A DNA stretch of 64,000 nucleotides from the NCBI RefSeq assembly GCF_009882945.1, contig NZ_WTUY01000005.1, forward strand, positions 62,001-126,000, given 5' to 3'. The notes below the pieces were generated by a model. That model saw only the letters and a list, made by a program, of their open reading frames with translations. It searched no databases and had not been told where the DNA came from. Source of the stretch: Alcanivorax sp. DP30. GTDB lineage: Bacteria > Pseudomonadota > Gammaproteobacteria > Pseudomonadales > Alcanivoracaceae. Positions 1-64,000 of this stretch are shown here, piece after piece (positions within the stretch are counted from its first letter, which is position 1; each line of letters starts with the position of its first letter). A program made the position numbers and the translations under genes.

Positions 1-592
1 CTGCCCGGAACGCTGCCTCTGACGCCTCTGACTCCCGGGCGCCGAGGGTGCCGTAGATCATGTCGGATTCCTGATACAGGGCCTCGCCGCCATCATTTAC
101 CCCGTCCAGTTGCATGCCCACGATAGTCATGGGTAGCACGAGAGGCTTATCGTTGCCGGCGTTGCCCAGCAGGGTACGGATATGCTCGCTGGACAGCAGG
201 GGGGCCTCCAGAGCCGGTAGCTCGAAGCTGCGTGAGGTGGAGCGGTCATACCAGGTGGGGTGGGTCTGGTAGTCGATGGGGGCAATCCGGTTGGTCCGCG
301 CCAGAGCGTCCTCCAGGGTTTCAGGCTCGACAATGACGGTGGGGTCAGTGCTGGTGATCCTGGGGGGGCGGTAATCCTCCGGACAGGCGCTTTCATGAGC
401 AGCCTGCAGGTGGCTGGCCTGCTTGTACTTCATGATCTGGACCAGAAAGTCACTGTAATCCGGGTAGTCTTCCAGATCGGGCTTGTTTGGTACCGACACA
501 GGGGTTCCGCACGGCGGGAGGGGCTCCTCGGCGTGAAGCGGGGTCAGCAAGCAAAGACTGCACAGGCCGGTGGCCAGGGCTCTCAAGTGCAT
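1..592 (-). CDS. Hypothetical secreted protein, 3' end beyond window
   Basis: An open frame on the minus strand starts at an ATG at 592 and runs without a stop off the left edge, giving 197 residues. The first 21 or so residues look like a signal peptide: a short basic start, a Leu/Cys-rich core and an LHA-EE cleavage-like site. The rest is soluble-looking, rich in Pro, Glu and Asp, with no domain I recognise. The ribosome-binding site is weak. It is divergent from the rpsF operon. The long, coherent frame and the signal peptide support a real gene; function unknown. Confidence 0.6.
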   Translation of the reverse strand, partial: MHLRALATGLCSLCLLTPLHAEEPLPPCGTPVSVPNKPDLEDYPDYSDFLVQIMKYKQASHLQAAHESACPEDYRPPRITSTDPTVIVEPETLEDALARTNRIAPIDYQTHPTWYDRSTSRSFELPALEAPLLSSEHIRTLLGNAGNDKPLVLPMTIVGMQLDGVNDGGEALYQESDMIYGTLGARESEASEAAFRA

Positions 593-727
593 GGTCGTAT
601 CCCAATTGTTGTTGTTTTCCCCTTTTTAATCAGGGGCTTAGGGTAAACGACGCTTTCTGTAAGCGTTTGTAGTGTTTTGTTTCGGTTCAGGATACGACGG
701 CAGGATGTAATTGGCAATGGATATGCC

Positions 728-757
728 TTGAGCCGGACGGGGTGTATGGGATAGAAT
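728..757 (+). promoter_or_regulatory. Likely sigma-70 promoter of the rpsF operon
   Basis: TTGAGC at 728-733 and TAGAAT at 752-757 are separated by 18 bases. They lie about 130 bases upstream of rpsF, with no other gene between. This leaves room for a structured leader. Confidence 0.45.
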
Positions 758-851
758 CGCGCGCTTCCTGCGTCCCGCCTGTGTTTACACGGCGTGGGGC
801 AGGTCTCCTTGCTTCACCGCGTCGCCAACTGGGCGCCCGGGAAGCTGATCT

Positions 852-867
852 GACACCGTGAGGTGTC
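852..867 (+). promoter_or_regulatory. Leader hairpin before rpsF (possible S6:S18 autoregulatory site)
   Basis: A six-pair stem (GACACC/GGTGTC) closed by a GTGA tetraloop ends 19 bases before the rpsF ATG. Many bacteria have an rpsF leader RNA bound by the S6:S18 complex, which requires a conserved ACACCG element; ACACCG is present here. The hairpin is seen directly; its identity as that leader is inference. Confidence 0.4.
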
Positions 868-886
868 TCAACCGTAAGGAGCTACC

Positions 887-1228
887 ATGCGTCATTACGA
901 AGTTGTGTTCCTGGTCCACCCGGACCAGAGCGAGCAGGTGCCGGCCATGATCGAGCGTTATAGCGCGATCGTGACTGATGGCAAGGGCACCATCCACCGT
1001 CTTGAAGATTGGGGTCGTCGCCAGCTGGCCTACTCCATCAACAAGATTCACAAAGCCCACTATGTGATGTTGAACATCGAATGTGACGGCGAAACCCTGG
1101 CCGAGCTGGAAAATACTTTCCGCTTTAACGATGCCGTAATCCGTCACCTCGTGATTCGTCGCGACAACGCTGTTACTGAGCCGTCGCCCCTGGCGAAGAA
1201 CGAAGAGAAGGAGGGGGCAGCCAGCTAA
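887..1228 (+). CDS. rpsF: 30S ribosomal protein S6
   Basis: 113 residues, beginning [14 protein letters not shown] as in the bS6 family, followed by the DWGRRQLAY segment and HYV core strands that contact S18. S6 binds S18 and the central domain of 16S rRNA in the 30S subunit. The acidic tail is a little shorter than in E. coli. A clear Shine-Dalgarno (AAGGAG) precedes the ATG. It is first in the rpsF-priB-rpsR-rplI cluster, the usual gammaproteobacterial order, with priB starting two bases after its stop. Confidence 0.96.
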
Positions 1229-1230
1229 TT

Positions 1231-1545
1231 TTGGAAAGTAATCACTGTGAGCTCACCGGTGTAATCGCTGCCTTGGAAAAGGTTGCACTGACACCGGCAG
1301 GGGTACCCCGCCAACGGTTGTGGCTCGAGCATCGCTCTCGCCAGCTGGAAGACGGCCACCCCCGCGAAGTCCAGGCCCGCATTGCCGTGATACTGGCAGG
1401 CGGGATGACCCGACAGGCCCAAGGCCTGAAAGAGGGTCAGCGAATCAAAGTCACCGGATGCCTGAGTCGCGCCGGTTACAAGGGAGACGCCCGGGACCGT
1501 TTACAGCTGATTGCCCAAACGCTGGACACCCTCAACCAGGATTAA
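1231..1545 (+). CDS. priB: Primosomal replication protein N (PriB)
   Basis: 104 residues forming one OB-fold, the family's usual length. The core [11 protein letters not shown] and the later [12 protein letters not shown] strand match PriB, which stabilises PriA on forked DNA and helps reload DnaB at stalled forks. The frame opens with a TTG at 1231, two bases after the rpsF stop. No upstream in-frame ATG exists, so translation probably depends on coupling with rpsF. Position between rpsF and rpsR is the conserved priB site and supports the call. Confidence 0.9.
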
Positions 1546-1559
1546 AGAGGAGATATCCA

Positions 1560-1790
1560 ATGGCCCGTTTTTATCGTCGCCGCAAGTTCTGCCGCTTCAC
1601 CGCGGAAGGTGTTGAGTACATTGATTACAAAGATCTCGACACCCTGAAAGCCTACATCACCGAAACTGGCAAGATCGTGCCCAGCCGTATCACCGGCACC
1701 AAGGCACGCTATCAGCGTCAGCTGGCTTCTGCCATCAAGCAGGCCCGCTTCCTGGCGCTGCTGCCGTACACTGACAGCCACGACAGCTAA
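1560..1790 (+). CDS. rpsR: 30S ribosomal protein S18
   Basis: 76 residues starting [17 protein letters not shown], with the basic N-terminus and the [14 protein letters not shown] helix typical of bS18. It forms a heterodimer with S6 on the 30S platform. A strong AAAGAGGAG ribosome-binding site precedes the ATG at 1560. A longer frame overlapping priB extends upstream but has no support as a start. Confidence 0.97.
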
Positions 1791-1805
1791 GCCGAGGGGA
1801 CTATC

Positions 1806-2258
1806 ATGCAAGTGATCCTGCTGGAAACCATCAAGAACCTGGGCGACCTGGGTGCTGTGGTTGACGTACGTTCCGGTTACGGCCGTAACTTCCTGATCCC
1901 CCAGGGCAAGGCTCTGCCGGCCACCAAGGCCAACCTGGCAGAAGTTGACGCCCGTCGTGCGGAACTGGAAAAGCACGCTGCCGAGCAGCTGGGTGCCGCT
2001 CAGGCGCGTGGCGAGAAGCTGGCGGAAGCGACTGTTACCATCGCCGCCAAGGCTGGCGACGAAGGCAAGCTGTTCGGCTCTGTCGGTACTCGCGATATTG
2101 CTGAAGCAATTTCTTCCTCCACTGGCGTGGAAGTGGAAAAGGCTGAAGTGAAGCTGCCTCACGGTGCGCTGCGCAACACAGGCGAGTTCGAAATCGACCT
2201 GGCGCTGCACGCCGAAGTGACCGTGACCATCAAGCTGGCTGTCGTACCTGCCGAGTAA
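1806..2258 (+). CDS. rplI: 50S ribosomal protein L9
   Basis: 150 residues, the standard L9 length. The N-terminal domain carries the [18 protein letters not shown] signature, then the long connecting helix (residues about 40-75) and the C-terminal rRNA-binding domain. L9 extends from the L1 stalk base and limits ribosome collisions and frameshifting. It lies 15 bases after rpsR and is followed by a terminator, so it closes the ribosomal cluster. Confidence 0.97.
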
Positions 2259-2311
2259 TCGTCAGATAACGGACAACCGGTTTGCCCCTTGCGGGGCGCG
2301 GTGACAGAATC

Positions 2312-2344
2312 AGGGCATTGTCCGCAAGGGCAGTGCCCTTTTTA
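2312..2344 (+). terminator. Rho-independent terminator after rplI
   Basis: Stem GGGCATTG (2313-2320) pairs with CAGTGCCC (2331-2338) around a 10-base loop and is followed directly by a T-run. It separates the ribosomal cluster from dnaB. Confidence 0.75.
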
Positions 2345-2349
2345 ATGGC

Positions 2350-2456
2350 AGTTACAAGCTTCAAGCTGCAAGCTACAACGCGAATCGAGTCTGCTCCAGG
2401 GGTTGACGTCTGCCGCCGCGTTGTAGTTTGCAGCTTGCAGCTTGTAGCTCATAACT
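2350..2456. repeat. Heptamer inverted-repeat element (AGCTACA family), rplI-dnaB
   Basis: Left arm 2350-2382 is exactly 33 nt: four heptamers (AGTTACA, AGCTTCA, AGCTGCA, AGCTACA) plus ACGCG. The right arm, 2417-2456, read on the other strand, has five heptamers of the same kind and ends with the same ACGCG. A 34-nt loop lies between. The arms could fold into a long hairpin in the rplI-dnaB gap, after the terminator. It encodes nothing. Confidence 0.9.
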
Positions 2457-2472
2457 GGATCCTGGTTATTCC

Positions 2473-3867
2473 ATGAACGAACCCATGCCGCTGGATAAAC
2501 ATCTCCCTGAAAACCTGAAAATTCCGCCCAATTCTGTGGAAGCGGAGCAGGCGATCCTGGGGGGGCTGCTGTTGAACAACAGTGCCTGGGATGATGTGGC
2601 CGAGAGAGTCGGGGCGCGTGATTTTTACCGCAAGGCGCACCGGCAGATCTTTGAAGTCATTGCCCAGCTGGTAGAGGAAGAGAATCCCTGTGATCTGGTG
2701 ACCGTCTCCCAGGCCCTGACCCAGTTGGGCCAGCTGGACGACATCGGCGGCATGACCTACCTCTCCGAGCTGGCACGCAATACCCCCAGTGCGGCGAATA
2801 TCACGGCCTATGCCGAAATCGTGCGCGAGCGCAGTATCCTGCGACAGCTGATCAACGTCTCCCACGACGTGGCCAACAGTGCCTTCAACACGGAAGGCCG
2901 CAAGTCGCTGGAAATTCTTGATCAGGCGGAATCTGCCATCTTCGAGATTGCGGAACAGCAGAAGAAGGGCTCCGGCCCCCAGGATATCAAGACCGTTCTG
3001 AAGAAGACGGTGGATCGCATTGACGAGCTCTACAAGAACAAGAGCGCCATCACTGGTGTTACCACCGGCTTTGATGAACTGGACAAGATGACCGGCGGTC
3101 TGCAGCCTTCCGACATGGTGGTCATCGCCGGTCGTCCTTCCATGGGGAAGACCACCTTCGCCATGAACCTGTGTGAGAACGTGGCGATCAAGGCCGGCAA
3201 GCCGGTGCTGGTGTTCTCCATGGAAATGCCCGCGGATTCCATCGTCATGCGGATGCTGGCCTCGCTGGGGCGTATCAACCAGACCTCGGTGCGATCCGGT
3301 AACCTGGAAAAGGATGACTGGCCGCGCATTACCTCGGCCATTCACATGCTTAGCGAGCAGAAATTCTTTATTGATGACACCCCGGCCCTGAGCCCGCTGG
3401 AAATGCGCGCCCGTGCCCGCCGGGTCGCCCGTGAGTGCGGCGGCGAGCTGGGTTGTATCATGGTCGATTACCTGCAGCTAATGCAGGTGCCCGGGGTGGA
3501 TAACCGGGTGAACGAAATCTCGGAAATTTCCCGCTCCCTGAAGGGGCTCGCCAAGGAACTCAATTGCCCTGTGTTGGCCCTCTCGCAGCTTAACCGCTCT
3601 CTGGAACAGCGCCCCAACAAGCGCCCGGTAATGTCGGATCTGCGGGAATCCGGGGCCATCGAGCAGGACGCGGATTTGATCACCTTCCTGTATCGGGACG
3701 AGGTGTACAACAAGGACACCAACGAGAAGGGTGTGGCGGAAGTCATCATCGGCAAGCAGCGTAACGGTCCCATCGGTACCGTGCGCCTGGCCTTCCAGGG
3801 GCAGTTTTCCCGGTTCGATGATCTGGCGCCGGAATACTACGCCCAGCTGGCAGCAATGGATGAATAG
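2473..3867 (+). CDS. dnaB: Replicative DNA helicase
   Basis: 464 residues, full DnaB length. The N-terminal collar domain (about 20-125, PPNSVEAEQAILGG) is followed by a linker helix and the RecA-like motor, with Walker A GRPSMGKTT near residue 219 and Walker B CIMVDYLQL near 326. The motif DLRESGAIEQDAD follows. It is the hexameric 5'-3' helicase of the replisome. No intein is present. Alr follows 26 bases later, the usual order in this lineage. Confidence 0.97.
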   Translation: MNEPMPLDKHLPENLKIPPNSVEAEQAILGGLLLNNSAWDDVAERVGARDFYRKAHRQIFEVIAQLVEEENPCDLVTVSQALTQLGQLDDIGGMTYLSELARNTPSAANITAYAEIVRERSILRQLINVSHDVANSAFNTEGRKSLEILDQAESAIFEIAEQQKKGSGPQDIKTVLKKTVDRIDELYKNKSAITGVTTGFDELDKMTGGLQPSDMVVIAGRPSMGKTTFAMNLCENVAIKAGKPVLVFSMEMPADSIVMRMLASLGRINQTSVRSGNLEKDDWPRITSAIHMLSEQKFFIDDTPALSPLEMRARARRVARECGGELGCIMVDYLQLMQVPGVDNRVNEISEISRSLKGLAKELNCPVLALSQLNRSLEQRPNKRPVMSDLRESGAIEQDADLITFLYRDEVYNKDTNEKGVAEVIIGKQRNGPIGTVRLAFQGQFSRFDDLAPEYYAQLAAMDE

Positions 3868-3893
3868 GGCGTCTGGCATCTAGCGAGCTTTCT

Positions 3894-4955
3894 ATGCGAG
3901 GCACACGGGTCGAAATTCGTAATGCGGCGCTGGCGCACAATGCCCGGCGGGCGAAGCAGTTGGCGGGACAGTCCGAGGTGTTCGCCATGGTCAAGGCCAA
4001 TGGCTATGGCCATGGGCTACTCAATGCCGCTACGGCCATGCTTGATCAGGTAGATGGCCTTGGGGTGGCTCTCCTGGAAGAGGCGGATCAGTTGCGCGAT
4101 GCCGGCATTGGCGCGCCTATTCTGGTGGCCGAAGGTTTCTTCGATCACGATGAGCTCAATGAGGCTCGCAGGCTATCGCTGGATGTGGTGGTTCACTCGC
4201 CCTGGCAGGTGGCGCTGTTGCTGGACAATCCCGGCACCAGCCGCATCTGGCTGAAACTCAATACTGGCATGAATCGTCTCGGGCTGCGTCCGGCCATTGC
4301 GCTGCAGGCGGCGGAGCAATTAGCGGCCGCCGGCATGAAACCGGTGGGGGTGATGACGCACTTTGCCTGTGCCGATGACGAGCAGGACTCAGGGACCAGC
4401 AGCCAACTGCATCTGGCTCAGGAAGTGGCCGATGCACTTGGGCTGCCACTGTCTGCGGCCAACTCCGCCGCCCTGATTCGTTACCCGCAAACCCATGGCA
4501 AGCGAGTGCGGCCTGGCATCATGCTCTATGGCTCTTCCCCGTTTCTATGGAAGAGCGCAGCGGAAATTGGCCTGAAAGTCAGCCACCGCTTCAGCGCCCG
4601 TCTGATTGCCATCAACGATATTCAGCCCGGCGAATCGGTAGGCTACGGGGCCACCTGGACCGCAGCGCAAGCCGGACGTGTCGGTGTAGTCGCTGTGGGT
4701 TATGGCGATGGCTATCCCCGCCACGCCCCCAACGGCACCCCTGCCGCTATCAATGGCGAGCCCACCGTGCTGGTAGGGCGGGTATCCATGGATATGCTCA
4801 CCATCGATCTGAACGGCATTGATGCCCACGTGGGTGATGAGGTGGAGCTGTGGGGCGATGTGGTGGATGTGGATGCGGTGGCGAAAGCCTGCGGAACCAT
4901 CAGCTATGAGTTGTTCTGCCAGATCACCAGCCGTCCCGAACGTATTATCGTTTAA
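3894..4955 (+). CDS. alr: Alanine racemase
   Basis: 353 residues. PLP-binding lysine sits in MVKANGYGHG near residue 34, and the catalytic tyrosine in SVGYGATW near 250, within the fold type III barrel plus C-terminal beta domain. It interconverts L- and D-alanine for peptidoglycan. The start is 26 bases after dnaB, suggesting co-transcription. The first residues (MRGTRVEIRNAAL) align with the family start. Confidence 0.95.
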   Translation: MRGTRVEIRNAALAHNARRAKQLAGQSEVFAMVKANGYGHGLLNAATAMLDQVDGLGVALLEEADQLRDAGIGAPILVAEGFFDHDELNEARRLSLDVVVHSPWQVALLLDNPGTSRIWLKLNTGMNRLGLRPAIALQAAEQLAAAGMKPVGVMTHFACADDEQDSGTSSQLHLAQEVADALGLPLSAANSAALIRYPQTHGKRVRPGIMLYGSSPFLWKSAAEIGLKVSHRFSARLIAINDIQPGESVGYGATWTAAQAGRVGVVAVGYGDGYPRHAPNGTPAAINGEPTVLVGRVSMDMLTIDLNGIDAHVGDEVELWGDVVDVDAVAKACGTISYELFCQITSRPERIIV

Positions 4956-4966
4956 TTCGTCGTCGC

Positions 4967-5115
4967 TGTAGGAGCACCTCTTGGGGTGCGAATGCGAGCG
5001 TTAGCGAGTAACGAGTTGCGAAAAAGCAAAATCCAAACCGACCGTGCCTGATGGGTTGGGTTTTCGCAACGCGCTTCTTGTAACTGTTTTGTTCGCACCT
5101 CAAGCGGTGTCCCCC
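4967..5115. repeat. Nested REP-like plus heptamer inverted-repeat element, alr-radA
   Basis: Two layers of symmetry fill the alr-radA gap. Outer arms (4967-4992 and about 5089-5115) carry a REP-like GTAGGAGCAC...GGTGCGAA sequence facing its complement. Inner arms (4993-5025 and 5060-5085) carry heptamers such as AGTAACG, AGTTGCG and AGAAGCG around a 34-nt loop. The left inner arm is again 33 nt. Beyond it, 5116-5200 is GC-rich with small palindromes and gives only a spurious upstream extension of the radA frame. Confidence 0.8.
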
Positions 5116-5200
5116 TTTGGGGCCGCACTCCGTGCGTTACTCCGCTGCGCTACGTTCTTGCGGCGGCCTTGTCGATACGCCTGCACAAGAAGGATTTGTT

Positions 5201-6568
5201 GTGGCCAAGAAAAAAATCGCCTTTGTATGCACTGATTGCGGTGCGGATACGCCCAAGTGGCAGGGCCAGTGCCCGTCCTGTGGTGCCTGGAATACCCTGC
5301 AGGAATTTGTCCACGATCCCGCCACGCCGTCCTCCAAGGGCGCAGGGAGCCGTGGTGGGTTTGCCGGGCAGTTGTCCGAAGTGCAGAACCTCAACGACAT
5401 CGTTCTGGAAGAAACGCCGCGCATCGGCTCTGGCATGGGGGAACTGGATCGGGTGCTGGGCGGCGGGCTGGTGCCCGGGTCGGCGATCCTGATTGGGGGG
5501 CATCCCGGGGCCGGCAAGTCCACCTTGTTGCTGCAGATGTTGTGCCGGCTGGCGGATAGCCAGAAATCCCTTTATATCACCGGTGAGGAATCTCTTTCCC
5601 AGGTGGCCATGCGTGCCGATCGGCTCAAGCTGCCCAAGGACAGGCTGCGTATCGCAGCGGAAACCGATGTGGAACAAATCCTTGAGCTGGCCCGCAAGGA
5701 GCAGCCGAAGATTCTGGTGGTGGATTCCATCCAGGTCATGTTTCTTGCTGCCCTGCAGTCGGCGCCGGGCAGTGTGGCTCAGGTGCGCGAGTGTGCCGCA
5801 GCCCTGACCCGCTTTGCCAAGCAGACCGGCACAGTGTTGTTGCTGGTGGGGCATGTTACCAAGGACGGCACTCTGGCCGGCCCCAAGGTGCTGGAACACA
5901 TGATTGATTGCTCCCTGATGCTGGAAGGATCCACGGATTCCCGTTTTCGTACCCTGCGTGGCCTGAAGAACCGGTTCGGTGCAGTTAATGAACTGGGCGT
6001 GTTCGCCATGACCGGCGAAGGCCTCAAGGAAGTAAAGAATCCTTCCGCGATTTTTCTTAACCGTGCGGAAGAGATCGCATCGGGCTCACTGGTGACGGTG
6101 GTCTGGGAAGGTACCCGACCGTTGCTGGTAGAGCTGCAGGCGCTGGTGGATGCCTCGCACTTTGGCAACCCGCGTCGTGTCTGTGTGGGGCTGGAAGGGA
6201 ATCGTCTGGCCATGCTGCTGGCGATCTTGCATCGTCATGGCGGTATCCAGGTGGGCGACCAGGATGTGTTCATGAATGTGGTCGGCGGGGTGAAAGTCAC
6301 GGAAACTGCCGCAGACCTGTCCCAGGTGCTGGCCATCGTGTCCAGTTTTCGGGATCGTCCGCTTGAGCGTGAGCTGGTTGTGTTTGGTGAAGTGGGCCTG
6401 TCTGGGGAAATTCGCCCGGTGCCACAGGGGCAGGAACGTCTCTATGAGGCAGTGAAACACGGTTTCAAGAAAGCGATTGTGCCCAAGGCCAATCTGCCGA
6501 GAAACCTGCCCGAAGGCGTGGAGGTTATCGGGGTGAGTAATGTAGCGCAGGCGCTCGAGTACCTGTAA
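5201..6568 (+). CDS. radA: DNA repair protein RadA
   Basis: 455 residues from a GTG at 5201 (VAKKKIAF), chosen because an AGAAGGA site lies just before it and family members begin at this point. The four-cysteine zinc finger (CTDCG, CPSCG), Walker A GHPGAGKST near residue 103, the RadA-specific KNRFG motif near 256 and a C-terminal Lon-like domain are all present. RadA is a hexameric helicase-like protein promoting branch migration in RecA recombination. The frame continues upstream into repeat DNA, which is not coding. Confidence 0.95.
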   Translation: MAKKKIAFVCTDCGADTPKWQGQCPSCGAWNTLQEFVHDPATPSSKGAGSRGGFAGQLSEVQNLNDIVLEETPRIGSGMGELDRVLGGGLVPGSAILIGGHPGAGKSTLLLQMLCRLADSQKSLYITGEESLSQVAMRADRLKLPKDRLRIAAETDVEQILELARKEQPKILVVDSIQVMFLAALQSAPGSVAQVRECAAALTRFAKQTGTVLLLVGHVTKDGTLAGPKVLEHMIDCSLMLEGSTDSRFRTLRGLKNRFGAVNELGVFAMTGEGLKEVKNPSAIFLNRAEEIASGSLVTVVWEGTRPLLVELQALVDASHFGNPRRVCVGLEGNRLAMLLAILHRHGGIQVGDQDVFMNVVGGVKVTETAADLSQVLAIVSSFRDRPLERELVVFGEVGLSGEIRPVPQGQERLYEAVKHGFKKAIVPKANLPRNLPEGVEVIGVSNVAQALEYL

Positions 6569-6572
6569 AGGC

Positions 6573-6605
6573 AATGAATAGTTAATAGTGAATAATTAAT
6601 AGCTA
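6573..6605 (+). repeat. Single heptamer arm (AGTTAAT family) after radA
   Basis: A solitary 33-nt arm, four bases after the radA stop: AATGAAT, AGTTAAT, AGTGAAT, AATTAAT and then AGCTA. I found no facing partner. Downstream, to 6780, is non-coding; a hairpin around 6721-6748 (GATGGGC/GCCCATT) may end transcription between radA and the convergent gene. Confidence 0.8.
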
Positions 6606-6780
6606 AAACAGGAACCGGAGCCGGCCCCCGCAGGAGCTCAACGTGTTGAGCGAAGAGGCCCGAAACCGTGTGCCGGATTTCTGTTGATAGGGCAGGGGGG
6701 CAGCGGTTTGAAGAACATGGCGGAGATGGGCTTGCGCCCATTTCCGCCCTACGGTTCCATCATTGACGTCCAGCGTTTAT

Positions 6781-7557
6781 TTACTGCTTGTTCAGTTTCC
6801 AGTTGTAGTTCAGATGACGAATTGTGATGTCGTCTGCTTTCATCAGTTTCCGCTTTTCTTCAGGTACACCAAGCTCGTCCGCATAGGGCAGTAAATATTC
6901 TGCCAGGCTGCCGGCGGTGTTTTCGAAATCCTTTTCGTACCAGTCAAAGATTTTTGAAATTTCCAGGGCGTTGCGGTCATTGTTGAAGCGGTTGCGCTGT
7001 TTGTCGCTGAGAAACTTTTTCGCGCTGTCCTCCAGCTGGGCGTCCAGTTTGTCGGCTGTGTAGGCTTCCGGGCGCAGGGCGGGGCAGCCGATGGAGGCGC
7101 AGTTCACTGCGAAGTGGATGCGTGGATCCATCAATGCTGGATTGCCGCGGATCATTTCATGTTCCACTTCATCAAGAGTGCGCGGCTTGTCCAGCAGGGT
7201 AAAAAATTCCTTGTCCCATGGGCCGGAAAAGAAACTGCCGATATCGCGGATGGAGGCGGGTTGACCTTCAACCAGAATCAGTTCCACGGTAAAGGCATTG
7301 TAGGCGTTGATCAGGAATGCCAGCTGTTCGTCCTTTGACCACTGCTGGTAGTCAGCCCTGGATACACCGGACAGCGCATCCAGATAGCCCTGCAATGCCT
7401 GCCGATCCTTTTCCATGCCTTGGTAATCCATTGCTGTGGCAACGCCGCCACGCAAGGGCTTCACATGGGTTGCGAGCAGGGTGTTCCAGGCGCTGTGATC
7501 AAAGGCCTGGGCGGCGCTGCAAATCAGCAGCAGGAACGGGATCAGAAAACGGGTCAT
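6781..7557 (-). CDS. DUF547 domain secreted protein
   Basis: 258 residues with a clear signal peptide (hydrophobic run ending AAQA-FDHS). The mature part matches the DUF547 family: DEQLAFLINAYNAFTV, then NCASIGCPALRPEAY with paired cysteines. The family resembles cysteine-protease-like folds but its biochemical role is not established. It lies downstream of the PepSY and TonB receptor genes on the same strand, 138 bases from the former, so it may be expressed with them. Confidence 0.85.
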   Translation of the reverse strand: MTRFLIPFLLLICSAAQAFDHSAWNTLLATHVKPLRGGVATAMDYQGMEKDRQALQGYLDALSGVSRADYQQWSKDEQLAFLINAYNAFTVELILVEGQPASIRDIGSFFSGPWDKEFFTLLDKPRTLDEVEHEMIRGNPALMDPRIHFAVNCASIGCPALRPEAYTADKLDAQLEDSAKKFLSDKQRNRFNNDRNALEISKIFDWYEKDFENTAGSLAEYLLPYADELGVPEEKRKLMKADDITIRHLNYNWKLNKQ

Positions 7558-7695
7558 AACTCCTCCTTTAGGCAGACAGTATCACGCTGCCGTGTGGTGA
7601 TGCCGTGATGCTGTGTGTCTCAAGGGGGGGGTACGACTGCCTGCGTCATGCTGCCTTGCTGGAAAGGATACGACGCAGGAGGTTTCTGTCAGCCT

Positions 7696-8802
7696 TTATG
7701 GCGTGCGACGTTTTGCTGCTCGGCGTTTGAGTTGCCGTTTGGTCCACCACAGGTAGCCGCCGGTTATAAAAAAGAGCAGCGGGGTCAGGCCTGTGATCAA
7801 CACCAGCAGGCGTCCGGGCATGCCCAGGGCGTCGCCGTTGTGCAGGGGGAATTGCCAGGTCATGAACTGACTGCCTGCGGCCAATTGGTCTATCTGCCAG
7901 AGCGCAAGCTGTGCGCCGCTGTACTGATCCAGCCAGACATTGTTGGCGCCATAGTCCTGCCAGGCATCGTCTGGCAGGGTAAAGGCGACCCGGTAACTGT
8001 CGGTCGGTGTCTGGGGAAGATAGAGGCGCTGCAAGGTGGCGTCGGGAAAGCGTGACTGCGCCAACGCCATGGCATCGTCGGGGCTCAGCGGAGGCTGCGT
8101 TGAGGGCGCGGAGTGTGGAACAGGGCGCTCATCCAGGGGGAGGATGGTGCCGACCACTGCGCTGACCTGTTTGGCGAACACCAGGCTGACGCCGGAGAAG
8201 GCGATCACCAGCAGGGCAGGCAGCAGGTAAATGCCGGTGACCTGATGAAGATCAAAGTGCAGCCGGTAGCTGCCCGCACCACGTTTCACTGTCAGGTTTC
8301 GTTTCCACTTGCCTTTGCGCTTGCCGGTGGGCCACCACAGCACTACACCGGTGAGACAGAAGCCGAGCAGACACAGGCCAAGAATCCCCACCAGAATCTT
8401 GCCATTGGCCCCGGCCAGCAAGGTGTAGTGCAACCGGTAGATCCAGGTCATGGGGTAGTGACCCCAGTCTCGTACCGCAAGCACTTCACCAGAGTAGGGG
8501 GAGACGCTGACCTGGAGAGGGCCTGCTGCTTCTGCGTTTTTGGGAAAGCGCAGGGTGTGTGGGCTGCCGGGCTGGCGAGACAGGTCTATTCGCTGGGCTG
8601 TCTTGCCAGTGGCGCTTTTTGCGTTGGCGATGACGGTACTGAGAGGGGCACGCTGCTCGCCATGGGTGACCAGTTCCGGGCTGAGCTGTTCGTCGAGCGC
8701 ATCATGGAACACCAGCAGGCTGCCAGTGAGGCCGCTGATCGCCAGCAGCAGTCCCACTGTCAGGCCGGTGTACTTGTGCAGGGTAAACAGCAGATTGCGC
8801 AT
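7696..8802 (-). CDS. PepSY-associated membrane protein (PiuB-like)
   Basis: 368 residues with four predicted membrane helices: near the start (GLTVGLLLAISGLTGSLLV), around 140-160, around 190-215 and near the end, with a basic C-terminal tail. The start LHKYTGL and the VLWWPTG motif are typical of the PepSY_TM family, often annotated as iron-regulated membrane proteins and thought to act in periplasmic ferric-siderophore reduction. It follows the TonB receptor by 57 bases on the same strand, which fits iron uptake. Confidence 0.85.
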   Translation of the reverse strand: MRNLLFTLHKYTGLTVGLLLAISGLTGSLLVFHDALDEQLSPELVTHGEQRAPLSTVIANAKSATGKTAQRIDLSRQPGSPHTLRFPKNAEAAGPLQVSVSPYSGEVLAVRDWGHYPMTWIYRLHYTLLAGANGKILVGILGLCLLGFCLTGVVLWWPTGKRKGKWKRNLTVKRGAGSYRLHFDLHQVTGIYLLPALLVIAFSGVSLVFAKQVSAVVGTILPLDERPVPHSAPSTQPPLSPDDAMALAQSRFPDATLQRLYLPQTPTDSYRVAFTLPDDAWQDYGANNVWLDQYSGAQLALWQIDQLAAGSQFMTWQFPLHNGDALGMPGRLLVLITGLTPLLFFITGGYLWWTKRQLKRRAAKRRTP

Positions 8803-8859
8803 GGGAGTCTGGTTGTCGGCAAGTGTGCGGGCAGCCGCTGGCTGCCCGCGAGACCCGGT

Positions 8860-10959
8860 TTAGAAATCCAGGTTGTAACCCAGAGTGACGGTGCGGCCAC
8901 GGCCCTTGAAATTGCGGCTATCAAGGGTGGTTGCAGTCTGGGAGTAGTAAGTGAAGTAGTCTTCGTTGAAGAGGTTCTCCACGCCGGCGGTGAGCTCGCC
9001 TTTGGGCAGGTCATAGCCCAGGCTCAGGTCTACCAGCTGGTAGGCGACAAAGTCGTTGGCGTCACCTTCAAAGTCCTTGTTGAAGTAGTGGGTGCCCTGC
9101 AGCTGGGTGTTCAGCTTGTCGGTCCACTGTGCCAGCCAGCGCAACTGGAAGCTGTCCGGGGCGATGTTGTTACCATCCAGGCGAGTGTCTACCTTGTTGT
9201 CTTCGTTGCTGTCGTGCTTGCCGGTTGTGTGAGCATAACTGGCGTTCAGGCCGTGGGCGCTGCTGATCTGCCAGCCTGCTTCAGCCTCGATGCCCTGGAT
9301 CTCGGTGCGCTCACGCTTCACTTCGAAGATGCCGCCGTTGTTTTCGAGGCGCTGGCCAAGGTCGGAATCGGAGCTGAAGTGACTGATCTGGAAGTGGCTG
9401 CGTTCACCTGTCAGGCGGATACCGATTTCGGTGTTGTCGGTGAGGATTGGCTGCAGGTCGAGGAAGTCTTCCACGTTCTGGTTGGGTACGTTGATACCAC
9501 GCAGTACGCGCCCCACATCCGGCATGCCGAAACCTTCGGAATAGTTGGCAAACAGCTGGGCGTTCTCGCTGGCCTGGAAGACCAGGCCATAGTTGAACAG
9601 GGTTTCTTCAAAGTCCGGGTTGCCACCTTTGACCTGCTGGCTGCCGTAGGAGGCCAGGGTGGTGAAGTCATCCACGTTCAGTTCGGCGTATTCGTAGCGA
9701 ACACCGGCCTGCAGGATCAGCTGCTCGACAGGGGAGACTTCCGCCTGCAGGAATGGGGCGATATTGCGGAACTGGGTTTCCGGTACCCATTCGCGGCCGG
9801 TCTGGGCCAGGATCTGGGTGGTTTCGTCCTGCAGCACATCCAGGCCGGTGGTCAGCTTCAGATGATTATCCAGCAGGCCATCGCGGGTCAGGGTCAGTTT
9901 GCCGCCCACCTTGTCGGATTCATTCTGGGACTGGTCATAGACGTTGGGGCCGTAGGCCGGGTCCTGGAAAGTCCCGAATACGCCACCGCCGTAGCGGCCT
10001 TCGAAGGCCTGGCTGTAAAGCTGGGCAGTGAAGTGGCTGCCGGCCAGGTTGCTGTGAGTATAGGTCAACCCGGCGGTAGTCACCTTGTTCATGGGGGCGT
10101 CGCCTTCCGGATCGCCTTCTTCCGCGGTGGTAGGAATGCCGTTGGCCCAGTCACCCTCCACGGCCACGTAGTCGTGATTGCCTTCCAGGCGGAAGTGATT
10201 CACGGACAGCTCGATGTTCTGCTCATCGGTGAGCCAGTAGCCCAACTTGAAGAACACGTCTCCGCTCTGCGAATCCATGATGTCGCCCTGGGTACCGTCC
10301 ACACCGATGTAATCGCCTTCAGCATCGTAGAACATGCCGCGTTCCACGTAGCTGGTGCCGAACAGGTAATCCACATTGCCGGCGATGCCATCCACCCGAT
10401 AGTCCACCTTGTAGCTGAGGCTGTCGGACTTGATGTCGTTGGTTGGGGAGGTTGCCTGCACACCAATGTGCTGATTCACGGTGCCGGCTTCCGGGCGGCG
10501 GGTAACAAAGTTGATGATGCCACCGGTGGCGCCCAGGCCGTGCTCGGCGCTGGCCCCGTGGATCACTTCGATCCGCTCGACCATGTAGAGGTCGATGGTG
10601 TAGCCGTCCCGGGAGCCGTCACGCAGCGGGTTGGACTGGGGGATGCCGTCGATCAGGAGCAGCGGTGCACGGCCACGGAACGTTTCGCCAGCATTGGTCA
10701 ACTTCTGGCGGCTGGGCGTATAGGACGGGATCAGGTTGCTCAATACCTGGGATTGGTCCGAGGTCATGCGCAGCTGCTGCTCGATTTCCGCTTTGTTGAT
10801 TACCGTGATCTTCTGGGGCGTCTTGCCCACTTCGCTATTGGAGCGGGTGGCAGAAACGGTGATGGCGTCCAGTTGGTTGTTGTCCTCAGCCTGGGCCAGC
10901 GGCGAAATGGCGAGAGCGAGAACAGACAGCGGCAAACCAGCAAGGGGGAAACGGGGCAC
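8860..10959 (-). CDS. TonB-dependent siderophore receptor
   Basis: 699 residues. A signal peptide ending LAQA is followed by a TonB box-like AITVSATR, the plug domain (about 45-160, with LLLIDGIPQSNP and GATGGIINFVTRR) and a 22-strand barrel ending in aromatic F. It resembles aerobactin/IutA-type receptors, but the ligand cannot be read from sequence. A Fur-box-like site lies upstream at 11015-11033, so iron repression is likely. It heads a minus-strand group with the PepSY protein. Confidence 0.92.
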   Translation of the reverse strand: MPRFPLAGLPLSVLALAISPLAQAEDNNQLDAITVSATRSNSEVGKTPQKITVINKAEIEQQLRMTSDQSQVLSNLIPSYTPSRQKLTNAGETFRGRAPLLLIDGIPQSNPLRDGSRDGYTIDLYMVERIEVIHGASAEHGLGATGGIINFVTRRPEAGTVNQHIGVQATSPTNDIKSDSLSYKVDYRVDGIAGNVDYLFGTSYVERGMFYDAEGDYIGVDGTQGDIMDSQSGDVFFKLGYWLTDEQNIELSVNHFRLEGNHDYVAVEGDWANGIPTTAEEGDPEGDAPMNKVTTAGLTYTHSNLAGSHFTAQLYSQAFEGRYGGGVFGTFQDPAYGPNVYDQSQNESDKVGGKLTLTRDGLLDNHLKLTTGLDVLQDETTQILAQTGREWVPETQFRNIAPFLQAEVSPVEQLILQAGVRYEYAELNVDDFTTLASYGSQQVKGGNPDFEETLFNYGLVFQASENAQLFANYSEGFGMPDVGRVLRGINVPNQNVEDFLDLQPILTDNTEIGIRLTGERSHFQISHFSSDSDLGQRLENNGGIFEVKRERTEIQGIEAEAGWQISSAHGLNASYAHTTGKHDSNEDNKVDTRLDGNNIAPDSFQLRWLAQWTDKLNTQLQGTHYFNKDFEGDANDFVAYQLVDLSLGYDLPKGELTAGVENLFNEDYFTYYSQTATTLDSRNFKGRGRTVTLGYNLDF

Positions 10960-11014
10960 GGCAATTCTCCCGGTACGATTGTAGGGAATGTAATAGGCCG
11001 TGCACGGTAGTGTT

Positions 11015-11033
11015 AATGATAATGATTGTCAAT
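11015..11033 (-). promoter_or_regulatory. Fur box upstream of the TonB receptor
   Basis: AATGATAATGATTGTCAAT matches the hexameric GATAAT pattern of Fur boxes and lies about 55 bases upstream of the receptor start. It predicts repression of receptor and PepSY genes when iron is plentiful. Confidence 0.75.
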
Positions 11034-11058
11034 ATGACCCTAATTCGTGGCCTGGTGT

Positions 11059-13203
11059 CTAGCGACGCCAGGCATGCAGCTTCTCCACCCAGCGCAACAA
11101 GCCTTCCGGCTTGCGGGCTTTTTTCCATTCCCCGGCGGCAAACTTGTTGGCTTCCGCCATGGTGGGATAAATATGAATGGTGCCCAGGATCTTGTTCAGA
11201 CCCAGCCCGTGTTTCATGGCAAGCACATATTCGGCAATCAGGTCGCCGGCATGCTGGCCGACAATGGTGACGCCCAGAATCTTGTCGCTGCCTTTGGCGG
11301 TGATCACTTTCACGTAGCCCTCGGCGGCACTGTCGGCGATGGCGCGGTCCAGATCGTCGATACCGTAGCGGGTCACATCATGTTCGATGCCCTGGTCGAT
11401 GGCTTCCTGCTCATTGATGCCGACGCGGGCTACTTCTGGATCGGTGAAGGTGCACCAGGGAATCACCCGGTAATCCACCTTGAAGGATTTGAGAAAGCCA
11501 AACAGGGCATTCACTGCCGCGTACCAGGCCTGATGTGATGCGGTGTGGGTGAACTGGTAGGGGCCCGCCACATCGCCACAGGCATAGATGTTCGGGTAGC
11601 GGCTTTGCAGCAGGTCGTTGGTCTGGATAGTGCCATTGGGATCGGTGGGGAGCTGTAGTTCCTCCAGCCCGAGGTTGTCGGTATTGGCCTTGCGGCCCAC
11701 GGCCACCAGTACCTGATCGAAGGGCAGGACGGTTTCCTGACCGTCATGTTCCACGTACAGCACCTTCTCGCCGTTTTCGCGGCTGAAGCGAACCGCCTTG
11801 TGGCGGGTGAGTACCTTTACGCCGCTTTCCTGCAGGGATCGGGTGACCGTCTCGCTGGCTTCTTCGTCTTCGCGAATCATCAGACGCGGCAGCATCTCCA
11901 CCTGGGTCACCTGGCTGCCCAGCCGGGCAAAGGTCTGGGCCAGCTCGCAGCCGATGGGACCGCCGCCGAGCACCAGCAACCGTTTGGGCTGTTCATCAAG
12001 CTCCCACAGGTTGTCGGAGGTGAGAATATCCATGTCTTCGATGCCGGGAATGGGGGGCACGAAGGGACGGGCGCCGGAGGCAATGATAATGCTTCGGGCG
12101 GTGAGGGTTTCCACCTGATCGCCGTTGCGAATTTCCACTTCCCAGGGGGAAACGATGCGAGCCTCGCCCTGACGGCAGTCCACACCAAGATCGCTGTAGC
12201 GTTCCACCGAGTCGTGGGGTTCGATCTTCTCGATAACCTTGTGCACACGCTGCATCAGCGTGCCGAACACAAAGTCACTCTTGATGCTGTCGAAGCCGTA
12301 CTTGGCGGCCTGTTTGTCATGGTAGGCCACGCGGGCGCTTTTAATGAGCGCCTTGGAGGGCACGCAGCCCGTGTTCAGACAGTCGCCACCCATTTTGTGT
12401 TTCTCGATCAGGGTGACTTTGGCTTTCACCATGGCGGCAATATAGGCGCTCACCAGACCGGCGGAACCGGCACCGATCACGATCAGGTTGCGGTCGAAGC
12501 TTTTTGGTTTGTTCCAGCCCTGGTAGACCTTGCGGGCCTGCAGGCGCGCCATGATGCCCTTGGCAATCCACGGGAAGATGCCCAGCAGCACAAAAGCGCC
12601 CAGCAGTTGCGGGGAGAGCAGGCCGCGGAGACTCTCCAGCTGGCCCAACTGGGTGCCAGCATTCACATACACGGCGGTGCCCGCCAGCATGCCCACCTGG
12701 CTGACCCAGTAAAAGGTGCGGGTCTTGATGGGTGTCAGGCCCATGACCAGGTTGATCACGAAGAAGGGAAAAGCCGGCACCAGTCGCAGGGTGAAAAGAT
12801 AAAACGCCCCTTCTTTTTTGACGCCCTGATTGATTTTTTTCAGCCGTTCGCCAAAACGTTCCTGTACCGCATCATGAAACAGAAAACGGGAGGCCAGAAA
12901 GGCAAGGGTGGCGCCGATGCTGGACGCAAAGGAAACAAGAATCAGGGCGATAGTGAAGCCGAACAGCGCGCCGGCGGCCAGGGTCATGATGGCCGCACCG
13001 GGTAAACTTAAAGCGGTAACCGCTACATAAATCAGGAAGAAGGCCCCCAGCACCATGGCTGGCTTGTCCGCATAGAGGTTGTCGAAAGCGCTCTGCTGTT
13101 GCTTGAGGTAATCAAGGCTGAAGTACTGGCCCAGATCAAAGAGAAAGTAGCAGGTGATGAGCGCGGCGATGATGACAAACAACAGCGCTTTCTTGAGGTT
13201 CAT
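11059..13203 (-). CDS. TVP38/TMEM64 membrane domain fused to flavin disulfide reductase
   Basis: 714 residues from ATG at 13203 (MNLKKALL), chosen for its AAGGA site. Residues 1-235 are a TVP38/TMEM64 (SNARE-associated, DedA-like) membrane domain with about six helices. Residues 245-714 are a mercuric-reductase-like pyridine nucleotide-disulfide oxidoreductase: FAD motif VIGAGSAGL, redox pair GGDCLNTGCVPSK near 270-280, NAD motif and dimerisation domain. The C-terminal CC pair of MerA and an N-terminal HMA domain are absent, so mercury reduction is not implied. The same fusion is known in marine bacteria. It lies downstream of arsM. Confidence 0.88.
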   Translation of the reverse strand: MNLKKALLFVIIAALITCYFLFDLGQYFSLDYLKQQQSAFDNLYADKPAMVLGAFFLIYVAVTALSLPGAAIMTLAAGALFGFTIALILVSFASSIGATLAFLASRFLFHDAVQERFGERLKKINQGVKKEGAFYLFTLRLVPAFPFFVINLVMGLTPIKTRTFYWVSQVGMLAGTAVYVNAGTQLGQLESLRGLLSPQLLGAFVLLGIFPWIAKGIMARLQARKVYQGWNKPKSFDRNLIVIGAGSAGLVSAYIAAMVKAKVTLIEKHKMGGDCLNTGCVPSKALIKSARVAYHDKQAAKYGFDSIKSDFVFGTLMQRVHKVIEKIEPHDSVERYSDLGVDCRQGEARIVSPWEVEIRNGDQVETLTARSIIIASGARPFVPPIPGIEDMDILTSDNLWELDEQPKRLLVLGGGPIGCELAQTFARLGSQVTQVEMLPRLMIREDEEASETVTRSLQESGVKVLTRHKAVRFSRENGEKVLYVEHDGQETVLPFDQVLVAVGRKANTDNLGLEELQLPTDPNGTIQTNDLLQSRYPNIYACGDVAGPYQFTHTASHQAWYAAVNALFGFLKSFKVDYRVIPWCTFTDPEVARVGINEQEAIDQGIEHDVTRYGIDDLDRAIADSAAEGYVKVITAKGSDKILGVTIVGQHAGDLIAEYVLAMKHGLGLNKILGTIHIYPTMAEANKFAAGEWKKARKPEGLLRWVEKLHAWRR

Positions 13204-13260
13204 TAGGCTTCCTTGGTCCATGGTAACGTATGGGGGGCGCTCATGCTGGCAGGGCGTTTG

Positions 13261-13355
13261 AGTCGCGAGGTACGAGTAACGAGTTTCGAAAGGCAAACCC
13301 TGGAAGGGGGATCATGCTGTTGATTGTCGAAACTTGTTACTCGCTTCTCGCTGCT
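13261..13355. repeat. Heptamer inverted-repeat element (AGTTACG family), arsM-reductase gap
   Basis: Left arm 13261-13293 (AGTCGCG, AGGTACG, AGTAACG, AGTTTCG, AAAGG) and right arm 13323-13355 (opposite strand: AGCAGCG, AGAAGCG, AGTAACA, AGTTTCG, ACAAT) are both exactly 33 nt around a 29-nt loop. It occupies the gap between arsM and the downstream reductase gene, where a stable hairpin could lower read-through. Confidence 0.9.
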
Positions 13356-13388
13356 TTGTGTATCGCCTGCAGGCAGTCTACTACAGCG

Positions 13389-14429
13389 CTAGCAGCAGCT
13401 GGCTGCGCCAGCGTCTTCATTATCTACGAACGGAACGTTCAATCCGCAATCTTCAAAAATGCCGTAATGCGTGTCGAAGTTGCCGATAAACTCGAAGTGC
13501 CCGGCGAAGCGGCTTTTTTCCAGCATTAGCCAGGTGTTGCCGCACACCGGGAATACCTTGCCGGTTTCGATGATGTGGTGGTCATCCAGCTTGAAGGCAT
13601 GGGGACAGTTTTCCAGCGTGCCTTTGTAGATGACCGCCTGCCCGTAGTCTTCGCAGGCGGGCTCCAATTCATCGATATTGAACAACCGGTAAGTGGCCGA
13701 GTAAAAACGGATGTTGCCGAGTTTCTTCTCAATGGCAGGATTTTCGATGGTCAGGCGGCGGGATTCCACCAGGCGGGGGTCGGCAAAGCCACTGCGTTTT
13801 CCAAGGTTGATGAAATCGTTCCAGTACAGGGCGCCGGACAGGCATTCCCCATAAAGCACCGGGTCGTTGACCAGGGCTGAAGGTACCCGGCGGTCGGCGT
13901 AGACATCGGAGAAATAAAACTCACCGCCGGGCTTGAGAAGCCGCTTCACATCGGCAAGCACTTTGGCCTTGTCGGTGCTCAGGTTGATGACGCAGTTGGA
14001 AATGATGATATCGAAGTAGCCGTCCTGTAGGTCCAGCGTGTCGAGCTCTTCGATATACCCCTTGAGAAAGCGCACATTGCTTGTGCTGTGGCCAAATTGC
14101 TCACGATGGTAATCCTGGTGGCGGCGAGCCACCTCCAGTTGTTCGTCCGTCATGTCGACGCCGACCACTTCACCGTGCTCACCCACCAGTGCAGACAAGA
14201 GATAGACATCACGGCCCGAACCGCTACCAAGATCCAGGATGCGCATGCCGTCGAGATGTTCCGGGGACACCAGGCCGCAGCCATAATAGCGAGTGACCAC
14301 CTCGTCGTGCAGCTGTGCCAGCAGAGGCTTGAGATGGTCTGGTGGTTCTTGGTCACAGCAAGCGTTGGTTTGCAGGTCGTCGCTGGATTGCAGCTGCTTG
14401 CCGTAATAATCCTGTACATCGTTACGCAT
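13389..14429 (-). CDS. arsM: Arsenite S-adenosylmethionine methyltransferase
   Basis: 346 residues. The SAM motif ILDLGSGSGRDVY is at 64-76. The four cysteines used by ArsM enzymes are recognisable: C24/C25, C51 (YYGCGL), C146 (SNCVINL) and C196 (GECLSGA). The chain ends in a further CC pair. ArsM methylates As(III) stepwise to methylated arsenicals. It sits downstream of an ECF sigma and zf-HC2 pair and upstream of a TVP38-reductase fusion, a context also seen around arsenosugar genes, but the radical-SAM partner ArsS is absent here. No ArsR is nearby. Confidence 0.87.
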   Translation of the reverse strand: MRNDVQDYYGKQLQSSDDLQTNACCDQEPPDHLKPLLAQLHDEVVTRYYGCGLVSPEHLDGMRILDLGSGSGRDVYLLSALVGEHGEVVGVDMTDEQLEVARRHQDYHREQFGHSTSNVRFLKGYIEELDTLDLQDGYFDIIISNCVINLSTDKAKVLADVKRLLKPGGEFYFSDVYADRRVPSALVNDPVLYGECLSGALYWNDFINLGKRSGFADPRLVESRRLTIENPAIEKKLGNIRFYSATYRLFNIDELEPACEDYGQAVIYKGTLENCPHAFKLDDHHIIETGKVFPVCGNTWLMLEKSRFAGHFEFIGNFDTHYGIFEDCGLNVPFVDNEDAGAASCC

Positions 14430-14591
14430 TGAGCGTCTCCGGGGGAGAAGGATAGTTTGTCATCATGCTGTGAGCGCTGGCGGCCCACTTAACGATCTGA
14501 TGGGTCAGAGTAGAGCGCCGGGCATTGGGCCGAAATGATAAAAAGTGCACTGGCGGGTAGTAGCGGTCAGCGACTGTGAAAGTCGTGTGAA

Positions 14592-14822
14592 TCAGGGAGT
14601 CTTGTCCAGTTCGTCGAGGACAGCGTCGACTTTCTCCTGGCTGACCGCCTCCGGCGGAGGGCGACGCAGCGAGGTCACCAGTGCGCGCAACTGATGAACA
14701 TAGCGCCGACAGTGATGACACATCAACAGGTGCATGCGCAGGGCAAAACGCTCACGCCAGCTTAGTGGCGTGCCGTCCACGAGGGCGTCGGCCCTTTCTA
14801 CTGCGTCTTTGCACTTCAGCAC
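14592..14822 (-). CDS. zf-HC2 anti-sigma factor
   Basis: 76 residues carrying the zinc-binding anti-sigma signature H-x3-C-x2-C (HLLMCHHC) near residues 31-38, plus a short C-terminal helix. There is no membrane segment, so it is a soluble ZAS protein, probably sensing redox or metal. Its start overlaps the end of the ECF sigma gene by 7 bases, so the two are translationally coupled. Probable role is to bind and inhibit that sigma factor. Confidence 0.8.
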   Translation of the reverse strand: MLKCKDAVERADALVDGTPLSWRERFALRMHLLMCHHCRRYVHQLRALVTSLRRPPPEAVSQEKVDAVLDELDKTP

Positions 14823-15418
14823 TCGCCTGTCTCCTGAAAATGATCCACCAACTCGAATAATCGGGCCCGAGCCCGGTGCAGCAGCACTCGAACATTGGAT
14901 GCGCTGATATCGAGCATGTTACAGATGGCGTCGAAGTCCATGCCTTGCATGTCGCGGAGCTCCAGTACCAGGCGCTGATTTTCGGGCATGGCATCGAGAC
15001 ATTTGGCCATGCAGTGACGCAGCTCATCCCGGGTGAGCAGCGAGTCAGGCCCGCCCAGATCCCACTGTTGCGGTCCCTGCTGCCAGTGGCCCCCTTCTCG
15101 AAAGCGGTGGGCCAGAGCATCGTTGTCCTCAGTGGGGTCAAACTGAATTTCGCGCCCTTGCTTGCGCAGCATCATGCGGGCCTGATTGATGACGATGCGT
15201 GTCAGCCAGGTGCGCAGCTGACTGCGGCCTTCAAACTTGCCGATGGCTCGGTGTGCGGAGATCCAGGCATCCTGAACGGCTTCTTCGGCATCGGCGGGTG
15301 AAAGCAGGGAACGGGCAGTAGCCAGCAGGTAACCATGATGGTGTTTGACCAGTTGCCCGAAAGCGACTCGGTCTCCCTGCTTCAGTTTTGCGATAAACGC
15401 GGGCCCATCCAGTTCCAA
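14816..15418 (-). CDS. ECF-type RNA polymerase sigma factor
   Basis: 200 residues with sigma region 2 (about 20-90, DAEEAVQDAWISAHRAIGKF and TWLTRIVINQARM) and region 4 (about 125-190, ENQRLVLELRDMQGMDFDAICNMLDISASNVRVLLHRARARL). No region 1.1 or 3, so it is an ECF (group 4) factor. The coupled zf-HC2 gene is its likely anti-sigma. ArsM and the TVP38-reductase downstream are candidate targets. A PilZ gene lies four bases upstream-side on the same strand. Confidence 0.92.
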   Translation of the reverse strand: MELDGPAFIAKLKQGDRVAFGQLVKHHHGYLLATARSLLSPADAEEAVQDAWISAHRAIGKFEGRSQLRTWLTRIVINQARMMLRKQGREIQFDPTEDNDALAHRFREGGHWQQGPQQWDLGGPDSLLTRDELRHCMAKCLDAMPENQRLVLELRDMQGMDFDAICNMLDISASNVRVLLHRARARLFELVDHFQETGEC

Positions 15419-15422
15419 GATA

Positions 15423-15782
15423 TCAGTGCTCCGGGCTCAACAGACTGGCCGGGTTATCGTCGCCCTCGTCACCTTCGTTGAGCATGATCAGTCGGCGCAG
15501 GTGCTGCATGTCGTCCACGGAGGGTTTCTCGAACATGATGCCGATCTCCTGTCCTTCCTGGCGTTTGACCCGGCCTGGCAAGGTCAGGGTGATATCGGAA
15601 TCTTCCAGGATGATGTTCAGTGACACCGGAGAGGAGTCCGGCAGGGCAAGCGGCGTTTCACTATGGACGCGAGCGCCCAGAACAGAGAGATCCTGCAGTT
15701 CCACATGGTGACTGTCCTGCTGGAAGATCAGGGTCGCTTCGCCATCAAATTCGATGCGGTTGACCCGGCGCCGTTCGCTCAT
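15423..15782 (-). CDS. PilZ domain protein
   Basis: 119 residues, essentially one PilZ domain. Both c-di-GMP contacts are visible: the RxxxR-type arginine stretch SERRRVNR near the start and DLSVLG (D/N-x-S-x-x-G) near residues 32-37. Such stand-alone domains act as c-di-GMP-responsive adaptors. It precedes the ECF sigma gene by only four bases in the direction of transcription, so it may belong to the same operon. Confidence 0.88.
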   Translation of the reverse strand: MSERRRVNRIEFDGEATLIFQQDSHHVELQDLSVLGARVHSETPLALPDSSPVSLNIILEDSDITLTLPGRVKRQEGQEIGIMFEKPSVDDMQHLRRLIMLNEGDEGDDNPASLLSPEH

Positions 15783-15872
15783 GGGTATTTCCTTCTACTG
15801 GCAACGGACTACTCCACCGGATGCTGGCTCGCGCTATGCCCCGGCTTCCAATTGCCGGGGCGCCGCGACGGG

Positions 15873-17540
15873 TCAGACGTCGATCCGTTTGTACTTCATA
15901 CGCTTGGGCTGCAGGGCTTCATCACCCAGCTGCTTGCGCTTGAACTCCTCATACTCGGTATAGGAGCCTTCAAACCACTCTACTTTAGCATCTCCTTCAA
16001 AAGAAAGAATATGCGTAGCGACGCGATCCAGGAACCAGCGATCATGCGAAATCACAATGGCACAGCCGGGGAAGGCCAGTAGTGCTTCTTCCAGGGCGCG
16101 CAACGTTTCCACATCCAGATCGTTGGTAGGCTCATCCAGCAGCAGCACATTGGCACCTTGCTTGAGCAGCTTGGCCAGGTGCAGTCGGTTGCGTTCACCA
16201 CCGGACAGGTCGCCCACGCGTTTTTGCTGGTCGCCGCCCTTGAAGTTGAAGCGGCCCAGGTAAGCACGACTGGGGACTTCGTAATTACCGATACGCAGGA
16301 TGTCGTTGCCGTCGGACACTTCTTCCCACACGGTTTTCTTGCCATCCAGGTCTTCGCGGCTCTGGTCCACGTATGCCATCTGTACGGTTTCACCGGTGGT
16401 GATCTCGCCACGGTCCGGGGTTTCCTGGCCGGCCAGCATGCGGAACAGGGTGGTCTTACCGGCCCCGTTGGGGCCGATGATGCCGACGATGGCGCCGCGC
16501 GGCACCTTGAAGCTCAGATCTTCGTAGAGCAGCTTGTGGTCGAATTCCTTGGCCACGCCATTGAGCTCGAACACCTGCTCACCGAGACGCTCACCCGGCG
16601 GGATGTACAGTTCCTGGGTTTCGTTGCGCTTCTGGAATTCCTGGCTGGCCAGTTCCTCAAACGCGGCCACCCGGGCCTTGTTCTTGGCGCGGCGGCCTTT
16701 GGGATTCTGGCGCACCCACTCCAGTTCCTTTTCCACCGTTTTGCGGTGGGCGGACTCGGATTTGGCTTCCTGTTCCAGGCGCTGTTCTTTCTGCTCCAGC
16801 CAGGAAGAGTAGTTGCCCTTCCAGGGAATGCCTTCGCCGCGGTCCAGTTCCAGGATCCACTCACAGGAGTTGTCGAGGAAGTAGCGGTCGTGGGTCACTG
16901 CCACCACGGTGCCGGGGAATTCGTGCAGGAAGCGCTCCAGCCAGGCCACGGATTCCGCATCCAGGTGGTTGGTGGGTTCGTCCAGCAGCAACATGTCCGG
17001 GGCGCTCATGATCAGGCGGCACAGGGCCACCCGGCGGCGCTCCCCCCCGGAGAGGTTCTTGACGCTGGCGTCCCAGGGCGGCAGACGCAGGGCGTCGGCG
17101 GCGATTTCCAGTTTCCGCTCCAGGTTGTGGGCATCGCTGGTTTCGATGATGGCTTCCAGCTTGGCTTGTTCGGCGGCCAGCTTGTCGAAGTCCGCGTCTT
17201 CCTCTGCATAGGCGGCGTAGACTTCGTCCAGTCGTTGTTGGGCGTCGAGGATCTCGGAGAGGGCCTCTTCCACGATCTCACGGACGTTCTTTTCCGGATC
17301 CAGCTCCGGCTCCTGGGGCAGGTAGCCGATATTGATGCCCGGCTGTGGCCGTGCTTCACCGAGGTAATCCTTGTCCACGCCAGCCATGATCTTGAGCAGG
17401 GTGGACTTGCCGGAACCATTCAGGCCCAGCACACCGATCTTGGCGCCGGGAAAGAAGGACAGGGAAATGTCTTTCAGGATGTGTTTCTTGGGCGGGACGA
17501 CCTTGCCCACCTTGTCCATGGTGAAGATGTACTGGCTCAT
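15873..17540 (-). CDS. ettA: Energy-dependent translational throttle protein EttA
   Basis: 555 residues from ATG at 17540 ([19 protein letters not shown]), which matches EttA N-termini better than an upstream in-frame ATG. Two ABC ATPase domains have Walker [10 protein letters not shown] near 40 and GPNGAGKTT near 352, signatures LSGGERRR and LSGGERNR, and the P-site interaction arm between. EttA is an ABC-F protein that binds the ribosomal E site and gates elongation by ATP/ADP ratio. A hairpin (GCCCCGGC/GCCGGGGC, 15837-15862) follows its stop. Confidence 0.95.
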
Positions 17541-17807
17541 AAACTCCGACCGCAGTGTCATTAAGTGTGCGGGGCAGGGCGAAATCGTACAGCCACTGGC
17601 CCGGCGGAATGGCGCCTAAGCTAACGGAAAGCGCCCCTGAGTAAAAGGCCACAGGCCCCATCCGGCACCAGATAAGGCGGAATTGACCAGGTTTGAGGGT
17701 ATGAGACGACCGGCAGGTTCTCATGAGTGCTCTTCATGTGTCTTTGCCGCCGGTTTTGGTTAGAATACGCGCCCTCGAATCCACCAAATACAGCGCAGGG
17801 TTAGCCC

Positions 17808-19064
17808 ATGTTCCCGAAATCCATGTCCATTGCCGAGTTCGATCCGGAAATCCAGGCGGCCATCGAGGCCGAGGAAGTCCGTCAGGAAGAGCACATCGAA
17901 CTGATTGCTTCTGAAAACTATGCCTCGCCAAGGGTCATGGAAGCCCAGGGCTCCGTGCTGACCAACAAGTACGCCGAAGGCTACCCGGGCAAGCGCTACT
18001 ACGGTGGCTGTGAAAATGTGGACGTGGTGGAGCAGCTGGCGATCGACCGTGCTTGTGAACTGTTTGGCGCTGACTGGGCCAACGTGCAGCCGCACTCCGG
18101 TTCCCAGGCCAACGCTGCGGTCTACATGGCCGTGCTGCAGGCGGGCGACACCGTGCTGGGCATGAGCCTGGACGCGGGTGGCCACCTGACCCACGGTGCC
18201 AAGCCGAACTTCTCCGGCAAGACCTACAACGCCATTCAGTACGGTCTGGACAACGAGACCGGTCTGATTGACTACGAGCAGGTAGAAACCCTGGCCCGTG
18301 AGCACAAGCCGAAAATGATCGTGGCGGGTTTCTCTGCCTACTCCCAGGTGGTGGACTGGCAGCGTTTCCGTGATATCGCCGACGAAGTGGGCGCCATCCT
18401 GCTGGTGGATATGGCCCACGTGGCCGGTCTGGTTGCCGCAGGCGTGTACCCGAGCCCGGTTGGCATTGCTGACATCACCACCACCACCACCCACAAGACT
18501 CTGGGTGGCCCCCGTGGCGGCCTGATCATGGGCAAGGCCAACGATGAGATTCAGAAGAAGATCAACTCTGCCGTGTTCCCCGGTGGCCAGGGCGGCCCGC
18601 TGGAGCACGTGATTGCCGCCAAGGCGATCTGCTTCAAGGAAGCCATGCAGCCTGACTTCAAGGGCTACCAGCAGCAGGTGGTGAAGAACGCCCAGGCCAT
18701 GGCCAGCGTGTTCATCGAGCGTGGTTTTGACGTGGTCTCCAACGGCACCGAAAACCACCTGTTCCTGCTCAGCCTGATCAAGCAGGACATCACCGGTAAA
18801 GATGCCGACGCCGCCCTGGGCCGTGCCTTCATCACCGTGAACAAGAACGCCGTGCCCAACGACCCGCGTTCCCCGTTCGTGACTTCCGGCCTGCGCATCG
18901 GCTCCCCGTCCATCACCCGCCGTGGTTTCAATGAAAACGACGCCAAAGAACTGGCCGGCTGGATCTGCGACATTCTCGACAACATGGGCGATGAGTCTGT
19001 GATTGAGAGTGTGAAAGGCAAGGTGAAGGAGATTTGTGCTCGGTTGCCGGTGTACGAACGGTAA
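17808..19064 (+). CDS. glyA: Serine hydroxymethyltransferase
   Basis: 418 residues, the usual length. The [10 protein letters not shown] motif is near residue 32, and the PLP lysine lies in [14 protein letters not shown] near 229. It converts serine and tetrahydrofolate to glycine and methylene-THF. A TAGAAT -10-like element lies at 17761-17766. The TAA stop overlaps the first bases of a heptamer arm belonging to the inserted element at 19063. Codon use is strongly biased, as expected for a highly expressed gene. Confidence 0.97.
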
Positions 19065-19510
19065 TTGAAAATTGACAATGGATAATTGATAACTGGAGGC
19101 CAAGGATGGCTGAAGGTAGTGTGGTGCGGGTAAAGTCCCGCGCTTTTGCTTTGCGGGTGGTGAAAGTCTGTCAGTATCTGCAGGAGCAAAAGCGAGAGTA
19201 CGTGCTTAGCAAGCAGCTCTTGCGAAGTGGTACAGCTATTGGCGCTCTTGTTCGAGAGGCTGAACAGGCCGAGAGTCGGGCAGACTTTATTCATAAGCTG
19301 TCCATTGCCCTGAAGGAAGCAAGTGAAACTGAGTATTGGCTGGATTTGCTGACCGAGTCTGGTTATTTCGAAAAGCGAGCAGGAAGCTCTGTGCTGCAGG
19401 ATGTGGATGAGTTGTTGAAGCTGCTCACCTCGATTATAAAAACCTCAAAAAGACGTCGCTAATCGGTTTTTGGGTTTTCGTTATCAATTATTAATTATCA
19501 ACTATCAATT
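19063..19510. mobile_element. Gene-bearing heptamer inverted-repeat element between glyA and nrdR
   Basis: Left arm 19063-19095 is AATTGAA, AATTGAC, AATGGAT, AATTGAT plus AACTG. Right arm 19478-19510, on the opposite strand, is AATTGAT, AGTTGAT, AATTAAT, AATTGAT plus AACGA. Both are 33 nt with four heptamers. The 382-nt interior carries one gene for a four-helix-bundle protein. The left arm touches the glyA stop and the right arm ends nine bases before the nrdR ATG, so an otherwise contiguous gene pair has been split. The symmetry is seen; mobility is inference. Confidence 0.75.
19106..19462 (+). CDS. Four-helix-bundle protein (23S rRNA IVP / Avd-like)
   Basis: 118 residues, almost wholly helical, matching the four-helix-bundle family found in 23S rRNA intervening sequences and related to the Avd accessory protein of diversity-generating retroelements. 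Recognisable segments are LLRSGTAIGALVREAEQAES (about 38-57) and FIHKLSIALKEASETEYWLDLL. Related proteins assemble as basic pentamers that bind nucleic acid. The GGAGG ribosome site lies just inside the left arm. No rRNA, reverse transcriptase or variable repeat is nearby, so its role here is unknown; I infer it is the element's own protein. Confidence 0.85.
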   Translation: MAEGSVVRVKSRAFALRVVKVCQYLQEQKREYVLSKQLLRSGTAIGALVREAEQAESRADFIHKLSIALKEASETEYWLDLLTESGYFEKRAGSSVLQDVDELLKLLTSIIKTSKRRR

Positions 19511-19519
19511 GGGGTTTCC

Positions 19520-19990
19520 ATGTACTGCCCATTCTGCTCCGCTCAGGACACCAAGGTCATCGACTCCCGTCTGGTTGCCGATGGCGGGCAGGTGCGCCGG
19601 CGTCGTGAGTGCCTCAGCTGCAATGAGCGCTTTACCACCTTCGAGACCGCCGAGCTGGTGATGCCGCGGCTGGTGAAATCGGATGGCACTCGCCAGCCCT
19701 TTGATGAGGCAAAACTGCGGGCTGGCATGTTGCGTGCGCTAGAGAAGCGCCCGGTGAGCATGGAGGACCTGGAGGCGGCGATCAGTCGGGTTTGTCATCG
19801 CCTGCGCGCCACCGGTGAGCGCGAGCTGCCGGCCCGGGAGCTGGGTGAATTCGTTATGGAAGAGCTTCAGCAGCTGGATGATGTGGCTTATGTGCGATTT
19901 GCCTCCGTGTATCGCAGTTTCCAGGACATCTCTGAATTCTCCGCCGAAGTGGATCGCCTGCGCAGTAAGGGGAGTCCCAAAGAGGACTGA
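19520..19990 (+). CDS. nrdR: Transcriptional repressor NrdR
   Basis: 156 residues. The N-terminal zinc ribbon (CPFC...CLSC, residues 3-34) is followed by an ATP-cone (about 49-139) that senses ATP/dATP. NrdR binds paired NrdR boxes upstream of ribonucleotide reductase operons. It starts the usual nrdR-ribD-ribE run. The inserted element ends nine bases before its ATG, and its weak GGGG ribosome site adjoins the element's edge. Confidence 0.96.
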
Positions 19991-20040
19991 CAGCGGGTTT
20001 TTTTGCGGCATCTCCACGCCTGATCCAGTAGAATATATCC

Positions 20041-21171
20041 ATGTTCAGTGACTTTGACCGACAGACCATGGCGCGGGCCCTGCAGTTGGCCCGCCGCGCT
20101 CTTTATACCACTGACCCCAACCCGAGGGTGGGTTGTGTGCTGGTTCGCGATGGCCGTATTGTCGGTGAGGGCTTCCATGTCCGGGCTGGTGAGCCCCACG
20201 CAGAGCGCAATGCTCTGGCGGCAGCGGGTGGTAACGCCCGTGGCGCCACCGCTTATGTAACCCTCGAACCCTGTTCCCATACTGGCCGCACCGGCCCTTG
20301 CGCTGACGCCCTGCTGGATGCGGGTGTGGCCCGTGTTGTGGCGGCCATGGAAGACCCCAATCCCCAGGTGGCTGGGCAGGGGTTGAAGCGGTTGGCAGAG
20401 GCGGGAATTGAAACTGCCTCCGGGCTGCTGGAAGACGAGGCGCGGGCGCTGAATCCCGGTTTTATTTCCCGAATGACTCGTCAGCGTCCCTTTATACGCA
20501 TCAAGATCGCAGCCAGTGTGGATGGTCGTACCGCCATGGCCAGCGGTGAGTCCCAGTGGATTACCGGGCCCGCTGCCCGGGAAGATGTGCAGCGGATGCG
20601 GGCGCGAAGCTCGGCGGTGATTACGGGCGTTGGCACGGTGATGGCGGATCGGCCCTCCTATACCGTGCGCCCTGATCAGTGGCTGCTCAGTGAGTACCAG
20701 GCGGAGGCAGGAGGCAGTGACTGGGTTCGCCAGCCACTGCGGGTGATTCTCGACCGCACCTTGCGCACGCCACCCAGCGTACCGGTGGTCAGTGCCCCCG
20801 GGCACTGCCTGCTGGTCGCCGGAGAGCGACATGATGGTCGCCAGAATGCTCTCGAGTCCGCCGGCGCCGAAGTCATACACCTGCCGGCCTCCGGGTCTGG
20901 TATTGATCTGCTGCAGCTACTCAAGGAATTGAACCGGCGCGAATGCAACGAAGTGCTGGTAGAATGTGGCGCCACACTGGCCGGGGCCTTTGTGCGTGAA
21001 GGCCTGTTCGATGAACTGGTCGTCTATATGGCACCGGCCCTGCTGGGCTCTTCCGCACGTCCATTGCTGGGCCTGCCGCAGTTGGCCAGCATGAGCGAGA
21101 AGGTCTCGCTGAAGTGGCAGGATGTGCGGATGGTGGGCGGTGATCTTCGCCTGACGCTGACTCCGGCCTGA
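20041..21171 (+). CDS. ribD: Bifunctional riboflavin deaminase-reductase RibD
   Basis: 376 residues. The N-terminal deaminase (1-145) has the zinc motifs HAERNAL near 52 and PCSHTGRTGPC near 77-87. The C-terminal reductase (about 155-370) begins FIRIKIAASVDGRTA. It carries out the second and third steps of riboflavin synthesis. It follows nrdR by 50 bases. No FMN riboswitch is visible before it. Confidence 0.96.
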   Translation: MFSDFDRQTMARALQLARRALYTTDPNPRVGCVLVRDGRIVGEGFHVRAGEPHAERNALAAAGGNARGATAYVTLEPCSHTGRTGPCADALLDAGVARVVAAMEDPNPQVAGQGLKRLAEAGIETASGLLEDEARALNPGFISRMTRQRPFIRIKIAASVDGRTAMASGESQWITGPAAREDVQRMRARSSAVITGVGTVMADRPSYTVRPDQWLLSEYQAEAGGSDWVRQPLRVILDRTLRTPPSVPVVSAPGHCLLVAGERHDGRQNALESAGAEVIHLPASGSGIDLLQLLKELNRRECNEVLVECGATLAGAFVREGLFDELVVYMAPALLGSSARPLLGLPQLASMSEKVSLKWQDVRMVGGDLRLTLTPA

Positions 21172-21182
21172 TAACCCCTGCC

Positions 21183-21343
21183 GCAGGAGCGTCGCTGGCG
21201 GCGCGATATCCAGGGCCAGAAGCGAGTCACGAGTTTCAAAAAGCGAAAACCTTCAGGCAGTGCCATCTTCTGGTTTTGCCTTTCGAAACTCGTGCCCCGA
21301 CACGGGAAACTGTCTGATCGCGCCGCGAAACGACGCTTCTACA
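21183..21343. repeat. Nested REP-like plus heptamer element, ribD-ribE
   Basis: Outer arms (21183-21211 and 21317-21343) are facing REP-like copies around GGAGCGTCG and GGCGCGAT. Inner arms (21218-21243: AGAAGCG, AGTCACG, AGTTTCA, AAAAG; and about 21279-21297 on the opposite strand: GGGCACG, AGTTTCG, AAAGG) are shortened heptamer arms around a 35-nt loop. This is the same nested plan as at 4967-5115. Confidence 0.8.
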
Positions 21344-21366
21344 GTGAGACAATACGAGGTTTATGC

Positions 21367-22032
21367 ATGTTTACCGGCATTATTGAAGCCATGGGCACAG
21401 TGGCATCCATGACTCCCAAAGGCGGCGATGTGACTCTGCTGGTCAAGAGCGATGATCTGGATTTCAGCGATGTGCAGCTGGGCGATTCGATTGCCGTGAA
21501 TGGCGTCTGCCTGACGGCTACGGCCCTGCCGGGCGGGGCTTTCGAAGCGGATGTGTCCGGGGAGACTCTGTCGCTGACGTCTCTGCAGCAGATTGCCGTG
21601 GGCAGCAAGGTGAACCTTGAGAAGGCACTGACCCCGACCACCCGGCTGGGTGGACACCTTGTCAGCGGCCATGTGGACGGGCTGGGCAGCATCGTCGAGA
21701 TGAAACAGGATGCCCGCTCTGTGCGCATTGATATCCAGGCGCCGGCGGAGCTTGCCAAATACATCGCCCACAAAGGCTCGATTACCGTGGATGGCATCAG
21801 CCTTACGGTGAACAGCGTGTCGGGCGCGGTGTTCTCCCTGAACATCATCCCGCACACCCAGGACATCACCACCATCGGCCAGTGGAAGGTGGGGACGCCA
21901 GTGAACCTGGAAGTTGATATAATCGCCCGCTATCTGGAGCGCCTGCTGATGGGGGAGAAGGCCGCCGAGCCCACTTCCCAGGGTATTTCCATGGCGTTCC
22001 TGGCGGAAAACGGGTTTCTAAAAGGCGTCTGA
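21367..22032 (+). CDS. ribE: Riboflavin synthase, alpha chain
   Basis: 221 residues from ATG at 21367 (MFTGIIEAMG), the invariant family start; an upstream in-frame extension lies in repeat DNA. Two homologous lumazine-binding barrels are present, with VNGVCLTA near 43 and VDGISLTVNSV in the second. It dismutates two lumazines to riboflavin. Its stop codon lies inside a 33-nt heptamer palindrome, so the last residues (KGV) are partly supplied by the repeat. Confidence 0.96.
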   Translation: MFTGIIEAMGTVASMTPKGGDVTLLVKSDDLDFSDVQLGDSIAVNGVCLTATALPGGAFEADVSGETLSLTSLQQIAVGSKVNLEKALTPTTRLGGHLVSGHVDGLGSIVEMKQDARSVRIDIQAPAELAKYIAHKGSITVDGISLTVNSVSGAVFSLNIIPHTQDITTIGQWKVGTPVNLEVDIIARYLERLLMGEKAAEPTSQGISMAFLAENGFLKGV

Positions 22033-22057
22033 CGTCAGACGTCGGACGTCAGACGCT
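22025..22057. repeat. 33-nt heptamer palindrome overlapping the ribE stop (ACGTCAG family)
   Basis: Read in phase, this is GCGTCTG, ACGTCAG, ACGTCGG, ACGTCAG and ACGCT, the standard 4x7+5 arm. It is also nearly its own reverse complement, so it can fold with no loop. The ribE stop (22030-22032) lies within it. Confidence 0.85.
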
Positions 22058-22128
22058 AGGCCGACTGGCAGTGAATCTGCGGCGGCGGTGGCGTTATTGA
22101 CCGCAGATGAATTGAAGGCAGCAATTGT

Positions 22129-23238
22129 ATGCAGCTCAACAGTATTGAAGAACTGATCGAAGATATCCGTCAGGGCAAAATGGTTATCCTGATGGACGAC
22201 GAAGATCGTGAGAACGAGGGCGATCTGGTGATGGCGGCGGAGCATGTGACTGCCGAGGCGATCAACTTCATGGCCAAGTATGGCCGTGGCCTGATCTGTA
22301 TGCCCATGTCCCGTGAGCGCTGTGAGTTGCTGGAATTGCCGCTGATGGTACAGAGCAACGGCAGCGGTTTTGGCACCAAGTTCACCGTGTCCATTGAGGC
22401 CCGTGAAGGGGTCACCACCGGGATTTCCGCCGCCGACCGTGCGCGCACCGTGCAGGCCGCAGTGGCCCGCAATGCCCGTGCCTACGATATCGTGCAGCCG
22501 GGCCATATCTTCCCGCTGATGTCCGAGCCCGGTGGCGTACTGCGTCGTGCCGGTCATACCGAAGCTTCCTGCGACCTGGCCCAGCTGGCCGGTTGTGAGC
22601 CTGCCGGCGTTATCTGCGAAGTCATGAATGAAGATGGCTCCATGGCGCGCCGGGAAGACCTGGAAGTGTTTGCCAAGGAGCATGATCTGAAGATCGGCAC
22701 CATTGCCGACCTGATTCAGTACCGTGCCCTGAACGAAAAAACCATCGAGCAGGTTTCCGATAACGAGCTGGATACCTGGTACGGGGATTTCCGTCTGGTC
22801 GCGTTCCGCGACACCGTGGACGGGCTGACCCATGTGGCGCTGGTGAAAGGCGAGATCAGCGAAGACAAGGAAGTGACCGTGCGGGTGCACCAGGTGGATC
22901 CGCTGCGCGATCTGATGAGCGCCAAGATGAATGGTCGTACCGGCTGGAACATGCACCGGGTACTGGAAGAGGTGTCCGATGCTGACGCCGGCGTAGTCAT
23001 TATCCTGGGACAGGATTATGACTCCCAGGACATGGTAGAGCGGCTGGATACCTTCTTTGGTGGTGGCGTGCGCAAGCCCAAGGGCGAGTCCCGTGCCTAC
23101 CGCAATATTGGTACCGGCTCCCAGATCCTCAAAGCCCTGGGCGTGCGCAAGATGCGTCTGCTCAGTTCACCAATGCGGTTCAATGCGCTGAGTGGTTTCG
23201 ATCTGGAAATCACTGAGTACGTGGAAGCAGATAGTTAA
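22129..23238 (+). CDS. ribBA: DHBP synthase with degenerate GTP cyclohydrolase II domain
   Basis: 369 residues. The N-terminal half is 3,4-dihydroxy-2-butanone-4-phosphate synthase, with the acidic [11 protein letters not shown] loop near 23-33 and [13 protein letters not shown] near 144. The C-terminal half resembles GTP cyclohydrolase II (RibA) but lacks the clustered zinc cysteines (CxxxxxxxxxxCxC) of active enzymes. It therefore probably supplies only RibB activity, as in other pseudomonad-type proteins; a separate ribA should exist elsewhere in the genome. Confidence 0.92.
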
Positions 23239-23242
23239 TATG

Positions 23243-23317
23243 GGGTCAGACGTCTGAGGTCAGACGTCCGACGGCAGAATCAAAAGCGTCTGACGTCAGA
23301 CTTCCGACGTCCGGCCG
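23243..23317. repeat. Heptamer inverted-repeat element (ACGTCAG family), ribBA-ribH
   Basis: Left arm 23243-23275: GGGTCAG, ACGTCTG, AGGTCAG, ACGTCCG plus ACGGC. Right arm 23285-23317 on the opposite strand: CGGCCGG, ACGTCGG, AAGTCTG, ACGTCAG plus ACGCT. Each is 33 nt with only a 9-nt loop. It starts four bases after the ribBA stop. Confidence 0.9.
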
Positions 23318-23373
23318 CAAGTTAAACACTGAGTCGGTCGCCGTGAGCCACCGGCACTGACAGGAAGGCAAAC

Positions 23374-23844
23374 ATGCAAAACATCAAGACCCTTGAAGGT
23401 ACCCTGAACAACGTTGGCGGCCGTTACGGTATCGTCGTTGCCCGCTTTAACAGCTTTGTGGTGGAAGCCCTGCTGGAAGGCGCTGTCGATGCGCTGGTGC
23501 GTCATGGTGTGAGCCGCGATGACATCGAAATCATCCGGGTCCCGGGTGCCTGGGAATTGCCGGTGGCAGTGAAGAAGGTTATCGAGAAGCGCAATTACGA
23601 TGCGGTTATCACTCTGGGTGCGGTCATCCGTGGTGGCACTGCCCACTTTGAATATGTGGCCGGCGAAGCGGCCAAGGGCCTGGCCGGTGTACAGAACGCT
23701 ACCGGCGTTCCGGTGATCTTCGGTGTGCTGACCGTGGACACCATTGAGCAAGCCATCGAGCGCTCCGGCACCAAGGCCGGTAACAAGGGCGCAGAAGCGG
23801 CCATGTGTGCGCTGGAAATGGTATCCCTGTTCAAGGCCCTGTAA
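23374..23844 (+). CDS. ribH: 6,7-dimethyl-8-ribityllumazine synthase
   Basis: 156 residues. The [20 protein letters not shown] start, the VPGAWELP loop near 51 and the [15 protein letters not shown] segment near 83 are diagnostic. It condenses the RibB and RibD products into lumazine, the substrate of RibE. It lies 56 bases after a repeat element, so transcription from ribBA into ribH must cross that hairpin. Confidence 0.97.
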
Positions 23845-23880
23845 TTCAGGCCGGACTATGATGCCCGTTGTCTGACGCTA

Positions 23881-23909
23881 CGCCCTCGCCTTCGGGAGAG
23901 GGCGCTTTT
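23881..23909 (+). terminator. Hairpin between ribH and nusB
   Basis: CGCCCTC pairs with GAGGGCG across a short loop and is followed by four Ts. It may attenuate read-through from ribH into nusB. The T-run is short, so full termination is unlikely. Confidence 0.5.
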
Positions 23910-23928
23910 GACTGATCAAGAGATTGTT

Positions 23929-24378
23929 ATGAGCCAAGCCACACCCGCTGCCCGTCGCAAGGCACGCCGTTTTACTCTGCAGGCGCTGTATCAGTGGCAG
24001 CTGGCCGGTGCCAGTGTCACCGATATCGAAGCCCAGTTTCTGGCCAATAATGATTTTGCCAAGACGGACCGGGAATACTTTCATGACCTGCTGCATGGCG
24101 TGCCTGGCAACGTGAAGGAGCTCGACGAGTTGCTGACGCCGTTCCTGGATCGCCGCGTGGAAGAGCTGTCCCAGGTGGAGAAAGCCATCCTGCGGATGGG
24201 GGCGTTTGAGCTGAAGGAACGTCTGGATGTGCCCTACCGCGTCGTGATCAATGAAGGCATCGAACTGGCCAAGGTGTTTGGTGCGGAAGAGTCTTTCAAG
24301 TACGTTAATGGGGTTCTCGACAAGCTGGCACGCAAGCTGCGCTATGAAGAGGCGTCGGAACGTCCTTCCCGCGACTAG
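23929..24378 (+). CDS. nusB: Transcription antitermination factor NusB
   Basis: 149 residues from ATG at 23929 (MSQATPAARRKARRF); a TTG seven codons upstream is in frame but sits in the hairpin. The basic N-terminus, ALYQWQLAG segment and YRVVINEGIELAKVFGAEESFKYVNGVLDKLA C-terminal helices (given in part) define NusB, which with S10 binds boxA of rRNA transcripts. It follows ribH as in most gammaproteobacteria. Confidence 0.95.
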   Translation: MSQATPAARRKARRFTLQALYQWQLAGASVTDIEAQFLANNDFAKTDREYFHDLLHGVPGNVKELDELLTPFLDRRVEELSQVEKAILRMGAFELKERLDVPYRVVINEGIELAKVFGAEESFKYVNGVLDKLARKLRYEEASERPSRD

Positions 24379-24407
24379 TGACCGGTGCGGACGGCATATA
24401 GTGTTAA

Positions 24408-24473
24408 GTGTCAGACGTCTGACGCCAAAAGCCTTGATCACTCTCCAGGTTTTTAGTTTTTTGCGTCCGACCC
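24408..24473. repeat. Short, decayed heptamer element after nusB
   Basis: GTGTCAG, ACGTCTG and ACGCC (24408-24426) include the perfect 14-base palindrome GTCAGACGTCTGAC. A degenerate facing copy, TGCGT then CCGACCC, lies at 24462-24473. This looks like a worn member of the ACGTCAG family, in the nusB-thiL gap. Confidence 0.55.
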
Positions 24474-24523
24474 CTGCCCCGCGAATCTGGTAATTGCCGG
24501 GCCGCCCACACTAGACTGATAAC

Positions 24524-25477
24524 ATGACCTCCTCCCCAGACAAACAGCTGGATGAGTTTTCCCTGATCCGGCGGTACTTTCACCATGATCCGCAGCCTGC
24601 GGGGCAGGGCGACACCGTTGCGCTTGGTCCCGGCGATGACGCGGCCATCCTCACGCCGCCGGCTGGGCAGCAACTGGTGATGACCCAGGACACCAGCCTG
24701 GAGGGGCGACATTTTCCCGCTGACATGGCTGCCGCCGATGTGGGCTATCGTTGCCTTGCCGTGAATCTTTCCGATCTGGCTGCCATGGGCGCCGAGCCCC
24801 TCTGGTTTCTGCTATCGCTGACGTTGCCAGCGGTGGATGAAGCCTGGCTGGCTGATTTTTCCCGCGGTATGTTCGCGCTGGCGGATAGTGCCGGCATTAC
24901 GCTGGTAGGCGGGGATATCACCCGTGGGCCTTTGGCGGTATCTATCCAGGCCACCGGTTCGGTACCCCTGGGCAAGGCGTTATTGCGCAGTGGTGCCGGC
25001 GTCGGCGACAGCATCTGCCTTGGCGGTGTGACAGGCGCAGGCCTGCACGGGTTGCACCTGTGGCAGCAAGGTTTGCGGCAGGGGGCGGCCATTGATCATT
25101 TTCGACGACCCCGTCCCCAGCTGGAGTTGGGCGTGTTGCTGCGTAATCGGGCCACGGCCTGTATTGATGTGTCGGACGGGGTGCTGGCGGACCTGAACCA
25201 TGTACTGGAAGCGTCCGGTGGTGTGGGGGCGTTGCTGGATGAGGCGTCTTTGCCACTGGATACTGCTATTCTTGGCGATTGCGATCATGACGAGCAGCGC
25301 CGTTTGCAGTTGCAGGGGGGGGATGATTACCTGCTGCTCTTCACCCTGCCACAGGGCGAGCCTCTACCTGAAGGCTGTCATGCCATCGGCACCATTGTCC
25401 CGCAGCCCGGCATCCGGTTGATGACAACGGCGGGTGAAACCCGGTCGCTGTCTGCGCAAGGTTGGCAGCATTTTTGA
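24524..25477 (+). CDS. thiL: Thiamine-monophosphate kinase
   Basis: 317 residues of the AIR synthase-like fold. Metal and ATP-binding motifs are LGPGDDAAIL near 31, MTQDTSLEGRHF near 50, the GGDITRG loop near 129 and CIDVSDGVLADL near 210. It phosphorylates thiamine phosphate to the active cofactor. It follows nusB in the common nusB-thiL-pgpA order. No thiamine riboswitch is seen. Confidence 0.94.
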   Translation: MTSSPDKQLDEFSLIRRYFHHDPQPAGQGDTVALGPGDDAAILTPPAGQQLVMTQDTSLEGRHFPADMAAADVGYRCLAVNLSDLAAMGAEPLWFLLSLTLPAVDEAWLADFSRGMFALADSAGITLVGGDITRGPLAVSIQATGSVPLGKALLRSGAGVGDSICLGGVTGAGLHGLHLWQQGLRQGAAIDHFRRPRPQLELGVLLRNRATACIDVSDGVLADLNHVLEASGGVGALLDEASLPLDTAILGDCDHDEQRRLQLQGGDDYLLLFTLPQGEPLPEGCHAIGTIVPQPGIRLMTTAGETRSLSAQGWQHF

Positions 25478-25560
25478 GCAGGAAACGCTTGCACGCTTCA
25501 CGCATCATGCCTGCACGCTGGAAATAGAAAAACGAGAAGATAACGCCTACGAGGAGCAAC

Positions 25561-26046
25561 ATGGAACTGAAGCGTCCGCAGATGAAGAACCCGGTGCATT
25601 TTCTGGCCTTTGGCTTTGGCTCCGGGTTGGCGCCCATTGCGCCGGGCACTTTCGGAACCCTGGCAGCCATGCCGATCTGGTGGTTGTGTGCCCAGTTGCC
25701 ACTGTGGGGGTATCTGCTGGCCACTGCCCTGGTTATCGTGGTGGGGCCCTACCTGTGCGGGAAGACCTCCCATGACATGAATGTGCACGATCATCCCGGT
25801 ATCGTCTGGGATGAAATCGCCGGTTTGCTGGTGACCATGATCGCCGTGCCGGTTACCCCCTGGGGGGCGTTGGCCGGCTTCCTGGCCTTCCGTTTCTTCG
25901 ACATTATCAAGCCCTGGCCCATCGGTTGGCTGGATCGCCGCGTGGATGGCGGCCTGGGGATCATGGTGGATGACCTGCTGGCGGGTGTGTACGCGGCAGT
26001 GGTGATGCAGCTGCTGGTCTTTTACCTGCCGGCCCAGTTTGGCTGA
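25561..26046 (+). CDS. pgpA: Phosphatidylglycerophosphatase A
   Basis: 161 residues, an inner-membrane enzyme with four helices. Family motifs are GFGSGLAPIAPGTFGT near 20-35, and HDHPGIVWDEIAGLLV and RFFDIIKPWPIGWLDR. It dephosphorylates phosphatidylglycerophosphate to phosphatidylglycerol. It closes the thiL-pgpA pair, 84 bases after thiL. Confidence 0.95.
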   Translation: MELKRPQMKNPVHFLAFGFGSGLAPIAPGTFGTLAAMPIWWLCAQLPLWGYLLATALVIVVGPYLCGKTSHDMNVHDHPGIVWDEIAGLLVTMIAVPVTPWGALAGFLAFRFFDIIKPWPIGWLDRRVDGGLGIMVDDLLAGVYAAVVMQLLVFYLPAQFG

Positions 26047-26099
26047 TTCCGCTTTCCTCGCTCCCGCGGTTCCCTTTTTCCTCCCGCTGTTGTCTTTTA

Positions 26100-26124
26100 T
26101 CAGTGGCCGGCTTCCGGCCACTGA
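26100..26124. terminator. Perfect 11-bp hairpin after pgpA
   Basis: TCAGTGGCCGG is followed by CTT and its perfect complement. A run of Ts precedes it and no T-run follows, so it is a better terminator on the minus strand than the plus strand. It lies about 55 bases after the pgpA stop. Confidence 0.5.
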
Positions 26125-26315
26125 TGAAGACTGTGTCACCTTGCAATTCCCTGCACTATGTCATGATATCGTTCTGTCACTACCGTTCGGAGATTGGTGT
26201 TGGCATGAGAGCAACGGATAAAACTAACCTCAAAGTGTGACCGAGGGGCGACGGGGCTGTCAGGAGTGACCCAAAGGCCCCAGGCGTCGATTTTGGTTTG
26301 TGCAAGGGAATTGCC

Positions 26316-27551
26316 ATGGCGGAGACTGATCCCCGCTCCAGGCGAGTAGTGGTGCCGGGTGTACGCTGGTTGCGTTTCCCCCGGCGTCTGGAGGCTGAAT
26401 ATCGTGAATATCAGAACCTGGAGGCTGTGGACAGCTTCCGGGTAAATGCCTTCTATATTCTCATTCTTTACATGTTGCTGCTCAGTGGTATTTATGCACT
26501 GGCCCCGGACGCCGTGCGTGGGCTTTGGCTGGGCGCGTATATCTGGGTCGGTATCATTGTGCTGGCGGCGGGTATTCTGGCCCAGTTTCGAGCTCTGGAC
26601 CGCTATTTCCCCATCTACACCGGGCTGGGCAGTTTTCTTGCCGTGGCCTTGTCCATGGCTATACCCGGTTTTCTGGATGAGCCCGGTTCCATCCAGTTGG
26701 CGAACGTATCGGTGATCTATGCGCTGGTGATTGTCTACGCCATGGTGGGGCTGCGTTTCCCGGTGGCCGTGCTGGCTTGCTGGGGCGGCGGGTTGTTAGG
26801 CTGGCTAATTGCCGAGCGTTTCGGGCGTGGCATTGACTGGCAGATGGCGCACCGTACCTACACGGGCATTAGCCTGCTGGGGATGTTTCTTTGCTACACA
26901 GAAGAGGTGCGTGGCCGCCTGCTGTTCTTCAACCAGCGCCAGTTGCAGCGTCAGCAGCATCGCACTCAGGCGCTGGCTGAGCGGTTGCACCGTCTGAGCC
27001 GAGAAGACAGCCTTACTTCACTGGCCAACCGCCGTTTCTTTGACGAGGCGCTGGATCGCGAATGGCGACGTTGTCAGCGCGAGCAGCAGCCGCTGACGGT
27101 CATGCTGGTGGATGTGGACCGTTTCAAGGCCTATAACGACCACTACGGCCATTTGCAGGGGGACGAATGCCTGCGGACTCTGGCTGATGAGCTGCGTCGC
27201 TATAGCCGCCGTGGAGGTGATCTGGTGGCGCGTTTTGGCGGGGAAGAGTTTGTGTTGCTTTACCCGGGGGTGGACGAAACCGAAGCGGTCAGGCTGGCTT
27301 CGCGGCTCTGCCGCTCAGTGCGCGCACTGGGTTTGCCCCATGTCCAGAATGCCGCCGTTGGGGAGGTGACGATCAGCGTGGGGGTGGCGGTGACACGTCC
27401 GGCGGAAAGTGGTTCTGCCCTCCAACTGCTGGATGCCGCTGACCGTGCCCTGTATCAGGCCAAGCAAGGGGGGCGGGATAGCTGGCGCCTTTATGAGCCG
27501 CCCCCGCCAGTGCGTCTGGTGCACGATAGCGGGGTGAGCAAGGACGATTGA
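26316..27551 (+). CDS. Membrane diguanylate cyclase (GGDEF)
   Basis: 411 residues from ATG at 26316, preceded by AGGGAA. About six membrane helices occupy residues 40-205, then a short coiled linker and a GGDEF domain (about 230-395). The active-site variant GGEEF is intact, and the inhibitory I-site RGGD lies five residues before it. It should make c-di-GMP from GTP under product control. The convergent dxs stop is only six bases away. A PilZ receptor is encoded at 15423. Confidence 0.92.
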   Translation: MAETDPRSRRVVVPGVRWLRFPRRLEAEYREYQNLEAVDSFRVNAFYILILYMLLLSGIYALAPDAVRGLWLGAYIWVGIIVLAAGILAQFRALDRYFPIYTGLGSFLAVALSMAIPGFLDEPGSIQLANVSVIYALVIVYAMVGLRFPVAVLACWGGGLLGWLIAERFGRGIDWQMAHRTYTGISLLGMFLCYTEEVRGRLLFFNQRQLQRQQHRTQALAERLHRLSREDSLTSLANRRFFDEALDREWRRCQREQQPLTVMLVDVDRFKAYNDHYGHLQGDECLRTLADELRRYSRRGGDLVARFGGEEFVLLYPGVDETEAVRLASRLCRSVRALGLPHVQNAAVGEVTISVGVAVTRPAESGSALQLLDAADRALYQAKQGGRDSWRLYEPPPPVRLVHDSGVSKDD

Positions 27552-27557
27552 GACGTT

Positions 27558-29471
27558 CTAGTTTTCCTGTGCCTTGGGGAGTGGCTGGCGGCTCAGGCGC
27601 TGGCGAATACGCTGCTCAATACTGGTGGCGTCGAGCCCGGCTTCGGCCAGCAAGGTGTCGCGTTTGCCGTGATGGATGAAATGATCCGGCAGGGCCAGAT
27701 TCATGACATCCATAACCACGCCTTCCTCATTCAGCAGTTCGTTCACTGCAGACCCGGCTCCGCCCATCAGCTGATGATCCTCAACGGTGACAATCAGATT
27801 GTGGCTGCCAGCGGCCCGGATAATCGCATCACGGTCCAGCGGTTTGACCCAGCGCATATCAATGACCGTGGCGTTGAGTGACTTGCCGGCTTCGAGCGCG
27901 GCCCCGGTGAGGGCGCCGAAGGCAAGGATGGCAACCTGGGTTCCTTCCTGCAGCAAGCGGGACTTGCCAACCGGGAGCGGTTCCAGCGGTTGCCGGATCT
28001 CGACACCGGGGCCGGTGCCACGGGGGTAACGGACCGCTGCCGGGCCTGAGTGCTGATAGGCGCTGGTCAGCAACTGGCGACACTCGTTTTCATCCGAGGG
28101 CGCCGCGACGATCATGTTTGGAACCGTGCGCAGATAAGCGAGATCGAACACCCCGCCATGGGTGGCGCCGTCTTCTCCCACCAAACCTGCCCGGTCCAGG
28201 GCAAAGGTCACGTCCAGATCCTGCAGGGCCACGTCGTGAATCAGTTGGTCGTAGCCACGCTGCAGAAAGGTGGAGTAGATCGCCACCACCGGTTTCTGTG
28301 CTTCACAGGCCAGCCCACCGGCCAGGGTCACGGCATGCTGTTCACAGATGGCCACATCATGGAAGCGCGCCGGGTACTGCTCGCTGAAGGGCACCATACC
28401 GGAGCCTTCACACATGGCCGGGGTAATGGCCACCAGACGCGGGTCCTCGGCGGCCATGTCGCACAACCATTGGCCGAACACATCCTGGTATTTGGGGGCG
28501 GCGGGTTTGGCGGGTGCCGCCACCTGGACCTTGGGCTCGATCTTGTTGATGGCGTGATAGCCCACCGGGTCGGCCTCTGCCGGGGCAAAGCCCTTGCCTT
28601 TGGTGGTGTAGACGTGCAGCAGCTGGGGGCCTTCCAGGCTGCGCATATTGCCCAGGGTGCGGACCAGTTCATCGATGTTATGGCCATCGATGGGACCGAT
28701 GTAGTTGAAGCCGATGGCCTCGAACAGCATGTCCGGGCTGACCATGTTCTTCATGCTCTCTTCCGTGCGGCGGATAAAATCCCAGGCCGCCGGCATGGTG
28801 GAGAGTACTTTCTTGCCGCCTTCGCGCAGGGCAATGTAGCTCTTGCTGGCCCAGATCCTGGCGAAGTAATTGGACAAGCCTCCCACGTTGTGGGAAATCG
28901 ACATGTTGTTGTCGTTCAGGATGACCAGCAGGTTGGAGCGGGTGTGGGCTGCGTGGCTCATGGCTTCGAAGGCCTGGCCGGCGGTCATGGCGCCATCGCC
29001 GATGATGGCCACGGCGCGACGCTCACTGCCGGCCATCTCTGCCCCCAGGGCCATGCCGAGAGCAGCACTGATTGACGTGGAGGAGTGGCCCACGCCAAAG
29101 GTGTCGTATTCGGATTCGCTGCGCTTGGGGAAGCCGGAAAGGCCATGTTGCTGACGAATGCTGGTCAAGGCTTCCTGGCGACCGGTGAGAATCTTGTGCG
29201 GATAGCACTGGTGGCCAACATCCCACACCAGACGGTCGTCAGGGGTGTTGTAGAGATAGTGCAGCGCGACGGTCAGTTCGACCACGCCCAGACCGGCCCC
29301 GAAATGGCCACCGGATTGCCCTACGGCATACAGCAGGTACTCGCGCAGTTCATCGACCACCCGCTCAAGCTGGCTGGCGGGCAGACGTCGCAGTTCAGCC
29401 GGGCTGGTGAGGGTGTCCAGCAGCGGCGTGGAAGGGCGCGTCAGTGGAATCTGCGTAAAGGTTTTGGGCAT
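27558..29471 (-). CDS. dxs: 1-deoxy-D-xylulose-5-phosphate synthase
   Basis: 637 residues from ATG at 29471 (MPKTFTQIPLTRPSTP). The thiamine diphosphate motif GDGAMTAGQAFEAM is near 150, the transketolase-like pyrimidine domain holds EQHAVTLAGG, and DRAGLVGEDG follows. It makes DXP from pyruvate and glyceraldehyde 3-phosphate, starting the MEP isoprenoid pathway. It is last in the xseB-ispA-dxs operon. Confidence 0.96.
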   Translation of the reverse strand: MPKTFTQIPLTRPSTPLLDTLTSPAELRRLPASQLERVVDELREYLLYAVGQSGGHFGAGLGVVELTVALHYLYNTPDDRLVWDVGHQCYPHKILTGRQEALTSIRQQHGLSGFPKRSESEYDTFGVGHSSTSISAALGMALGAEMAGSERRAVAIIGDGAMTAGQAFEAMSHAAHTRSNLLVILNDNNMSISHNVGGLSNYFARIWASKSYIALREGGKKVLSTMPAAWDFIRRTEESMKNMVSPDMLFEAIGFNYIGPIDGHNIDELVRTLGNMRSLEGPQLLHVYTTKGKGFAPAEADPVGYHAINKIEPKVQVAAPAKPAAPKYQDVFGQWLCDMAAEDPRLVAITPAMCEGSGMVPFSEQYPARFHDVAICEQHAVTLAGGLACEAQKPVVAIYSTFLQRGYDQLIHDVALQDLDVTFALDRAGLVGEDGATHGGVFDLAYLRTVPNMIVAAPSDENECRQLLTSAYQHSGPAAVRYPRGTGPGVEIRQPLEPLPVGKSRLLQEGTQVAILAFGALTGAALEAGKSLNATVIDMRWVKPLDRDAIIRAAGSHNLIVTVEDHQLMGGAGSAVNELLNEEGVVMDVMNLALPDHFIHHGKRDTLLAEAGLDATSIEQRIRQRLSRQPLPKAQEN

Positions 29472-29592
29472 AACGTTGGATTGCCTGAGTCGGTACAAGC
29501 TGTATCAGTGAGCCCGGGCGCAGGGCTCTGGGGCCTCGGTGTGGAGGCATTGCTCGAATGTTCCCTAGTATACAGGCCCTTGGGGGGAGTCG

Positions 29593-30489
29593 TCAGTGAT
29601 TGCGAGCAATGATGTACTGCGCCAATTGTTGCAGCGGCTCGGCGCGACTGCCATAGCCGGAAAGTGCCTGCTGTGCCTGCGCACAGAGTTTCTGTGCCCG
29701 TTCGCGGCTGGCATCCAGTCCCAGCAGGGAGGGGAAGGTGCTTTTGCTGAGCTTTTCATCGGAGCCGGAGGGTTTGCCAAGTTGTTCGGTATCCATGGTC
29801 ACATCCAGGATGTCGTCCTGAATCTGGAAAGCCAGCCCGATGGCATCGCCGAAGAGGGTAAGATCCTCGAGTAGCCCCGGTTCGTCGATTTCGGCGGCAA
29901 AATAACCCAGCTGCAGGCTGACGGTAATCAGCCGCCCGGTTTTCAGATAATGCATCTCTTCCAGTGCGGCCACGGTCTGCTGTTGCCCCTGGGCCTGCAT
30001 GTCCTGCATCTGCCCGGCGGCCATGCCATCCACGCCAGACGCCCGGGACAGTTGGCGGATCATGGCAATTCGGGTATCGGCACGGTACTGGCCTTCACTG
30101 GCGAGCAGTTCAAAGGCGCGGGTATGCAGTGTGTCGCCGGCCAGTATGGCGGTGGCTTCATCAAAAGCCTTGTGGCAGGTGGGTTGGCCGCGTCGCAGGT
30201 CATCATCGTCCATGGCGGGCAGATCATCATGGACCAGCGAATAGGCGTGGATCAGTTCCACCGCCGAGGCGGGGATGTCGGCCCGTACCAGCGGGGCGCC
30301 CGCCAGATCGGTGGCGCCATAGACCAGCAATGGCCGGATCCGCTTGCCGCCGCCCAGGGCCGCATAGCGCATGGCCTGGCTGAGACGGTTGGCCGCGCTG
30401 TTGGCGGGCAGCCAGCGATCCAGACTGGTTTCCAGTCGGGAAATGCAGGTACTGCGCAGGGAATCCAGTGCCGGGAAGTTACTGGTCAT
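29593..30489 (-). CDS. ispA: Farnesyl diphosphate synthase
   Basis: 298 residues from ATG at 30489 ([12 protein letters not shown]). The first aspartate-rich motif is [14 protein letters not shown] near 83, the second DDILDVT near 220; the shorter chain length and aromatic residues before the first motif suit a C15 product. It joins IPP with DMAPP/GPP. Its start overlaps the xseB stop by 11 bases. Confidence 0.94.
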
Positions 30490-30721
30490 CATTGCCGCCG
30501 GTGAAGGGCTCTGGCTCAGCGTCGCTGTTCTGCTCCAGTAGAATGCGGACTTTCTGCTCCGCCTGCTGCAGGGCTTGCTGGCAGTCGCGGGACAGTCGCA
30601 CACCCTCCTCAAAGGCCTTCAGGGACTCTTCCAGGGTCAATTCGCCGGATTCCATCCGTTCAACCAGGGATTCCAGGTTGTCCAGCGCGGTTTCCAGGGC
30701 GGGGGTCGCCTTTTTGGCCAT
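30479..30721 (-). CDS. xseB: Exodeoxyribonuclease VII small subunit
   Basis: 80 residues from ATG at 30721 ([20 protein letters not shown]). The helical-hairpin motif [19 protein letters not shown] is diagnostic. XseB subunits coat the long XseA stalk in exonuclease VII. It overlaps ispA, the conserved arrangement, and starts the xseB-ispA-dxs operon. An in-frame upstream ATG lacks a good ribosome site. Confidence 0.93.
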
Positions 30722-30960
30722 GGGGGTCTCCGGGGCAGCGGTGGTTATAGAGGAATAATACGGCGGCAACAGTAAATCAGGCGGAGGGGTGAATCAATCC
30801 GTTTGTATCCTGGGCAAGGCGCCTGATTGGCCATTAAGGCTCAGTCTTTTGTGGTGCTATTGCATTGATTAAAAAGGATATTTTTGTGGAACTTTGCCTG
30901 CGAAAGGTTTGATTCCAAATGGTTCTAAAGAAAGGGTTTCGGCTCCGCCCTTTGCCTGCT

Positions 30961-31054
30961 TATAGTGAAAGACCCGCCGGAATCTGCAGGGCGACTTCTT
31001 CCTCTGATCTCCTAAGCTATGGCGTGAGTTCTGCGGCGCCGGCGGGGTTCTTTT
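30961..31054 (+). ncRNA. Candidate small RNA between xseB and the porin gene
   Basis: A TATAGT -10-like element (30961-30966) is followed by a region whose ends pair: CCCGCCGG (about 30973-30980) with CCGGCGGG (31039-31046), then TTCTTTT. A product of about 80 nt would end at 31054. The -35 region is weak and no known RNA family is recognised. It lies in a 525-base gap (30770-31294) that otherwise holds the xseB operon's upstream region and a repeat. Confidence 0.3.
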
Positions 31055-31121
31055 ACTCTCCAGGCATCATGCTTCACGCAACCCGCAAAGGCGCAGGATG
31101 CCTGTCGCTAAGACCCTGAGG

Positions 31122-31235
31122 TTGTGGGAGCTTGCCCGCAAGAGACCCGAGCGGGGGCGAGGAATAGGTTTCGAGTTACGAGAAGCGAGTTGCGAAAATC
31201 AAGGAAGCCGCGCCCCTGCTGGGCGCGGCTTCCTT
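31122..31235. repeat. REP-like copy, single heptamer arm and strong bidirectional hairpin
   Basis: 31122-31143 is a REP-like TTGTGGGAGCTTGCCCGCAA hairpin. 31167-31199 is a 33-nt arm: GGTTTCG, AGTTACG, AGAAGCG, AGTTGCG, AAAAT. 31201-31235 is a 14-bp GC-rich stem (AAGGAAGCCGCGCC and its complement) that can end transcription from the minus-strand porin gene. A similar hairpin sits in the loop of the element at 47654. Confidence 0.75.
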
Positions 31236-31294
31236 GTTATCAGGCGGGCAACACGCTTGCTCTGCGTTGTTGTGTGAGGTCAGGTGCGGCTTAT

Positions 31295-32353
31295 TTAAAA
31301 GTCATAACGCAGGCCCAGCGAGATCGCCTGGCCGTCACTGTCTACCTGGTAGCCCGCCAGCGGGTTAAAGCTCCGGGAGGTGGGTGTGTAAATGGCGTAA
31401 CCCAGTTCCTCATAGAAGTAATCGGCGAACAGTTTCAGGTTTTCGCTGTACTGGTAGTCCAGCCCCACCTGGTAAGAGTCGCCCTGAAAGAAGGCGGCTG
31501 GCTCATCCGTCTCCTCGCCATTGGCGAACATGGCTTTCACCGTGTACTTGTTCCAGCTGTAGGAACCGTAAAGGTTGTAAGTGACCGGATCTTCATCCTG
31601 AACGGCGTCGTTGTTGGTGATCAGTTGTTCCACCTTGGCGGCGAAGCGCCAGCCGCCCAGTACATAGGCCGCAGAAACACCGGCCTGATCCGCGTTGTCA
31701 GCGGAATCCTGCTCGGTATCCTGATAGGCCAGCCCCAAAGTCAGATCACCTACGGCCCAGCCAAGGGCATACTGCATGGTATCCAGGTAGCTGGTACCGG
31801 CTTCATCGGTTTGGTCCACCGCCGCCACGGAAGCGGTCAGTCCAGCCATGCTGGGGGTGGTGTAGGTCACCGCATCGCGACGAAAGCTGGCCTGGGTGGC
31901 GTAGCCGGAATAGAAGCTACTAAAGAAATCCACCGGGTAGGCCACAGTGTTGTAGTAGGCCAGCCACTGGGTACCCACACGCAGACTACCCAGATTCTCT
32001 GTGGTCGCGGTGATATCGGCAACGCGAGGCTTGTTGTTACCCTTGTAACTTTGTTGGAAGAAGGTCGGGTCTTCGGCGCGCATCAGGGCAGAGTTGATCG
32101 GAAACTCCAGCGTGGCATTGATATCCACCCAGTCCAGATCGTTGTATGCCGCCGTGACACCCAGGCGGGAATAGGCATCGCGTAAACCGGTGTAGGAGTC
32201 ATCTTCTCCGGGCTGCGCTTCGTCCACCGAAACCGCTTCGGTCTGGATGCGCAGTGAGCCGTAGGGGGTGACTTCCAGGGCCGCATGGGCGGGCAGAGTG
32301 GCCAGGCCGGCGAGTATCGCCGCAGGTAGCTTCAGGGTGTGTTTACAGTCCAT
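31295..32353 (-). CDS. Outer-membrane porin
   Basis: 352 residues with a signal peptide (cleavage after LPAHA) and a beta-barrel ending in aromatic F (SLGLRYDF). The start ALEVTPYGSLRIQTEA and the repeated amphipathic strands match the general Gram-negative porin family, 16-stranded. It is the last gene of a minus-strand group with a universal stress protein and a TRAP transporter, so it may pass organic acids to that transporter. Confidence 0.87.
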   Translation of the reverse strand: MDCKHTLKLPAAILAGLATLPAHAALEVTPYGSLRIQTEAVSVDEAQPGEDDSYTGLRDAYSRLGVTAAYNDLDWVDINATLEFPINSALMRAEDPTFFQQSYKGNNKPRVADITATTENLGSLRVGTQWLAYYNTVAYPVDFFSSFYSGYATQASFRRDAVTYTTPSMAGLTASVAAVDQTDEAGTSYLDTMQYALGWAVGDLTLGLAYQDTEQDSADNADQAGVSAAYVLGGWRFAAKVEQLITNNDAVQDEDPVTYNLYGSYSWNKYTVKAMFANGEETDEPAAFFQGDSYQVGLDYQYSENLKLFADYFYEELGYAIYTPTSRSFNPLAGYQVDSDGQAISLGLRYDF

Positions 32354-32371
32354 CGTTTTCTCCCTCTGGTT

Positions 32372-32818
32372 TCAAACAATCAGTACCGGGCACGTGGCCA
32401 TGCTGGCGACACGTTGCGACACGCTGCCCAGGAAATAACCGTCAACATCACTGCTGGTGCCCCGGGCGCCCATGACAATCAGGTCGATACCGTTCTCTTT
32501 GGCAAACCTGACGATGGCTCGGGACGGACGGCCTCCCTTGACGAACGCGCGGACTTTTCTGGCGCCGGCCTTGATGGCCAGTTCCTTGGCATGCTCGGCA
32601 ACCGTTGTGGCGTACTCCCGCAGGGCATCGTCGGGGAGCTCGACTTCCTCAGGACGGACCATGGAAAGCGATGCCTCGAAGAGACTGTGATGTTTGAACA
32701 CGCACAGGAGAATCATCTCGGAGTCATCGCTGTCATCTTTCTGCAGATGGGCTGCATGATCCAGGGCCACCAGCGACTGCTTGGAACCGTCGATTGGAAC
32801 CAGAATTTTCTTGTACAT
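32372..32818 (-). CDS. Universal stress protein (UspA family)
   Basis: 148 residues forming one Usp domain: KKILVPIDGSKQSLVALDHA at the start and the ATP-binding GARGTSSDVDGYFLGSVSQRV loop (given in part) near 115-135, ending CPVLIV. The G-2x-G-9x-G(S/T) pattern suggests an ATP-binding subtype. It sits between dctM and the porin gene; TRAP operons often carry a UspA partner such as TeaD in ectoine transport. Confidence 0.93.
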   Translation of the reverse strand: MYKKILVPIDGSKQSLVALDHAAHLQKDDSDDSEMILLCVFKHHSLFEASLSMVRPEEVELPDDALREYATTVAEHAKELAIKAGARKVRAFVKGGRPSRAIVRFAKENGIDLIVMGARGTSSDVDGYFLGSVSQRVASMATCPVLIV

Positions 32819-32847
32819 GCGAGCCTCCGTGCGCTTGTGGCAGCCTT

Positions 32848-34131
32848 TTATTGGAAGAACACATCCCGCAGGAACAGTGCAATCTGCGGAAAGAAAATCA
32901 CCAGCAGTGTGGCTGCCAGCAACATGATCACAAAGGGCGGCGTGCCCCGGATGACCTCCCAGTAGGGACGTTTGAAAATGGCAATGGCGGTAAAGATGTC
33001 ACAGCCGAACGGGGGCGTTGCTGACCCAACGGCAACCATCATGGTAATCAGAATGCCTACGTGTACCGGATCCAGTCCGGTGGCGGCCACTGCCGGTGCA
33101 AAGATGGGCGTCAGCACCAGAATGACGACGATCGGATCCACAAACATGCAGGCAATAAAGAAAGCGACAGCGATGGCCAGTAATACGCCGTTGGGGCCTG
33201 CCTCGTTGATGCCCAGTGAGCCCAGAACGGCTTGTGGAATTTGTGCAAAGGAGATGATCCAGGAAAAGCCATTCCCCACAGCCACCAGGATGAAGACCAC
33301 GGCGGTAATCAGGCCGGTGGACTTGGCGATGGCATAAATATCTGCGGCTTTGAGGGAGCGGAAGACAATGAATTCCAGGATCACGGCATACAACACACAG
33401 GCAGCGGCTGCCTCGGTTGGACTGAAAATCCCGCCGTAAATCCCGCCGACAATGATCACCGGAAAACCCAGGGGCCAGAGGGCTTCACGGACCGATGTGA
33501 TTCGCTCCCTCCAGCTGGCTTTTTCTTCCGTCGGCACATCCATGCGGTAGGCATAGATGATGCAATAAATGGAAAACATCACCAGGATAAGAAGGCCGGG
33601 ACCGATGCCGGCAATGAACAGTTCAGCGATAGAGGTGCCGGAAATGACCCCGTAGATGATCATGCCGATGCTGGGCGGGATCAGGAAAGCGATGTCACTG
33701 GCATTGATGATCAGCGCCAGGGTAAAGGAATCCTTGTAGCCGGATTGCAGCATGCGTGGACGCAGCGGTGAACCCACCGCAACAACGGTGGCCTGGGTAG
33801 AGCCGGAGACTGCACCAAAAAGAGTGCATGAGGCGGCGGTACTGACCGCCAGCCCGCCTTTGATGTGACCGATGAACGCCATCACCATATTCACCAGCCG
33901 GTTGGCGGACTGGCCACGGGTCATGATGTCTGCCGCGAGGATGAACATGGGTACCGCGATCAATGCGGTGGGGCGAATCCCTGCAAGCATTTGCTGGATG
34001 AAGAATTCCATCCGGTCGAAACCGTCGAACATCATTACAAAGCCGACGATGGCGCCGAGAATCAGCGGGATTTTCATGGGGAAGCCGAACAGCAAAAGCG
34101 CCAGCATGACCAGGAACATTATCCACGCCAT
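32848..34131 (-). CDS. dctM: TRAP transporter large permease DctM
   Basis: 427 residues, about 12 membrane helices, typical of the DctM/SiaM superfamily (start FLVMLALLLFGFPMKIPL, later GSATPPFGCDIFTA). It moves the substrate delivered by the binding protein, using the sodium gradient. The four-base gap to dctQ shows coupling. Confidence 0.93.
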   Translation of the reverse strand: MAWIMFLVMLALLLFGFPMKIPLILGAIVGFVMMFDGFDRMEFFIQQMLAGIRPTALIAVPMFILAADIMTRGQSANRLVNMVMAFIGHIKGGLAVSTAASCTLFGAVSGSTQATVVAVGSPLRPRMLQSGYKDSFTLALIINASDIAFLIPPSIGMIIYGVISGTSIAELFIAGIGPGLLILVMFSIYCIIYAYRMDVPTEEKASWRERITSVREALWPLGFPVIIVGGIYGGIFSPTEAAAACVLYAVILEFIVFRSLKAADIYAIAKSTGLITAVVFILVAVGNGFSWIISFAQIPQAVLGSLGINEAGPNGVLLAIAVAFFIACMFVDPIVVILVLTPIFAPAVAATGLDPVHVGILITMMVAVGSATPPFGCDIFTAIAIFKRPYWEVIRGTPPFVIMLLAATLLVIFFPQIALFLRDVFFQ

Positions 34132-34134
34132 GGT

Positions 34135-34710
34135 TCAGACCTCCTTCTCTTGTTCTTCGTAGCCATCTAGCACTGAAGTAGAAAGATAGACATCACGGGA
34201 GACAATGTTCTTGATGCCAGTCATCAGGTACTGAATGCCGGTAACTGTCAGGCCGACAGGCACCCACAAATAAATGACGTAGATAGGAAAGCCCAGGGTC
34301 GGTAGTACCCGCCCGGTGCTGTAAACCGAGTGGATGTAGCTGACTGAATACCAGCAAAGAAAAAACATCACGGCGCAAGTAACGAAACTGATGATAACCA
34401 TCATTACCCGACGCACCTGGGCAGGGAACACATCATAGAGTGCAGACATACGGATGTGGCGCCCATGTCTTGCCGCGTAGCCGATACCCGCGAACGTGAT
34501 CAGAATAATCAGTATTCGGTTCACTTCTTCGGAAAAATGCAGGCTCTCGCCGAAGAGAAAGCGGCCGACGACGTTGGCGACCGTGTTAAGGGCCATCAGC
34601 AGAACGCCGAGGGCAAGGATGACGGCTTCGATGCGGGCAATACCGTTATCTATGGTGCCAAGAAAGCCGGGCAGGCTGGAGTCGTGGTCCTGGGGCGCAT
34701 CATCGCTCAT
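34135..34710 (-). CDS. dctQ: TRAP transporter small permease DctQ
   Basis: 191 residues with four membrane helices and the DctQ pattern: [19 protein letters not shown] near 65 and [11 protein letters not shown] near 100. It scaffolds the large permease. It lies between dctP and dctM, with 155 bases to dctP, where a small GC hairpin may adjust expression. Confidence 0.92.
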
Positions 34711-34865
34711 GGTCGTTCCCTTCGTTCAGCCGGTACAGGACCGGATCCGATCCTCCTGACCGGCCTCTGCTGATGCCGCCACTAACCCTGAGGTGAGCTC
34801 GGGGTTCGTGACGGATTGTCTTGCTTGTGGGGAGCAGGGCTCCCATTGCCGTTTTGCCCGGCAGT

Positions 34866-35939
34866 TTATTCTCCGGTCTCGGAGCTGGTGACGTCGTCCA
34901 GATCCGATTTGAACTGTTGCAGCAGTTCTTCACCACGCTCACCGGTCATTTCAATGAATTTGGCTTCCACCTGTGGGGCCCGTTCACGAAATGCCTGCCG
35001 CTGTTCTTCTGTCAGGCGGGTGACTGTGACGTCGTCACTGTCTTCGGTGATTTTGGTGAGCATCTTGTCGCCCAGCCCAGGGACATAGTCGAAAATGTAT
35101 TGGCGTGCATAGCTTGTTGCATCCTGAACAAGCTTTTTATTCTCGTCAGAAAGACCGTTGTAGAAATCCTGGTTGGCCATCATGGCGGTGACGAACTGAC
35201 TATGGCCGGTGAAGATCAGGTTGGGAGAGACTTCATACAGGCGGGCAGACTGGATCCAGAAAATGGGATTCTCCTGACCCTGGATAATATTGGTCTGCAG
35301 GGCACCGTACACTTCGCCCCAGGGAAGGGGAGTCGGTGTGGCGCCAAACGCGCTGTAGGTTTCGGAGAGTAAAGGGTTGGTCATTACCCGAATGTTCTTG
35401 CCCTTGAATTCCGCTGGAGAGGTGACTTTTTCGTCAGCGGTGACCACCACTTCACCTTCCGGGTACATGGCAAGCAGTTCCAGTCCCTGTTCCTCATACA
35501 GCTTGGGGAACATCTCGTTGATGGCCTTGCTGTCCTTGAAGAAGGTAACGATTTCCTGGCCATCCACCGGCAACAGATAGGGGATGAAAAAAATCTGGGC
35601 TTCAGGGATCAGGGAGCCGGTAAAACCCGGGGATTGATTGACAAACTGAAGCACGCCGGCCTGGGTGAGCTCCATGATGTCATCGGATTCGCCAAGTTCG
35701 CCAAAGCGGTGGATCTTCAAGGTGTTGGGCGAGTTCTCTTCGATGTATTCCTTGAACTTGTAGGCGAAGATATCTTGAACATCACCTTCGTATTCCTCGT
35801 GGGCATAGCGCCAGGTCTGGCCTTCAGTCTCTGCGCTGGCTGACTGGCTGGCAGTGTTGCTGTCGTTGTCGCTGCATGCGGCGAGCGCAGTCATCATGAC
35901 TGCGGCGACGATAGCACCCGGGAATGATCGAATGGTCAT
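34866..35939 (-). CDS. dctP: TRAP transporter substrate-binding protein DctP
   Basis: 357 residues. The leader ends LAAC-SDND, a lipobox, so this is probably lipid-anchored, unusual for DctP proteins, which are mostly free. The fold motif GKNIRVMTNPLLSETYSAFGA (given in part) near 180 contains the arginine that binds a substrate carboxylate. It is first in the dctPQM-usp-porin group. The exact organic acid cannot be told; C4-dicarboxylate is most common. Confidence 0.9.
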   Translation of the reverse strand: MTIRSFPGAIVAAVMMTALAACSDNDSNTASQSASAETEGQTWRYAHEEYEGDVQDIFAYKFKEYIEENSPNTLKIHRFGELGESDDIMELTQAGVLQFVNQSPGFTGSLIPEAQIFFIPYLLPVDGQEIVTFFKDSKAINEMFPKLYEEQGLELLAMYPEGEVVVTADEKVTSPAEFKGKNIRVMTNPLLSETYSAFGATPTPLPWGEVYGALQTNIIQGQENPIFWIQSARLYEVSPNLIFTGHSQFVTAMMANQDFYNGLSDENKKLVQDATSYARQYIFDYVPGLGDKMLTKITEDSDDVTVTRLTEEQRQAFRERAPQVEAKFIEMTGERGEELLQQFKSDLDDVTSSETGE

Positions 35940-36275
35940 GGCGGTCCCCTCTCATTGCCTGTTTTTCGTCAGATTTTTTGCCCGAAACATGTCCATTGTT
36001 ACGGGTTAATGTGCTTTACCGTGGCAAAGGAAAACCGTGATTGCAAGGAACTGACGGGATTTATCCCGGTTTTTCTCGGGAATCAGGTCTTTGGTAGTAA
36101 AAACGGGTGGGCAGTTGCAGTGCGATAATTTGAAAAATAGAAAACAGAATTTTCAGTGGGTTTGTACCTTTTTATGAGAGTTGGGGATTGAAAAAACGCA
36201 TGTTGAAGAGTGTGCTTTAAATTGCGCTGATTCCGGGCTCGCGTCCGGTATGGCAGGCATTATTACCGGCCGGAT
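35940..36275. other. Non-coding gap upstream of dctP
   Basis: 336 AT-rich bases between the dctP start and the thioesterase stop, both on the minus strand. It must hold the dctP promoter. I see no convincing -35/-10 pair, sigma-54 site, RNA or gene. Confidence 0.6.
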
Positions 36276-36692
36276 TCAGGTCGGAGGCTGTTCAGCGTCA
36301 GGGCCGTCCAGATGCTGTTGCAATTGTTCTCGTTGAATGTCGCTAATGGGCTGGCTTTGTCGTGCGACGGTATCGAAGCTGACCAGGGTGGCTTTGCCCA
36401 CGGCGGTGAGAGCGCCGTTCTGCCAGGCACGTTGAACCACTTCCAGAGAGCGGTTGCCAATCTTTCCGATGGTAGTAGTGACGGTGACCGGGCTGCCAAA
36501 CATGGACTCTGCCTTGAAGGTGATATCCATGTGCACCATGGCCAGGCCGTTTTTGCTGAGCGTAGGGTCCGGCGTGAAAATGGCAATTACCGGCTCCCTG
36601 GCTTCCAGAAACCAGACCGGCAGCACCGTATTGTTGATGTGCCCCAGAGCATCGGTTTCGCAAAAGCGAGGGCGCAAAGTTGTTGTCCACAT
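36276..36692 (-). CDS. Acyl-CoA thioesterase (4HBT hotdog family)
   Basis: 138 residues forming one hotdog fold. The N-terminal RFCETDALGHINNTVLPVWF carries the family's catalytic aspartate (ETDALGHINN), as in YbgC and 4-hydroxybenzoyl-CoA thioesterases. It likely hydrolyses acyl-CoA esters; substrate unknown. It is alone on its strand, with a repeat tract upstream. Confidence 0.87.
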   Translation of the reverse strand: MWTTTLRPRFCETDALGHINNTVLPVWFLEAREPVIAIFTPDPTLSKNGLAMVHMDITFKAESMFGSPVTVTTTIGKIGNRSLEVVQRAWQNGALTAVGKATLVSFDTVARQSQPISDIQREQLQQHLDGPDAEQPPT

Positions 36693-36742
36693 GCAGGGAA
36701 GTATGGCGGAAAACCCGGGCAGGGCAATGACAAAAAGCGACC

Positions 36743-36819
36743 AGCTACGAGCTACAAGCTACAAGCTACAAGCTACAAGCTACAAGCTACAAGCTACAAG
36801 CTACAAGCTACAAGCTACA
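36743..36819 (+). repeat. Expanded heptamer tract: 11 units of AGCTACA
   Basis: 77 nt made of AGCTACG followed by ten perfect AGCTACA units, uninterrupted. The unit is the same as in the inverted-repeat elements at 2350 and 58589, but no facing arm is present. It lies in the 328-base gap between the thioesterase and dusC, which otherwise shows no gene. Perfect units suggest recent expansion by slippage. Confidence 0.95.
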
Positions 36820-37020
36820 CTCGGTTGGAATAAGAAAGGCCGAAAAGTTCCCGGTGTTCCGCTATTCCTGCGAAGCCGCTGTAGGTGCTGCCTTCCAGTG
36901 GGCGAACCGCGCCACAGCGAGGTAAGGATCCCAGAAACGCATTGGAGATGTGGAATGCTTCCCTTCCCTTCCCACCCACCGTACGTGCCGTCTGCCCCAT
37001 CCTGCTATAGAATCCGCGCC

Positions 37021-37983
37021 ATGAAACTGATCCTGGCCCCCATGGAAGGTCTGGCGGACTTCTGGGTCCGGCAGGCGTTGACCGATGTGGGCGACTACGA
37101 CTGGTGTGTCAGCGAATTCGTCCGCGTCAGCGGGCAGCTGTTGCCTCCCAAAGTGTTCTATCGCTGGTGTCCCGAGCTGAAAAACGGCGCGCGCACCCGG
37201 GCGGGCGTGCCTGTGCACCTGCAATTGCTGGGATCCGATCCTGCCTGCATGGCAGACAATGCGGCCCGGGCGGTGCAGCTGGGGGCGCCAGCCATTGATC
37301 TCAATTTCGGTTGCCCGGCAAAAACCGTGAATCGCCATCGTGGTGGTGCAGTGTTACTGGATGAGCCTGAGGTGGTCCACGCCGTGACCCGCGCCGTCCG
37401 TCAGGCGGTGCCGGCGGAGATCACGGTATCGGTGAAGATGCGTCTGGGAAACGAAGATGACGCGCTGTCGCTGGAGAACGCCCTGGCGGTTCAATCTGCG
37501 GGTGCTGCCTGGTTAACGGTGCATGGCCGGACCAAGCGCCAGGGGTACAAGCCGCCGGCATTCTGGGATCGTATTGGCTTGATTCGCGAAGCTGTAAACA
37601 TTCCTGTGATTGCCAATGGTGAAATCTGGAACGTGGAAGACGCCATGCGCTGCCAGCAGGAAAGTGGCTGTGAGGACTTGATGCTGGGCCGTGGCGCGGT
37701 AGCGAACCCCTGGCTGCTGCGTGCCCTGCGTACCGGTGAAACCGCCTGTTGGGCGGACGTACTGCCGGTGTTACAGGGGTTTCTCCGCGATGTGACCGGA
37801 ACCGGCACCGATGCCCAGGAGGCCGGGCGTATCAAACAATGGTTGAGTTATATGCGCAAGCAGTGGCCTGAGGCCAGCCTGCTGCTGCAGCAGATCAAGC
37901 GGGAAACCGGCCCTGCCGCTATGGCGCCTTATCTACAGCTGGCGCCTCCAGGGCCAGCGTCTGGAACGGTCGCAGTACCCTAA
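37021..37983 (+). CDS. dusC: tRNA-dihydrouridine(16) synthase DusC
   Basis: 320 residues from ATG at 37021. The FMN barrel starts LILAPMEGLADFWVR; the catalytic cysteine is in LNFGCPAKTVNRHRGG near 100; VHGRTKRQGY and LMLGRGAVANPWL follow. The DusC-type start distinguishes it from DusA and DusB. It reduces U16 in tRNA D-loops. A longer upstream frame through the heptamer tract is not coding. Its last 65 bases overlap the convergent MBL gene. Confidence 0.93.
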   Translation: MKLILAPMEGLADFWVRQALTDVGDYDWCVSEFVRVSGQLLPPKVFYRWCPELKNGARTRAGVPVHLQLLGSDPACMADNAARAVQLGAPAIDLNFGCPAKTVNRHRGGAVLLDEPEVVHAVTRAVRQAVPAEITVSVKMRLGNEDDALSLENALAVQSAGAAWLTVHGRTKRQGYKPPAFWDRIGLIREAVNIPVIANGEIWNVEDAMRCQQESGCEDLMLGRGAVANPWLLRALRTGETACWADVLPVLQGFLRDVTGTGTDAQEAGRIKQWLSYMRKQWPEASLLLQQIKRETGPAAMAPYLQLAPPGPASGTVAVP

Positions 37984-38911
37984 ACGGCCCCTGGTGGCGG
38001 CGGGCAAGTGCCTGGAAGGAATCCTCCAGATTGTCCATCACCCAGGGCAGGGGCGGCACATTCTCAGTCAGTTCCGTAAAAAAGTTATCCCAGTGCACCG
38101 GAATGATGGTGTGGGCGCCAACGGCTGCCACCGTTTCCTTGAAGTAGGCGTCCTTGTAGGCCTCGCTCTGTTTGCCAAGGCTGGCAGTGGCGACAAGCGC
38201 ATAGTCGGCCTGATAACGATCCAGTTCCCCCGGCTGCATGCCGGCACTGCCCTGAATCAGTATGCGAGCTCTGGGGTGCTCCACCACCAGGCCATAACTC
38301 TGTCCTTCTTCCCAGGCGCCAATCCAGTCCGGCGGCGTTACCGGTTCAGTGATTTCTCCCTTGCCGGTCCATTTTTCGATAAGGCCCGGTAGCGGCACAT
38401 GACTGGCCGGGACAAAGGTGAGAGTGAAATCGCCGAAACGGTAGGGGTGATGGGTTTGCACCGTGGTGATGCGGGATTTGTCGAGGCCGCTGCCGCTGGC
38501 GGCCATGGCCGCCGATGAGGAGCCAAGCAGCTGCGCGCCTGTACGCTGGGCCACGATGCCGGAGTCCATGACGTGGTCGAAGTGGGTATGCAGTACCGGT
38601 ATGGCATCCAGCCGATCGATGCCTGCCTGACTCAGGGCCCGCTCGATACGTTCTTCGTTGGGTGCCATGCGGGAAAACAGCCCTGGAATGCTGATCCGGG
38701 AAAAATAGCCATCGGTGAGCAGGTGGGTGCGGCCATCAGAGACAAGCACTGTGCTGGTGCCCAGAAAGGTGATCGTCACCTGGCCCTCTGCCGGGCTGTG
38801 GTCAGTGTCCGCCACTGGCCAGCCATCCATGGAAGGGGTAACGAAATACAGGGCAAACAAGGCTGCTGCCACGATAACAAGGGCGCCGATACTCCATCGC
38901 GCTGCGTTCAT
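37919..38911 (-). CDS. Membrane-anchored MBL-fold hydrolase
   Basis: 330 residues. A hydrophobic segment at residues 6-25 suggests an inner-membrane anchor or uncleaved signal. The metallo-beta-lactamase motif HTHFDHV is near 108 and a later IPVHWDNFF supplies another metal histidine, as in UlaG-like or NAPE-PLD-like hydrolases. Substrate unknown. Its 3' end overlaps dusC tail-to-tail by 65 bases, both frames being open. Confidence 0.85.
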   Translation of the reverse strand: MNAARWSIGALVIVAAALFALYFVTPSMDGWPVADTDHSPAEGQVTITFLGTSTVLVSDGRTHLLTDGYFSRISIPGLFSRMAPNEERIERALSQAGIDRLDAIPVLHTHFDHVMDSGIVAQRTGAQLLGSSSAAMAASGSGLDKSRITTVQTHHPYRFGDFTLTFVPASHVPLPGLIEKWTGKGEITEPVTPPDWIGAWEEGQSYGLVVEHPRARILIQGSAGMQPGELDRYQADYALVATASLGKQSEAYKDAYFKETVAAVGAHTIIPVHWDNFFTELTENVPPLPWVMDNLEDSFQALARRHQGPFRVLRPFQTLALEAPAVDKAP

Positions 38912-39031
38912 TGATACATCCAGTGTTGTTATCTGTTTCAGGGTCGATCCTGACCAATTGTCCTATGTTACTGAAAAATCCGGTCTTGCGCAGGCGCTTG
39001 TGGCCCCTCAAACCGGCCACAGGCACTGTTC

Positions 39032-39075
39032 GACTAAAGTCATACTGTGCCTGCACCGCCCTTTAGCTAGTCTTG
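39032..39075 (+). promoter_or_regulatory. Paired boxes upstream of the DUF4212/symporter operon
   Basis: GACTAAA (39032-39038) and TTTAGCTAGTC (39062-39072) form an imperfect inverted pair about 65-105 bases before the DUF4212 start. The operon lies close to a LuxR-type response regulator, so these may be its binding sites. This is inference. Confidence 0.3.
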
Positions 39076-39135
39076 ATACAAGCCCGATCTCCTGAGGAGA
39101 AGGCCAATAATCACGAGGACGCAGAGGGACGAGTA

Positions 39136-39393
39136 ATGAAAGAAGAAAACGCCCGCGCCTATTGGGCCGCCAACCTGCGATTGATTCTAAGCTACCTGGC
39201 TATCTGGTTCGCTGTCTCTTATGGCTGCGGCATTTTGCTGGTGGACGAACTCAATCAGATTAACCTGTTCGGTTTCAAGCTCGGTTTCTGGTTTGCACAA
39301 CAGGGCGCGATTTATGCGTTCCTGGTACTGATCATCATGTACGCGCATTCCATGAACAAGCTGGACCGCAAGTTCGACGTCCACGAAGACTGA
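39136..39393 (+). CDS. DUF4212 small subunit of sodium/solute symporter
   Basis: 85 residues from ATG at 39136 (MKEENARAYWAANLRL). Two membrane helices (about 14-35 and 50-72), with GFKLGFWFAQQGAIYAFL between and ending in a charged tail. This family is always encoded beside an ActP-like sodium:solute symporter and is taken to be its small subunit. It precedes the large gene by 13 bases. Confidence 0.9.
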   Translation: MKEENARAYWAANLRLILSYLAIWFAVSYGCGILLVDELNQINLFGFKLGFWFAQQGAIYAFLVLIIMYAHSMNKLDRKFDVHED

Positions 39394-39406
39394 GCGAGGA
39401 AGCCGC

Positions 39407-41203
39407 ATGGATATTCAAACTCTTACCTATCTGTTTGTGGGCGGATCCTTTGCCCTGTATATCGGTATTGCGATCTGGTCGCGTGCCGGTTCCACCAAGG
39501 ACTTCTATGTGGCCGGCGGCGGGGTATCTCCCCTGGCCAATGGCGCAGCTACAGCAGCGGACTGGATGTCTGCCGCCTCGTTTATCTCCATGGCGGGTAT
39601 CATTGCCTATTCCGGCTACGATGCTTCGGTCTATCTGATGGGGTGGACCGGGGGGTATGTGTTGCTGGCCATGTTGTTGGCGCCCTACCTGCGAAAGTTC
39701 GGCAAGTTTACCGTGCCGGATTTCATTGGTGATCGCTACTACTCCAATGTGGCAAGGACCGTGGCAGTCATCTGCGTGATCTTTGTGTCTTTTACCTACG
39801 TGGCCGGGCAGATGCGTGGTACCGGTATTGTGTTTGCCCGCTTCCTGGAAGTGGACGTCAACACCGGCGTGGTTATCGGCATGGCCATCGTGTTCTTCTA
39901 CGCCGTGCTGGGCGGCATGAAAGGGATTACCTACACCCAGGTCGCGCAGTATTGCGTATTGATTTTTGCCTTCCTGGTGCCGGCCGTCTTCCTGTCCATC
40001 ATGATGACTGGGCACGTTCTGCCGCAAACCGGCTTCGGTGGCACGGTGCTGGATGCTGCGGGTAATGACAGTGGCGTGTATCTGTTGCAGAAACTGGATC
40101 AGGTGGTCACCGATCTGGGCTTTACCGAATACACCGAAGGCTCCAAATCCACCATCGATGTGTTCTTTATCGCCGCGGCCCTGATGTGTGGTACTGCCGG
40201 TCTGCCCCATGTGATTGTGCGTTTCTTTACTGTTCCCCGTGTAAAGGATGCTCGTATCAGTGCCGGTTGGGCGTTGTTCTTCATCGCGCTGCTGTACACC
40301 TCCGCGCCGGCGGTGGGTGCCTTTGCCCGTCTTAACCTGATCGATACGGTGAACGAAACCCAGTACACCGAACTGCCTGAGTGGTTCTACAACTGGGAGA
40401 ACTCCGGACTGATCGGCTGGGTAGACAAGAATGGCGACGGTGCCGTGCAAATGCGTGCCGGTGCGCCCTTCGAAGGCAAGCCCACCTTTGCCGGCAGCCG
40501 TGAGGAGGCCTCCGGTGTCTATGGCGAGCGTGTGCTGACCAATGCGGCCACCGAAAACACCTCCGAGGTGTACATCGACCGTGACATCATCGTGCTGGCC
40601 AACCCTGAAATCGGCAACCTGCCTGCCTGGGTGATCGCCCTGGTGGCTGCCGGTGGTGTGGCTGCGGCCCTGTCCACGGCGGCGGGTCTGTTGCTGGTGA
40701 TCTCCAGTGCCATTTCCCATGACTTGCTGAAGAAAACCCTGAAGCCGGATATCAACGAGAAGCAGGAGCTGCTGGCAGCCCGCGGGGCAGCAGTGGTGGC
40801 CATCTGCATTGCCGGTTACTTCGGGATCAATCCACCCGGGTTTGTGGCGCAGGTGGTGGCGTTTGCCTTCGGCCTGGCTGCAGCAAGCTTCTTCCCGGTG
40901 ATCCTGATGGGTATCTTCTACAAGCGGATGAACAAGGAAGGCGCCATTGCCGGCATGCTGGTGGGCTTGATCTTCACCTTCTGCTACATCGTGTTCTTCA
41001 AGTTCGTTTCTCCGGAGCTGAACAATGCCGAGCACTGGTGGTTCGGGGTTTCACCGGAAGGGATTGGTACCGTGGGCATGCTGTTGAACTTCGCCATCGC
41101 GTTCTCCGTGTCCCATGTCACTGCGCCGCCGCCCGAGCACATTCAGCATATTGTTGAGGATATTCGTATCCCACGTGGTGCCGGCGAAGCGCACGCACAC
41201 TAA
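39407..41203 (+). CDS. Sodium:solute symporter, acetate-type large subunit
   Basis: 598 residues with about 13 helices of the SSS family: AGGGVSPLANGAATAADWMS near 35, RGTGIVFARFLEV, and GLPHVIVRFFTVPRVKDAR near 265. It belongs with the DUF4212-linked subgroup, related to acetate permease ActP. A soluble insert of about 80 residues (around 330-400) is characteristic. Likely substrate is acetate or another short acid. A terminator follows. Confidence 0.9.
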   Translation: MDIQTLTYLFVGGSFALYIGIAIWSRAGSTKDFYVAGGGVSPLANGAATAADWMSAASFISMAGIIAYSGYDASVYLMGWTGGYVLLAMLLAPYLRKFGKFTVPDFIGDRYYSNVARTVAVICVIFVSFTYVAGQMRGTGIVFARFLEVDVNTGVVIGMAIVFFYAVLGGMKGITYTQVAQYCVLIFAFLVPAVFLSIMMTGHVLPQTGFGGTVLDAAGNDSGVYLLQKLDQVVTDLGFTEYTEGSKSTIDVFFIAAALMCGTAGLPHVIVRFFTVPRVKDARISAGWALFFIALLYTSAPAVGAFARLNLIDTVNETQYTELPEWFYNWENSGLIGWVDKNGDGAVQMRAGAPFEGKPTFAGSREEASGVYGERVLTNAATENTSEVYIDRDIIVLANPEIGNLPAWVIALVAAGGVAAALSTAAGLLLVISSAISHDLLKKTLKPDINEKQELLAARGAAVVAICIAGYFGINPPGFVAQVVAFAFGLAAASFFPVILMGIFYKRMNKEGAIAGMLVGLIFTFCYIVFFKFVSPELNNAEHWWFGVSPEGIGTVGMLLNFAIAFSVSHVTAPPPEHIQHIVEDIRIPRGAGEAHAH

Positions 41204-41222
41204 ATGTTAACAACGGGAGAGC

Positions 41223-41259
41223 AAGCCGGTATGGATGAAATATTCATGCCGGCTTTTTT
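41223..41259 (+). terminator. Rho-independent terminator after the symporter gene
   Basis: AAGCCGGTATG pairs with CATGCCGGCTT across a short loop and is followed by a T-run at 41252-41258. It ends the DUF4212-symporter transcript. Confidence 0.85.
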
Positions 41260-41264
41260 CTCTG

Positions 41265-41421
41265 AGTTTAAAGTTCAAAGCTGAAAGTTAAAAAGCGTGC
41301 CTGATGTGATGGGTGCTTTGGTTGCAAAGCTCGGGCACTAACGGGTGGTTAGCGGCAGATTTCGAGTCAGGCGTAATCGCACCTGTCCCGCGTTTTAACT
41401 TTCAACTTTTAACTTCCAACT
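41265..41421. repeat. Heptamer inverted-repeat element (AGTTAAA family)
   Basis: Left arm 41265-41297: AGTTTAA, AGTTCAA, AGCTGAA, AGTTAAA plus AAGCG. Right arm 41389-41421 on the opposite strand: AGTTGGA, AGTTAAA, AGTTGAA, AGTTAAA plus ACGCG. Both are exactly 33 nt around a 91-nt loop without a gene. The right arm ends 12 bases before the next ATG. Confidence 0.92.
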
Positions 41422-41433
41422 GGGTTTGACCCG

Positions 41434-43245
41434 ATGATTGAACAGGAACTCAATCACTACCCGTTTACCCTGCTTGGGGAGGATGCCCGTCATCGTCTTA
41501 ACCAGGGAATGGATCTGGCGTATTTTGAAAAAGGCGACATCATTCTGGATGCGGCCAGTGCCAGTGATTATGTCTATGTGGTGCACAAAGGCAGTGTGGC
41601 CGAGCTGGATGTGACTGCGCCGGATGGGCGCAGCCAGGTCGGTATTTATGCGGCAGGCGATTTATTTGGGGCGATCAGCGTAATTAACGGCAAGAGCCGT
41701 TATCGCTTTCGCTGCGAAGAGCAGACGCTGTGTCATCTGATTCCCGCCAAACTGTTTCTGACACTCTGCAATGAAGAAGATGAATTTGGCCGTTACTTTC
41801 GTCAAACCCTGGCGGAAAAATCCCAGCGCCTGGCAGAGCGTCGTGAAGGGGGCGTCACCCTGGCGGGCTTTATGCTGGCACGGGTAGAGCAGTGCATGCG
41901 CGAGCCGATGATCATGTCTGCCAGTGCCAGCCTGCGCGATGCAGTAGCCACTCTCAAGCGGCATGGCGTTGATAGCGTGTTGGTGGAGATTGATGCGAAA
42001 TTTGCCATCGTCACCAAGACAGATTTGCTCACCGGCCTGGTGATGGGCGGGCACAGTCCAGATGATCCGCTATCCAGCGTGGCGGAGCGCAACCTGGTTA
42101 CCGCTTTGCCTGGGGATTATCTTTTTACGGCCCTGACCATGATGACCCGCCACAAGGTGGCTCGGGTGGTTGTCATGGCCCATGGCCACCCCGTGGGCGT
42201 GGTAGAACTCACTGACGTACTCAGTTTCTTCTCCAGTCGTTCCTATGTGGTGGGGCTGGAAATTGAGAAAGCCGAAGATCTGGATGCGTTGAGATTAGCC
42301 AGCGAGCGTTTGCCGGATCTGGTCCAGGCGCTGATGGCCCAGGGTGTGAAGATGCGTTTTGCCATGGATCTTCTTGCCGCCCTGAATGGCAGGATCATGG
42401 CCAAGGCCTTCGAGATGGTGATTCCTGCCGAGCAGCACTCCGCCTGCCTGATCGTCATGGGCAGTGAAGGTCGCGGCGAACAGATTCTCAAGACCGATCA
42501 GGATAATGGCCTGATTCTGGGCGATCATCAGGACTGGCCGCATTGCCACAAGGATGCCGGTCAGTTCACCGAAACCTTGCTGACCCTTGGCTATCCGCCC
42601 TGTCCCGGCAAGGTCATGGTGTCCAATCCTGAGTGGGTAGGGACGCAAAGCCAGTGGCGCGAACGCATCCATGACTGGGCCGGCGATGCCGGTGGTGAAG
42701 GCATGATCCGGATTACGACGCTTGTCGATGCTCACTGTGTGGCCGGCAGCAGCCATCTGCTGGATGAAATTCGCCAGACCCTGTTCGACCGCTGCAGCGA
42801 TGATGAGGTGTTCCTGCGGCACTTTGCCCGACCGGTCCTGCAATTCGCCACACCGTTGAACCTGTTCGGCTCACTGAAAAAGCCCCAGCACGGTATTGAT
42901 ATCAAGAAAGGGGCGCTGTTCCCGCTGGTTCACGGAGTGCGTGCCATGGCGTTGCAATGCCGTATCGAAGAAACCTCTACCCTGGCACGGCTGGAAAAAC
43001 TGGTGGCAGCCGGGGCCATGGAAGCAAGTTTTGCGGAAGACCTGGGTGAAGCCATGGAATTGTTCAGTGAACTGCGACTGAACCATCAACTGGAAAACCT
43101 GCATGGGGATGCGATGAATATCCCCAGCAACCATATTGTGGTGCAGACCCTGTCGTCGCTGGAGCGTGATTTGCTGCGCGACGCCCTGCACCTGGTCAGT
43201 GACTTCAAGCAGCGCTTGTCCCGTCGTTTCCATCTGGAATACTGA
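41434..43245 (+). CDS. cNMP-binding / CBS / DUF294 nucleotidyltransferase-like protein
   Basis: 603 residues. Cyclic-nucleotide-binding domain at about 12-130, two CBS domains at about 150-270, a DUF294 nucleotidyltransferase-like domain at about 300-430 with GSEGRGEQILKTDQDN (metal-binding D-x-D), and a C-terminal helical domain. It resembles GlnD-related signalling proteins of unknown target. It lies between the symporter and a DEDDh exonuclease, an order also known in Pseudomonas (the PA3232-PA3235 region), where it is linked to acetate use. Confidence 0.88.
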   Translation: MIEQELNHYPFTLLGEDARHRLNQGMDLAYFEKGDIILDAASASDYVYVVHKGSVAELDVTAPDGRSQVGIYAAGDLFGAISVINGKSRYRFRCEEQTLCHLIPAKLFLTLCNEEDEFGRYFRQTLAEKSQRLAERREGGVTLAGFMLARVEQCMREPMIMSASASLRDAVATLKRHGVDSVLVEIDAKFAIVTKTDLLTGLVMGGHSPDDPLSSVAERNLVTALPGDYLFTALTMMTRHKVARVVVMAHGHPVGVVELTDVLSFFSSRSYVVGLEIEKAEDLDALRLASERLPDLVQALMAQGVKMRFAMDLLAALNGRIMAKAFEMVIPAEQHSACLIVMGSEGRGEQILKTDQDNGLILGDHQDWPHCHKDAGQFTETLLTLGYPPCPGKVMVSNPEWVGTQSQWRERIHDWAGDAGGEGMIRITTLVDAHCVAGSSHLLDEIRQTLFDRCSDDEVFLRHFARPVLQFATPLNLFGSLKKPQHGIDIKKGALFPLVHGVRAMALQCRIEETSTLARLEKLVAAGAMEASFAEDLGEAMELFSELRLNHQLENLHGDAMNIPSNHIVVQTLSSLERDLLRDALHLVSDFKQRLSRRFHLEY

Positions 43246-43276
43246 GGACATGGCGCCGCCGTCGGGAGTAAAAAGA

Positions 43277-43891
43277 ATGATCAGACAGTTGCGACGCTAT
43301 GCGGATCGTTACCGCCACGCCCACGGCCCCTATGGCCACCTGTTCCTGCCCTATGAGGGGGAGGATGTGGTGGCGCTGGACTGTGAGACCACCGGGTTGG
43401 ACAGCCGCCATGCGGAACTGGTGTCCATTGCTGCGGTGCCGGTACGCGCAGGGCGCGTCTGTGCCAGTGAAAGCATGGATGTGCATTTTAAGCCGCCGGA
43501 GAGTCTCTCGAGTGATTCCATAACCATTCATCGCCTGCGCCCGGTGGATCTGGATGAAGGTGAGGAAATTGCCGACACCCTGGAAGCCCTGCTGGCGTTT
43601 ATTGGCAACCGGCCGGTGGTGGGCTGGTGTATCGACTTCGATGTGGCGATGATCAATCGTTACCTGCGACCCTTGCTGGGTTTTGATCTGCCCAACGCCA
43701 CCATCGAACTGTCCCTCCTCTATCAGAAGAAAATGCGCTATTGGCAGCCTGAAATGGAGCCGGACCTGCGTTTCGAGGCCATGGCCAAGGCCTTGCAGGT
43801 GCCCATGATGGCGCGGCACAGCGCTCGCGGTGATGCCGTGACGGCGGGGCTTATGTACCTGCAGTTACAGCGTGCCACCCAAGACCATTAA
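43277..43891 (+). CDS. DEDDh 3'-5' exonuclease (DnaQ/PolC-like)
   Basis: 204 residues from ATG at 43277 (MIRQLRRYADR); an ATG at 43250 is an alternative. ExoI motif ALDCETTGLD, ExoII GWCIDFDVAMI and ExoIII-like ARHSARGDAVTAG give the full DEDDh set. Domain alone, without a polymerase partner, resembling the epsilon subunit. In this conserved cluster its substrate is unknown. It begins 31 bases after the DUF294 stop. Confidence 0.88.
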   Translation: MIRQLRRYADRYRHAHGPYGHLFLPYEGEDVVALDCETTGLDSRHAELVSIAAVPVRAGRVCASESMDVHFKPPESLSSDSITIHRLRPVDLDEGEEIADTLEALLAFIGNRPVVGWCIDFDVAMINRYLRPLLGFDLPNATIELSLLYQKKMRYWQPEMEPDLRFEAMAKALQVPMMARHSARGDAVTAGLMYLQLQRATQDH

Positions 43892-43911
43892 CCCCATTAC
43901 GGAGAACTGCC

Positions 43912-44127
43912 ATGCAGATAGCCGAACAGATCTGTCTGGTGCTGGGTCTGGCCATTGTGGCCTTCAGCTACCTGACGTACTGGCGCCGAACCGGCGATGC
44001 CCGAGGCGTCATGACCTTCTGGCGCAAGAGGATGACGCTGGATATTCACGAATTCAAACTGCAGCGGGCAGGCCTGTGCCTTCTGGTGGTGGCTGTGGTG
44101 CTGCGTTTCACCGGCGCTCTGGTATAA
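43912..44127 (+). CDS. Small conserved membrane protein
   Basis: 71 residues with an N-terminal helix (about 7-24), a basic loop YWRRTGDARGVMTFWRKRM and a C-terminal helix (about 52-68). ACGGAGA precedes the ATG by eight bases. I do not recognise a family. Placed between the exonuclease and kinase genes on the same strand, it may be part of the operon. Confidence 0.7.
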   Translation: MQIAEQICLVLGLAIVAFSYLTYWRRTGDARGVMTFWRKRMTLDIHEFKLQRAGLCLLVVAVVLRFTGALV

Positions 44128-44195
44128 AGGAAGACACAGCAGGTAGTCATGCCATTGGTGGGTGCCTGCAGGTCCAACAATAATCGGGAGCCGCT

Positions 44196-47100
44196 GTGTT
44201 TTCTTTGTGGGAATTGAGCGGGCTGGCACTGTGTTATGTGCTGGTGCTGTTCATCATTGCCTGGCTGGGTGACCGGGCAGCAAGAGAAGGCAGAAAGACC
44301 TTCCAGAATGCCTGGGTGTACAGCCTTGGGCTGGGCGTGTATTGCACCTCCTGGACCTTTTTTGGCGCGGTGGGAGAAGCCGCGCAAAACGGCTGGAACT
44401 ACTTGCCCATTTATCTTGGGCCCATTATTACCGTGCTGTTGGGCGGTTCGCTGATCTACAAGATGGTGTCAGTGACCCAGCAGCAAAACATTACCTCCAT
44501 TGCGGATTTTCTGGCAGCCCGTTACGGCAAGTCCCGCCGTCTTGCGGTGCTGGTGACGTTGGTCGCCGTGATTGGTGTGTTGCCCTACATCGCCCTGCAG
44601 CTCAAGGCCGTGACCCTGTCATTTGATTATGTCCTGCAGGATACGGATACCGCGTCCGTGGACACCGCCCTGGTGGTCGCCGCATTGATGGCTCTTTTCA
44701 CCCTGCTGTTCGGCACCCGCCATATTGATACCACCGAGCATCAGTCGGGATTGATGCTGGCGGTGAGTTTTGAGTCCTTTGTGAAGCTCGTCGCGTTTGT
44801 GGCGCTTGGCATTTACTGCCTCTTCAGTATTTTTGATGGCCCTGCGGACATGTGGCAGAGCCTGGCGGCCCGGCCCGAAGTGCTGCAGACCTTTGAACCG
44901 ACACTTTTCTCGCAGAGTTTTGTGACGGCCCTGCTGTTGTCCATGGTGGCGATCCTGTGCCTGCCGCGGCAGTTCCATGCCGGTATGGTAGAAAACAACG
45001 ATCTGCGGCATCTGCGCACCACCCGTTGGTTGTTGCCGTTATACCTGCTGATGTTTGCAATCTTCGTGCTGCCCATTGTGGTCAGCGGAGTACTGACCCA
45101 GCCCTATCTGCTGGGCCAGGCGGATACCTACATGTTGTCCCTGCCCATGGCCCAGGACAATTCCGCCATGCTGGTGCTGTCCTTCATCGGTGGCATCGCA
45201 GCGGCCACCGGGATGGTGATCGTGTCGACCATGGCGCTGGCTATCATGCTCACCAACGAAGTGCTACTGCCCATGTGGTTGCAGTCACGTCTGAATGAAA
45301 AAGATCAGCTGTCGGATTTGGGCAAACAGTTACGCTTGCTGCGCCGCGCCAGCATTCTGGTGTTGCTGGGACTGGCCTTCGCTTTTCATACCCTGATTGA
45401 TCGCTTTGATGGTCTGGCAAGTATTGGCCTGCTGTCCTTTGCAGCGGTGGCACAGTTTTCCCCGGCCTTGCTGGGGGCGTTGTACTGGCGAAATGGTCAC
45501 AAACAGGGTGCTTTTATCGGTCTCGGCGTGGGCTTCCTGGTGTGGTTTTACTGCCTGTTGATGCCGGTAATCCTGCCGATGGACTGGGTCATGATCCTCA
45601 ACACCGATGGCCTGCTCGGTCTCGGGCTGCTTCGTCCCCATGCCTTGCTGGGGATCGAGGGGCTGGAACCGCTGACCCATGGGGTGTTCTGGTCGGTCAG
45701 CCTGAACCTGGCGGCGTTTATCTATTTCTCCCGCCGGGCGCGACAGGATGCCCTGGATGAAGCCCAGGCTGCCCGGTTTGTGGATATGCCCACGGACTGG
45801 TGGCGTGAGGGTATGGGGCATCCGTCCATTACCACCGCTGAGTTGCTGGAAGTGTGCCGGCGCGGGTTGGGCAATCCCCGTGCGGAACCGCTGTTCTTTG
45901 ACTACATGAGTCGTCGCCACGTGGCCGAGGACCTGGAGCTGCCTGCGCCCCTGCATCTGGTCCGCTATGTGGAGCGCCTGCTGGCCGGTGCCATGGGGGC
46001 CTCCACCGCCCGCATCGTGATGAGCTCTCTGCTGCGTAAGCAGAACAGTCGCCGCGATGATGTGGTGAGGATGATGGACGAGGCCTCTGAGCTGATTCAG
46101 TTCAATCATCAGTTACTGCGGACCACCATCGAAACCATTGCCCAGGGCATTTGCGTGGTGGACCGCAACATGCAGGTGGTGGCCTGGAATCAGGCCTATG
46201 TAAAGCTGTTTGAGTATCCCGATGGTCTGATTCGTCTGGGGCGTTCCATTGAAGAGGTGTATCGCTTCAATGCGGAACGGGGCTTTTATGATGGTGAAGA
46301 CATGGATGCCAACGTAAAGAAGCGGGTGCAATTGCTGCGCGATGGCCACTCCCACCGTTTCGAGCGCGAACTGCCCAATGGCATTGTGGTGGAGGTACGT
46401 GGTACGCCAATGGTAGGTGGCGGCTTTGTCAGTACCTATATGGACATTACCGAGCGCAAACGGGACGAACTGGCGTTGCGTCAGATCAACGAAAACCTGG
46501 AACAGATGGTCTCCGAACGGACCCGCAAACTCACCGAGCTTAACGTGCAGCTGGCCCAGGCCAATGAGGGCAAGACCCGCTTCCTGGCGGCGGCTGGCCA
46601 CGATCTGATGCAGCCCCTTAACGCCGCCCAGCTGTTTGCGTCATCCTTGCGTCAACAGTTGAGGCAGCAGGATGCGCAGGGATTTGCCCGTGAAGTGGAT
46701 GTGCTTGGGCATATCGACAGCTCCCTGCAGACTGCGGAGCAGATCATTTCTGCCTTGATGGAAATCAGCAAGCTGGACACCGGTGTCATGCCGGTACATG
46801 TGCATCCGCTCAGCCTGCAGAAAATGATGGAACCCCTGGGGCAGGAGTTTTCCGCCCTGGCCCGGGCCAGTGGTCTGCAGCTGCGTATGGTGCCTAGCTC
46901 CTGCATAGTGGACAGTGATGAGGTGTTGTTGCGACGGGTGCTGCAGAACCTGCTGTCCAACGCCATTCGCTATACCGAAACCGGGCGGGTGTTGTTTGGT
47001 TGCCGCCGGCGGGCTGGTGTTGTGCGGATTGATGTGTGGGATACAGGCCCCGGTATTCCCGATGATCAGCATGAGCAGATTTTTCAGGAGTTCCAGCGCT

Positions 47101-47666
47101 TGCCACAACAGAATGGCCGTGCCGTCAAAGGGCTGGGGCTGGGGCTGGCCATCGCTGATCGAATCTGTCGGCTTTTGAATCACTCACTGACGGTTCGTTC
47201 GTGGCCAGGCCGGGGTACCTTGTTCAGTGTTACGGTGCCACTGGCCAGCGGAGAACTGCCTCCCATGTTGTCCAATGAGGACGAAGGGGAGACCCGTGAC
47301 GTCACCGGCATGCGGGTTTTCTGCGTGGATAATGACGCGGCCCTGCTGGCAGGTCTGGTGGAAGCACTGGAGACACTGGGTTGTGAGGTGGTCGCTGCCA
47401 GCGGTCTGGTGGATGCCCAGCGTAAGGCTCACGGATCCCCGGCGCCAGATCTGCTACTGGTGGATTACCAGCTGGATAACGAAAACGGTTTTGATGTGAT
47501 TCAAGGGCTGGATGACTGTTGGGAAGATGTGGTTCCCGCTACCCTGATGACCGCTGATCGTCGCCCGGAAATCCGTCAACAAGCGATGGATGGGGGAATT
47601 GGGTTTCTTCAGAAGCCGCTGACGGAGGCGATGCTTAAAAGAGCGCTTGAGGGAATTAATAGTTAA
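44196..47666 (+). CDS. SSS-domain hybrid histidine kinase (CrbS/MxtR-like)
   Basis: 1156 residues. An N-terminal sodium:solute symporter-like domain of about 13 helices (1-530) is followed by a PAS domain (about 635-745), a coiled linker, a HisKA domain with catalytic His in AAGHDLMQPLN near 803, an ATPase domain (GLGLGLAIADRIC near 985) and a C-terminal receiver (about 1045-1155, phospho-Asp in LLLVDYQL). This architecture is that of CrbS/MxtR kinases governing acetate use. The partner regulator is convergent, at 47795. The stop codon lies in a heptamer arm. Confidence 0.9.
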   Translation: MFSLWELSGLALCYVLVLFIIAWLGDRAAREGRKTFQNAWVYSLGLGVYCTSWTFFGAVGEAAQNGWNYLPIYLGPIITVLLGGSLIYKMVSVTQQQNITSIADFLAARYGKSRRLAVLVTLVAVIGVLPYIALQLKAVTLSFDYVLQDTDTASVDTALVVAALMALFTLLFGTRHIDTTEHQSGLMLAVSFESFVKLVAFVALGIYCLFSIFDGPADMWQSLAARPEVLQTFEPTLFSQSFVTALLLSMVAILCLPRQFHAGMVENNDLRHLRTTRWLLPLYLLMFAIFVLPIVVSGVLTQPYLLGQADTYMLSLPMAQDNSAMLVLSFIGGIAAATGMVIVSTMALAIMLTNEVLLPMWLQSRLNEKDQLSDLGKQLRLLRRASILVLLGLAFAFHTLIDRFDGLASIGLLSFAAVAQFSPALLGALYWRNGHKQGAFIGLGVGFLVWFYCLLMPVILPMDWVMILNTDGLLGLGLLRPHALLGIEGLEPLTHGVFWSVSLNLAAFIYFSRRARQDALDEAQAARFVDMPTDWWREGMGHPSITTAELLEVCRRGLGNPRAEPLFFDYMSRRHVAEDLELPAPLHLVRYVERLLAGAMGASTARIVMSSLLRKQNSRRDDVVRMMDEASELIQFNHQLLRTTIETIAQGICVVDRNMQVVAWNQAYVKLFEYPDGLIRLGRSIEEVYRFNAERGFYDGEDMDANVKKRVQLLRDGHSHRFERELPNGIVVEVRGTPMVGGGFVSTYMDITERKRDELALRQINENLEQMVSERTRKLTELNVQLAQANEGKTRFLAAAGHDLMQPLNAAQLFASSLRQQLRQQDAQGFAREVDVLGHIDSSLQTAEQIISALMEISKLDTGVMPVHVHPLSLQKMMEPLGQEFSALARASGLQLRMVPSSCIVDSDEVLLRRVLQNLLSNAIRYTETGRVLFGCRRRAGVVRIDVWDTGPGIPDDQHEQIFQEFQRLPQQNGRAVKGLGLGLAIADRICRLLNHSLTVRSWPGRGTLFSVTVPLASGELPPMLSNEDEGETRDVTGMRVFCVDNDAALLAGLVEALETLGCEVVAASGLVDAQRKAHGSPAPDLLLVDYQLDNENGFDVIQGLDDCWEDVVPATLMTADRRPEIRQQAMDGGIGFLQKPLTEAMLKRALEGINS

Positions 47667-47805
47667 TAATGAATAATTAATAGCTGCGCGCTCAGCGCCG
47701 CTAGGTTTTCAAATCAAGGAGGCCGCGCCCATGCACTGGGCGCGGCCTCTAACATTTCAATAAGAAACAATCTGGTCTGCGACGCTATTAACTATTAATT
47801 GTTAT
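47654..47805. repeat. Heptamer inverted-repeat element (AGTTAAT family) with internal terminator hairpin
   Basis: Left arm 47654-47686: AATTAAT, AGTTAAT, AATGAAT, AATTAAT plus AGCTG. Right arm about 47779-47805, opposite strand: AATTAAT, AGTTAAT plus AGCGT, with an outer remnant. The kinase stop (47664-47666) lies in the left arm, and the regulator stop (47795-47797) in the right. The loop holds an 11-bp GC hairpin (47720-47730 with 47738-47748) suited to ending both convergent transcripts. Confidence 0.88.
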
Positions 47806-48451
47806 CTACGCCTGGTTGTTCAATAGCAAGATCCTTCAGGGCCAGTACCGCCTGGGTGCGGTTTCGGACGCCCAGTTTGCGGAAGATGGCGGTCATGTGG
47901 GCCTTGATGGTGGCTTCGGAGACGTCCAGTTCGTAGGCAATCACCTTGTTCTGCATACCTTCCATGAGCATGCCCATTACCCGAAATTGCTGGGGCGTCA
48001 GGCTGGCAATGCGTTCGCTCATGGCGGACAGGTCCGGCAGTGACGGGGGCATGGCGCGGCGGGCGTGCTCGGGCAGCCAGCGTTCGCCGTTCATGACCTG
48101 CTGCATGGCCTCGGTCATGATGTCCACCGGTGTGGATTTGGGAATGAAGCCATCGGCGCCAAAATGAATGGCGCGCTGTATGACATCCACGTCCTCCGTG
48201 GCGGAAATGACGACAAGAGGCACCTTGCGATATTGCTCCCGCAGATAGATCAGCCCAGAGAAACCGTGTGTGCCCGGCATGTGCAAATCCAGCAGGATTA
48301 CATCGAACGGGACGGCGTTCTGGCCCAGTGACTCCAGTGTGGCAAGGGAATCCGCTTCGTGGATGTTGGCATCACGAAAACTGGCGCTGACAGCCTGCTT
48401 TAGCGCAGCGCGGAATAGGGGGTGGTCATCTGCGATCAGAATATTTGTCAT
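47795..48451 (-). CDS. LuxR-type response regulator (CrbR/ErdR-like)
   Basis: 218 residues. Receiver domain with phospho-Asp in DVILLDLHMPG near 56 and C-terminal HTH (about 145-210, LTPQQFRVMGMLMEGMQNK, VSEATIKAHM). NarL/FixJ family. Convergent with the SSS-domain kinase, its likely partner; CrbR/ErdR regulators activate acetate and ethanol utilisation genes such as acs. The final codons and stop are inside the repeat's right arm. Confidence 0.9.
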   Translation of the reverse strand: MTNILIADDHPLFRAALKQAVSASFRDANIHEADSLATLESLGQNAVPFDVILLDLHMPGTHGFSGLIYLREQYRKVPLVVISATEDVDVIQRAIHFGADGFIPKSTPVDIMTEAMQQVMNGERWLPEHARRAMPPSLPDLSAMSERIASLTPQQFRVMGMLMEGMQNKVIAYELDVSEATIKAHMTAIFRKLGVRNRTQAVLALKDLAIEQPGVDNN

Positions 48452-48525
48452 GTCTTTGTTTTAGCGATTTTTTTTTGTTGTGTACAGTCTTAAATCCAAG
48501 CCTTGGCATGCAGGACGCATCAGGC

Positions 48526-48553
48526 AAAAAAAAGGCTGCCTTGGCAGGCAGCC
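48526..48553 (-). terminator. Strong terminator on minus strand, end of a possible small RNA
   Basis: On the minus strand, GGCTGCC, a six-base loop, GGCAGCC and eight Ts. It lies upstream of the regulator gene and no minus-strand gene precedes it before 48884. It may end a small RNA of up to roughly 200-300 nt. A 75-codon frame here (48461-48688) shows no support as a gene. The rest of the 433-base gap holds the porin's upstream region. Confidence 0.6.
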
Positions 48554-48740
48554 CGGGGGAAGTGTGTTAGGAAAATAACAACAGAATCCCTTCCGTGACA
48601 TCGGCTTTCGATCCATGCATTCCATGCGGGGAATGCGTAAAGACAAGGTCAAAAGTCGGTTCCGTTCCTGGAGGAAATCGGTGCACACGTTGAAGCGCGG
48701 ACAGTGTGGAATGAGGAGCGGGAAAGCCCAATTAGACTTT

Positions 48741-48791
48741 GGTCGTAGTGGCTATGCTACAAAGAAAAAATGATCGTGAATGGCTACGACC
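48741..48791 (+). promoter_or_regulatory. Inverted GGTCGTAG boxes upstream of the DcaP-like porin
   Basis: GGTCGTAG (48741-48748) and CTACGACC (48784-48791) are perfect complements 35 bases apart, about 95-145 bases before the porin start. A TATGCT -10-like element lies between. They are probably operator sites; which regulator is unknown. Confidence 0.4.
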
Positions 48792-48884
48792 TATGGCTAA
48801 TGGAGACGAAATGCGGTCCTGCAGCAAGCTGCTATCCGGAGTCAGTTATTTCTTGCATCCGGATGACAACAAGAGGACAGGGCC

Positions 48885-50111
48885 ATGAAAGCAATAACTC
48901 CCAAGTACCTGTGCGCCAGTATCGCGCTGGCATGCGCTGGAACCGTCGGCGCGGCAAGCCTGGAAGAACGCGTAGAGATGCTCGAGCAGCAGGCCGGCAA
49001 CCAGCAGGCAGCAGGCCAGGCGCAGGCCGGTAATACCCAGCTAAGCTTTGGTGGTTTCATCAAGGCGGACACCATGTACAGCGCATACAGTGACGGCGAA
49101 GAAGCAACCTCCGGTGTGGGTGATGACTTCATGGTGCCGTCTACCATACCGGTGGATCCGGCGGATCTGGTGGATGAAGGTTCCGGCAAACTGAACATGA
49201 TTGCCAAGCAGAGCCGATTTTGGCTGAAGAGCGAGACCGAAACCTCAGCCGGTACGGTAAAAAGCCATATCGAAGTGGACTTCCAGACCAATGGTATGGG
49301 CGATGAGCGCATCAGTAACAGCTATGCAGTTCGCCTGCGCCATGCCTACCTGACCTGGGACAAGTGGCTGTTCGGTCAGACCTGGTCCACCTTCTTTAAC
49401 GTCAGTGCATTGCCCGAAACCCTGGATTTTGTTGGTGCTGCCGGTACCGTGTTTGAACGTCAGGCCCAGATTCGTTACACCAATGGCGGCTTGATGCTGG
49501 CCATGGAGAACCCTTCTACCACCCTTTATGGGGGCACCGAGAATCCCTACGACGATAATGCCATGCCGGATCTGGTAGCCCGTTATAACGTGACCGGTGA
49601 CTGGGGTAACGTGAGTCTGGCGGCCATGGGGCGTGAGCTGGCCTACCAGGATAATATCGGTGGCATCAATCAGGATGAGAGTGAGTACGGCTATGGCCTG
49701 TCCCTTGCGGGTCGCATGAAACTGGGTGAAATGGATGATGTGCGTTTTCAGGCCAATTACGGCAATGCGCTGGGTCGATACACCACCCTTAATGCCTTCC
49801 GGTCAGGGCAGATCGAAGCCGATGGCAGCATCGATCTGATTGATCAGTGGAGTGCTGTGCTGGCGCTTCGTCATCACTGGAATGATCAATGGCGCTCCAA
49901 TTTCGCGCTGTCAGTCAGTGAGGCCGACAACCCGGATACGGTGGTGGCAACCACCAGCAAGAGTATCCAGAGCGCCCACGCCAACCTGATCTGGCAGGTG
50001 GCCAAACCTCTCTCTCTGGGCGGCGAATTGATCTACGGTAACCGGGAGATCGAGAATGGTGAAGAGGGTGATCTCAAGCGCGTGCAGTTTACCGCCAAGT
50101 ATGCGTTTTGA
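48885..50111 (+). CDS. DcaP-family trimeric outer-membrane porin
   Basis: 408 residues. A signal peptide ending VGAA is followed by a short coiled coil (SLEERVEMLEQQAG, about 25-45), then the DcaP start TQLSFGGFIKADTMYSAYSDG and a barrel ending KYAF. The coiled coil points into the periplasm and helps trimerise. DcaP porins pass negatively charged small acids. Unlinked to other genes; a terminator follows at 50143. Confidence 0.9.
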   Translation: MKAITPKYLCASIALACAGTVGAASLEERVEMLEQQAGNQQAAGQAQAGNTQLSFGGFIKADTMYSAYSDGEEATSGVGDDFMVPSTIPVDPADLVDEGSGKLNMIAKQSRFWLKSETETSAGTVKSHIEVDFQTNGMGDERISNSYAVRLRHAYLTWDKWLFGQTWSTFFNVSALPETLDFVGAAGTVFERQAQIRYTNGGLMLAMENPSTTLYGGTENPYDDNAMPDLVARYNVTGDWGNVSLAAMGRELAYQDNIGGINQDESEYGYGLSLAGRMKLGEMDDVRFQANYGNALGRYTTLNAFRSGQIEADGSIDLIDQWSAVLALRHHWNDQWRSNFALSVSEADNPDTVVATTSKSIQSAHANLIWQVAKPLSLGGELIYGNREIENGEEGDLKRVQFTAKYAF

Positions 50112-50142
50112 ATAAAAGACGCTACACGTGACACGCGAAATG

Positions 50143-50166
50143 AAAGGGCGCTTCGGCGTCCTTTTT
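50143..50166 (+). terminator. Rho-independent terminator after the DcaP-like porin
   Basis: AAAGGGCGC, a TTCG tetraloop, GCGTCCTTT and further Ts; one G-U pair in a nine-pair stem. Confidence 0.8.
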
Positions 50167-50172
50167 ATGGCG

Positions 50173-50233
50173 AGTCACGAGTTGCGGAAACCAACCATCA
50201 CCGGATTGGTGGGAGTTTTCGAAGCTCGTGACA
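50173..50233. repeat. Short heptamer inverted-repeat element (AGTTACG family)
   Basis: Left arm: AGTCACG, AGTTGCG, GAAAC (50173-50191). Right arm (50215-50233, opposite strand): TGTCACG, AGCTTCG, AAAAC. Two clear heptamers on each side around a 23-nt loop that itself contains CCAAC/GTTGG-like symmetry. It lies between the convergent porin and ectC terminators. Confidence 0.75.
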
Positions 50234-50323
50234 CGACACTTTTTCTCCCTGGGTGCCTTAAGAAGGAAAACCGATTTCCGGGATTTTTTGATTCTCGGTT
50301 TTGGCATGCTGCCCGAAGTGGCA

Positions 50324-50352
50324 TAAAAAAAGGGACACCGAAGCGTCCCTTT
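50324..50352 (-). terminator. Rho-independent terminator after ectC
   Basis: On the minus strand GGGAC, an eight-base part-paired loop, GTCCC and then seven or more Ts. It ends the ectRABC transcript 40 bases after the ectC stop. Confidence 0.8.
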
Positions 50353-50391
50353 CTTTAGGCGTGCAGCGTGCCGCATGAAGCGTCTGTTCAA

Positions 50392-50787
50392 TCAGTCCAG
50401 ATCCGCCGGGTATACGCCATGCTCGTCGTGCACTTCCTTGCCGCTGAGCGGTGGCGTGAAAGCACAGGCAACGACCATGTCTTCATCGCCACCATACAGC
50501 CAATGCTCGTCGTGCTCGTCGAGCAGGTAGATGGTGCCGGGCTTGAGATCATACACCTTGCCATCGGCGATGGTTTCGATCTTGCCGTTACCGGAAATCA
50601 CGTACACCGATTCCCAGTGGTTCTTGTAATGGATGTGGGTCTTGGTGCCTTTGAAGATGGTGGTGATATTAAAAGAGTGCCCCATCTTGTCGTCTTTCAG
50701 AGACAGACGAACAGACTGCCAGTTGCCGTTTTCGGCCTTCACACAGCGCTCAGATTTCTCGGCTTCTGCCAGAGTACGAACGATCAT
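50392..50787 (-). CDS. ectC: L-ectoine synthase
   Basis: 131 residues of the cupin superfamily. Motifs are [20 protein letters not shown], with the metal-binding histidine region, and [16 protein letters not shown]. It cyclises N-gamma-acetyl-diaminobutyrate to ectoine, the final step of this compatible-solute pathway. It follows ectB by 85 bases. No ectoine hydroxylase (ectD) or dedicated aspartokinase follows. Confidence 0.97.
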
Positions 50788-50872
50788 GGATTCATTCTCC
50801 AGGGTGGTGAGGGAGTAAAAGTGCAGCCCGCCGTAGCGGGCTGCCGAGAGGAAGGTGTTTCCCCTGGCGGGA

Positions 50873-52745
<1,873 letters not shown>

Positions 52746-52773
52746 AGTCTCAGTAATGGTCCGCTTCGAAAGG

Positions 52774-53340
52774 TTATTGGTTGCTGCCGTTGGCTCGCTG
52801 GGTGATTTCCACTGCCGGTTGTGCCCGGTCAATGGCGCCCAGGTCCAGCATCGGCGAGGCGTCAATTTCTTCGGCATTCATCATGGCTGCCACCCGTTGC
52901 AGGGAGCTGAGTATCAGCGACTGCTCCCAGTCTTCCAGCCGGTCAAATCGGGAAATGAACTCTTCCTGGAGAGGGGTAGGGGCCTGATCAATGATCTCTT
53001 CGCCGGAGGGGGTCAGGTGGGCATAAACCCGCCGCTTGTCGCTTTCGCCCCGCTTGCGCTCAATCAGTTCGCGCTTTTCCAGACGATCAAGAATAGTGGT
53101 GACAGTGGCCTGACTCAGGGACACCTCGTTGGCCAGATCGCCCATGGTGATCTCGCCCTTGGCTCCCACCGCCTGCATGATCAGCAGTTGCGGGGAAGTG
53201 AGCCCTGACACCTTGCTCAGCTTCCGTGAGTAAAGGTCGGTAGCGCGAATAATCTGTCGTAATGAAATCAGCACGTCTTCGTGTCTGGCCATTGCCGCTA
53301 ATTCTCTTGATAACAAAGTAATGTGACGAAAAATGGTCAT
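52774..53340 (-). CDS. ectR: MarR-family regulator of ectoine synthesis (EctR-like)
   Basis: 188 residues; an internal Met (MARHEDVLIS) at about residue 17 is an alternative start. Winged-helix MarR fold with LTSPQLLIMQAVG, ITMGDLANEVSLSQATVTTI recognition helix and the KRRVYAHLTPSGEE wing. EctR represses ectABC at low salinity in halotolerant methylotrophs, where it is divergent; here it is the first gene of the operon, so it would control itself too. Confidence 0.9.
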   Translation of the reverse strand: MTIFRHITLLSRELAAMARHEDVLISLRQIIRATDLYSRKLSKVSGLTSPQLLIMQAVGAKGEITMGDLANEVSLSQATVTTILDRLEKRELIERKRGESDKRRVYAHLTPSGEEIIDQAPTPLQEEFISRFDRLEDWEQSLILSSLQRVAAMMNAEEIDASPMLDLGAIDRAQPAVEITQRANGSNQ

Positions 53341-53443
53341 GCTGCCTCCTCAAACAGTTTTGAGGTGTAAATGGCCTTTTTCGGTTCAACTTCCGGCTCA
53401 GCTAAGGCAAGGCCTTCAAATTCCTTGCTAGAATGGGAGGCGT

Positions 53444-53472
53444 ATTTTAGGGGTAAAACATTTAGATGTCAA
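53444..53472 (-). promoter_or_regulatory. Sigma-70 promoter of ectRABC with overlapping palindrome
   Basis: On the minus strand, TTGACA (53472-53467), a 17-base spacer and TAAAAT (53449-53444) make a near-consensus promoter about 100 bases upstream of ectR. ACAT-CTAA-ATGT (53458-53469) is a palindrome that overlaps the -35 element, a plausible EctR operator. Confidence 0.75.
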
Positions 53473-53662
53473 AGTAATAGCCGGGTCAAACCTGGCTGTT
53501 CGGGCGCCAGGGCGCGTCCCGCAAGCCTTTCAGCGGTGTGATGGCCATCATGGTTGTGGTGAATTTTTGATCAGCGACATGGCCTTCACTCTGTTAGTGT
53601 TCCCATCGTCGGCGAGGATTTTTATCCACGCCGATTCATTCGCATCAGGTGGAGGAAGAATC

Positions 53663-54565
53663 TTGCGGCAACTGGGTAAGCGAATTCTGGTAATTGCGGC
53701 ACTGCTGGTAATGGCGGCGTCTGTCCATGGTGCCTCTGAGGGGCAGCCTGAAGTGCGGGAAGAGGCGCAAAGCGAGATCGAGAAGGGACCGGTGATCTCC
53801 CAATTTCGGGAGAACTGGATTCTCGGGGAGCTGCGCAACCTGCGTCAGGACATGATGGAGTATCGCAACCAGATGAATCTGCTGGTTACGGACCGGGAGC
53901 TGGAGGTGGCCGACAAGGCCATGGGTTATGCCACCAACACGGTGACCTACTTCTTCTATTTGATTGCGGGTGCCGCCTCGATCCTGGCACTGGTGGGTTG
54001 GTCCACCATTCGCGACCTGAAGGATAACGTACGGGTGTATGCGGAAAAGGAAATGGCCCGCCTCACCAGTGAATACGAATCCCGCCTGGCGGATCTTGAG
54101 CGCGAGCTTCGCAAGAAGTCGCGCTACATCGCCGAGAACCAGGAAGAGATTGAGCGTACCAACGAGATCCACAGCCTGTGGCTCAAGAGCACCAAAGAGC
54201 CCAGCGCACAGGCCAAGATAGAGATGTATGACCGTATCCTGGAGTTGCGCCCGGACGATGCTGAGGCGCTGGCCTGGAAGGCCGACGCGGCACTGGAGCT
54301 GGGTGAGCAGCGCTGGGCGCTGAGCCTGTGTGACCGGGTGCTGGAAGTGGATGAAGAGAATGCCCATGCCCTTTACCAGCGGGCTTGTGCCTGGTCCGGG
54401 CTGGGTGAAATCGATAATGCCCTCAATGATCTGGCGGCAGCCATCGAATTCTCGGAAACCCTGGTACGCCATGCCCGGGTGGAAGAAATGTTTCGGCCGC
54501 TAAGGGATCTGGAGCGCTTCCAGGCCCTGGTGGGAAACGACAATGACCCGGCGGTTTCGGACTGA
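53663..54565 (+). CDS. Membrane-anchored TPR protein
   Basis: 300 residues from TTG at 53663, chosen because GGAGGAAG lies just before and the next residues form a signal peptide (RILVIAALLVMAASVHGA). An ATG-led extension to 53567 is unlikely. A membrane helix follows at about 95-115 (FFYLIAGAASILALVGW), then a coiled coil (about 130-175) and two or three TPR units (about 190-285, DDAEALAWKADAALELGEQ). Probably a periplasm/inner-membrane scaffold; function unknown. It is divergent from ectR. Confidence 0.75.
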   Translation: MRQLGKRILVIAALLVMAASVHGASEGQPEVREEAQSEIEKGPVISQFRENWILGELRNLRQDMMEYRNQMNLLVTDRELEVADKAMGYATNTVTYFFYLIAGAASILALVGWSTIRDLKDNVRVYAEKEMARLTSEYESRLADLERELRKKSRYIAENQEEIERTNEIHSLWLKSTKEPSAQAKIEMYDRILELRPDDAEALAWKADAALELGEQRWALSLCDRVLEVDEENAHALYQRACAWSGLGEIDNALNDLAAAIEFSETLVRHARVEEMFRPLRDLERFQALVGNDNDPAVSD

Positions 54566-54660
54566 TAGTCGCTTACTGTCAATGCGATAGGTGCGCAAGC
54601 GCCCGTAAGTGGTCATTTTGCGGGTGAGTTTCTGCTAGACTTGCGCCCCCTTGAAGGAAA

Positions 54661-54731
54661 GGGTGATGAGCCCCACATGAAGTCGCTGTGGTAGCAGGTC
54701 CAATGCATGATCGGCTGTCAGCTCATTACCC
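54661..54731 (+). promoter_or_regulatory. Three-way-junction-like leader before folE2
   Basis: GGGTGATGAGC (54661-54671) pairs with GCTCATTACCC (54721-54731), 11 pairs with one wobble. Inside are a CCACA/TGTGG hairpin (54674-54693) and a weaker CAGGTC/GAT-GCTG hairpin. An extended -10 (TGCTAGACT, 54633-54641) would start transcription just before it, and the ribosome site follows the closing stem. It could be an uncharacterised riboswitch or protein-binding leader. I match it to no known class. Confidence 0.4.
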
Positions 54732-54746
54732 CCTGTGGAGAAACCC

Positions 54747-55706
54747 ATGACACGTGAAAACGGTGCTGGCGGCACCAAGCAGATGCCCGACGTGGCCTCC
54801 AACTCCATGGTGGATCACATCCATAGCACCCTGGACTGGGTGGGCATGAGCGAAATCCATCTGCCTGCCCGGGTGAGCGATACCCTGGCCGGTGAGCGCC
54901 CGGTGAGCACCTCTATCCAGGCTTATGTGAACCTGGCGAACCCGGATGCCAAGGGCATCCATATGTCGCGCCTGTTCCTGATGCTGGAAGAAACCTTTGG
55001 GGATCACTCGGTGAGCGCTGGCTCCATCGAGCAGCTGCTGCGTAACTTCCTGGAAACCCATCAGGGGCTCAGTACCCGTGGTTTCGTCCAGCTGGATTTC
55101 GAATACTCCATGCGTCGCCCGGCGCTGAAGAGCAGCTATTCCGGCTGGAAAAGCTACCCGGTCAGCATCAAGGGTACCCTTTGCGAAGAAGGCATGCGCA
55201 TAGAGATGTATGTGGAAGTGCCGTATTCCTCTACCTGTCCGTGTTCTGCGGCCCTGTCTCGTCAGTTGATCCAGGAACAGTTCCGCAAGGACTTTGCCGA
55301 CGGCAAGATTGATGCGGATGCCGTGCATGAATGGCTGGGCACCGAAGAAGGCATTGTGGCAACCCCGCATAGCCAGCGTTCTGTGGCCCAGGTGCGTGTG
55401 TTGCTGGACCACACCGAAGGTGATGCCTTCCCCATTACTGCCCTGATCGATTCCATCGAAGGCGCCCTGAAGACGCCGGTTCAGACCGCAGTGAAGCGGG
55501 TAGATGAGCAGGAATTTGCGCTGCTGAACGGCCAGAACCTGATGTTCTGTGAAGATGCGGCTCGCCGCCTCAAGCAGGCCATTAACCCACAATCCTGCTA
55601 CAAGGATTTCTGGCTGCGAGTGAACCATCTGGAAAGTCTCCACGCCCACAACGCGGTGGCTATTGTCACCAAGGAAGTGGATGGCGGTTACCTGCCGATT
55701 CCGTAA
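54747..55706 (+). CDS. folE2: GTP cyclohydrolase FolE2 (type IB)
   Basis: 319 residues from ATG at 54747. The T-fold motifs are [12 protein letters not shown] near 52, [18 protein letters not shown] with the catalytic cysteine near 167, and [20 protein letters not shown] near the end. It forms dihydroneopterin triphosphate, the entry to folate and queuosine, and can use metals other than zinc; it often replaces FolE under zinc limitation. No clear Zur box is seen; instead a structured leader precedes it. Confidence 0.93.
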
Positions 55707-55722
55707 AGTGCAGGTGGATGCG

Positions 55723-55750
55723 AAAAAGGCGGCCAATGGCCGCCTTTTTT
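55723..55750 (+). terminator. Rho-independent terminator after folE2
   Basis: AAAAAGGCGGCCA and TGGCCGCCTTTTTT form an 8-bp GC stem extended by A-T pairs. Its A- and T-tracts allow use on both strands. Confidence 0.85.
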
Positions 55751-55955
55751 GTGTCCGCTGCAGTGCTGGGTGATGTGCTGCGGTTGGCGAATCCATGTCG
55801 CGGCAGGGGATATTGTGACCCTGTGCAACGATTAGCACTATGGTCTCGACTACATTCCCTTTGCTGGTTACTGCACACGCAATGGTAGTTCGATGGACCA
55901 CTGACACCACAAACACAGCATAAAAATAACAATGTAATCCCAGGCAGGGGAGACT

Positions 55956-58586
55956 ATGAGTTCGGGAAGAACGGAGCGCCCGTTATCGGGGCAATTTTAC
56001 CGGCGTGATCTGGTGGTGCGTCTTGATGACTGCGGCCAGTTTCCGCTGACGCTGCTGCTGGCGCCGGCGGGCTCCGGCAAGTCCACCCTGTTGAGTCAGT
56101 GGCAGCAGCAAGTGGGTGATCGGCGAGTTGTGTTCATGGCTATCCAGCCCTCCGATGATGACCCGGTGCGTTTTCTGCGTCGCTTTGCCGAGCAGACCCG
56201 GGCCGTGGTGCCTGCCTTTGATACCTCCTGGTTCATGCCGTTCGATGTGGCCGAGTTGCCTCCTTCTTCCATTGCCGAAGCCCTTCAGGAGGCACTTGAG
56301 CAGGTGTCAGACCCGCTCTATATCGTGTTCGATGATTTTCAGCACATTCACAACAGTGAAACCCTGAAGGTGCTGGATGCCATGTGCGCGCACCCGCCGG
56401 GGGACGTGCATCTGATTATTGCCAGCCGCACTCGGCCATCCCTGAATCTTGCCTCGCTGCGACTGGCGGATGCGCTGCTGGAGCTGGATGCCGGTGCCTT
56501 GCGGGTGAAACGCGAGGAAGTGATCGAGCTGAACCAGCGGCTTGGTGGTGAGCCGCTGGAAGATAGCGCGCTAGATCACCTGATGAGCATCACCGAAGGC
56601 TGGGTGGCCGGCGTCAAGATTGCGCTGATGGGGGCCATCGGTTCCGGTGTGAATACCCTGCATGATTTTCATGCCAGCCAGCCCGAGATCATGGATTACT
56701 TTGGTCATGCAGTGCTCAAGGGGTTGCCGGACTTTGCCCGCAAGCTGTTTCTGGAAAGCAGCCTGTTGCACCACTTCAATGCCGAAATGTGCGATGCGGT
56801 GCTGGAGACCACCCACTCGGCCCAGCTGATGGAAGAACTGGCCCGGCGGGAGTTATTCATTATTCCGGTCCCCGGCCGGCCTGGCTGGTACCGCTACCAT
56901 GCGCTGTTGCGGGAGTGTCTGCAGGCACGAGTGGCCATCGATATGCCCGAGTGTGTAGCGCCATTGCACTGCCGGGCCACCCAATATTTCTTGCGCCAGG
57001 GCGATTTCGAACAGGCCATGTGGCATGCATTGCGTGCCGATGATGTGGACCTGTTACTGGATGCCCTGGCCCGTGCCTTCGATTTCTGGCTGCGCGAAGG
57101 CTATGGCAGCCAGATTCTGGAATGGGCGGAACAGATACCGGATGAAGAGCTGCTGGCGCGGCTGGATCTGGCCGCGCCCCTGATCAGCACGCTCACCCTG
57201 TCGCGCCGTTTCTTTCGTGCCCGCTTCTATCTGGATGCCTACCGGTCGCAGGTCAGTGCGACCTCCCGGAAAGATGACGATGGGCAGCAGATGCTCGAAT
57301 TTCTTGAGTTGCACCTGCAATTCTTTCAGCACGATACGGATTTCATGGAGGGGGCCAATTTATCGCTTTTGATGGAAACCAGCAGTCATCGGGATGTCCG
57401 TGCCTTTTCGCTGGCCATGGTGGCTTACTACCATCTTCAGCACGGGCGCCTGCAATCAGCGCTGGCCTTTTCCACCCAGGCCAGGGAGGTGCTTTTGCAG
57501 TTGGGGCAGAATTTCACTGCCGGCTATGCCGGGCTGGTGACGGCGCTGGCCAATCAACAAATGGGCCATATCGCGGAAGCGGTATCACTGGTGAATCAGC
57601 AGTTTGCGGCGACTCCGCGGGATTGTCCCACCTGGTCGCTGTGGGCCACCGGCATGGTAGTGGTGCTGTATGACCAGAACCGTCTGGACGAGGCCCGCCA
57701 ACTCTGTGAAGACCTGCTGCCGGTGGTGTCATCGGCGTCGGCCACCGAAGTGATTTCCACGGTGTATCTCACCCTGTCGCGGCTGCAGCATCATCAGGGC
57801 AGCCGCAAGAACTCCACACGCATGCTGGAAAAACTGCACAGTATCCTGCAGCTGGGCAACTACGAGCGCTTTCTCAACGAAGCGGTACTGGAGATGGTGC
57901 GCCAGGCCTATGTGAATGGTGAGTGGGCCCGGCTGGACGATATCGCCGAGCGTTTTCGGTTGCAGGAATGGGTAGAGGAAAATCTGGAGAAAACCACAGC
58001 GGATTACAGCCAGAGCTGGGAACGGCTGGGCCTGGCGGCAGTGTACTGGCTGATGGCCGCGGGCCGCGCCGAGGCTGCCAACAAGGCGCTGGCATTGCTG
58101 CGCAGCGTGGTTAACCGCGCGGGTATCCGCAGCCGCGGCGCCATCATGGACGCCAACCTGGTGGTGCTGGCCGGCCGGCAGAATAGTGACGCTGAACTGG
58201 CCCGGCAGCTTGATGCCCTGATTACCCGCTACGGCGTCATGAATATCAACCGCTCGGTGTTCGACGGCGCGCCAGGGTTGAGTGCCATGATGAGTGATCT
58301 GTGGCGGCGCGGTGTCCTAATGCTGCCGGATTTCTACACGGAGCTGTTTGCCGGCATTTTCAGTCAGGCGCCGGAACAGGCTGCGCTGGACGTGGATCCC
58401 GCCTCCGTACTCACCCCGAAAGAGTTGGAGATTTTCACGTTGCTGCAAAACGGTCTTAGCAACGCAAAGATCAGCGAGCACACTGGCGTCTCTGTGACGA
58501 CCACCAAGTGGCACCTGAAGAATATCTACAGCAAGCTGGGTGTCTCCAACCGCACCGAAGCCGCCCTGCGCGCCACACCAAGATAA
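55956..58586 (+). CDS. MalT/AlkS-type ATP-dependent LuxR regulator
   Basis: 876 residues. STAND ATPase domain with Walker [13 protein letters not shown] near 37-48 and Walker B-like YIVFDDFQHI near 125; a long TPR-like helical region (about 350-780); and a LuxR HTH at about 812-874 (LTPKELEIFTLLQNGLSNAKI). Length and layout match MalT and the alkane regulator AlkS. No alkane hydroxylase is encoded nearby, so the target is unknown; the heme peroxidase downstream is one candidate. Confidence 0.88.
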   Translation: MSSGRTERPLSGQFYRRDLVVRLDDCGQFPLTLLLAPAGSGKSTLLSQWQQQVGDRRVVFMAIQPSDDDPVRFLRRFAEQTRAVVPAFDTSWFMPFDVAELPPSSIAEALQEALEQVSDPLYIVFDDFQHIHNSETLKVLDAMCAHPPGDVHLIIASRTRPSLNLASLRLADALLELDAGALRVKREEVIELNQRLGGEPLEDSALDHLMSITEGWVAGVKIALMGAIGSGVNTLHDFHASQPEIMDYFGHAVLKGLPDFARKLFLESSLLHHFNAEMCDAVLETTHSAQLMEELARRELFIIPVPGRPGWYRYHALLRECLQARVAIDMPECVAPLHCRATQYFLRQGDFEQAMWHALRADDVDLLLDALARAFDFWLREGYGSQILEWAEQIPDEELLARLDLAAPLISTLTLSRRFFRARFYLDAYRSQVSATSRKDDDGQQMLEFLELHLQFFQHDTDFMEGANLSLLMETSSHRDVRAFSLAMVAYYHLQHGRLQSALAFSTQAREVLLQLGQNFTAGYAGLVTALANQQMGHIAEAVSLVNQQFAATPRDCPTWSLWATGMVVVLYDQNRLDEARQLCEDLLPVVSSASATEVISTVYLTLSRLQHHQGSRKNSTRMLEKLHSILQLGNYERFLNEAVLEMVRQAYVNGEWARLDDIAERFRLQEWVEENLEKTTADYSQSWERLGLAAVYWLMAAGRAEAANKALALLRSVVNRAGIRSRGAIMDANLVVLAGRQNSDAELARQLDALITRYGVMNINRSVFDGAPGLSAMMSDLWRRGVLMLPDFYTELFAGIFSQAPEQAALDVDPASVLTPKELEIFTLLQNGLSNAKISEHTGVSVTTTKWHLKNIYSKLGVSNRTEAALRATPR

Positions 58587-58588
58587 AA

Positions 58589-58730
58589 AGCTACAAGCTG
58601 CAAGGCGCGAATGAGGTTGTTGTTTGCTGCCATGCAGTGCCCGCGCTTCGGCGTATCCCCGTGGGCACGGCCAACAAGATTGGCAGGGCCGGTCCCGCGC
58701 CTTGTAGCTTGCAGCTTGATGCTTGTAGCT
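58589..58730. repeat. Heptamer inverted-repeat element (AGCTACA family) before the peroxidase
   Basis: Left arm 58589-58607: AGCTACA, AGCTGCA plus AGGCG, three bases after the regulator stop. Right arm 58698-58730 on the opposite strand: AGCTACA, AGCATCA, AGCTGCA, AGCTACA plus AGGCG, exactly 33 nt. The 90-nt loop has no gene. A separate C/G-rich palindrome (about 58777-58800, ACCCCCTCC/GGAGGGGGT) follows. Confidence 0.88.
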
Positions 58731-58875
58731 ACGCTCAAACCTTGAACCGGTTCTCGATTTGCCCCTTCCCCCCGGCACCCCCTCCCGGAGGAGGGGGTGG
58801 GTAGGGCGGTCCCGTTGCTAGAGTCCTGCCGTTGTCTGGAATTACCCCCGATAAAAACAACGACGGAGACTACAC

Positions 58876-61623
58876 ATGGCTATGTCCCCCTGGGTCACCT
58901 GGCCGGCCCTTACCAAATTCGGCTCGCTGGGCGTGATGGTTGCACTGCTGGTGCTGGCCGCCGAGCGACAGGAACTGCTCGATAACAACATGTTCGACAC
59001 GGAAGACTGGCAGGAGAAGAATGCCGATATCGTCTGTGATGAACGCAGTCTGACGGCCCGTACCGAAGACGGTACCTGTAATATCCTGGAGAACCCTGCA
59101 GAGGGTTCCGTGCATGTGAATTTTGGCCGCAACGTGGATCCTTCTGCGGTCTATGCAGAATCCAACAGCGGCAACCTGCTGACTCCCAACCCACGGGAAG
59201 TCAGTAACCTGATCATGTCTCGCGGCGGCGACTTCAAGCCCGCCACCACCCTGAACTTTATCGCCACTTCCTGGATTCAGTTCATGGTTCACGACTGGTT
59301 CGATCACGGCCCGCGCACCGATGCGGATCCCATCGAATTCCCGCTACCCGCCGGTGACGTGCTCGGCGGCGGTACCATGTCCGTACAGCGTACCCGTCCG
59401 GACCCCAGTTTCAGCGGCGAAGAAGGTATCCTCACCTACGAAAACGTGAACACCCACTGGTGGGACGGTTCGCAGCTGTATGGCAGCAGCAAGGAGAAGA
59501 ACGATGAAGTGCGTTCTTTCGTGGATGGCAAGCTGAAAGTGGATGGCGATGGCCGCCTGCCCACTGAGTTCTTCAGTGGCAAGCCCATTACCGGCTTCAA
59601 CGAGAACTGGTGGGTGGGGCTGAGCATGCTGCATCACCTGTTCACCCTGGAGCACAACGCCATTGCTGATATGCTCAAGGCCAACAATCCGGGCAAGTCA
59701 GATCAGTGGTACTTCGACAAGGCGCGGCTGATCAATTCTGCCCTCATGGCCAAGATCCACACCGTGGAATGGACCCCGGCGATTCTCGCTAACCCGGTAC
59801 TGGAGCGGGCCATGTACGCCAACTGGTGGGGCCTGGGTGGTGATCGCGACAAGCGCGACAAATATCAGAACGACCTGGATACCCTCAACAATAACCTTGG
59901 TGAAATTGGCGGCCTGTTGAGTCTGGTGGGCATCAACAATGATCTGGGCGATGCGCCTACCGGTTCACTGGAACATGCCCTGGCCGGTCTGGTGGGTTCC
60001 CGCACCCCGAACAACAATGGCGTTCCGTACACGCTCACCGAGGAATTCGTTTCTGTTTATCGCATGCACCCGCTGCTGCGTGACGAGATCAAGGTGTACG
60101 ACATCGGTTCCAATGTGGTGGATGAATCCATTGCCCTGGAAGACACCCGCAACGGCGATGCCGAAGACCTGCTGGGTGATCTGGGTCAGGACCGCCTGTG
60201 GTACTCCTTCGGTATCACCCACCCCGGTGCGCTCACACTGAACAACTACCCGGATTTCCTGCGCAACCTGTCCATGCCGCTGATAGGCGACATCGACATG
60301 GCCGCCATCGATATCCTGCGTGACCGTGAGCGTGGCGTGCCGCGTTACAACGAATTCCGTCGCCAGATCGGTCTCAAACCGCTCACCAGCTTCGAACAGC
60401 TGACCAGCGATCCTCAACTGCTGGCGGACCTGAAGGCGCTGTACAACAACGACATCGAACTGGTGGACACCCTGGTCGGGCAGCTCGGAGAAGAGACCCG
60501 TCCGGAAGGCTTCGGTTTTGGCGAGACCTCCTTCCAGATCTTTATTCTCAACGCCTCCCGTCGTCTGATGACCGACCGCTTCTTCACCACCGATTACACC
60601 GACGAGGTGTATACCGCTGCCGGTATCGACTGGGTGGAAGAGAACACTATGGTTGACGTAATCCGTCGTCACTTCCCCAACCTGGCCACCAGCCTGGTAG
60701 GCATGGATAACGCCTTCAAACCCTGGGGCCTGAACATGCCTGGGGAATATCAGGATTGGGATGCGCAAACCAAACAGAATCATCTGTGGGTGAACGGGGC
60801 CCTGCGTACCAGCTATGCGGATGATGAAGTGCCGGGCATTGAGCCCATTGATATCGGTGGGCTGATCAACGCGGTTCTGTGGAAAAAAGTTCAGGACGTA
60901 ACTGATGTGGCGCCTCCCGGCTATAGCAAGCCGATCCACCCCCGTGGTGCCCTGGCCAAGGTGAAGTTCGTGCCCAGCGCTGGCCATGACTTTACCGGCC
61001 TGTTCCAGGGGGCAGATCACGGCCTGCTGCGCCTGTCCGTCACCGGCGATCCGTCCGACCGTGGCTTTGCCCCGGGGCTGGCGCTGAAGCTGTTTGTGGA
61101 TGGCAAGCGTTCCGAAAACGTCTCTGCGCTCTATACCCTCAGCGGCCAGGGCAGCAACCACAACATCTTCGCCAACGAACTGTCCAACTATGTTCAGGCC
61201 GAAGTGAATGAAACCCTGGGTACCACCACCCTGTTCTCACTGGTGTCCCGGAAACCGACCCTGCTGGTCATGAGCGACATGGCCAAGGTAAACCAGGATG
61301 GCTCCACTGTGGGCAGCCCAAAGACCCCGTCGCAGATCTACTTCGTGCCCAACAGCACCCTGAAGAATAGCACCAGCACCGGCGCACATGACTTCCGTGA
61401 CGACCTCACCGCCATTCCCGCAGGCACCAACGTCTACGATGTCTACGGCACCACCCAGAGCATCAGAACCTCCATCTGGCCCTGGGTTACCGAGCGCTAC
61501 GCCCGTGACCGTCGTAACAGCGCGGTGAAAATTGGCGAATTGGTGACAGATTCCGAATTCACCCTGTCCCAGTTCGGTGATACCGGCATCTTCTTCAAGC
61601 ACCAGCGGTACGAAGATCGCTAA
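58876..61623 (+). CDS. Animal-type heme peroxidase (peroxinectin / alpha-dioxygenase-like)
   Basis: 915 residues. The distal-heme motif is WIQFMVHDWFDHG near 134-146; HHLFTLEHNAIADML lies near 253; the proximal histidine lies in FVSVYRMHPLLRDE near 395. These match peroxinectins and fatty-acid alpha-dioxygenases. About 150 C-terminal residues beyond the domain are unassigned. A hydrophobic stretch at residues 17-33 may serve for export or membrane attachment. It could oxidise halides or fatty acids; which is unknown. A strong terminator follows. Confidence 0.88.
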   Translation: MAMSPWVTWPALTKFGSLGVMVALLVLAAERQELLDNNMFDTEDWQEKNADIVCDERSLTARTEDGTCNILENPAEGSVHVNFGRNVDPSAVYAESNSGNLLTPNPREVSNLIMSRGGDFKPATTLNFIATSWIQFMVHDWFDHGPRTDADPIEFPLPAGDVLGGGTMSVQRTRPDPSFSGEEGILTYENVNTHWWDGSQLYGSSKEKNDEVRSFVDGKLKVDGDGRLPTEFFSGKPITGFNENWWVGLSMLHHLFTLEHNAIADMLKANNPGKSDQWYFDKARLINSALMAKIHTVEWTPAILANPVLERAMYANWWGLGGDRDKRDKYQNDLDTLNNNLGEIGGLLSLVGINNDLGDAPTGSLEHALAGLVGSRTPNNNGVPYTLTEEFVSVYRMHPLLRDEIKVYDIGSNVVDESIALEDTRNGDAEDLLGDLGQDRLWYSFGITHPGALTLNNYPDFLRNLSMPLIGDIDMAAIDILRDRERGVPRYNEFRRQIGLKPLTSFEQLTSDPQLLADLKALYNNDIELVDTLVGQLGEETRPEGFGFGETSFQIFILNASRRLMTDRFFTTDYTDEVYTAAGIDWVEENTMVDVIRRHFPNLATSLVGMDNAFKPWGLNMPGEYQDWDAQTKQNHLWVNGALRTSYADDEVPGIEPIDIGGLINAVLWKKVQDVTDVAPPGYSKPIHPRGALAKVKFVPSAGHDFTGLFQGADHGLLRLSVTGDPSDRGFAPGLALKLFVDGKRSENVSALYTLSGQGSNHNIFANELSNYVQAEVNETLGTTTLFSLVSRKPTLLVMSDMAKVNQDGSTVGSPKTPSQIYFVPNSTLKNSTSTGAHDFRDDLTAIPAGTNVYDVYGTTQSIRTSIWPWVTERYARDRRNSAVKIGELVTDSEFTLSQFGDTGIFFKHQRYEDR

Positions 61624-61670
61624 GCGGTAAAACAATCAACCTCGGGAAAGCTGCATTGCAGCTGATTGAT

Positions 61671-61702
61671 GCCCGGACAGTGAAAGCTGTCCGGGCTTTT
61701 TT
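61671..61702 (+). terminator. Rho-independent terminator after the heme peroxidase
   Basis: GCCCGGACAG pairs with CTGTCCGGGC around a short loop, followed by six Ts. Confidence 0.9.
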
Positions 61703-61998
61703 ATGGGAGAACTACTGCTGAATATGCCGTGCTCAACGGTCGGCATCCAAATTTTGTAAGAGATGGCTTACAGAAAATGCTAAACGATTGATATAAAGTA
61801 ATTTTGTTCTTCGCGAAGATGAGAGCATTGCGGGAATGTCACAGGAAATAACCCGCTTCGTCGAGTTTTTTCAGACTGGAATGATTGCTAAATTTCTGAT
61901 AAGTGCATGATTGTTTGAGGATTTTCTGTTTCCGAGTATGGCTGGCTCTCAGAGTTATGTCGAAAAAAGATATGTCGAACGATTCGACTGAATACGCT
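61703..61998. other. Non-coding AT-rich gap before the cassette array
   Basis: This stretch separates the peroxidase terminator from the first cassette boundary. It holds no intI gene on either strand. A TTGATA...AAAGTAATT promoter-like stretch lies around 61786-61805. An attI or decayed attC site might lie just before 61999 but I cannot identify one. Confidence 0.5.
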
Positions 61999-62019
61999 GT
62001 TAAATGTGTAGAAAGACCA

Positions 62020-62337
62020 ATGTCTGAGATAGCTAAAACCCCTGAGCCACCATATTACGCGGTTATATTCAGCAGCCACCGTACAGAAGGAGACGATGGT
62101 TACGGTGAAATGGCAGATCGTATGGTTGAGTTGGCGGCGCAGCAGCCAGGCTTTCTTGGCTTTGAGTCTGCAAGAGAGGGGCTGGGGGTTACGGTGTCGT
62201 ATTGGGAAAGCCTTGAGGCCATCGCTAGCTGGAAAAGTAACTCCGAGCATTGTGAAGCCCAGAGGTTGGGACATAAAAAGTGGTACTCGGAGTTTCGGGT
62301 TCGTGTGGCTAAAGTGGAACACGAGTATGGCATTTAA
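62020..62337 (+). CDS. Antibiotic-biosynthesis monooxygenase-domain (ABM) protein, cassette 1
   Basis: 105 residues from ATG at 62020 (MSEIAKTPEPPYYAVIF). A dimeric ferredoxin-like ABM fold is shown by ADRMVELAAQQPGFLGFESA and VSYWESLEAIASWKSNSEH with the conserved WES. Such small proteins occur widely in cassettes; substrates are mostly unknown. A longer frame from 61957 would cross the GTTAAAT cassette boundary and is not preferred. The stop overlaps attC1. Confidence 0.82.
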   Translation: MSEIAKTPEPPYYAVIFSSHRTEGDDGYGEMADRMVELAAQQPGFLGFESAREGLGVTVSYWESLEAIASWKSNSEHCEAQRLGHKKWYSEFRVRVAKVEHEYGI

Positions 62338-62409
62338 CAAGGCGCGGCAGGCGGATCAAATCTCCGCTCGTTCCTCACTCCAATTTGCCCGCTGCGCGCG
62401 GCGTTATGA
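62332..62409 (+). repeat. attC site 1
   Basis: Starts with ATTTAAC (62332-62338), an RYYYAAC box, and ends with a GTTATGA core (62403). The inside is an imperfect palindrome: GGCAGGCGGATCAAAT facing ATTTGCCCGCTGCG. About 78 bases. The second-strand hairpin is the form recognised by IntI. Over 85% identical by eye to attC2. Confidence 0.9.
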
Positions 62410-62729
62410 ATATGAGTAAACGACCCAACTTCATATATATGGCCGGAATGATCCCTGTTTTCTTCGTGGTGGGCCTTCTGATATTCCTTACGTTCGACAA
62501 CCTGCTATCTAGTAGGGCTGTGTATGGAGACAAGTTTGGGAATGCATATGAGTTTGAGGGGCTTGCTGCAATTTTAGTGAACCTGGGCATATTTGGGCTT
62601 ATAGGTTGGCTGGGCTCTTACTTGGCGTTCCTTGTAAAGCGCAGTCCAAAGCTCATGCGTTTTCATAGGGCTATCGGGGTCGTTAGCGGTGTTTGTATAG
62701 CAGTTGGTCTGTTATATGGGCTTTCATAA
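62406..62729 (+). CDS. Hypothetical three-helix membrane protein, cassette 2
   Basis: 107 residues from ATG at 62406; ATG 62412 (MSKRPNF) is an alternative. Three hydrophobic helices at about 10-30, 55-80 and 88-105. No family recognised. It starts within the core site of attC1, leaving no ribosome-binding space, so expression depends on the previous attC sequence. Confidence 0.75.
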   Translation: MNMSKRPNFIYMAGMIPVFFVVGLLIFLTFDNLLSSRAVYGDKFGNAYEFEGLAAILVNLGIFGLIGWLGSYLAFLVKRSPKLMRFHRAIGVVSGVCIAVGLLYGLS

Positions 62730-62801
62730 CAAGCGGCGGCAGGCGGATCAAATTTACGCTCGTTCCTCGCTCCAATTTGCCCGCTGCGCCGGGCGTTAGG
62801 C
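62724..62801 (+). repeat. attC site 2
   Basis: Runs from TCATAAC (62724-62730) to GTTAGGC (62795-62801). The interior matches attC1 closely, including CGCTCGTTCCTC and CCAATTTGCCCGCTGCG. Near-identity between attC1 and attC2 suggests cassettes drawn from the same host array. Confidence 0.9.
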
Positions 62802-62807
62802 TGATAT

Positions 62808-63182
62808 ATGGCTCTAAACGATCTCTACAATAATTTCAGGGCTGAGTTTCCCGAAATAACACGATTAACTGACCTAGTGCATATCCAGGAGTGGGATTCA
62901 GTCGATCCTGAAATGGCATTTAGTTGGTTCGAAAGTTTAGCGAGAGTCATAAACCAGGAAATGAGCAAGGGTGTCTCTGTAAAGCCGTACATTCCGGTTT
63001 TCGAGTTTTTGCGAAAAGGCTTCATGCTTGGGAATGACGATGAAAAGAAATGTATTGATGTTTCTTTTGTCGAGAATCTCTTCTGGGATGTTGATAAAGA
63101 GAAGAGGGCTAGCTACTGGAGGGTTTTTCCCGATGTACTTAAGGGGCTGTATGTTTCATTTCATGGCAGAGAGCCAGCCTAA
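62808..63182 (+). CDS. Hypothetical soluble protein, cassette 3
   Basis: 124 residues, mostly helical and acidic, with repeated Phe/Trp (QEWDSVDPEMAFSWFESLAR). No membrane segment or catalytic motif. I do not recognise the family; it looks like a small cytosolic immunity- or SMI1-like protein, which is only a guess. The stop falls inside attC3. Confidence 0.7.
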   Translation: MALNDLYNNFRAEFPEITRLTDLVHIQEWDSVDPEMAFSWFESLARVINQEMSKGVSVKPYIPVFEFLRKGFMLGNDDEKKCIDVSFVENLFWDVDKEKRASYWRVFPDVLKGLYVSFHGREPA

Positions 63183-63245
63183 CAAGAAACTGCAGCGGAT
63201 CAAATTTCGCTGCACTCAATTAGTCCGCTGAGTTTGGCGTTAAGG
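63177..63245 (+). repeat. attC site 3
   Basis: GCCTAAC (63177-63183) to GTTAAGG (63239-63245), 69 bases. CTGCAGCGGATCAAAT faces ATTAGTCCGCTGAG. Shorter and diverged from the first two, but with the same box layout. Confidence 0.85.
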
Positions 63246-63261
63246 CCTTTTGAGATATTGC

Positions 63262-63744
63262 ATGGATCAAGAAAAGATATATCAAATAGCAATTGATACA
63301 AGAAATTTTGAAATCCAATTATTCTGGCAACGGTCAAATTATTTCTTGGTTTTAAATACTGCAATTGCCGTGGGTTTGTTCTCCGTTAAAGAGCCAGTCT
63401 ATGCGGTAATTCTAGGTGCGTTTGGAGTTGTGACTTCTTTTTTGTGGTTTAGAGTAAATTTGGGCAGCAAATACTGGCAGTCCAGGTGGGAGCATCGCGC
63501 ATCCACAATCGAAAAACAGTTGGGTGCAAATGTAGAACTTTTTTCTGCAAAAAAGCTCGTATTAGACCAAGATGTTCGGCTTTCTCTTATTAACAATAAA
63601 GAATCGGCTCAACTGTCCTTATACAGTTACGGTGTTATGAGCAAACCATCAGTAAGCAAAGCGATGGCAATGTTATCAATTTCATTTATTGGCTTATGGT
63701 CCTGTTTGCTTGGTCTTTCGTTAGGTAAATGGCTATGGCCTTAA
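63262..63744 (+). CDS. Hypothetical membrane protein, cassette 4
   Basis: 160 residues from ATG at 63262 (MDQEKIYQIAID); an in-frame TTG lies upstream. Two adjacent helices (about 27-65), a soluble loop (about 70-125) and a C-terminal helix (about 135-157). Similar small proteins with this RxxNxFxLxxN start (WQRSNYFLVLNTA) occur in other genomes without known function. The stop overlaps attC4. Confidence 0.75.
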   Translation: MDQEKIYQIAIDTRNFEIQLFWQRSNYFLVLNTAIAVGLFSVKEPVYAVILGAFGVVTSFLWFRVNLGSKYWQSRWEHRASTIEKQLGANVELFSAKKLVLDQDVRLSLINNKESAQLSLYSYGVMSKPSVSKAMAMLSISFIGLWSCLLGLSLGKWLWP

Positions 63745-63835
63745 CAAGGCAAGGTATAGGACTGTCAAAAGTGTCACTTAAATTGCTTACGCAATTACGC
63801 GCCACTTCTGCCAGCCCATGCTTGCGACGTTAAAT
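63739..63835 (+). repeat. attC site 4
   Basis: CCTTAAC (63739-63745) to GTTAAAT (63829-63835), 97 bases, longer than the others. GTAATTGCG-type inner pairing is visible (AATTGC/GCAATT). The central part differs, so this cassette probably came from another source. Confidence 0.78.
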
Positions 63836-63852
63836 TCTTTTGTCGGGGTGTT

Positions 63853-64000
63853 GTGGTGGTCTGGTTAGATGAAATTATCTTGGTCGTTTCTCTATCTAAG
63901 AAAACTAAAGCTGCCATTGTGCTAGGGATGGTTTTCTTCATTGGGATAAATCTAGCTGGCATTTACCTGGTAAAAAATATAGAGATTAATGGGGGAATGG
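63853..64000 (+). CDS. Partial hypothetical membrane protein, cassette 5
   Basis: A frame opening with GTG at 63853 (VVVWLDEIILVV) continues open to the window's end, 49 codons. One helix is visible (IVLGMVFFIGINLAGIYLV). No family recognised; the 3' end is not in view. The start codon is uncertain. Confidence 0.45.
   Translation, partial: MVVWLDEIILVVSLSKKTKAAIVLGMVFFIGINLAGIYLVKNIEINGGM

Follow-up and report, generated by a model that had tools for sequence, protein, structure and literature searches.

The heptamer arrays dispersed over this genome are probably the inverted-repeat ends of small mobile elements, which resemble the intervening sequences (IVSs) of 23S rRNA genes, reside outside rRNA and are accompanied by gene-less satellites. 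The complete element carries a single gene, coding for an S23/IVP protein (23S rRNA-intervening sequence protein, PF05635), between two facing heptamer arms. This architecture recurs at IVP loci from six phyla. Elements replace each other at fixed sites, and the heptamer matches the IVP and, in several genomes, also the dispersed arrays.

Period-7 arrays in the window and the genome

The window, a stretch of 64,000 nt, comprises positions 62001–126000 of contig C23 in its own genome (G000, 3.62 Mb, 24 contigs). The closest RibD proteins (88%) come from Alcanivorax profundi and A. hongdengensis, which places the genome in Alcanivorax. Period-7 arrays are present at the places where the first-pass annotation had put them. 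The pattern ARYTNNNARYTNNNARYTNNNARYT matched 14 times in the window, 8 of these exact matches being overlapping readings of one 12-unit array, versus 0 in 100 shuffles. When 2 mismatches were allowed, 30 matches were found versus a shuffle mean of 0.78, and the same type of pattern set to period 8 gave 0 matches in the window with 2 mismatches. In a genome sample consisting of the window and 20 stretches of 20 kb (464 kb, 12.8% of the genome), 57 period-7 arrays were detected. Other periods yielded 1 (period 5), 0 (period 8), 3 (period 10) and 0 (period 11), and the codon-multiple periods 6 and 9 yielded 16 and 25. Approximately four units were counted in 36 of the 57 arrays, with a score threshold that may hide arrays shorter than about four units. 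Judged by mechanically called ORFs, 44 of the 57 are mostly intergenic, the intergenic share of the sampled sequence being 12.3%, and a stop codon lies within 15 nt of 21 out of these 44, compared with 15% of random intergenic positions. Expanded AGCTACR arrays are located at the ends of contigs C14 and C15 and beside N runs on C20. As they seem to break the assembly, the array counts for this genome are possibly lower bounds.

Arm geometry and facing pairs

The paired arrays are real, but four units are the mode and not a law, and the fixed geometry proposed initially was overstated. Apart from three shorter ones, the arms had been described as all exactly 33 nt long. In the 464-kb sample, an ungapped search found 20 heptameric inverted repeats with arms of 22–46 nt, only 2 of them of 33 nt, and the 99 heptameric arms of IVP elements have a median length of 31 nt, with 46 in the range of 28–34 nt. 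This spread rules out a fixed 33-nt geometry as a law, and we retain it as a mode. Four units of the form ANNTNNN, likewise claimed for these arms, are complete in 4 out of 15 named arms when read from their given starts (2350, 41265 and, in reverse, 19478 and 41389), and the ACGCG-like tail is found in some named arms but not in all 15. What did hold is the preservation of period 7 throughout a dispersed set, often arranged in facing pairs, in which the array sequences differ.

The dispersed arrays had been read as pairs facing each other. At nine of 15 re-examined sites (2350, 13261, 19063, 21218, 23243, 41265, 47654, 50173 and 58588) a facing partner downstream scored above the best of 100 shuffles, at the other six it did not. 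Scores at 4993 and 24408 fell just below the best of 100 shuffles, the array at 22025 is self-palindromic, and for 6573, 31167 and 36736 there was no partner within 500 bp downstream and none in the inverted-repeat list of the window. In the 464-kb sample the loops of gene-less pairs measure 6–269 nt, and a loop of 386 nt contains an IVP gene.

Gene-less pairs of the AGCTACA family are located at 2350–2449 (arms 2350–2382 and 2417–2449, score 53.4), between the L9 and DnaB genes, and at 58588–58717 (score 35.6), here with GGCGCG inner ends. The AGTTACG family is represented at 13265–13351 (score 34.6; absent from the corresponding gap of locus L016), at 21223–21299 (score 33.2), by a borderline pair at 5000–5084 after the alanine racemase gene (26.8 versus a shuffled maximum of 28.4) and by a short pair of this type at 50168–50238 (27.0 versus 21.6). 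CGTCAGA-family pairs are found at 23241–23319 between ribBA-like and ribH-like genes (score 36.6) and, short and borderline, at 24412–24476 between the NusB and AIRS genes (21.2 versus 21.6), and the self-palindromic CGTCAGA array (22025–22056) runs across the end of the riboflavin synthase gene. An AGTTTAA-family pair occupies 41265–41421 (arms 41265–41297 and 41389–41421, score 45), and an AATTAAT-family pair 47660–47808 (score 34.8), with a terminator-like hairpin inside (47708–47760). The arrays without a partner are of AATTAAT type (6573–6606), of AGTTACG type (31167–31199, by eye 5' of a terminator-like hairpin) and of the AGCTACA family (12 units, 36736–36819, upstream of a Dus domain), the last one missing from the list in the first-pass annotation. 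The 12-unit array is followed by AAAAGTTCCC (36736–36830 in total), which also occurs in the leader of the IVP copies on C20. The array together with AAAAGTTCCC is possibly the remnant of an IVP element.

By eye, the pair at 21223–21299 lies between the arms of a REP-like hairpin, GTAGGAGCG... (21185–21340), which is found in relatives with or without a heptamer pair. This location brought up insertion into hairpin loops as a possibility, which was set aside because stretches similar to the composite of hairpin and pair are dispersed in the genus.

The IVP gene and the complete element

For the pair at 19063/19478 the earlier description of a loop was incomplete, as the spacer is an IVP/S23 gene. 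The pair (19063–19093/19480–19510) lies between the SHMT and NrdR genes and encloses a PF05635 gene of 118 aa (19106–19462, plus strand), the sole gene of the complete element. The left arm, of the AATTGAT family (19063–19093, plus strand), extends over the stop codon of glyA, the SHMT gene, and has a facing score of 41 versus a shuffled maximum of 23.6; the right arm (19480–19510, minus strand) is located just 5' of nrdR. Complete elements measure about 430–500 bp and have no recognised nuclease or recombinase gene. The protein matches PF05635 (E 5.3e-26) and TIGR02436 (E 2.1e-29), both above cut-off, as well as the four-helix bundle of PDB 2RLD (E 3.5e-35). The best of five predicted models, two of which were poor, reached a pLDDT of 89.6 and a TM score of 0.90 to 2RLD. 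Both 2RLD and 2GSC hold five chains, and S23p of Xanthomonas is given as a homopentamer in the part of PMC4990558 consulted.

A PF05635 search found four IVP copies in the genome, with arms of AATTGAT (the window copy), CGTCAGA type (C22) and AGCTACA (two copies on C20, whose left arms are expanded and interrupted by Ns). All three families occur in the window also without an IVP gene. In this genome no IVP is accompanied by AGTTACG or AGTTAAA arms; IVPs with arms like these were found in other species (L119; L113, L115).

Many gene-less loops hold a GC-rich core of their own. In a rough comparison with 20 shuffles each, 11 out of 153 loop pairs were similar at z >5, and 5 of these 11 cross arm families, as if the arms were exchangeable on one shared core. 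Terminator-like hairpins are present in two sampled loops of the AATTAAT family (L191:302; L197:17326) in addition to the window pair. We rejected the gene-less pairs as plain deletion products of the IVP element, given their different inner ends and their own GC-rich cores. Within the searched sequence of this genome, the right inner end of the IVP element, GGTTTTCC-TTGnAGCTTG, occurs once, at an IVP copy, and CGCG-TTGnAGCTTG occurs 10 times, a count that includes two elements on both strands.

Arrays beside IVP genes in other bacteria

We assembled 115 IVP loci, picked by protein match only. Of these, 69 come from Gammaproteobacteria outside the family and 31 from family members, while 15 lie on plasmids (11 from Cyanobacteriota, the remaining four from Bacteroidota, Bacillota, Spirochaetota and Chloroflexota, one locus per phylum). 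The 69 were taken from 109 PF05635 places listed for genomes other than this one and comprise 29 new loci and 40 chosen down the list, the 40 places left out being lower-scoring, partial, with in-frame stops or repeats within one genome. For the family, 31 out of 65 places were examined, for the plasmids 15 out of 25 records.

Arrays with a score of at least 9 are located on both sides of the gene at 47 of 69 non-family loci, 23 of 31 family loci and 14 of 15 plasmid loci, compared with 0, 0 and 0 when flanks 500 bp further out were searched. At a score of at least 11, arrays are present on one side or more in 57/69, 29/31 and 14/15 loci, with 4, 0 and 0 in the control. Beside the IVP loci every period except 7 and 14 stays at a count of 1 or below. 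Terminal inverted repeats surround the gene in the window element and in 105 of the 115 loci, 99 of them heptameric; 450 bp further out, inverted repeats were found in 16 of 109. The heptamer varies by locus (TAGGGAG, GTGATGG, AGATTCA, GGTCGGA, TAATTCG and others) and the period stays 7.

The both-sides threshold was missed by 22 of the 69 loci outside the family, and the IVPs at L232, L269 and L270 have no arms. The genome of L270 (G370, 1.5 Mb) holds 11 weak PF05635 matches, one of which was read and lacks heptamer arrays alongside. Armless IVPs could have been IVSs embedded in 23S rRNA. This was rejected, as Rfam finds rRNA in none of 20 loci, most of them selected because their arms are weak or missing, and tRNA in four. 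Plasmid IVP genes (L279, L293, L284, L272, L283, L295, L282) are often located in a defence-type operon or next to one: they separate or adjoin cas1 and cas2, lie between HsdS and HsdR or between a helicase and a methylase, or adjoin a DISARM gene.

Cognate heptamers and genome-wide association

The heptamer adjoining an IVP gene was also searched for in whole genomes, where it can predict the dispersed repeats. Three units of GTGATGG, read from G129 and G253, matched 62 and 52 times in these two genomes and once in 26 others. AGTTCTG, read as three units from G181, matched 10 times in that genome, all at its own IVP, 107 times in G169, where the IVP flanks also show AGTTCTG units, and 0 times in 26 others. 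AGATTCA is confined to the IVP's own arms in G307 (two matches were found in G102), therefore dispersal of the heptamer is not universal; G181 and G307 both have an armed IVP and no dispersed copies of its heptamer. Three units of GGGAATC matched 36 times in G412, by our guess a xanthomonad; the remaining 368 genomes gave four single matches, with 2 mismatches each. In G412 the array is found on the left flank only, beside a partial IVP match (L268).

Across 5530 pairs of loci not both from Alcanivoracaceae, heptamer similarity rises from 0.43 at less than 30% protein identity to 0.68 at more than 70%, the latter class consisting of 18 pairs, several from one genus. Outside the family, heptamer and protein similarity correlate with a rho of 0.21, a value that none of 300 permutations reached. 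Shared descent accounts for part of the rise.

Matches to the ARYT pattern in 46 family genomes have a median of 132 (4–763) in the 29 genomes with an IVP and of 1 (0–14) in the 17 without, a comparison that is uncorrected for phylogeny and follows genera closely. Within genus g1 the sole genome without an IVP has 1 match, the others 12–763; within g2 the corresponding numbers are 3 and 4–223. The reversed-pattern control is itself high in some family genomes (348 in G005), probably from other heptamers fitting the pattern.

These counts also bear on an improbable explanation, albeit the most probable of the alternatives, that RAYT-type Y1 transposases (PF01797) move the gene-less pairs, which would be satellites similar to REPINs, and that only the IVP copies need the IVP. 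The genome has 3 PF01797 matches, gene-less loops contain REP-like GC-rich cores, one pair sits between REP-like arms, and the array-poor G001 lacks both PF01797 and IVP. However, nine family genomes with PF01797 and no IVP hold 0–14 pattern matches, and G045, with an IVP and no PF01797, holds 8. Furthermore, among 20 Y1 loci from 7 genomes of the genus (out of 118 PF01797 matches) none has two-sided arrays within 700 bp and 1 has a one-sided array.

Evolution at fixed sites

Orthologous gaps were compared, as the first-pass annotation had suggested, and presence/absence as well as swaps of family were found. The gap between glyA and nrdR holds an IVP element in 16 out of 17 Alcanivorax species, by eye with four arm families. 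Left and right arms score 48.8 on average within species versus 34.3 between species; only in 4 of 16 species does the left arm find its best match in the right arm of the same species, since arm families are shared among species. IVPs of the same arm family have identities of 0.838 or more and those of different families 0.820 or less (16 species), and the four neighbouring genes are 0.956 identical both within and between. A partial Mantel test of arm alignment scores against the IVP gave r 0.63 (p 0.001; 16 species). Arm family and IVP thus change together while the neighbours do not; therefore, arms and gene are exchanged as a unit, independently of the host. Linkage alone could be the cause of their travelling together.

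By eye, the gap between ribE and ribBA carries a heptamer element in 17 of 17 species, of at least five families, and the element of G012 (L177) is a chimera with arms from two heptamer families. Between nusB and thiL only this genome and G012 have one (by eye, 17 species). At L024 and L025 a gene-less pair of another heptamer is located at the site where relatives carry the IVP element. In Nostoc sp. C052 an IVP element with perfect 36-nt ends is present in pC052_A and absent from pC052_D; these plasmids are 94.8% identical over 82% of the stretch, and the filled site lacks about 200 bp of the target. By eye, the absent stretch (L277 compared with L286) belongs to an HNH-like gene. An IVP element occupies the cas1–cas2 spacer of two plasmids but not that of a third. 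Neither a target-site duplication nor a clean empty site was found among eight groups of related loci and three plasmid sets.

Gaps differ wholesale even between genomes that are 94% alike. That entire gaps differ between close species, and that some arrays are expanded to at least 12 units, is what one would expect if slippage and homologous recombination of operon segments made and swapped the arrays and the IVP genes were incidental. We consider this slightly less probable still than movement by Y1 transposases: two-sided arrays accompany IVP genes in six phyla while the control flanks gave 0, the Y1 transposase genes of the same genus lack such a setting (0/20 two-sided, 1/20 one-sided), and the arms face each other and in several cases match the dispersed arrays of the genome.

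A model for IVP elements

In our reading the arrays are probably the ends of IVS-like mobile elements. A complete element consists of a heptamer arm, a short leader, one IVP/S23 gene and the facing heptamer arm, and the gene-less pairs would be satellites whose arms are of this kind too. Most probably, the homopentameric IVP would recognise the arms as DNA and pair the two ends; a ring that reads repeats would suit facing arms of four to five heptamers. It would then promote insertion or exchange, often just 3' of stop codons inside operons. That the IVP binds the arms appears likely to us; whether it also drives the movement we rate at slightly under even chances. As no nuclease gene was recognised in the element, the cutting step would come from the host, from another element (e.g. 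a Y1 transposase) or from an unseen activity of the IVP. More tentatively, each IVP may read its own heptamer, with approximately one unit per subunit of the five-fold ring and the protein sequence setting the repeat. The elements may then form a mobile class without recombinase and may be the source of much of the heptamer excess in bacteria, from the cyanobacterial STRRs to GGGAATC of Xanthomonas.

Least probable of all is a role at the RNA level, with the arms as transcript hairpins (attenuator or RNase III site) and the IVP as a protein that binds them as RNA, in analogy to 23S rRNA IVSs: arrays do follow stop codons inside operons, AATTAAT-family loops hold terminator-like hairpins, RNase III cleaves the IVS RNA of Coxiella in vitro (PMC4990558, in the part consulted) and the IVP fold resembles Avd, which is found in structures of DGR reverse-transcriptase ribonucleoproteins, but an RNA stem needs no period of 7 and G-U and A-C mismatches are equally frequent in heptameric IVP-element arms (111 each). 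The absence of a wobble excess gives no sign of selection on RNA stems and points to DNA rather than RNA as the relevant form of the arms.

Relation to known systems

Like the IVSs of 23S rRNA, the IVP elements carry one small S23/IVP gene between terminal inverted repeats, and according to the consulted part of PMC4990558 the Coxiella IVS has tandem GACAGAT heptamers before S23p. Unlike these, the window element is located between the SHMT and NrdR genes and not within a 23S rRNA gene, and IVP elements have heptamer arms of many sequences and gene-less dispersed relatives.

GGGAATC of Xanthomonas and GGGGAYT of Nostoc are repeats of period 7, mostly with four units, in convergent pairs near stop codons, and PMC4692102 treats them as G-quadruplex formers. 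The Alcanivorax arrays share the period, the approximately four units, the facing pairs and the proximity to stop codons. In the portion of PMC4692102 covered here, paired, mostly four-unit heptamers are already described for Xanthomonas, without the protein: the terms 's23' and 'xcc0516' gave 0 matches. In contrast to that description, the heptamer is here tied to an IVP gene, with one GGGAATC case.

The STRRs of cyanobacteria and the TAACTGA repeats of Beggiatoaceae are tandem heptamers, as are the arrays of the window and the genome, and they are mostly intergenic. The part of PMC4679880 considered describes them as direct repeats (169 sets, one inverted) and contains neither 's23' nor 'intervening' (0 matches). 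Cyanobacteria contribute 11 of our 15 plasmid loci, 10 of them with two-sided arrays. The cyanobacterial STRRs may belong with the IVP elements.

With MITEs and REPINs the heptamer elements share many dispersed, short, gene-less copies with terminal inverted repeats. They differ in that the period is conserved and not the sequence and that no transposase partner was found: the IVP element has the same kind of ends, as expected of the autonomous relative of a MITE, but the IVP is not a known transposase, and, unlike in REPIN/RAYT systems, none of the 20 PF01797 loci has arrays on both sides and 1 has an array on one side. The modelled IVP fold is similar to that of Avd from diversity-generating retroelements (4DWL, TM 0.76, Foldseek E 0.063), and homology of Avd with PF05635 is noted in the part of PMC10053308 consulted; in contrast to Avd systems, one-gene IVP elements of about 450 bp are too small for a reverse transcriptase.

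No paper that links S23/IVP to heptamer repeats in general was found among the matches listed, with preprints and most subscription papers outside the scope of the search, and the priority of this link is not certain. A paper on CRISPR mining has '23S rRNA IVP' once in its consulted part, in a figure legend (PMC10910872).

The association of IVP genes and heptamer arrays ties together three matters: the target of S23/IVP, the route by which rRNA IVSs could move and the abundance of seven-base repeats in some bacteria. Should the sequence of the IVP determine which heptamers it reads, the protein would be a small and variable reader of repeat DNA.
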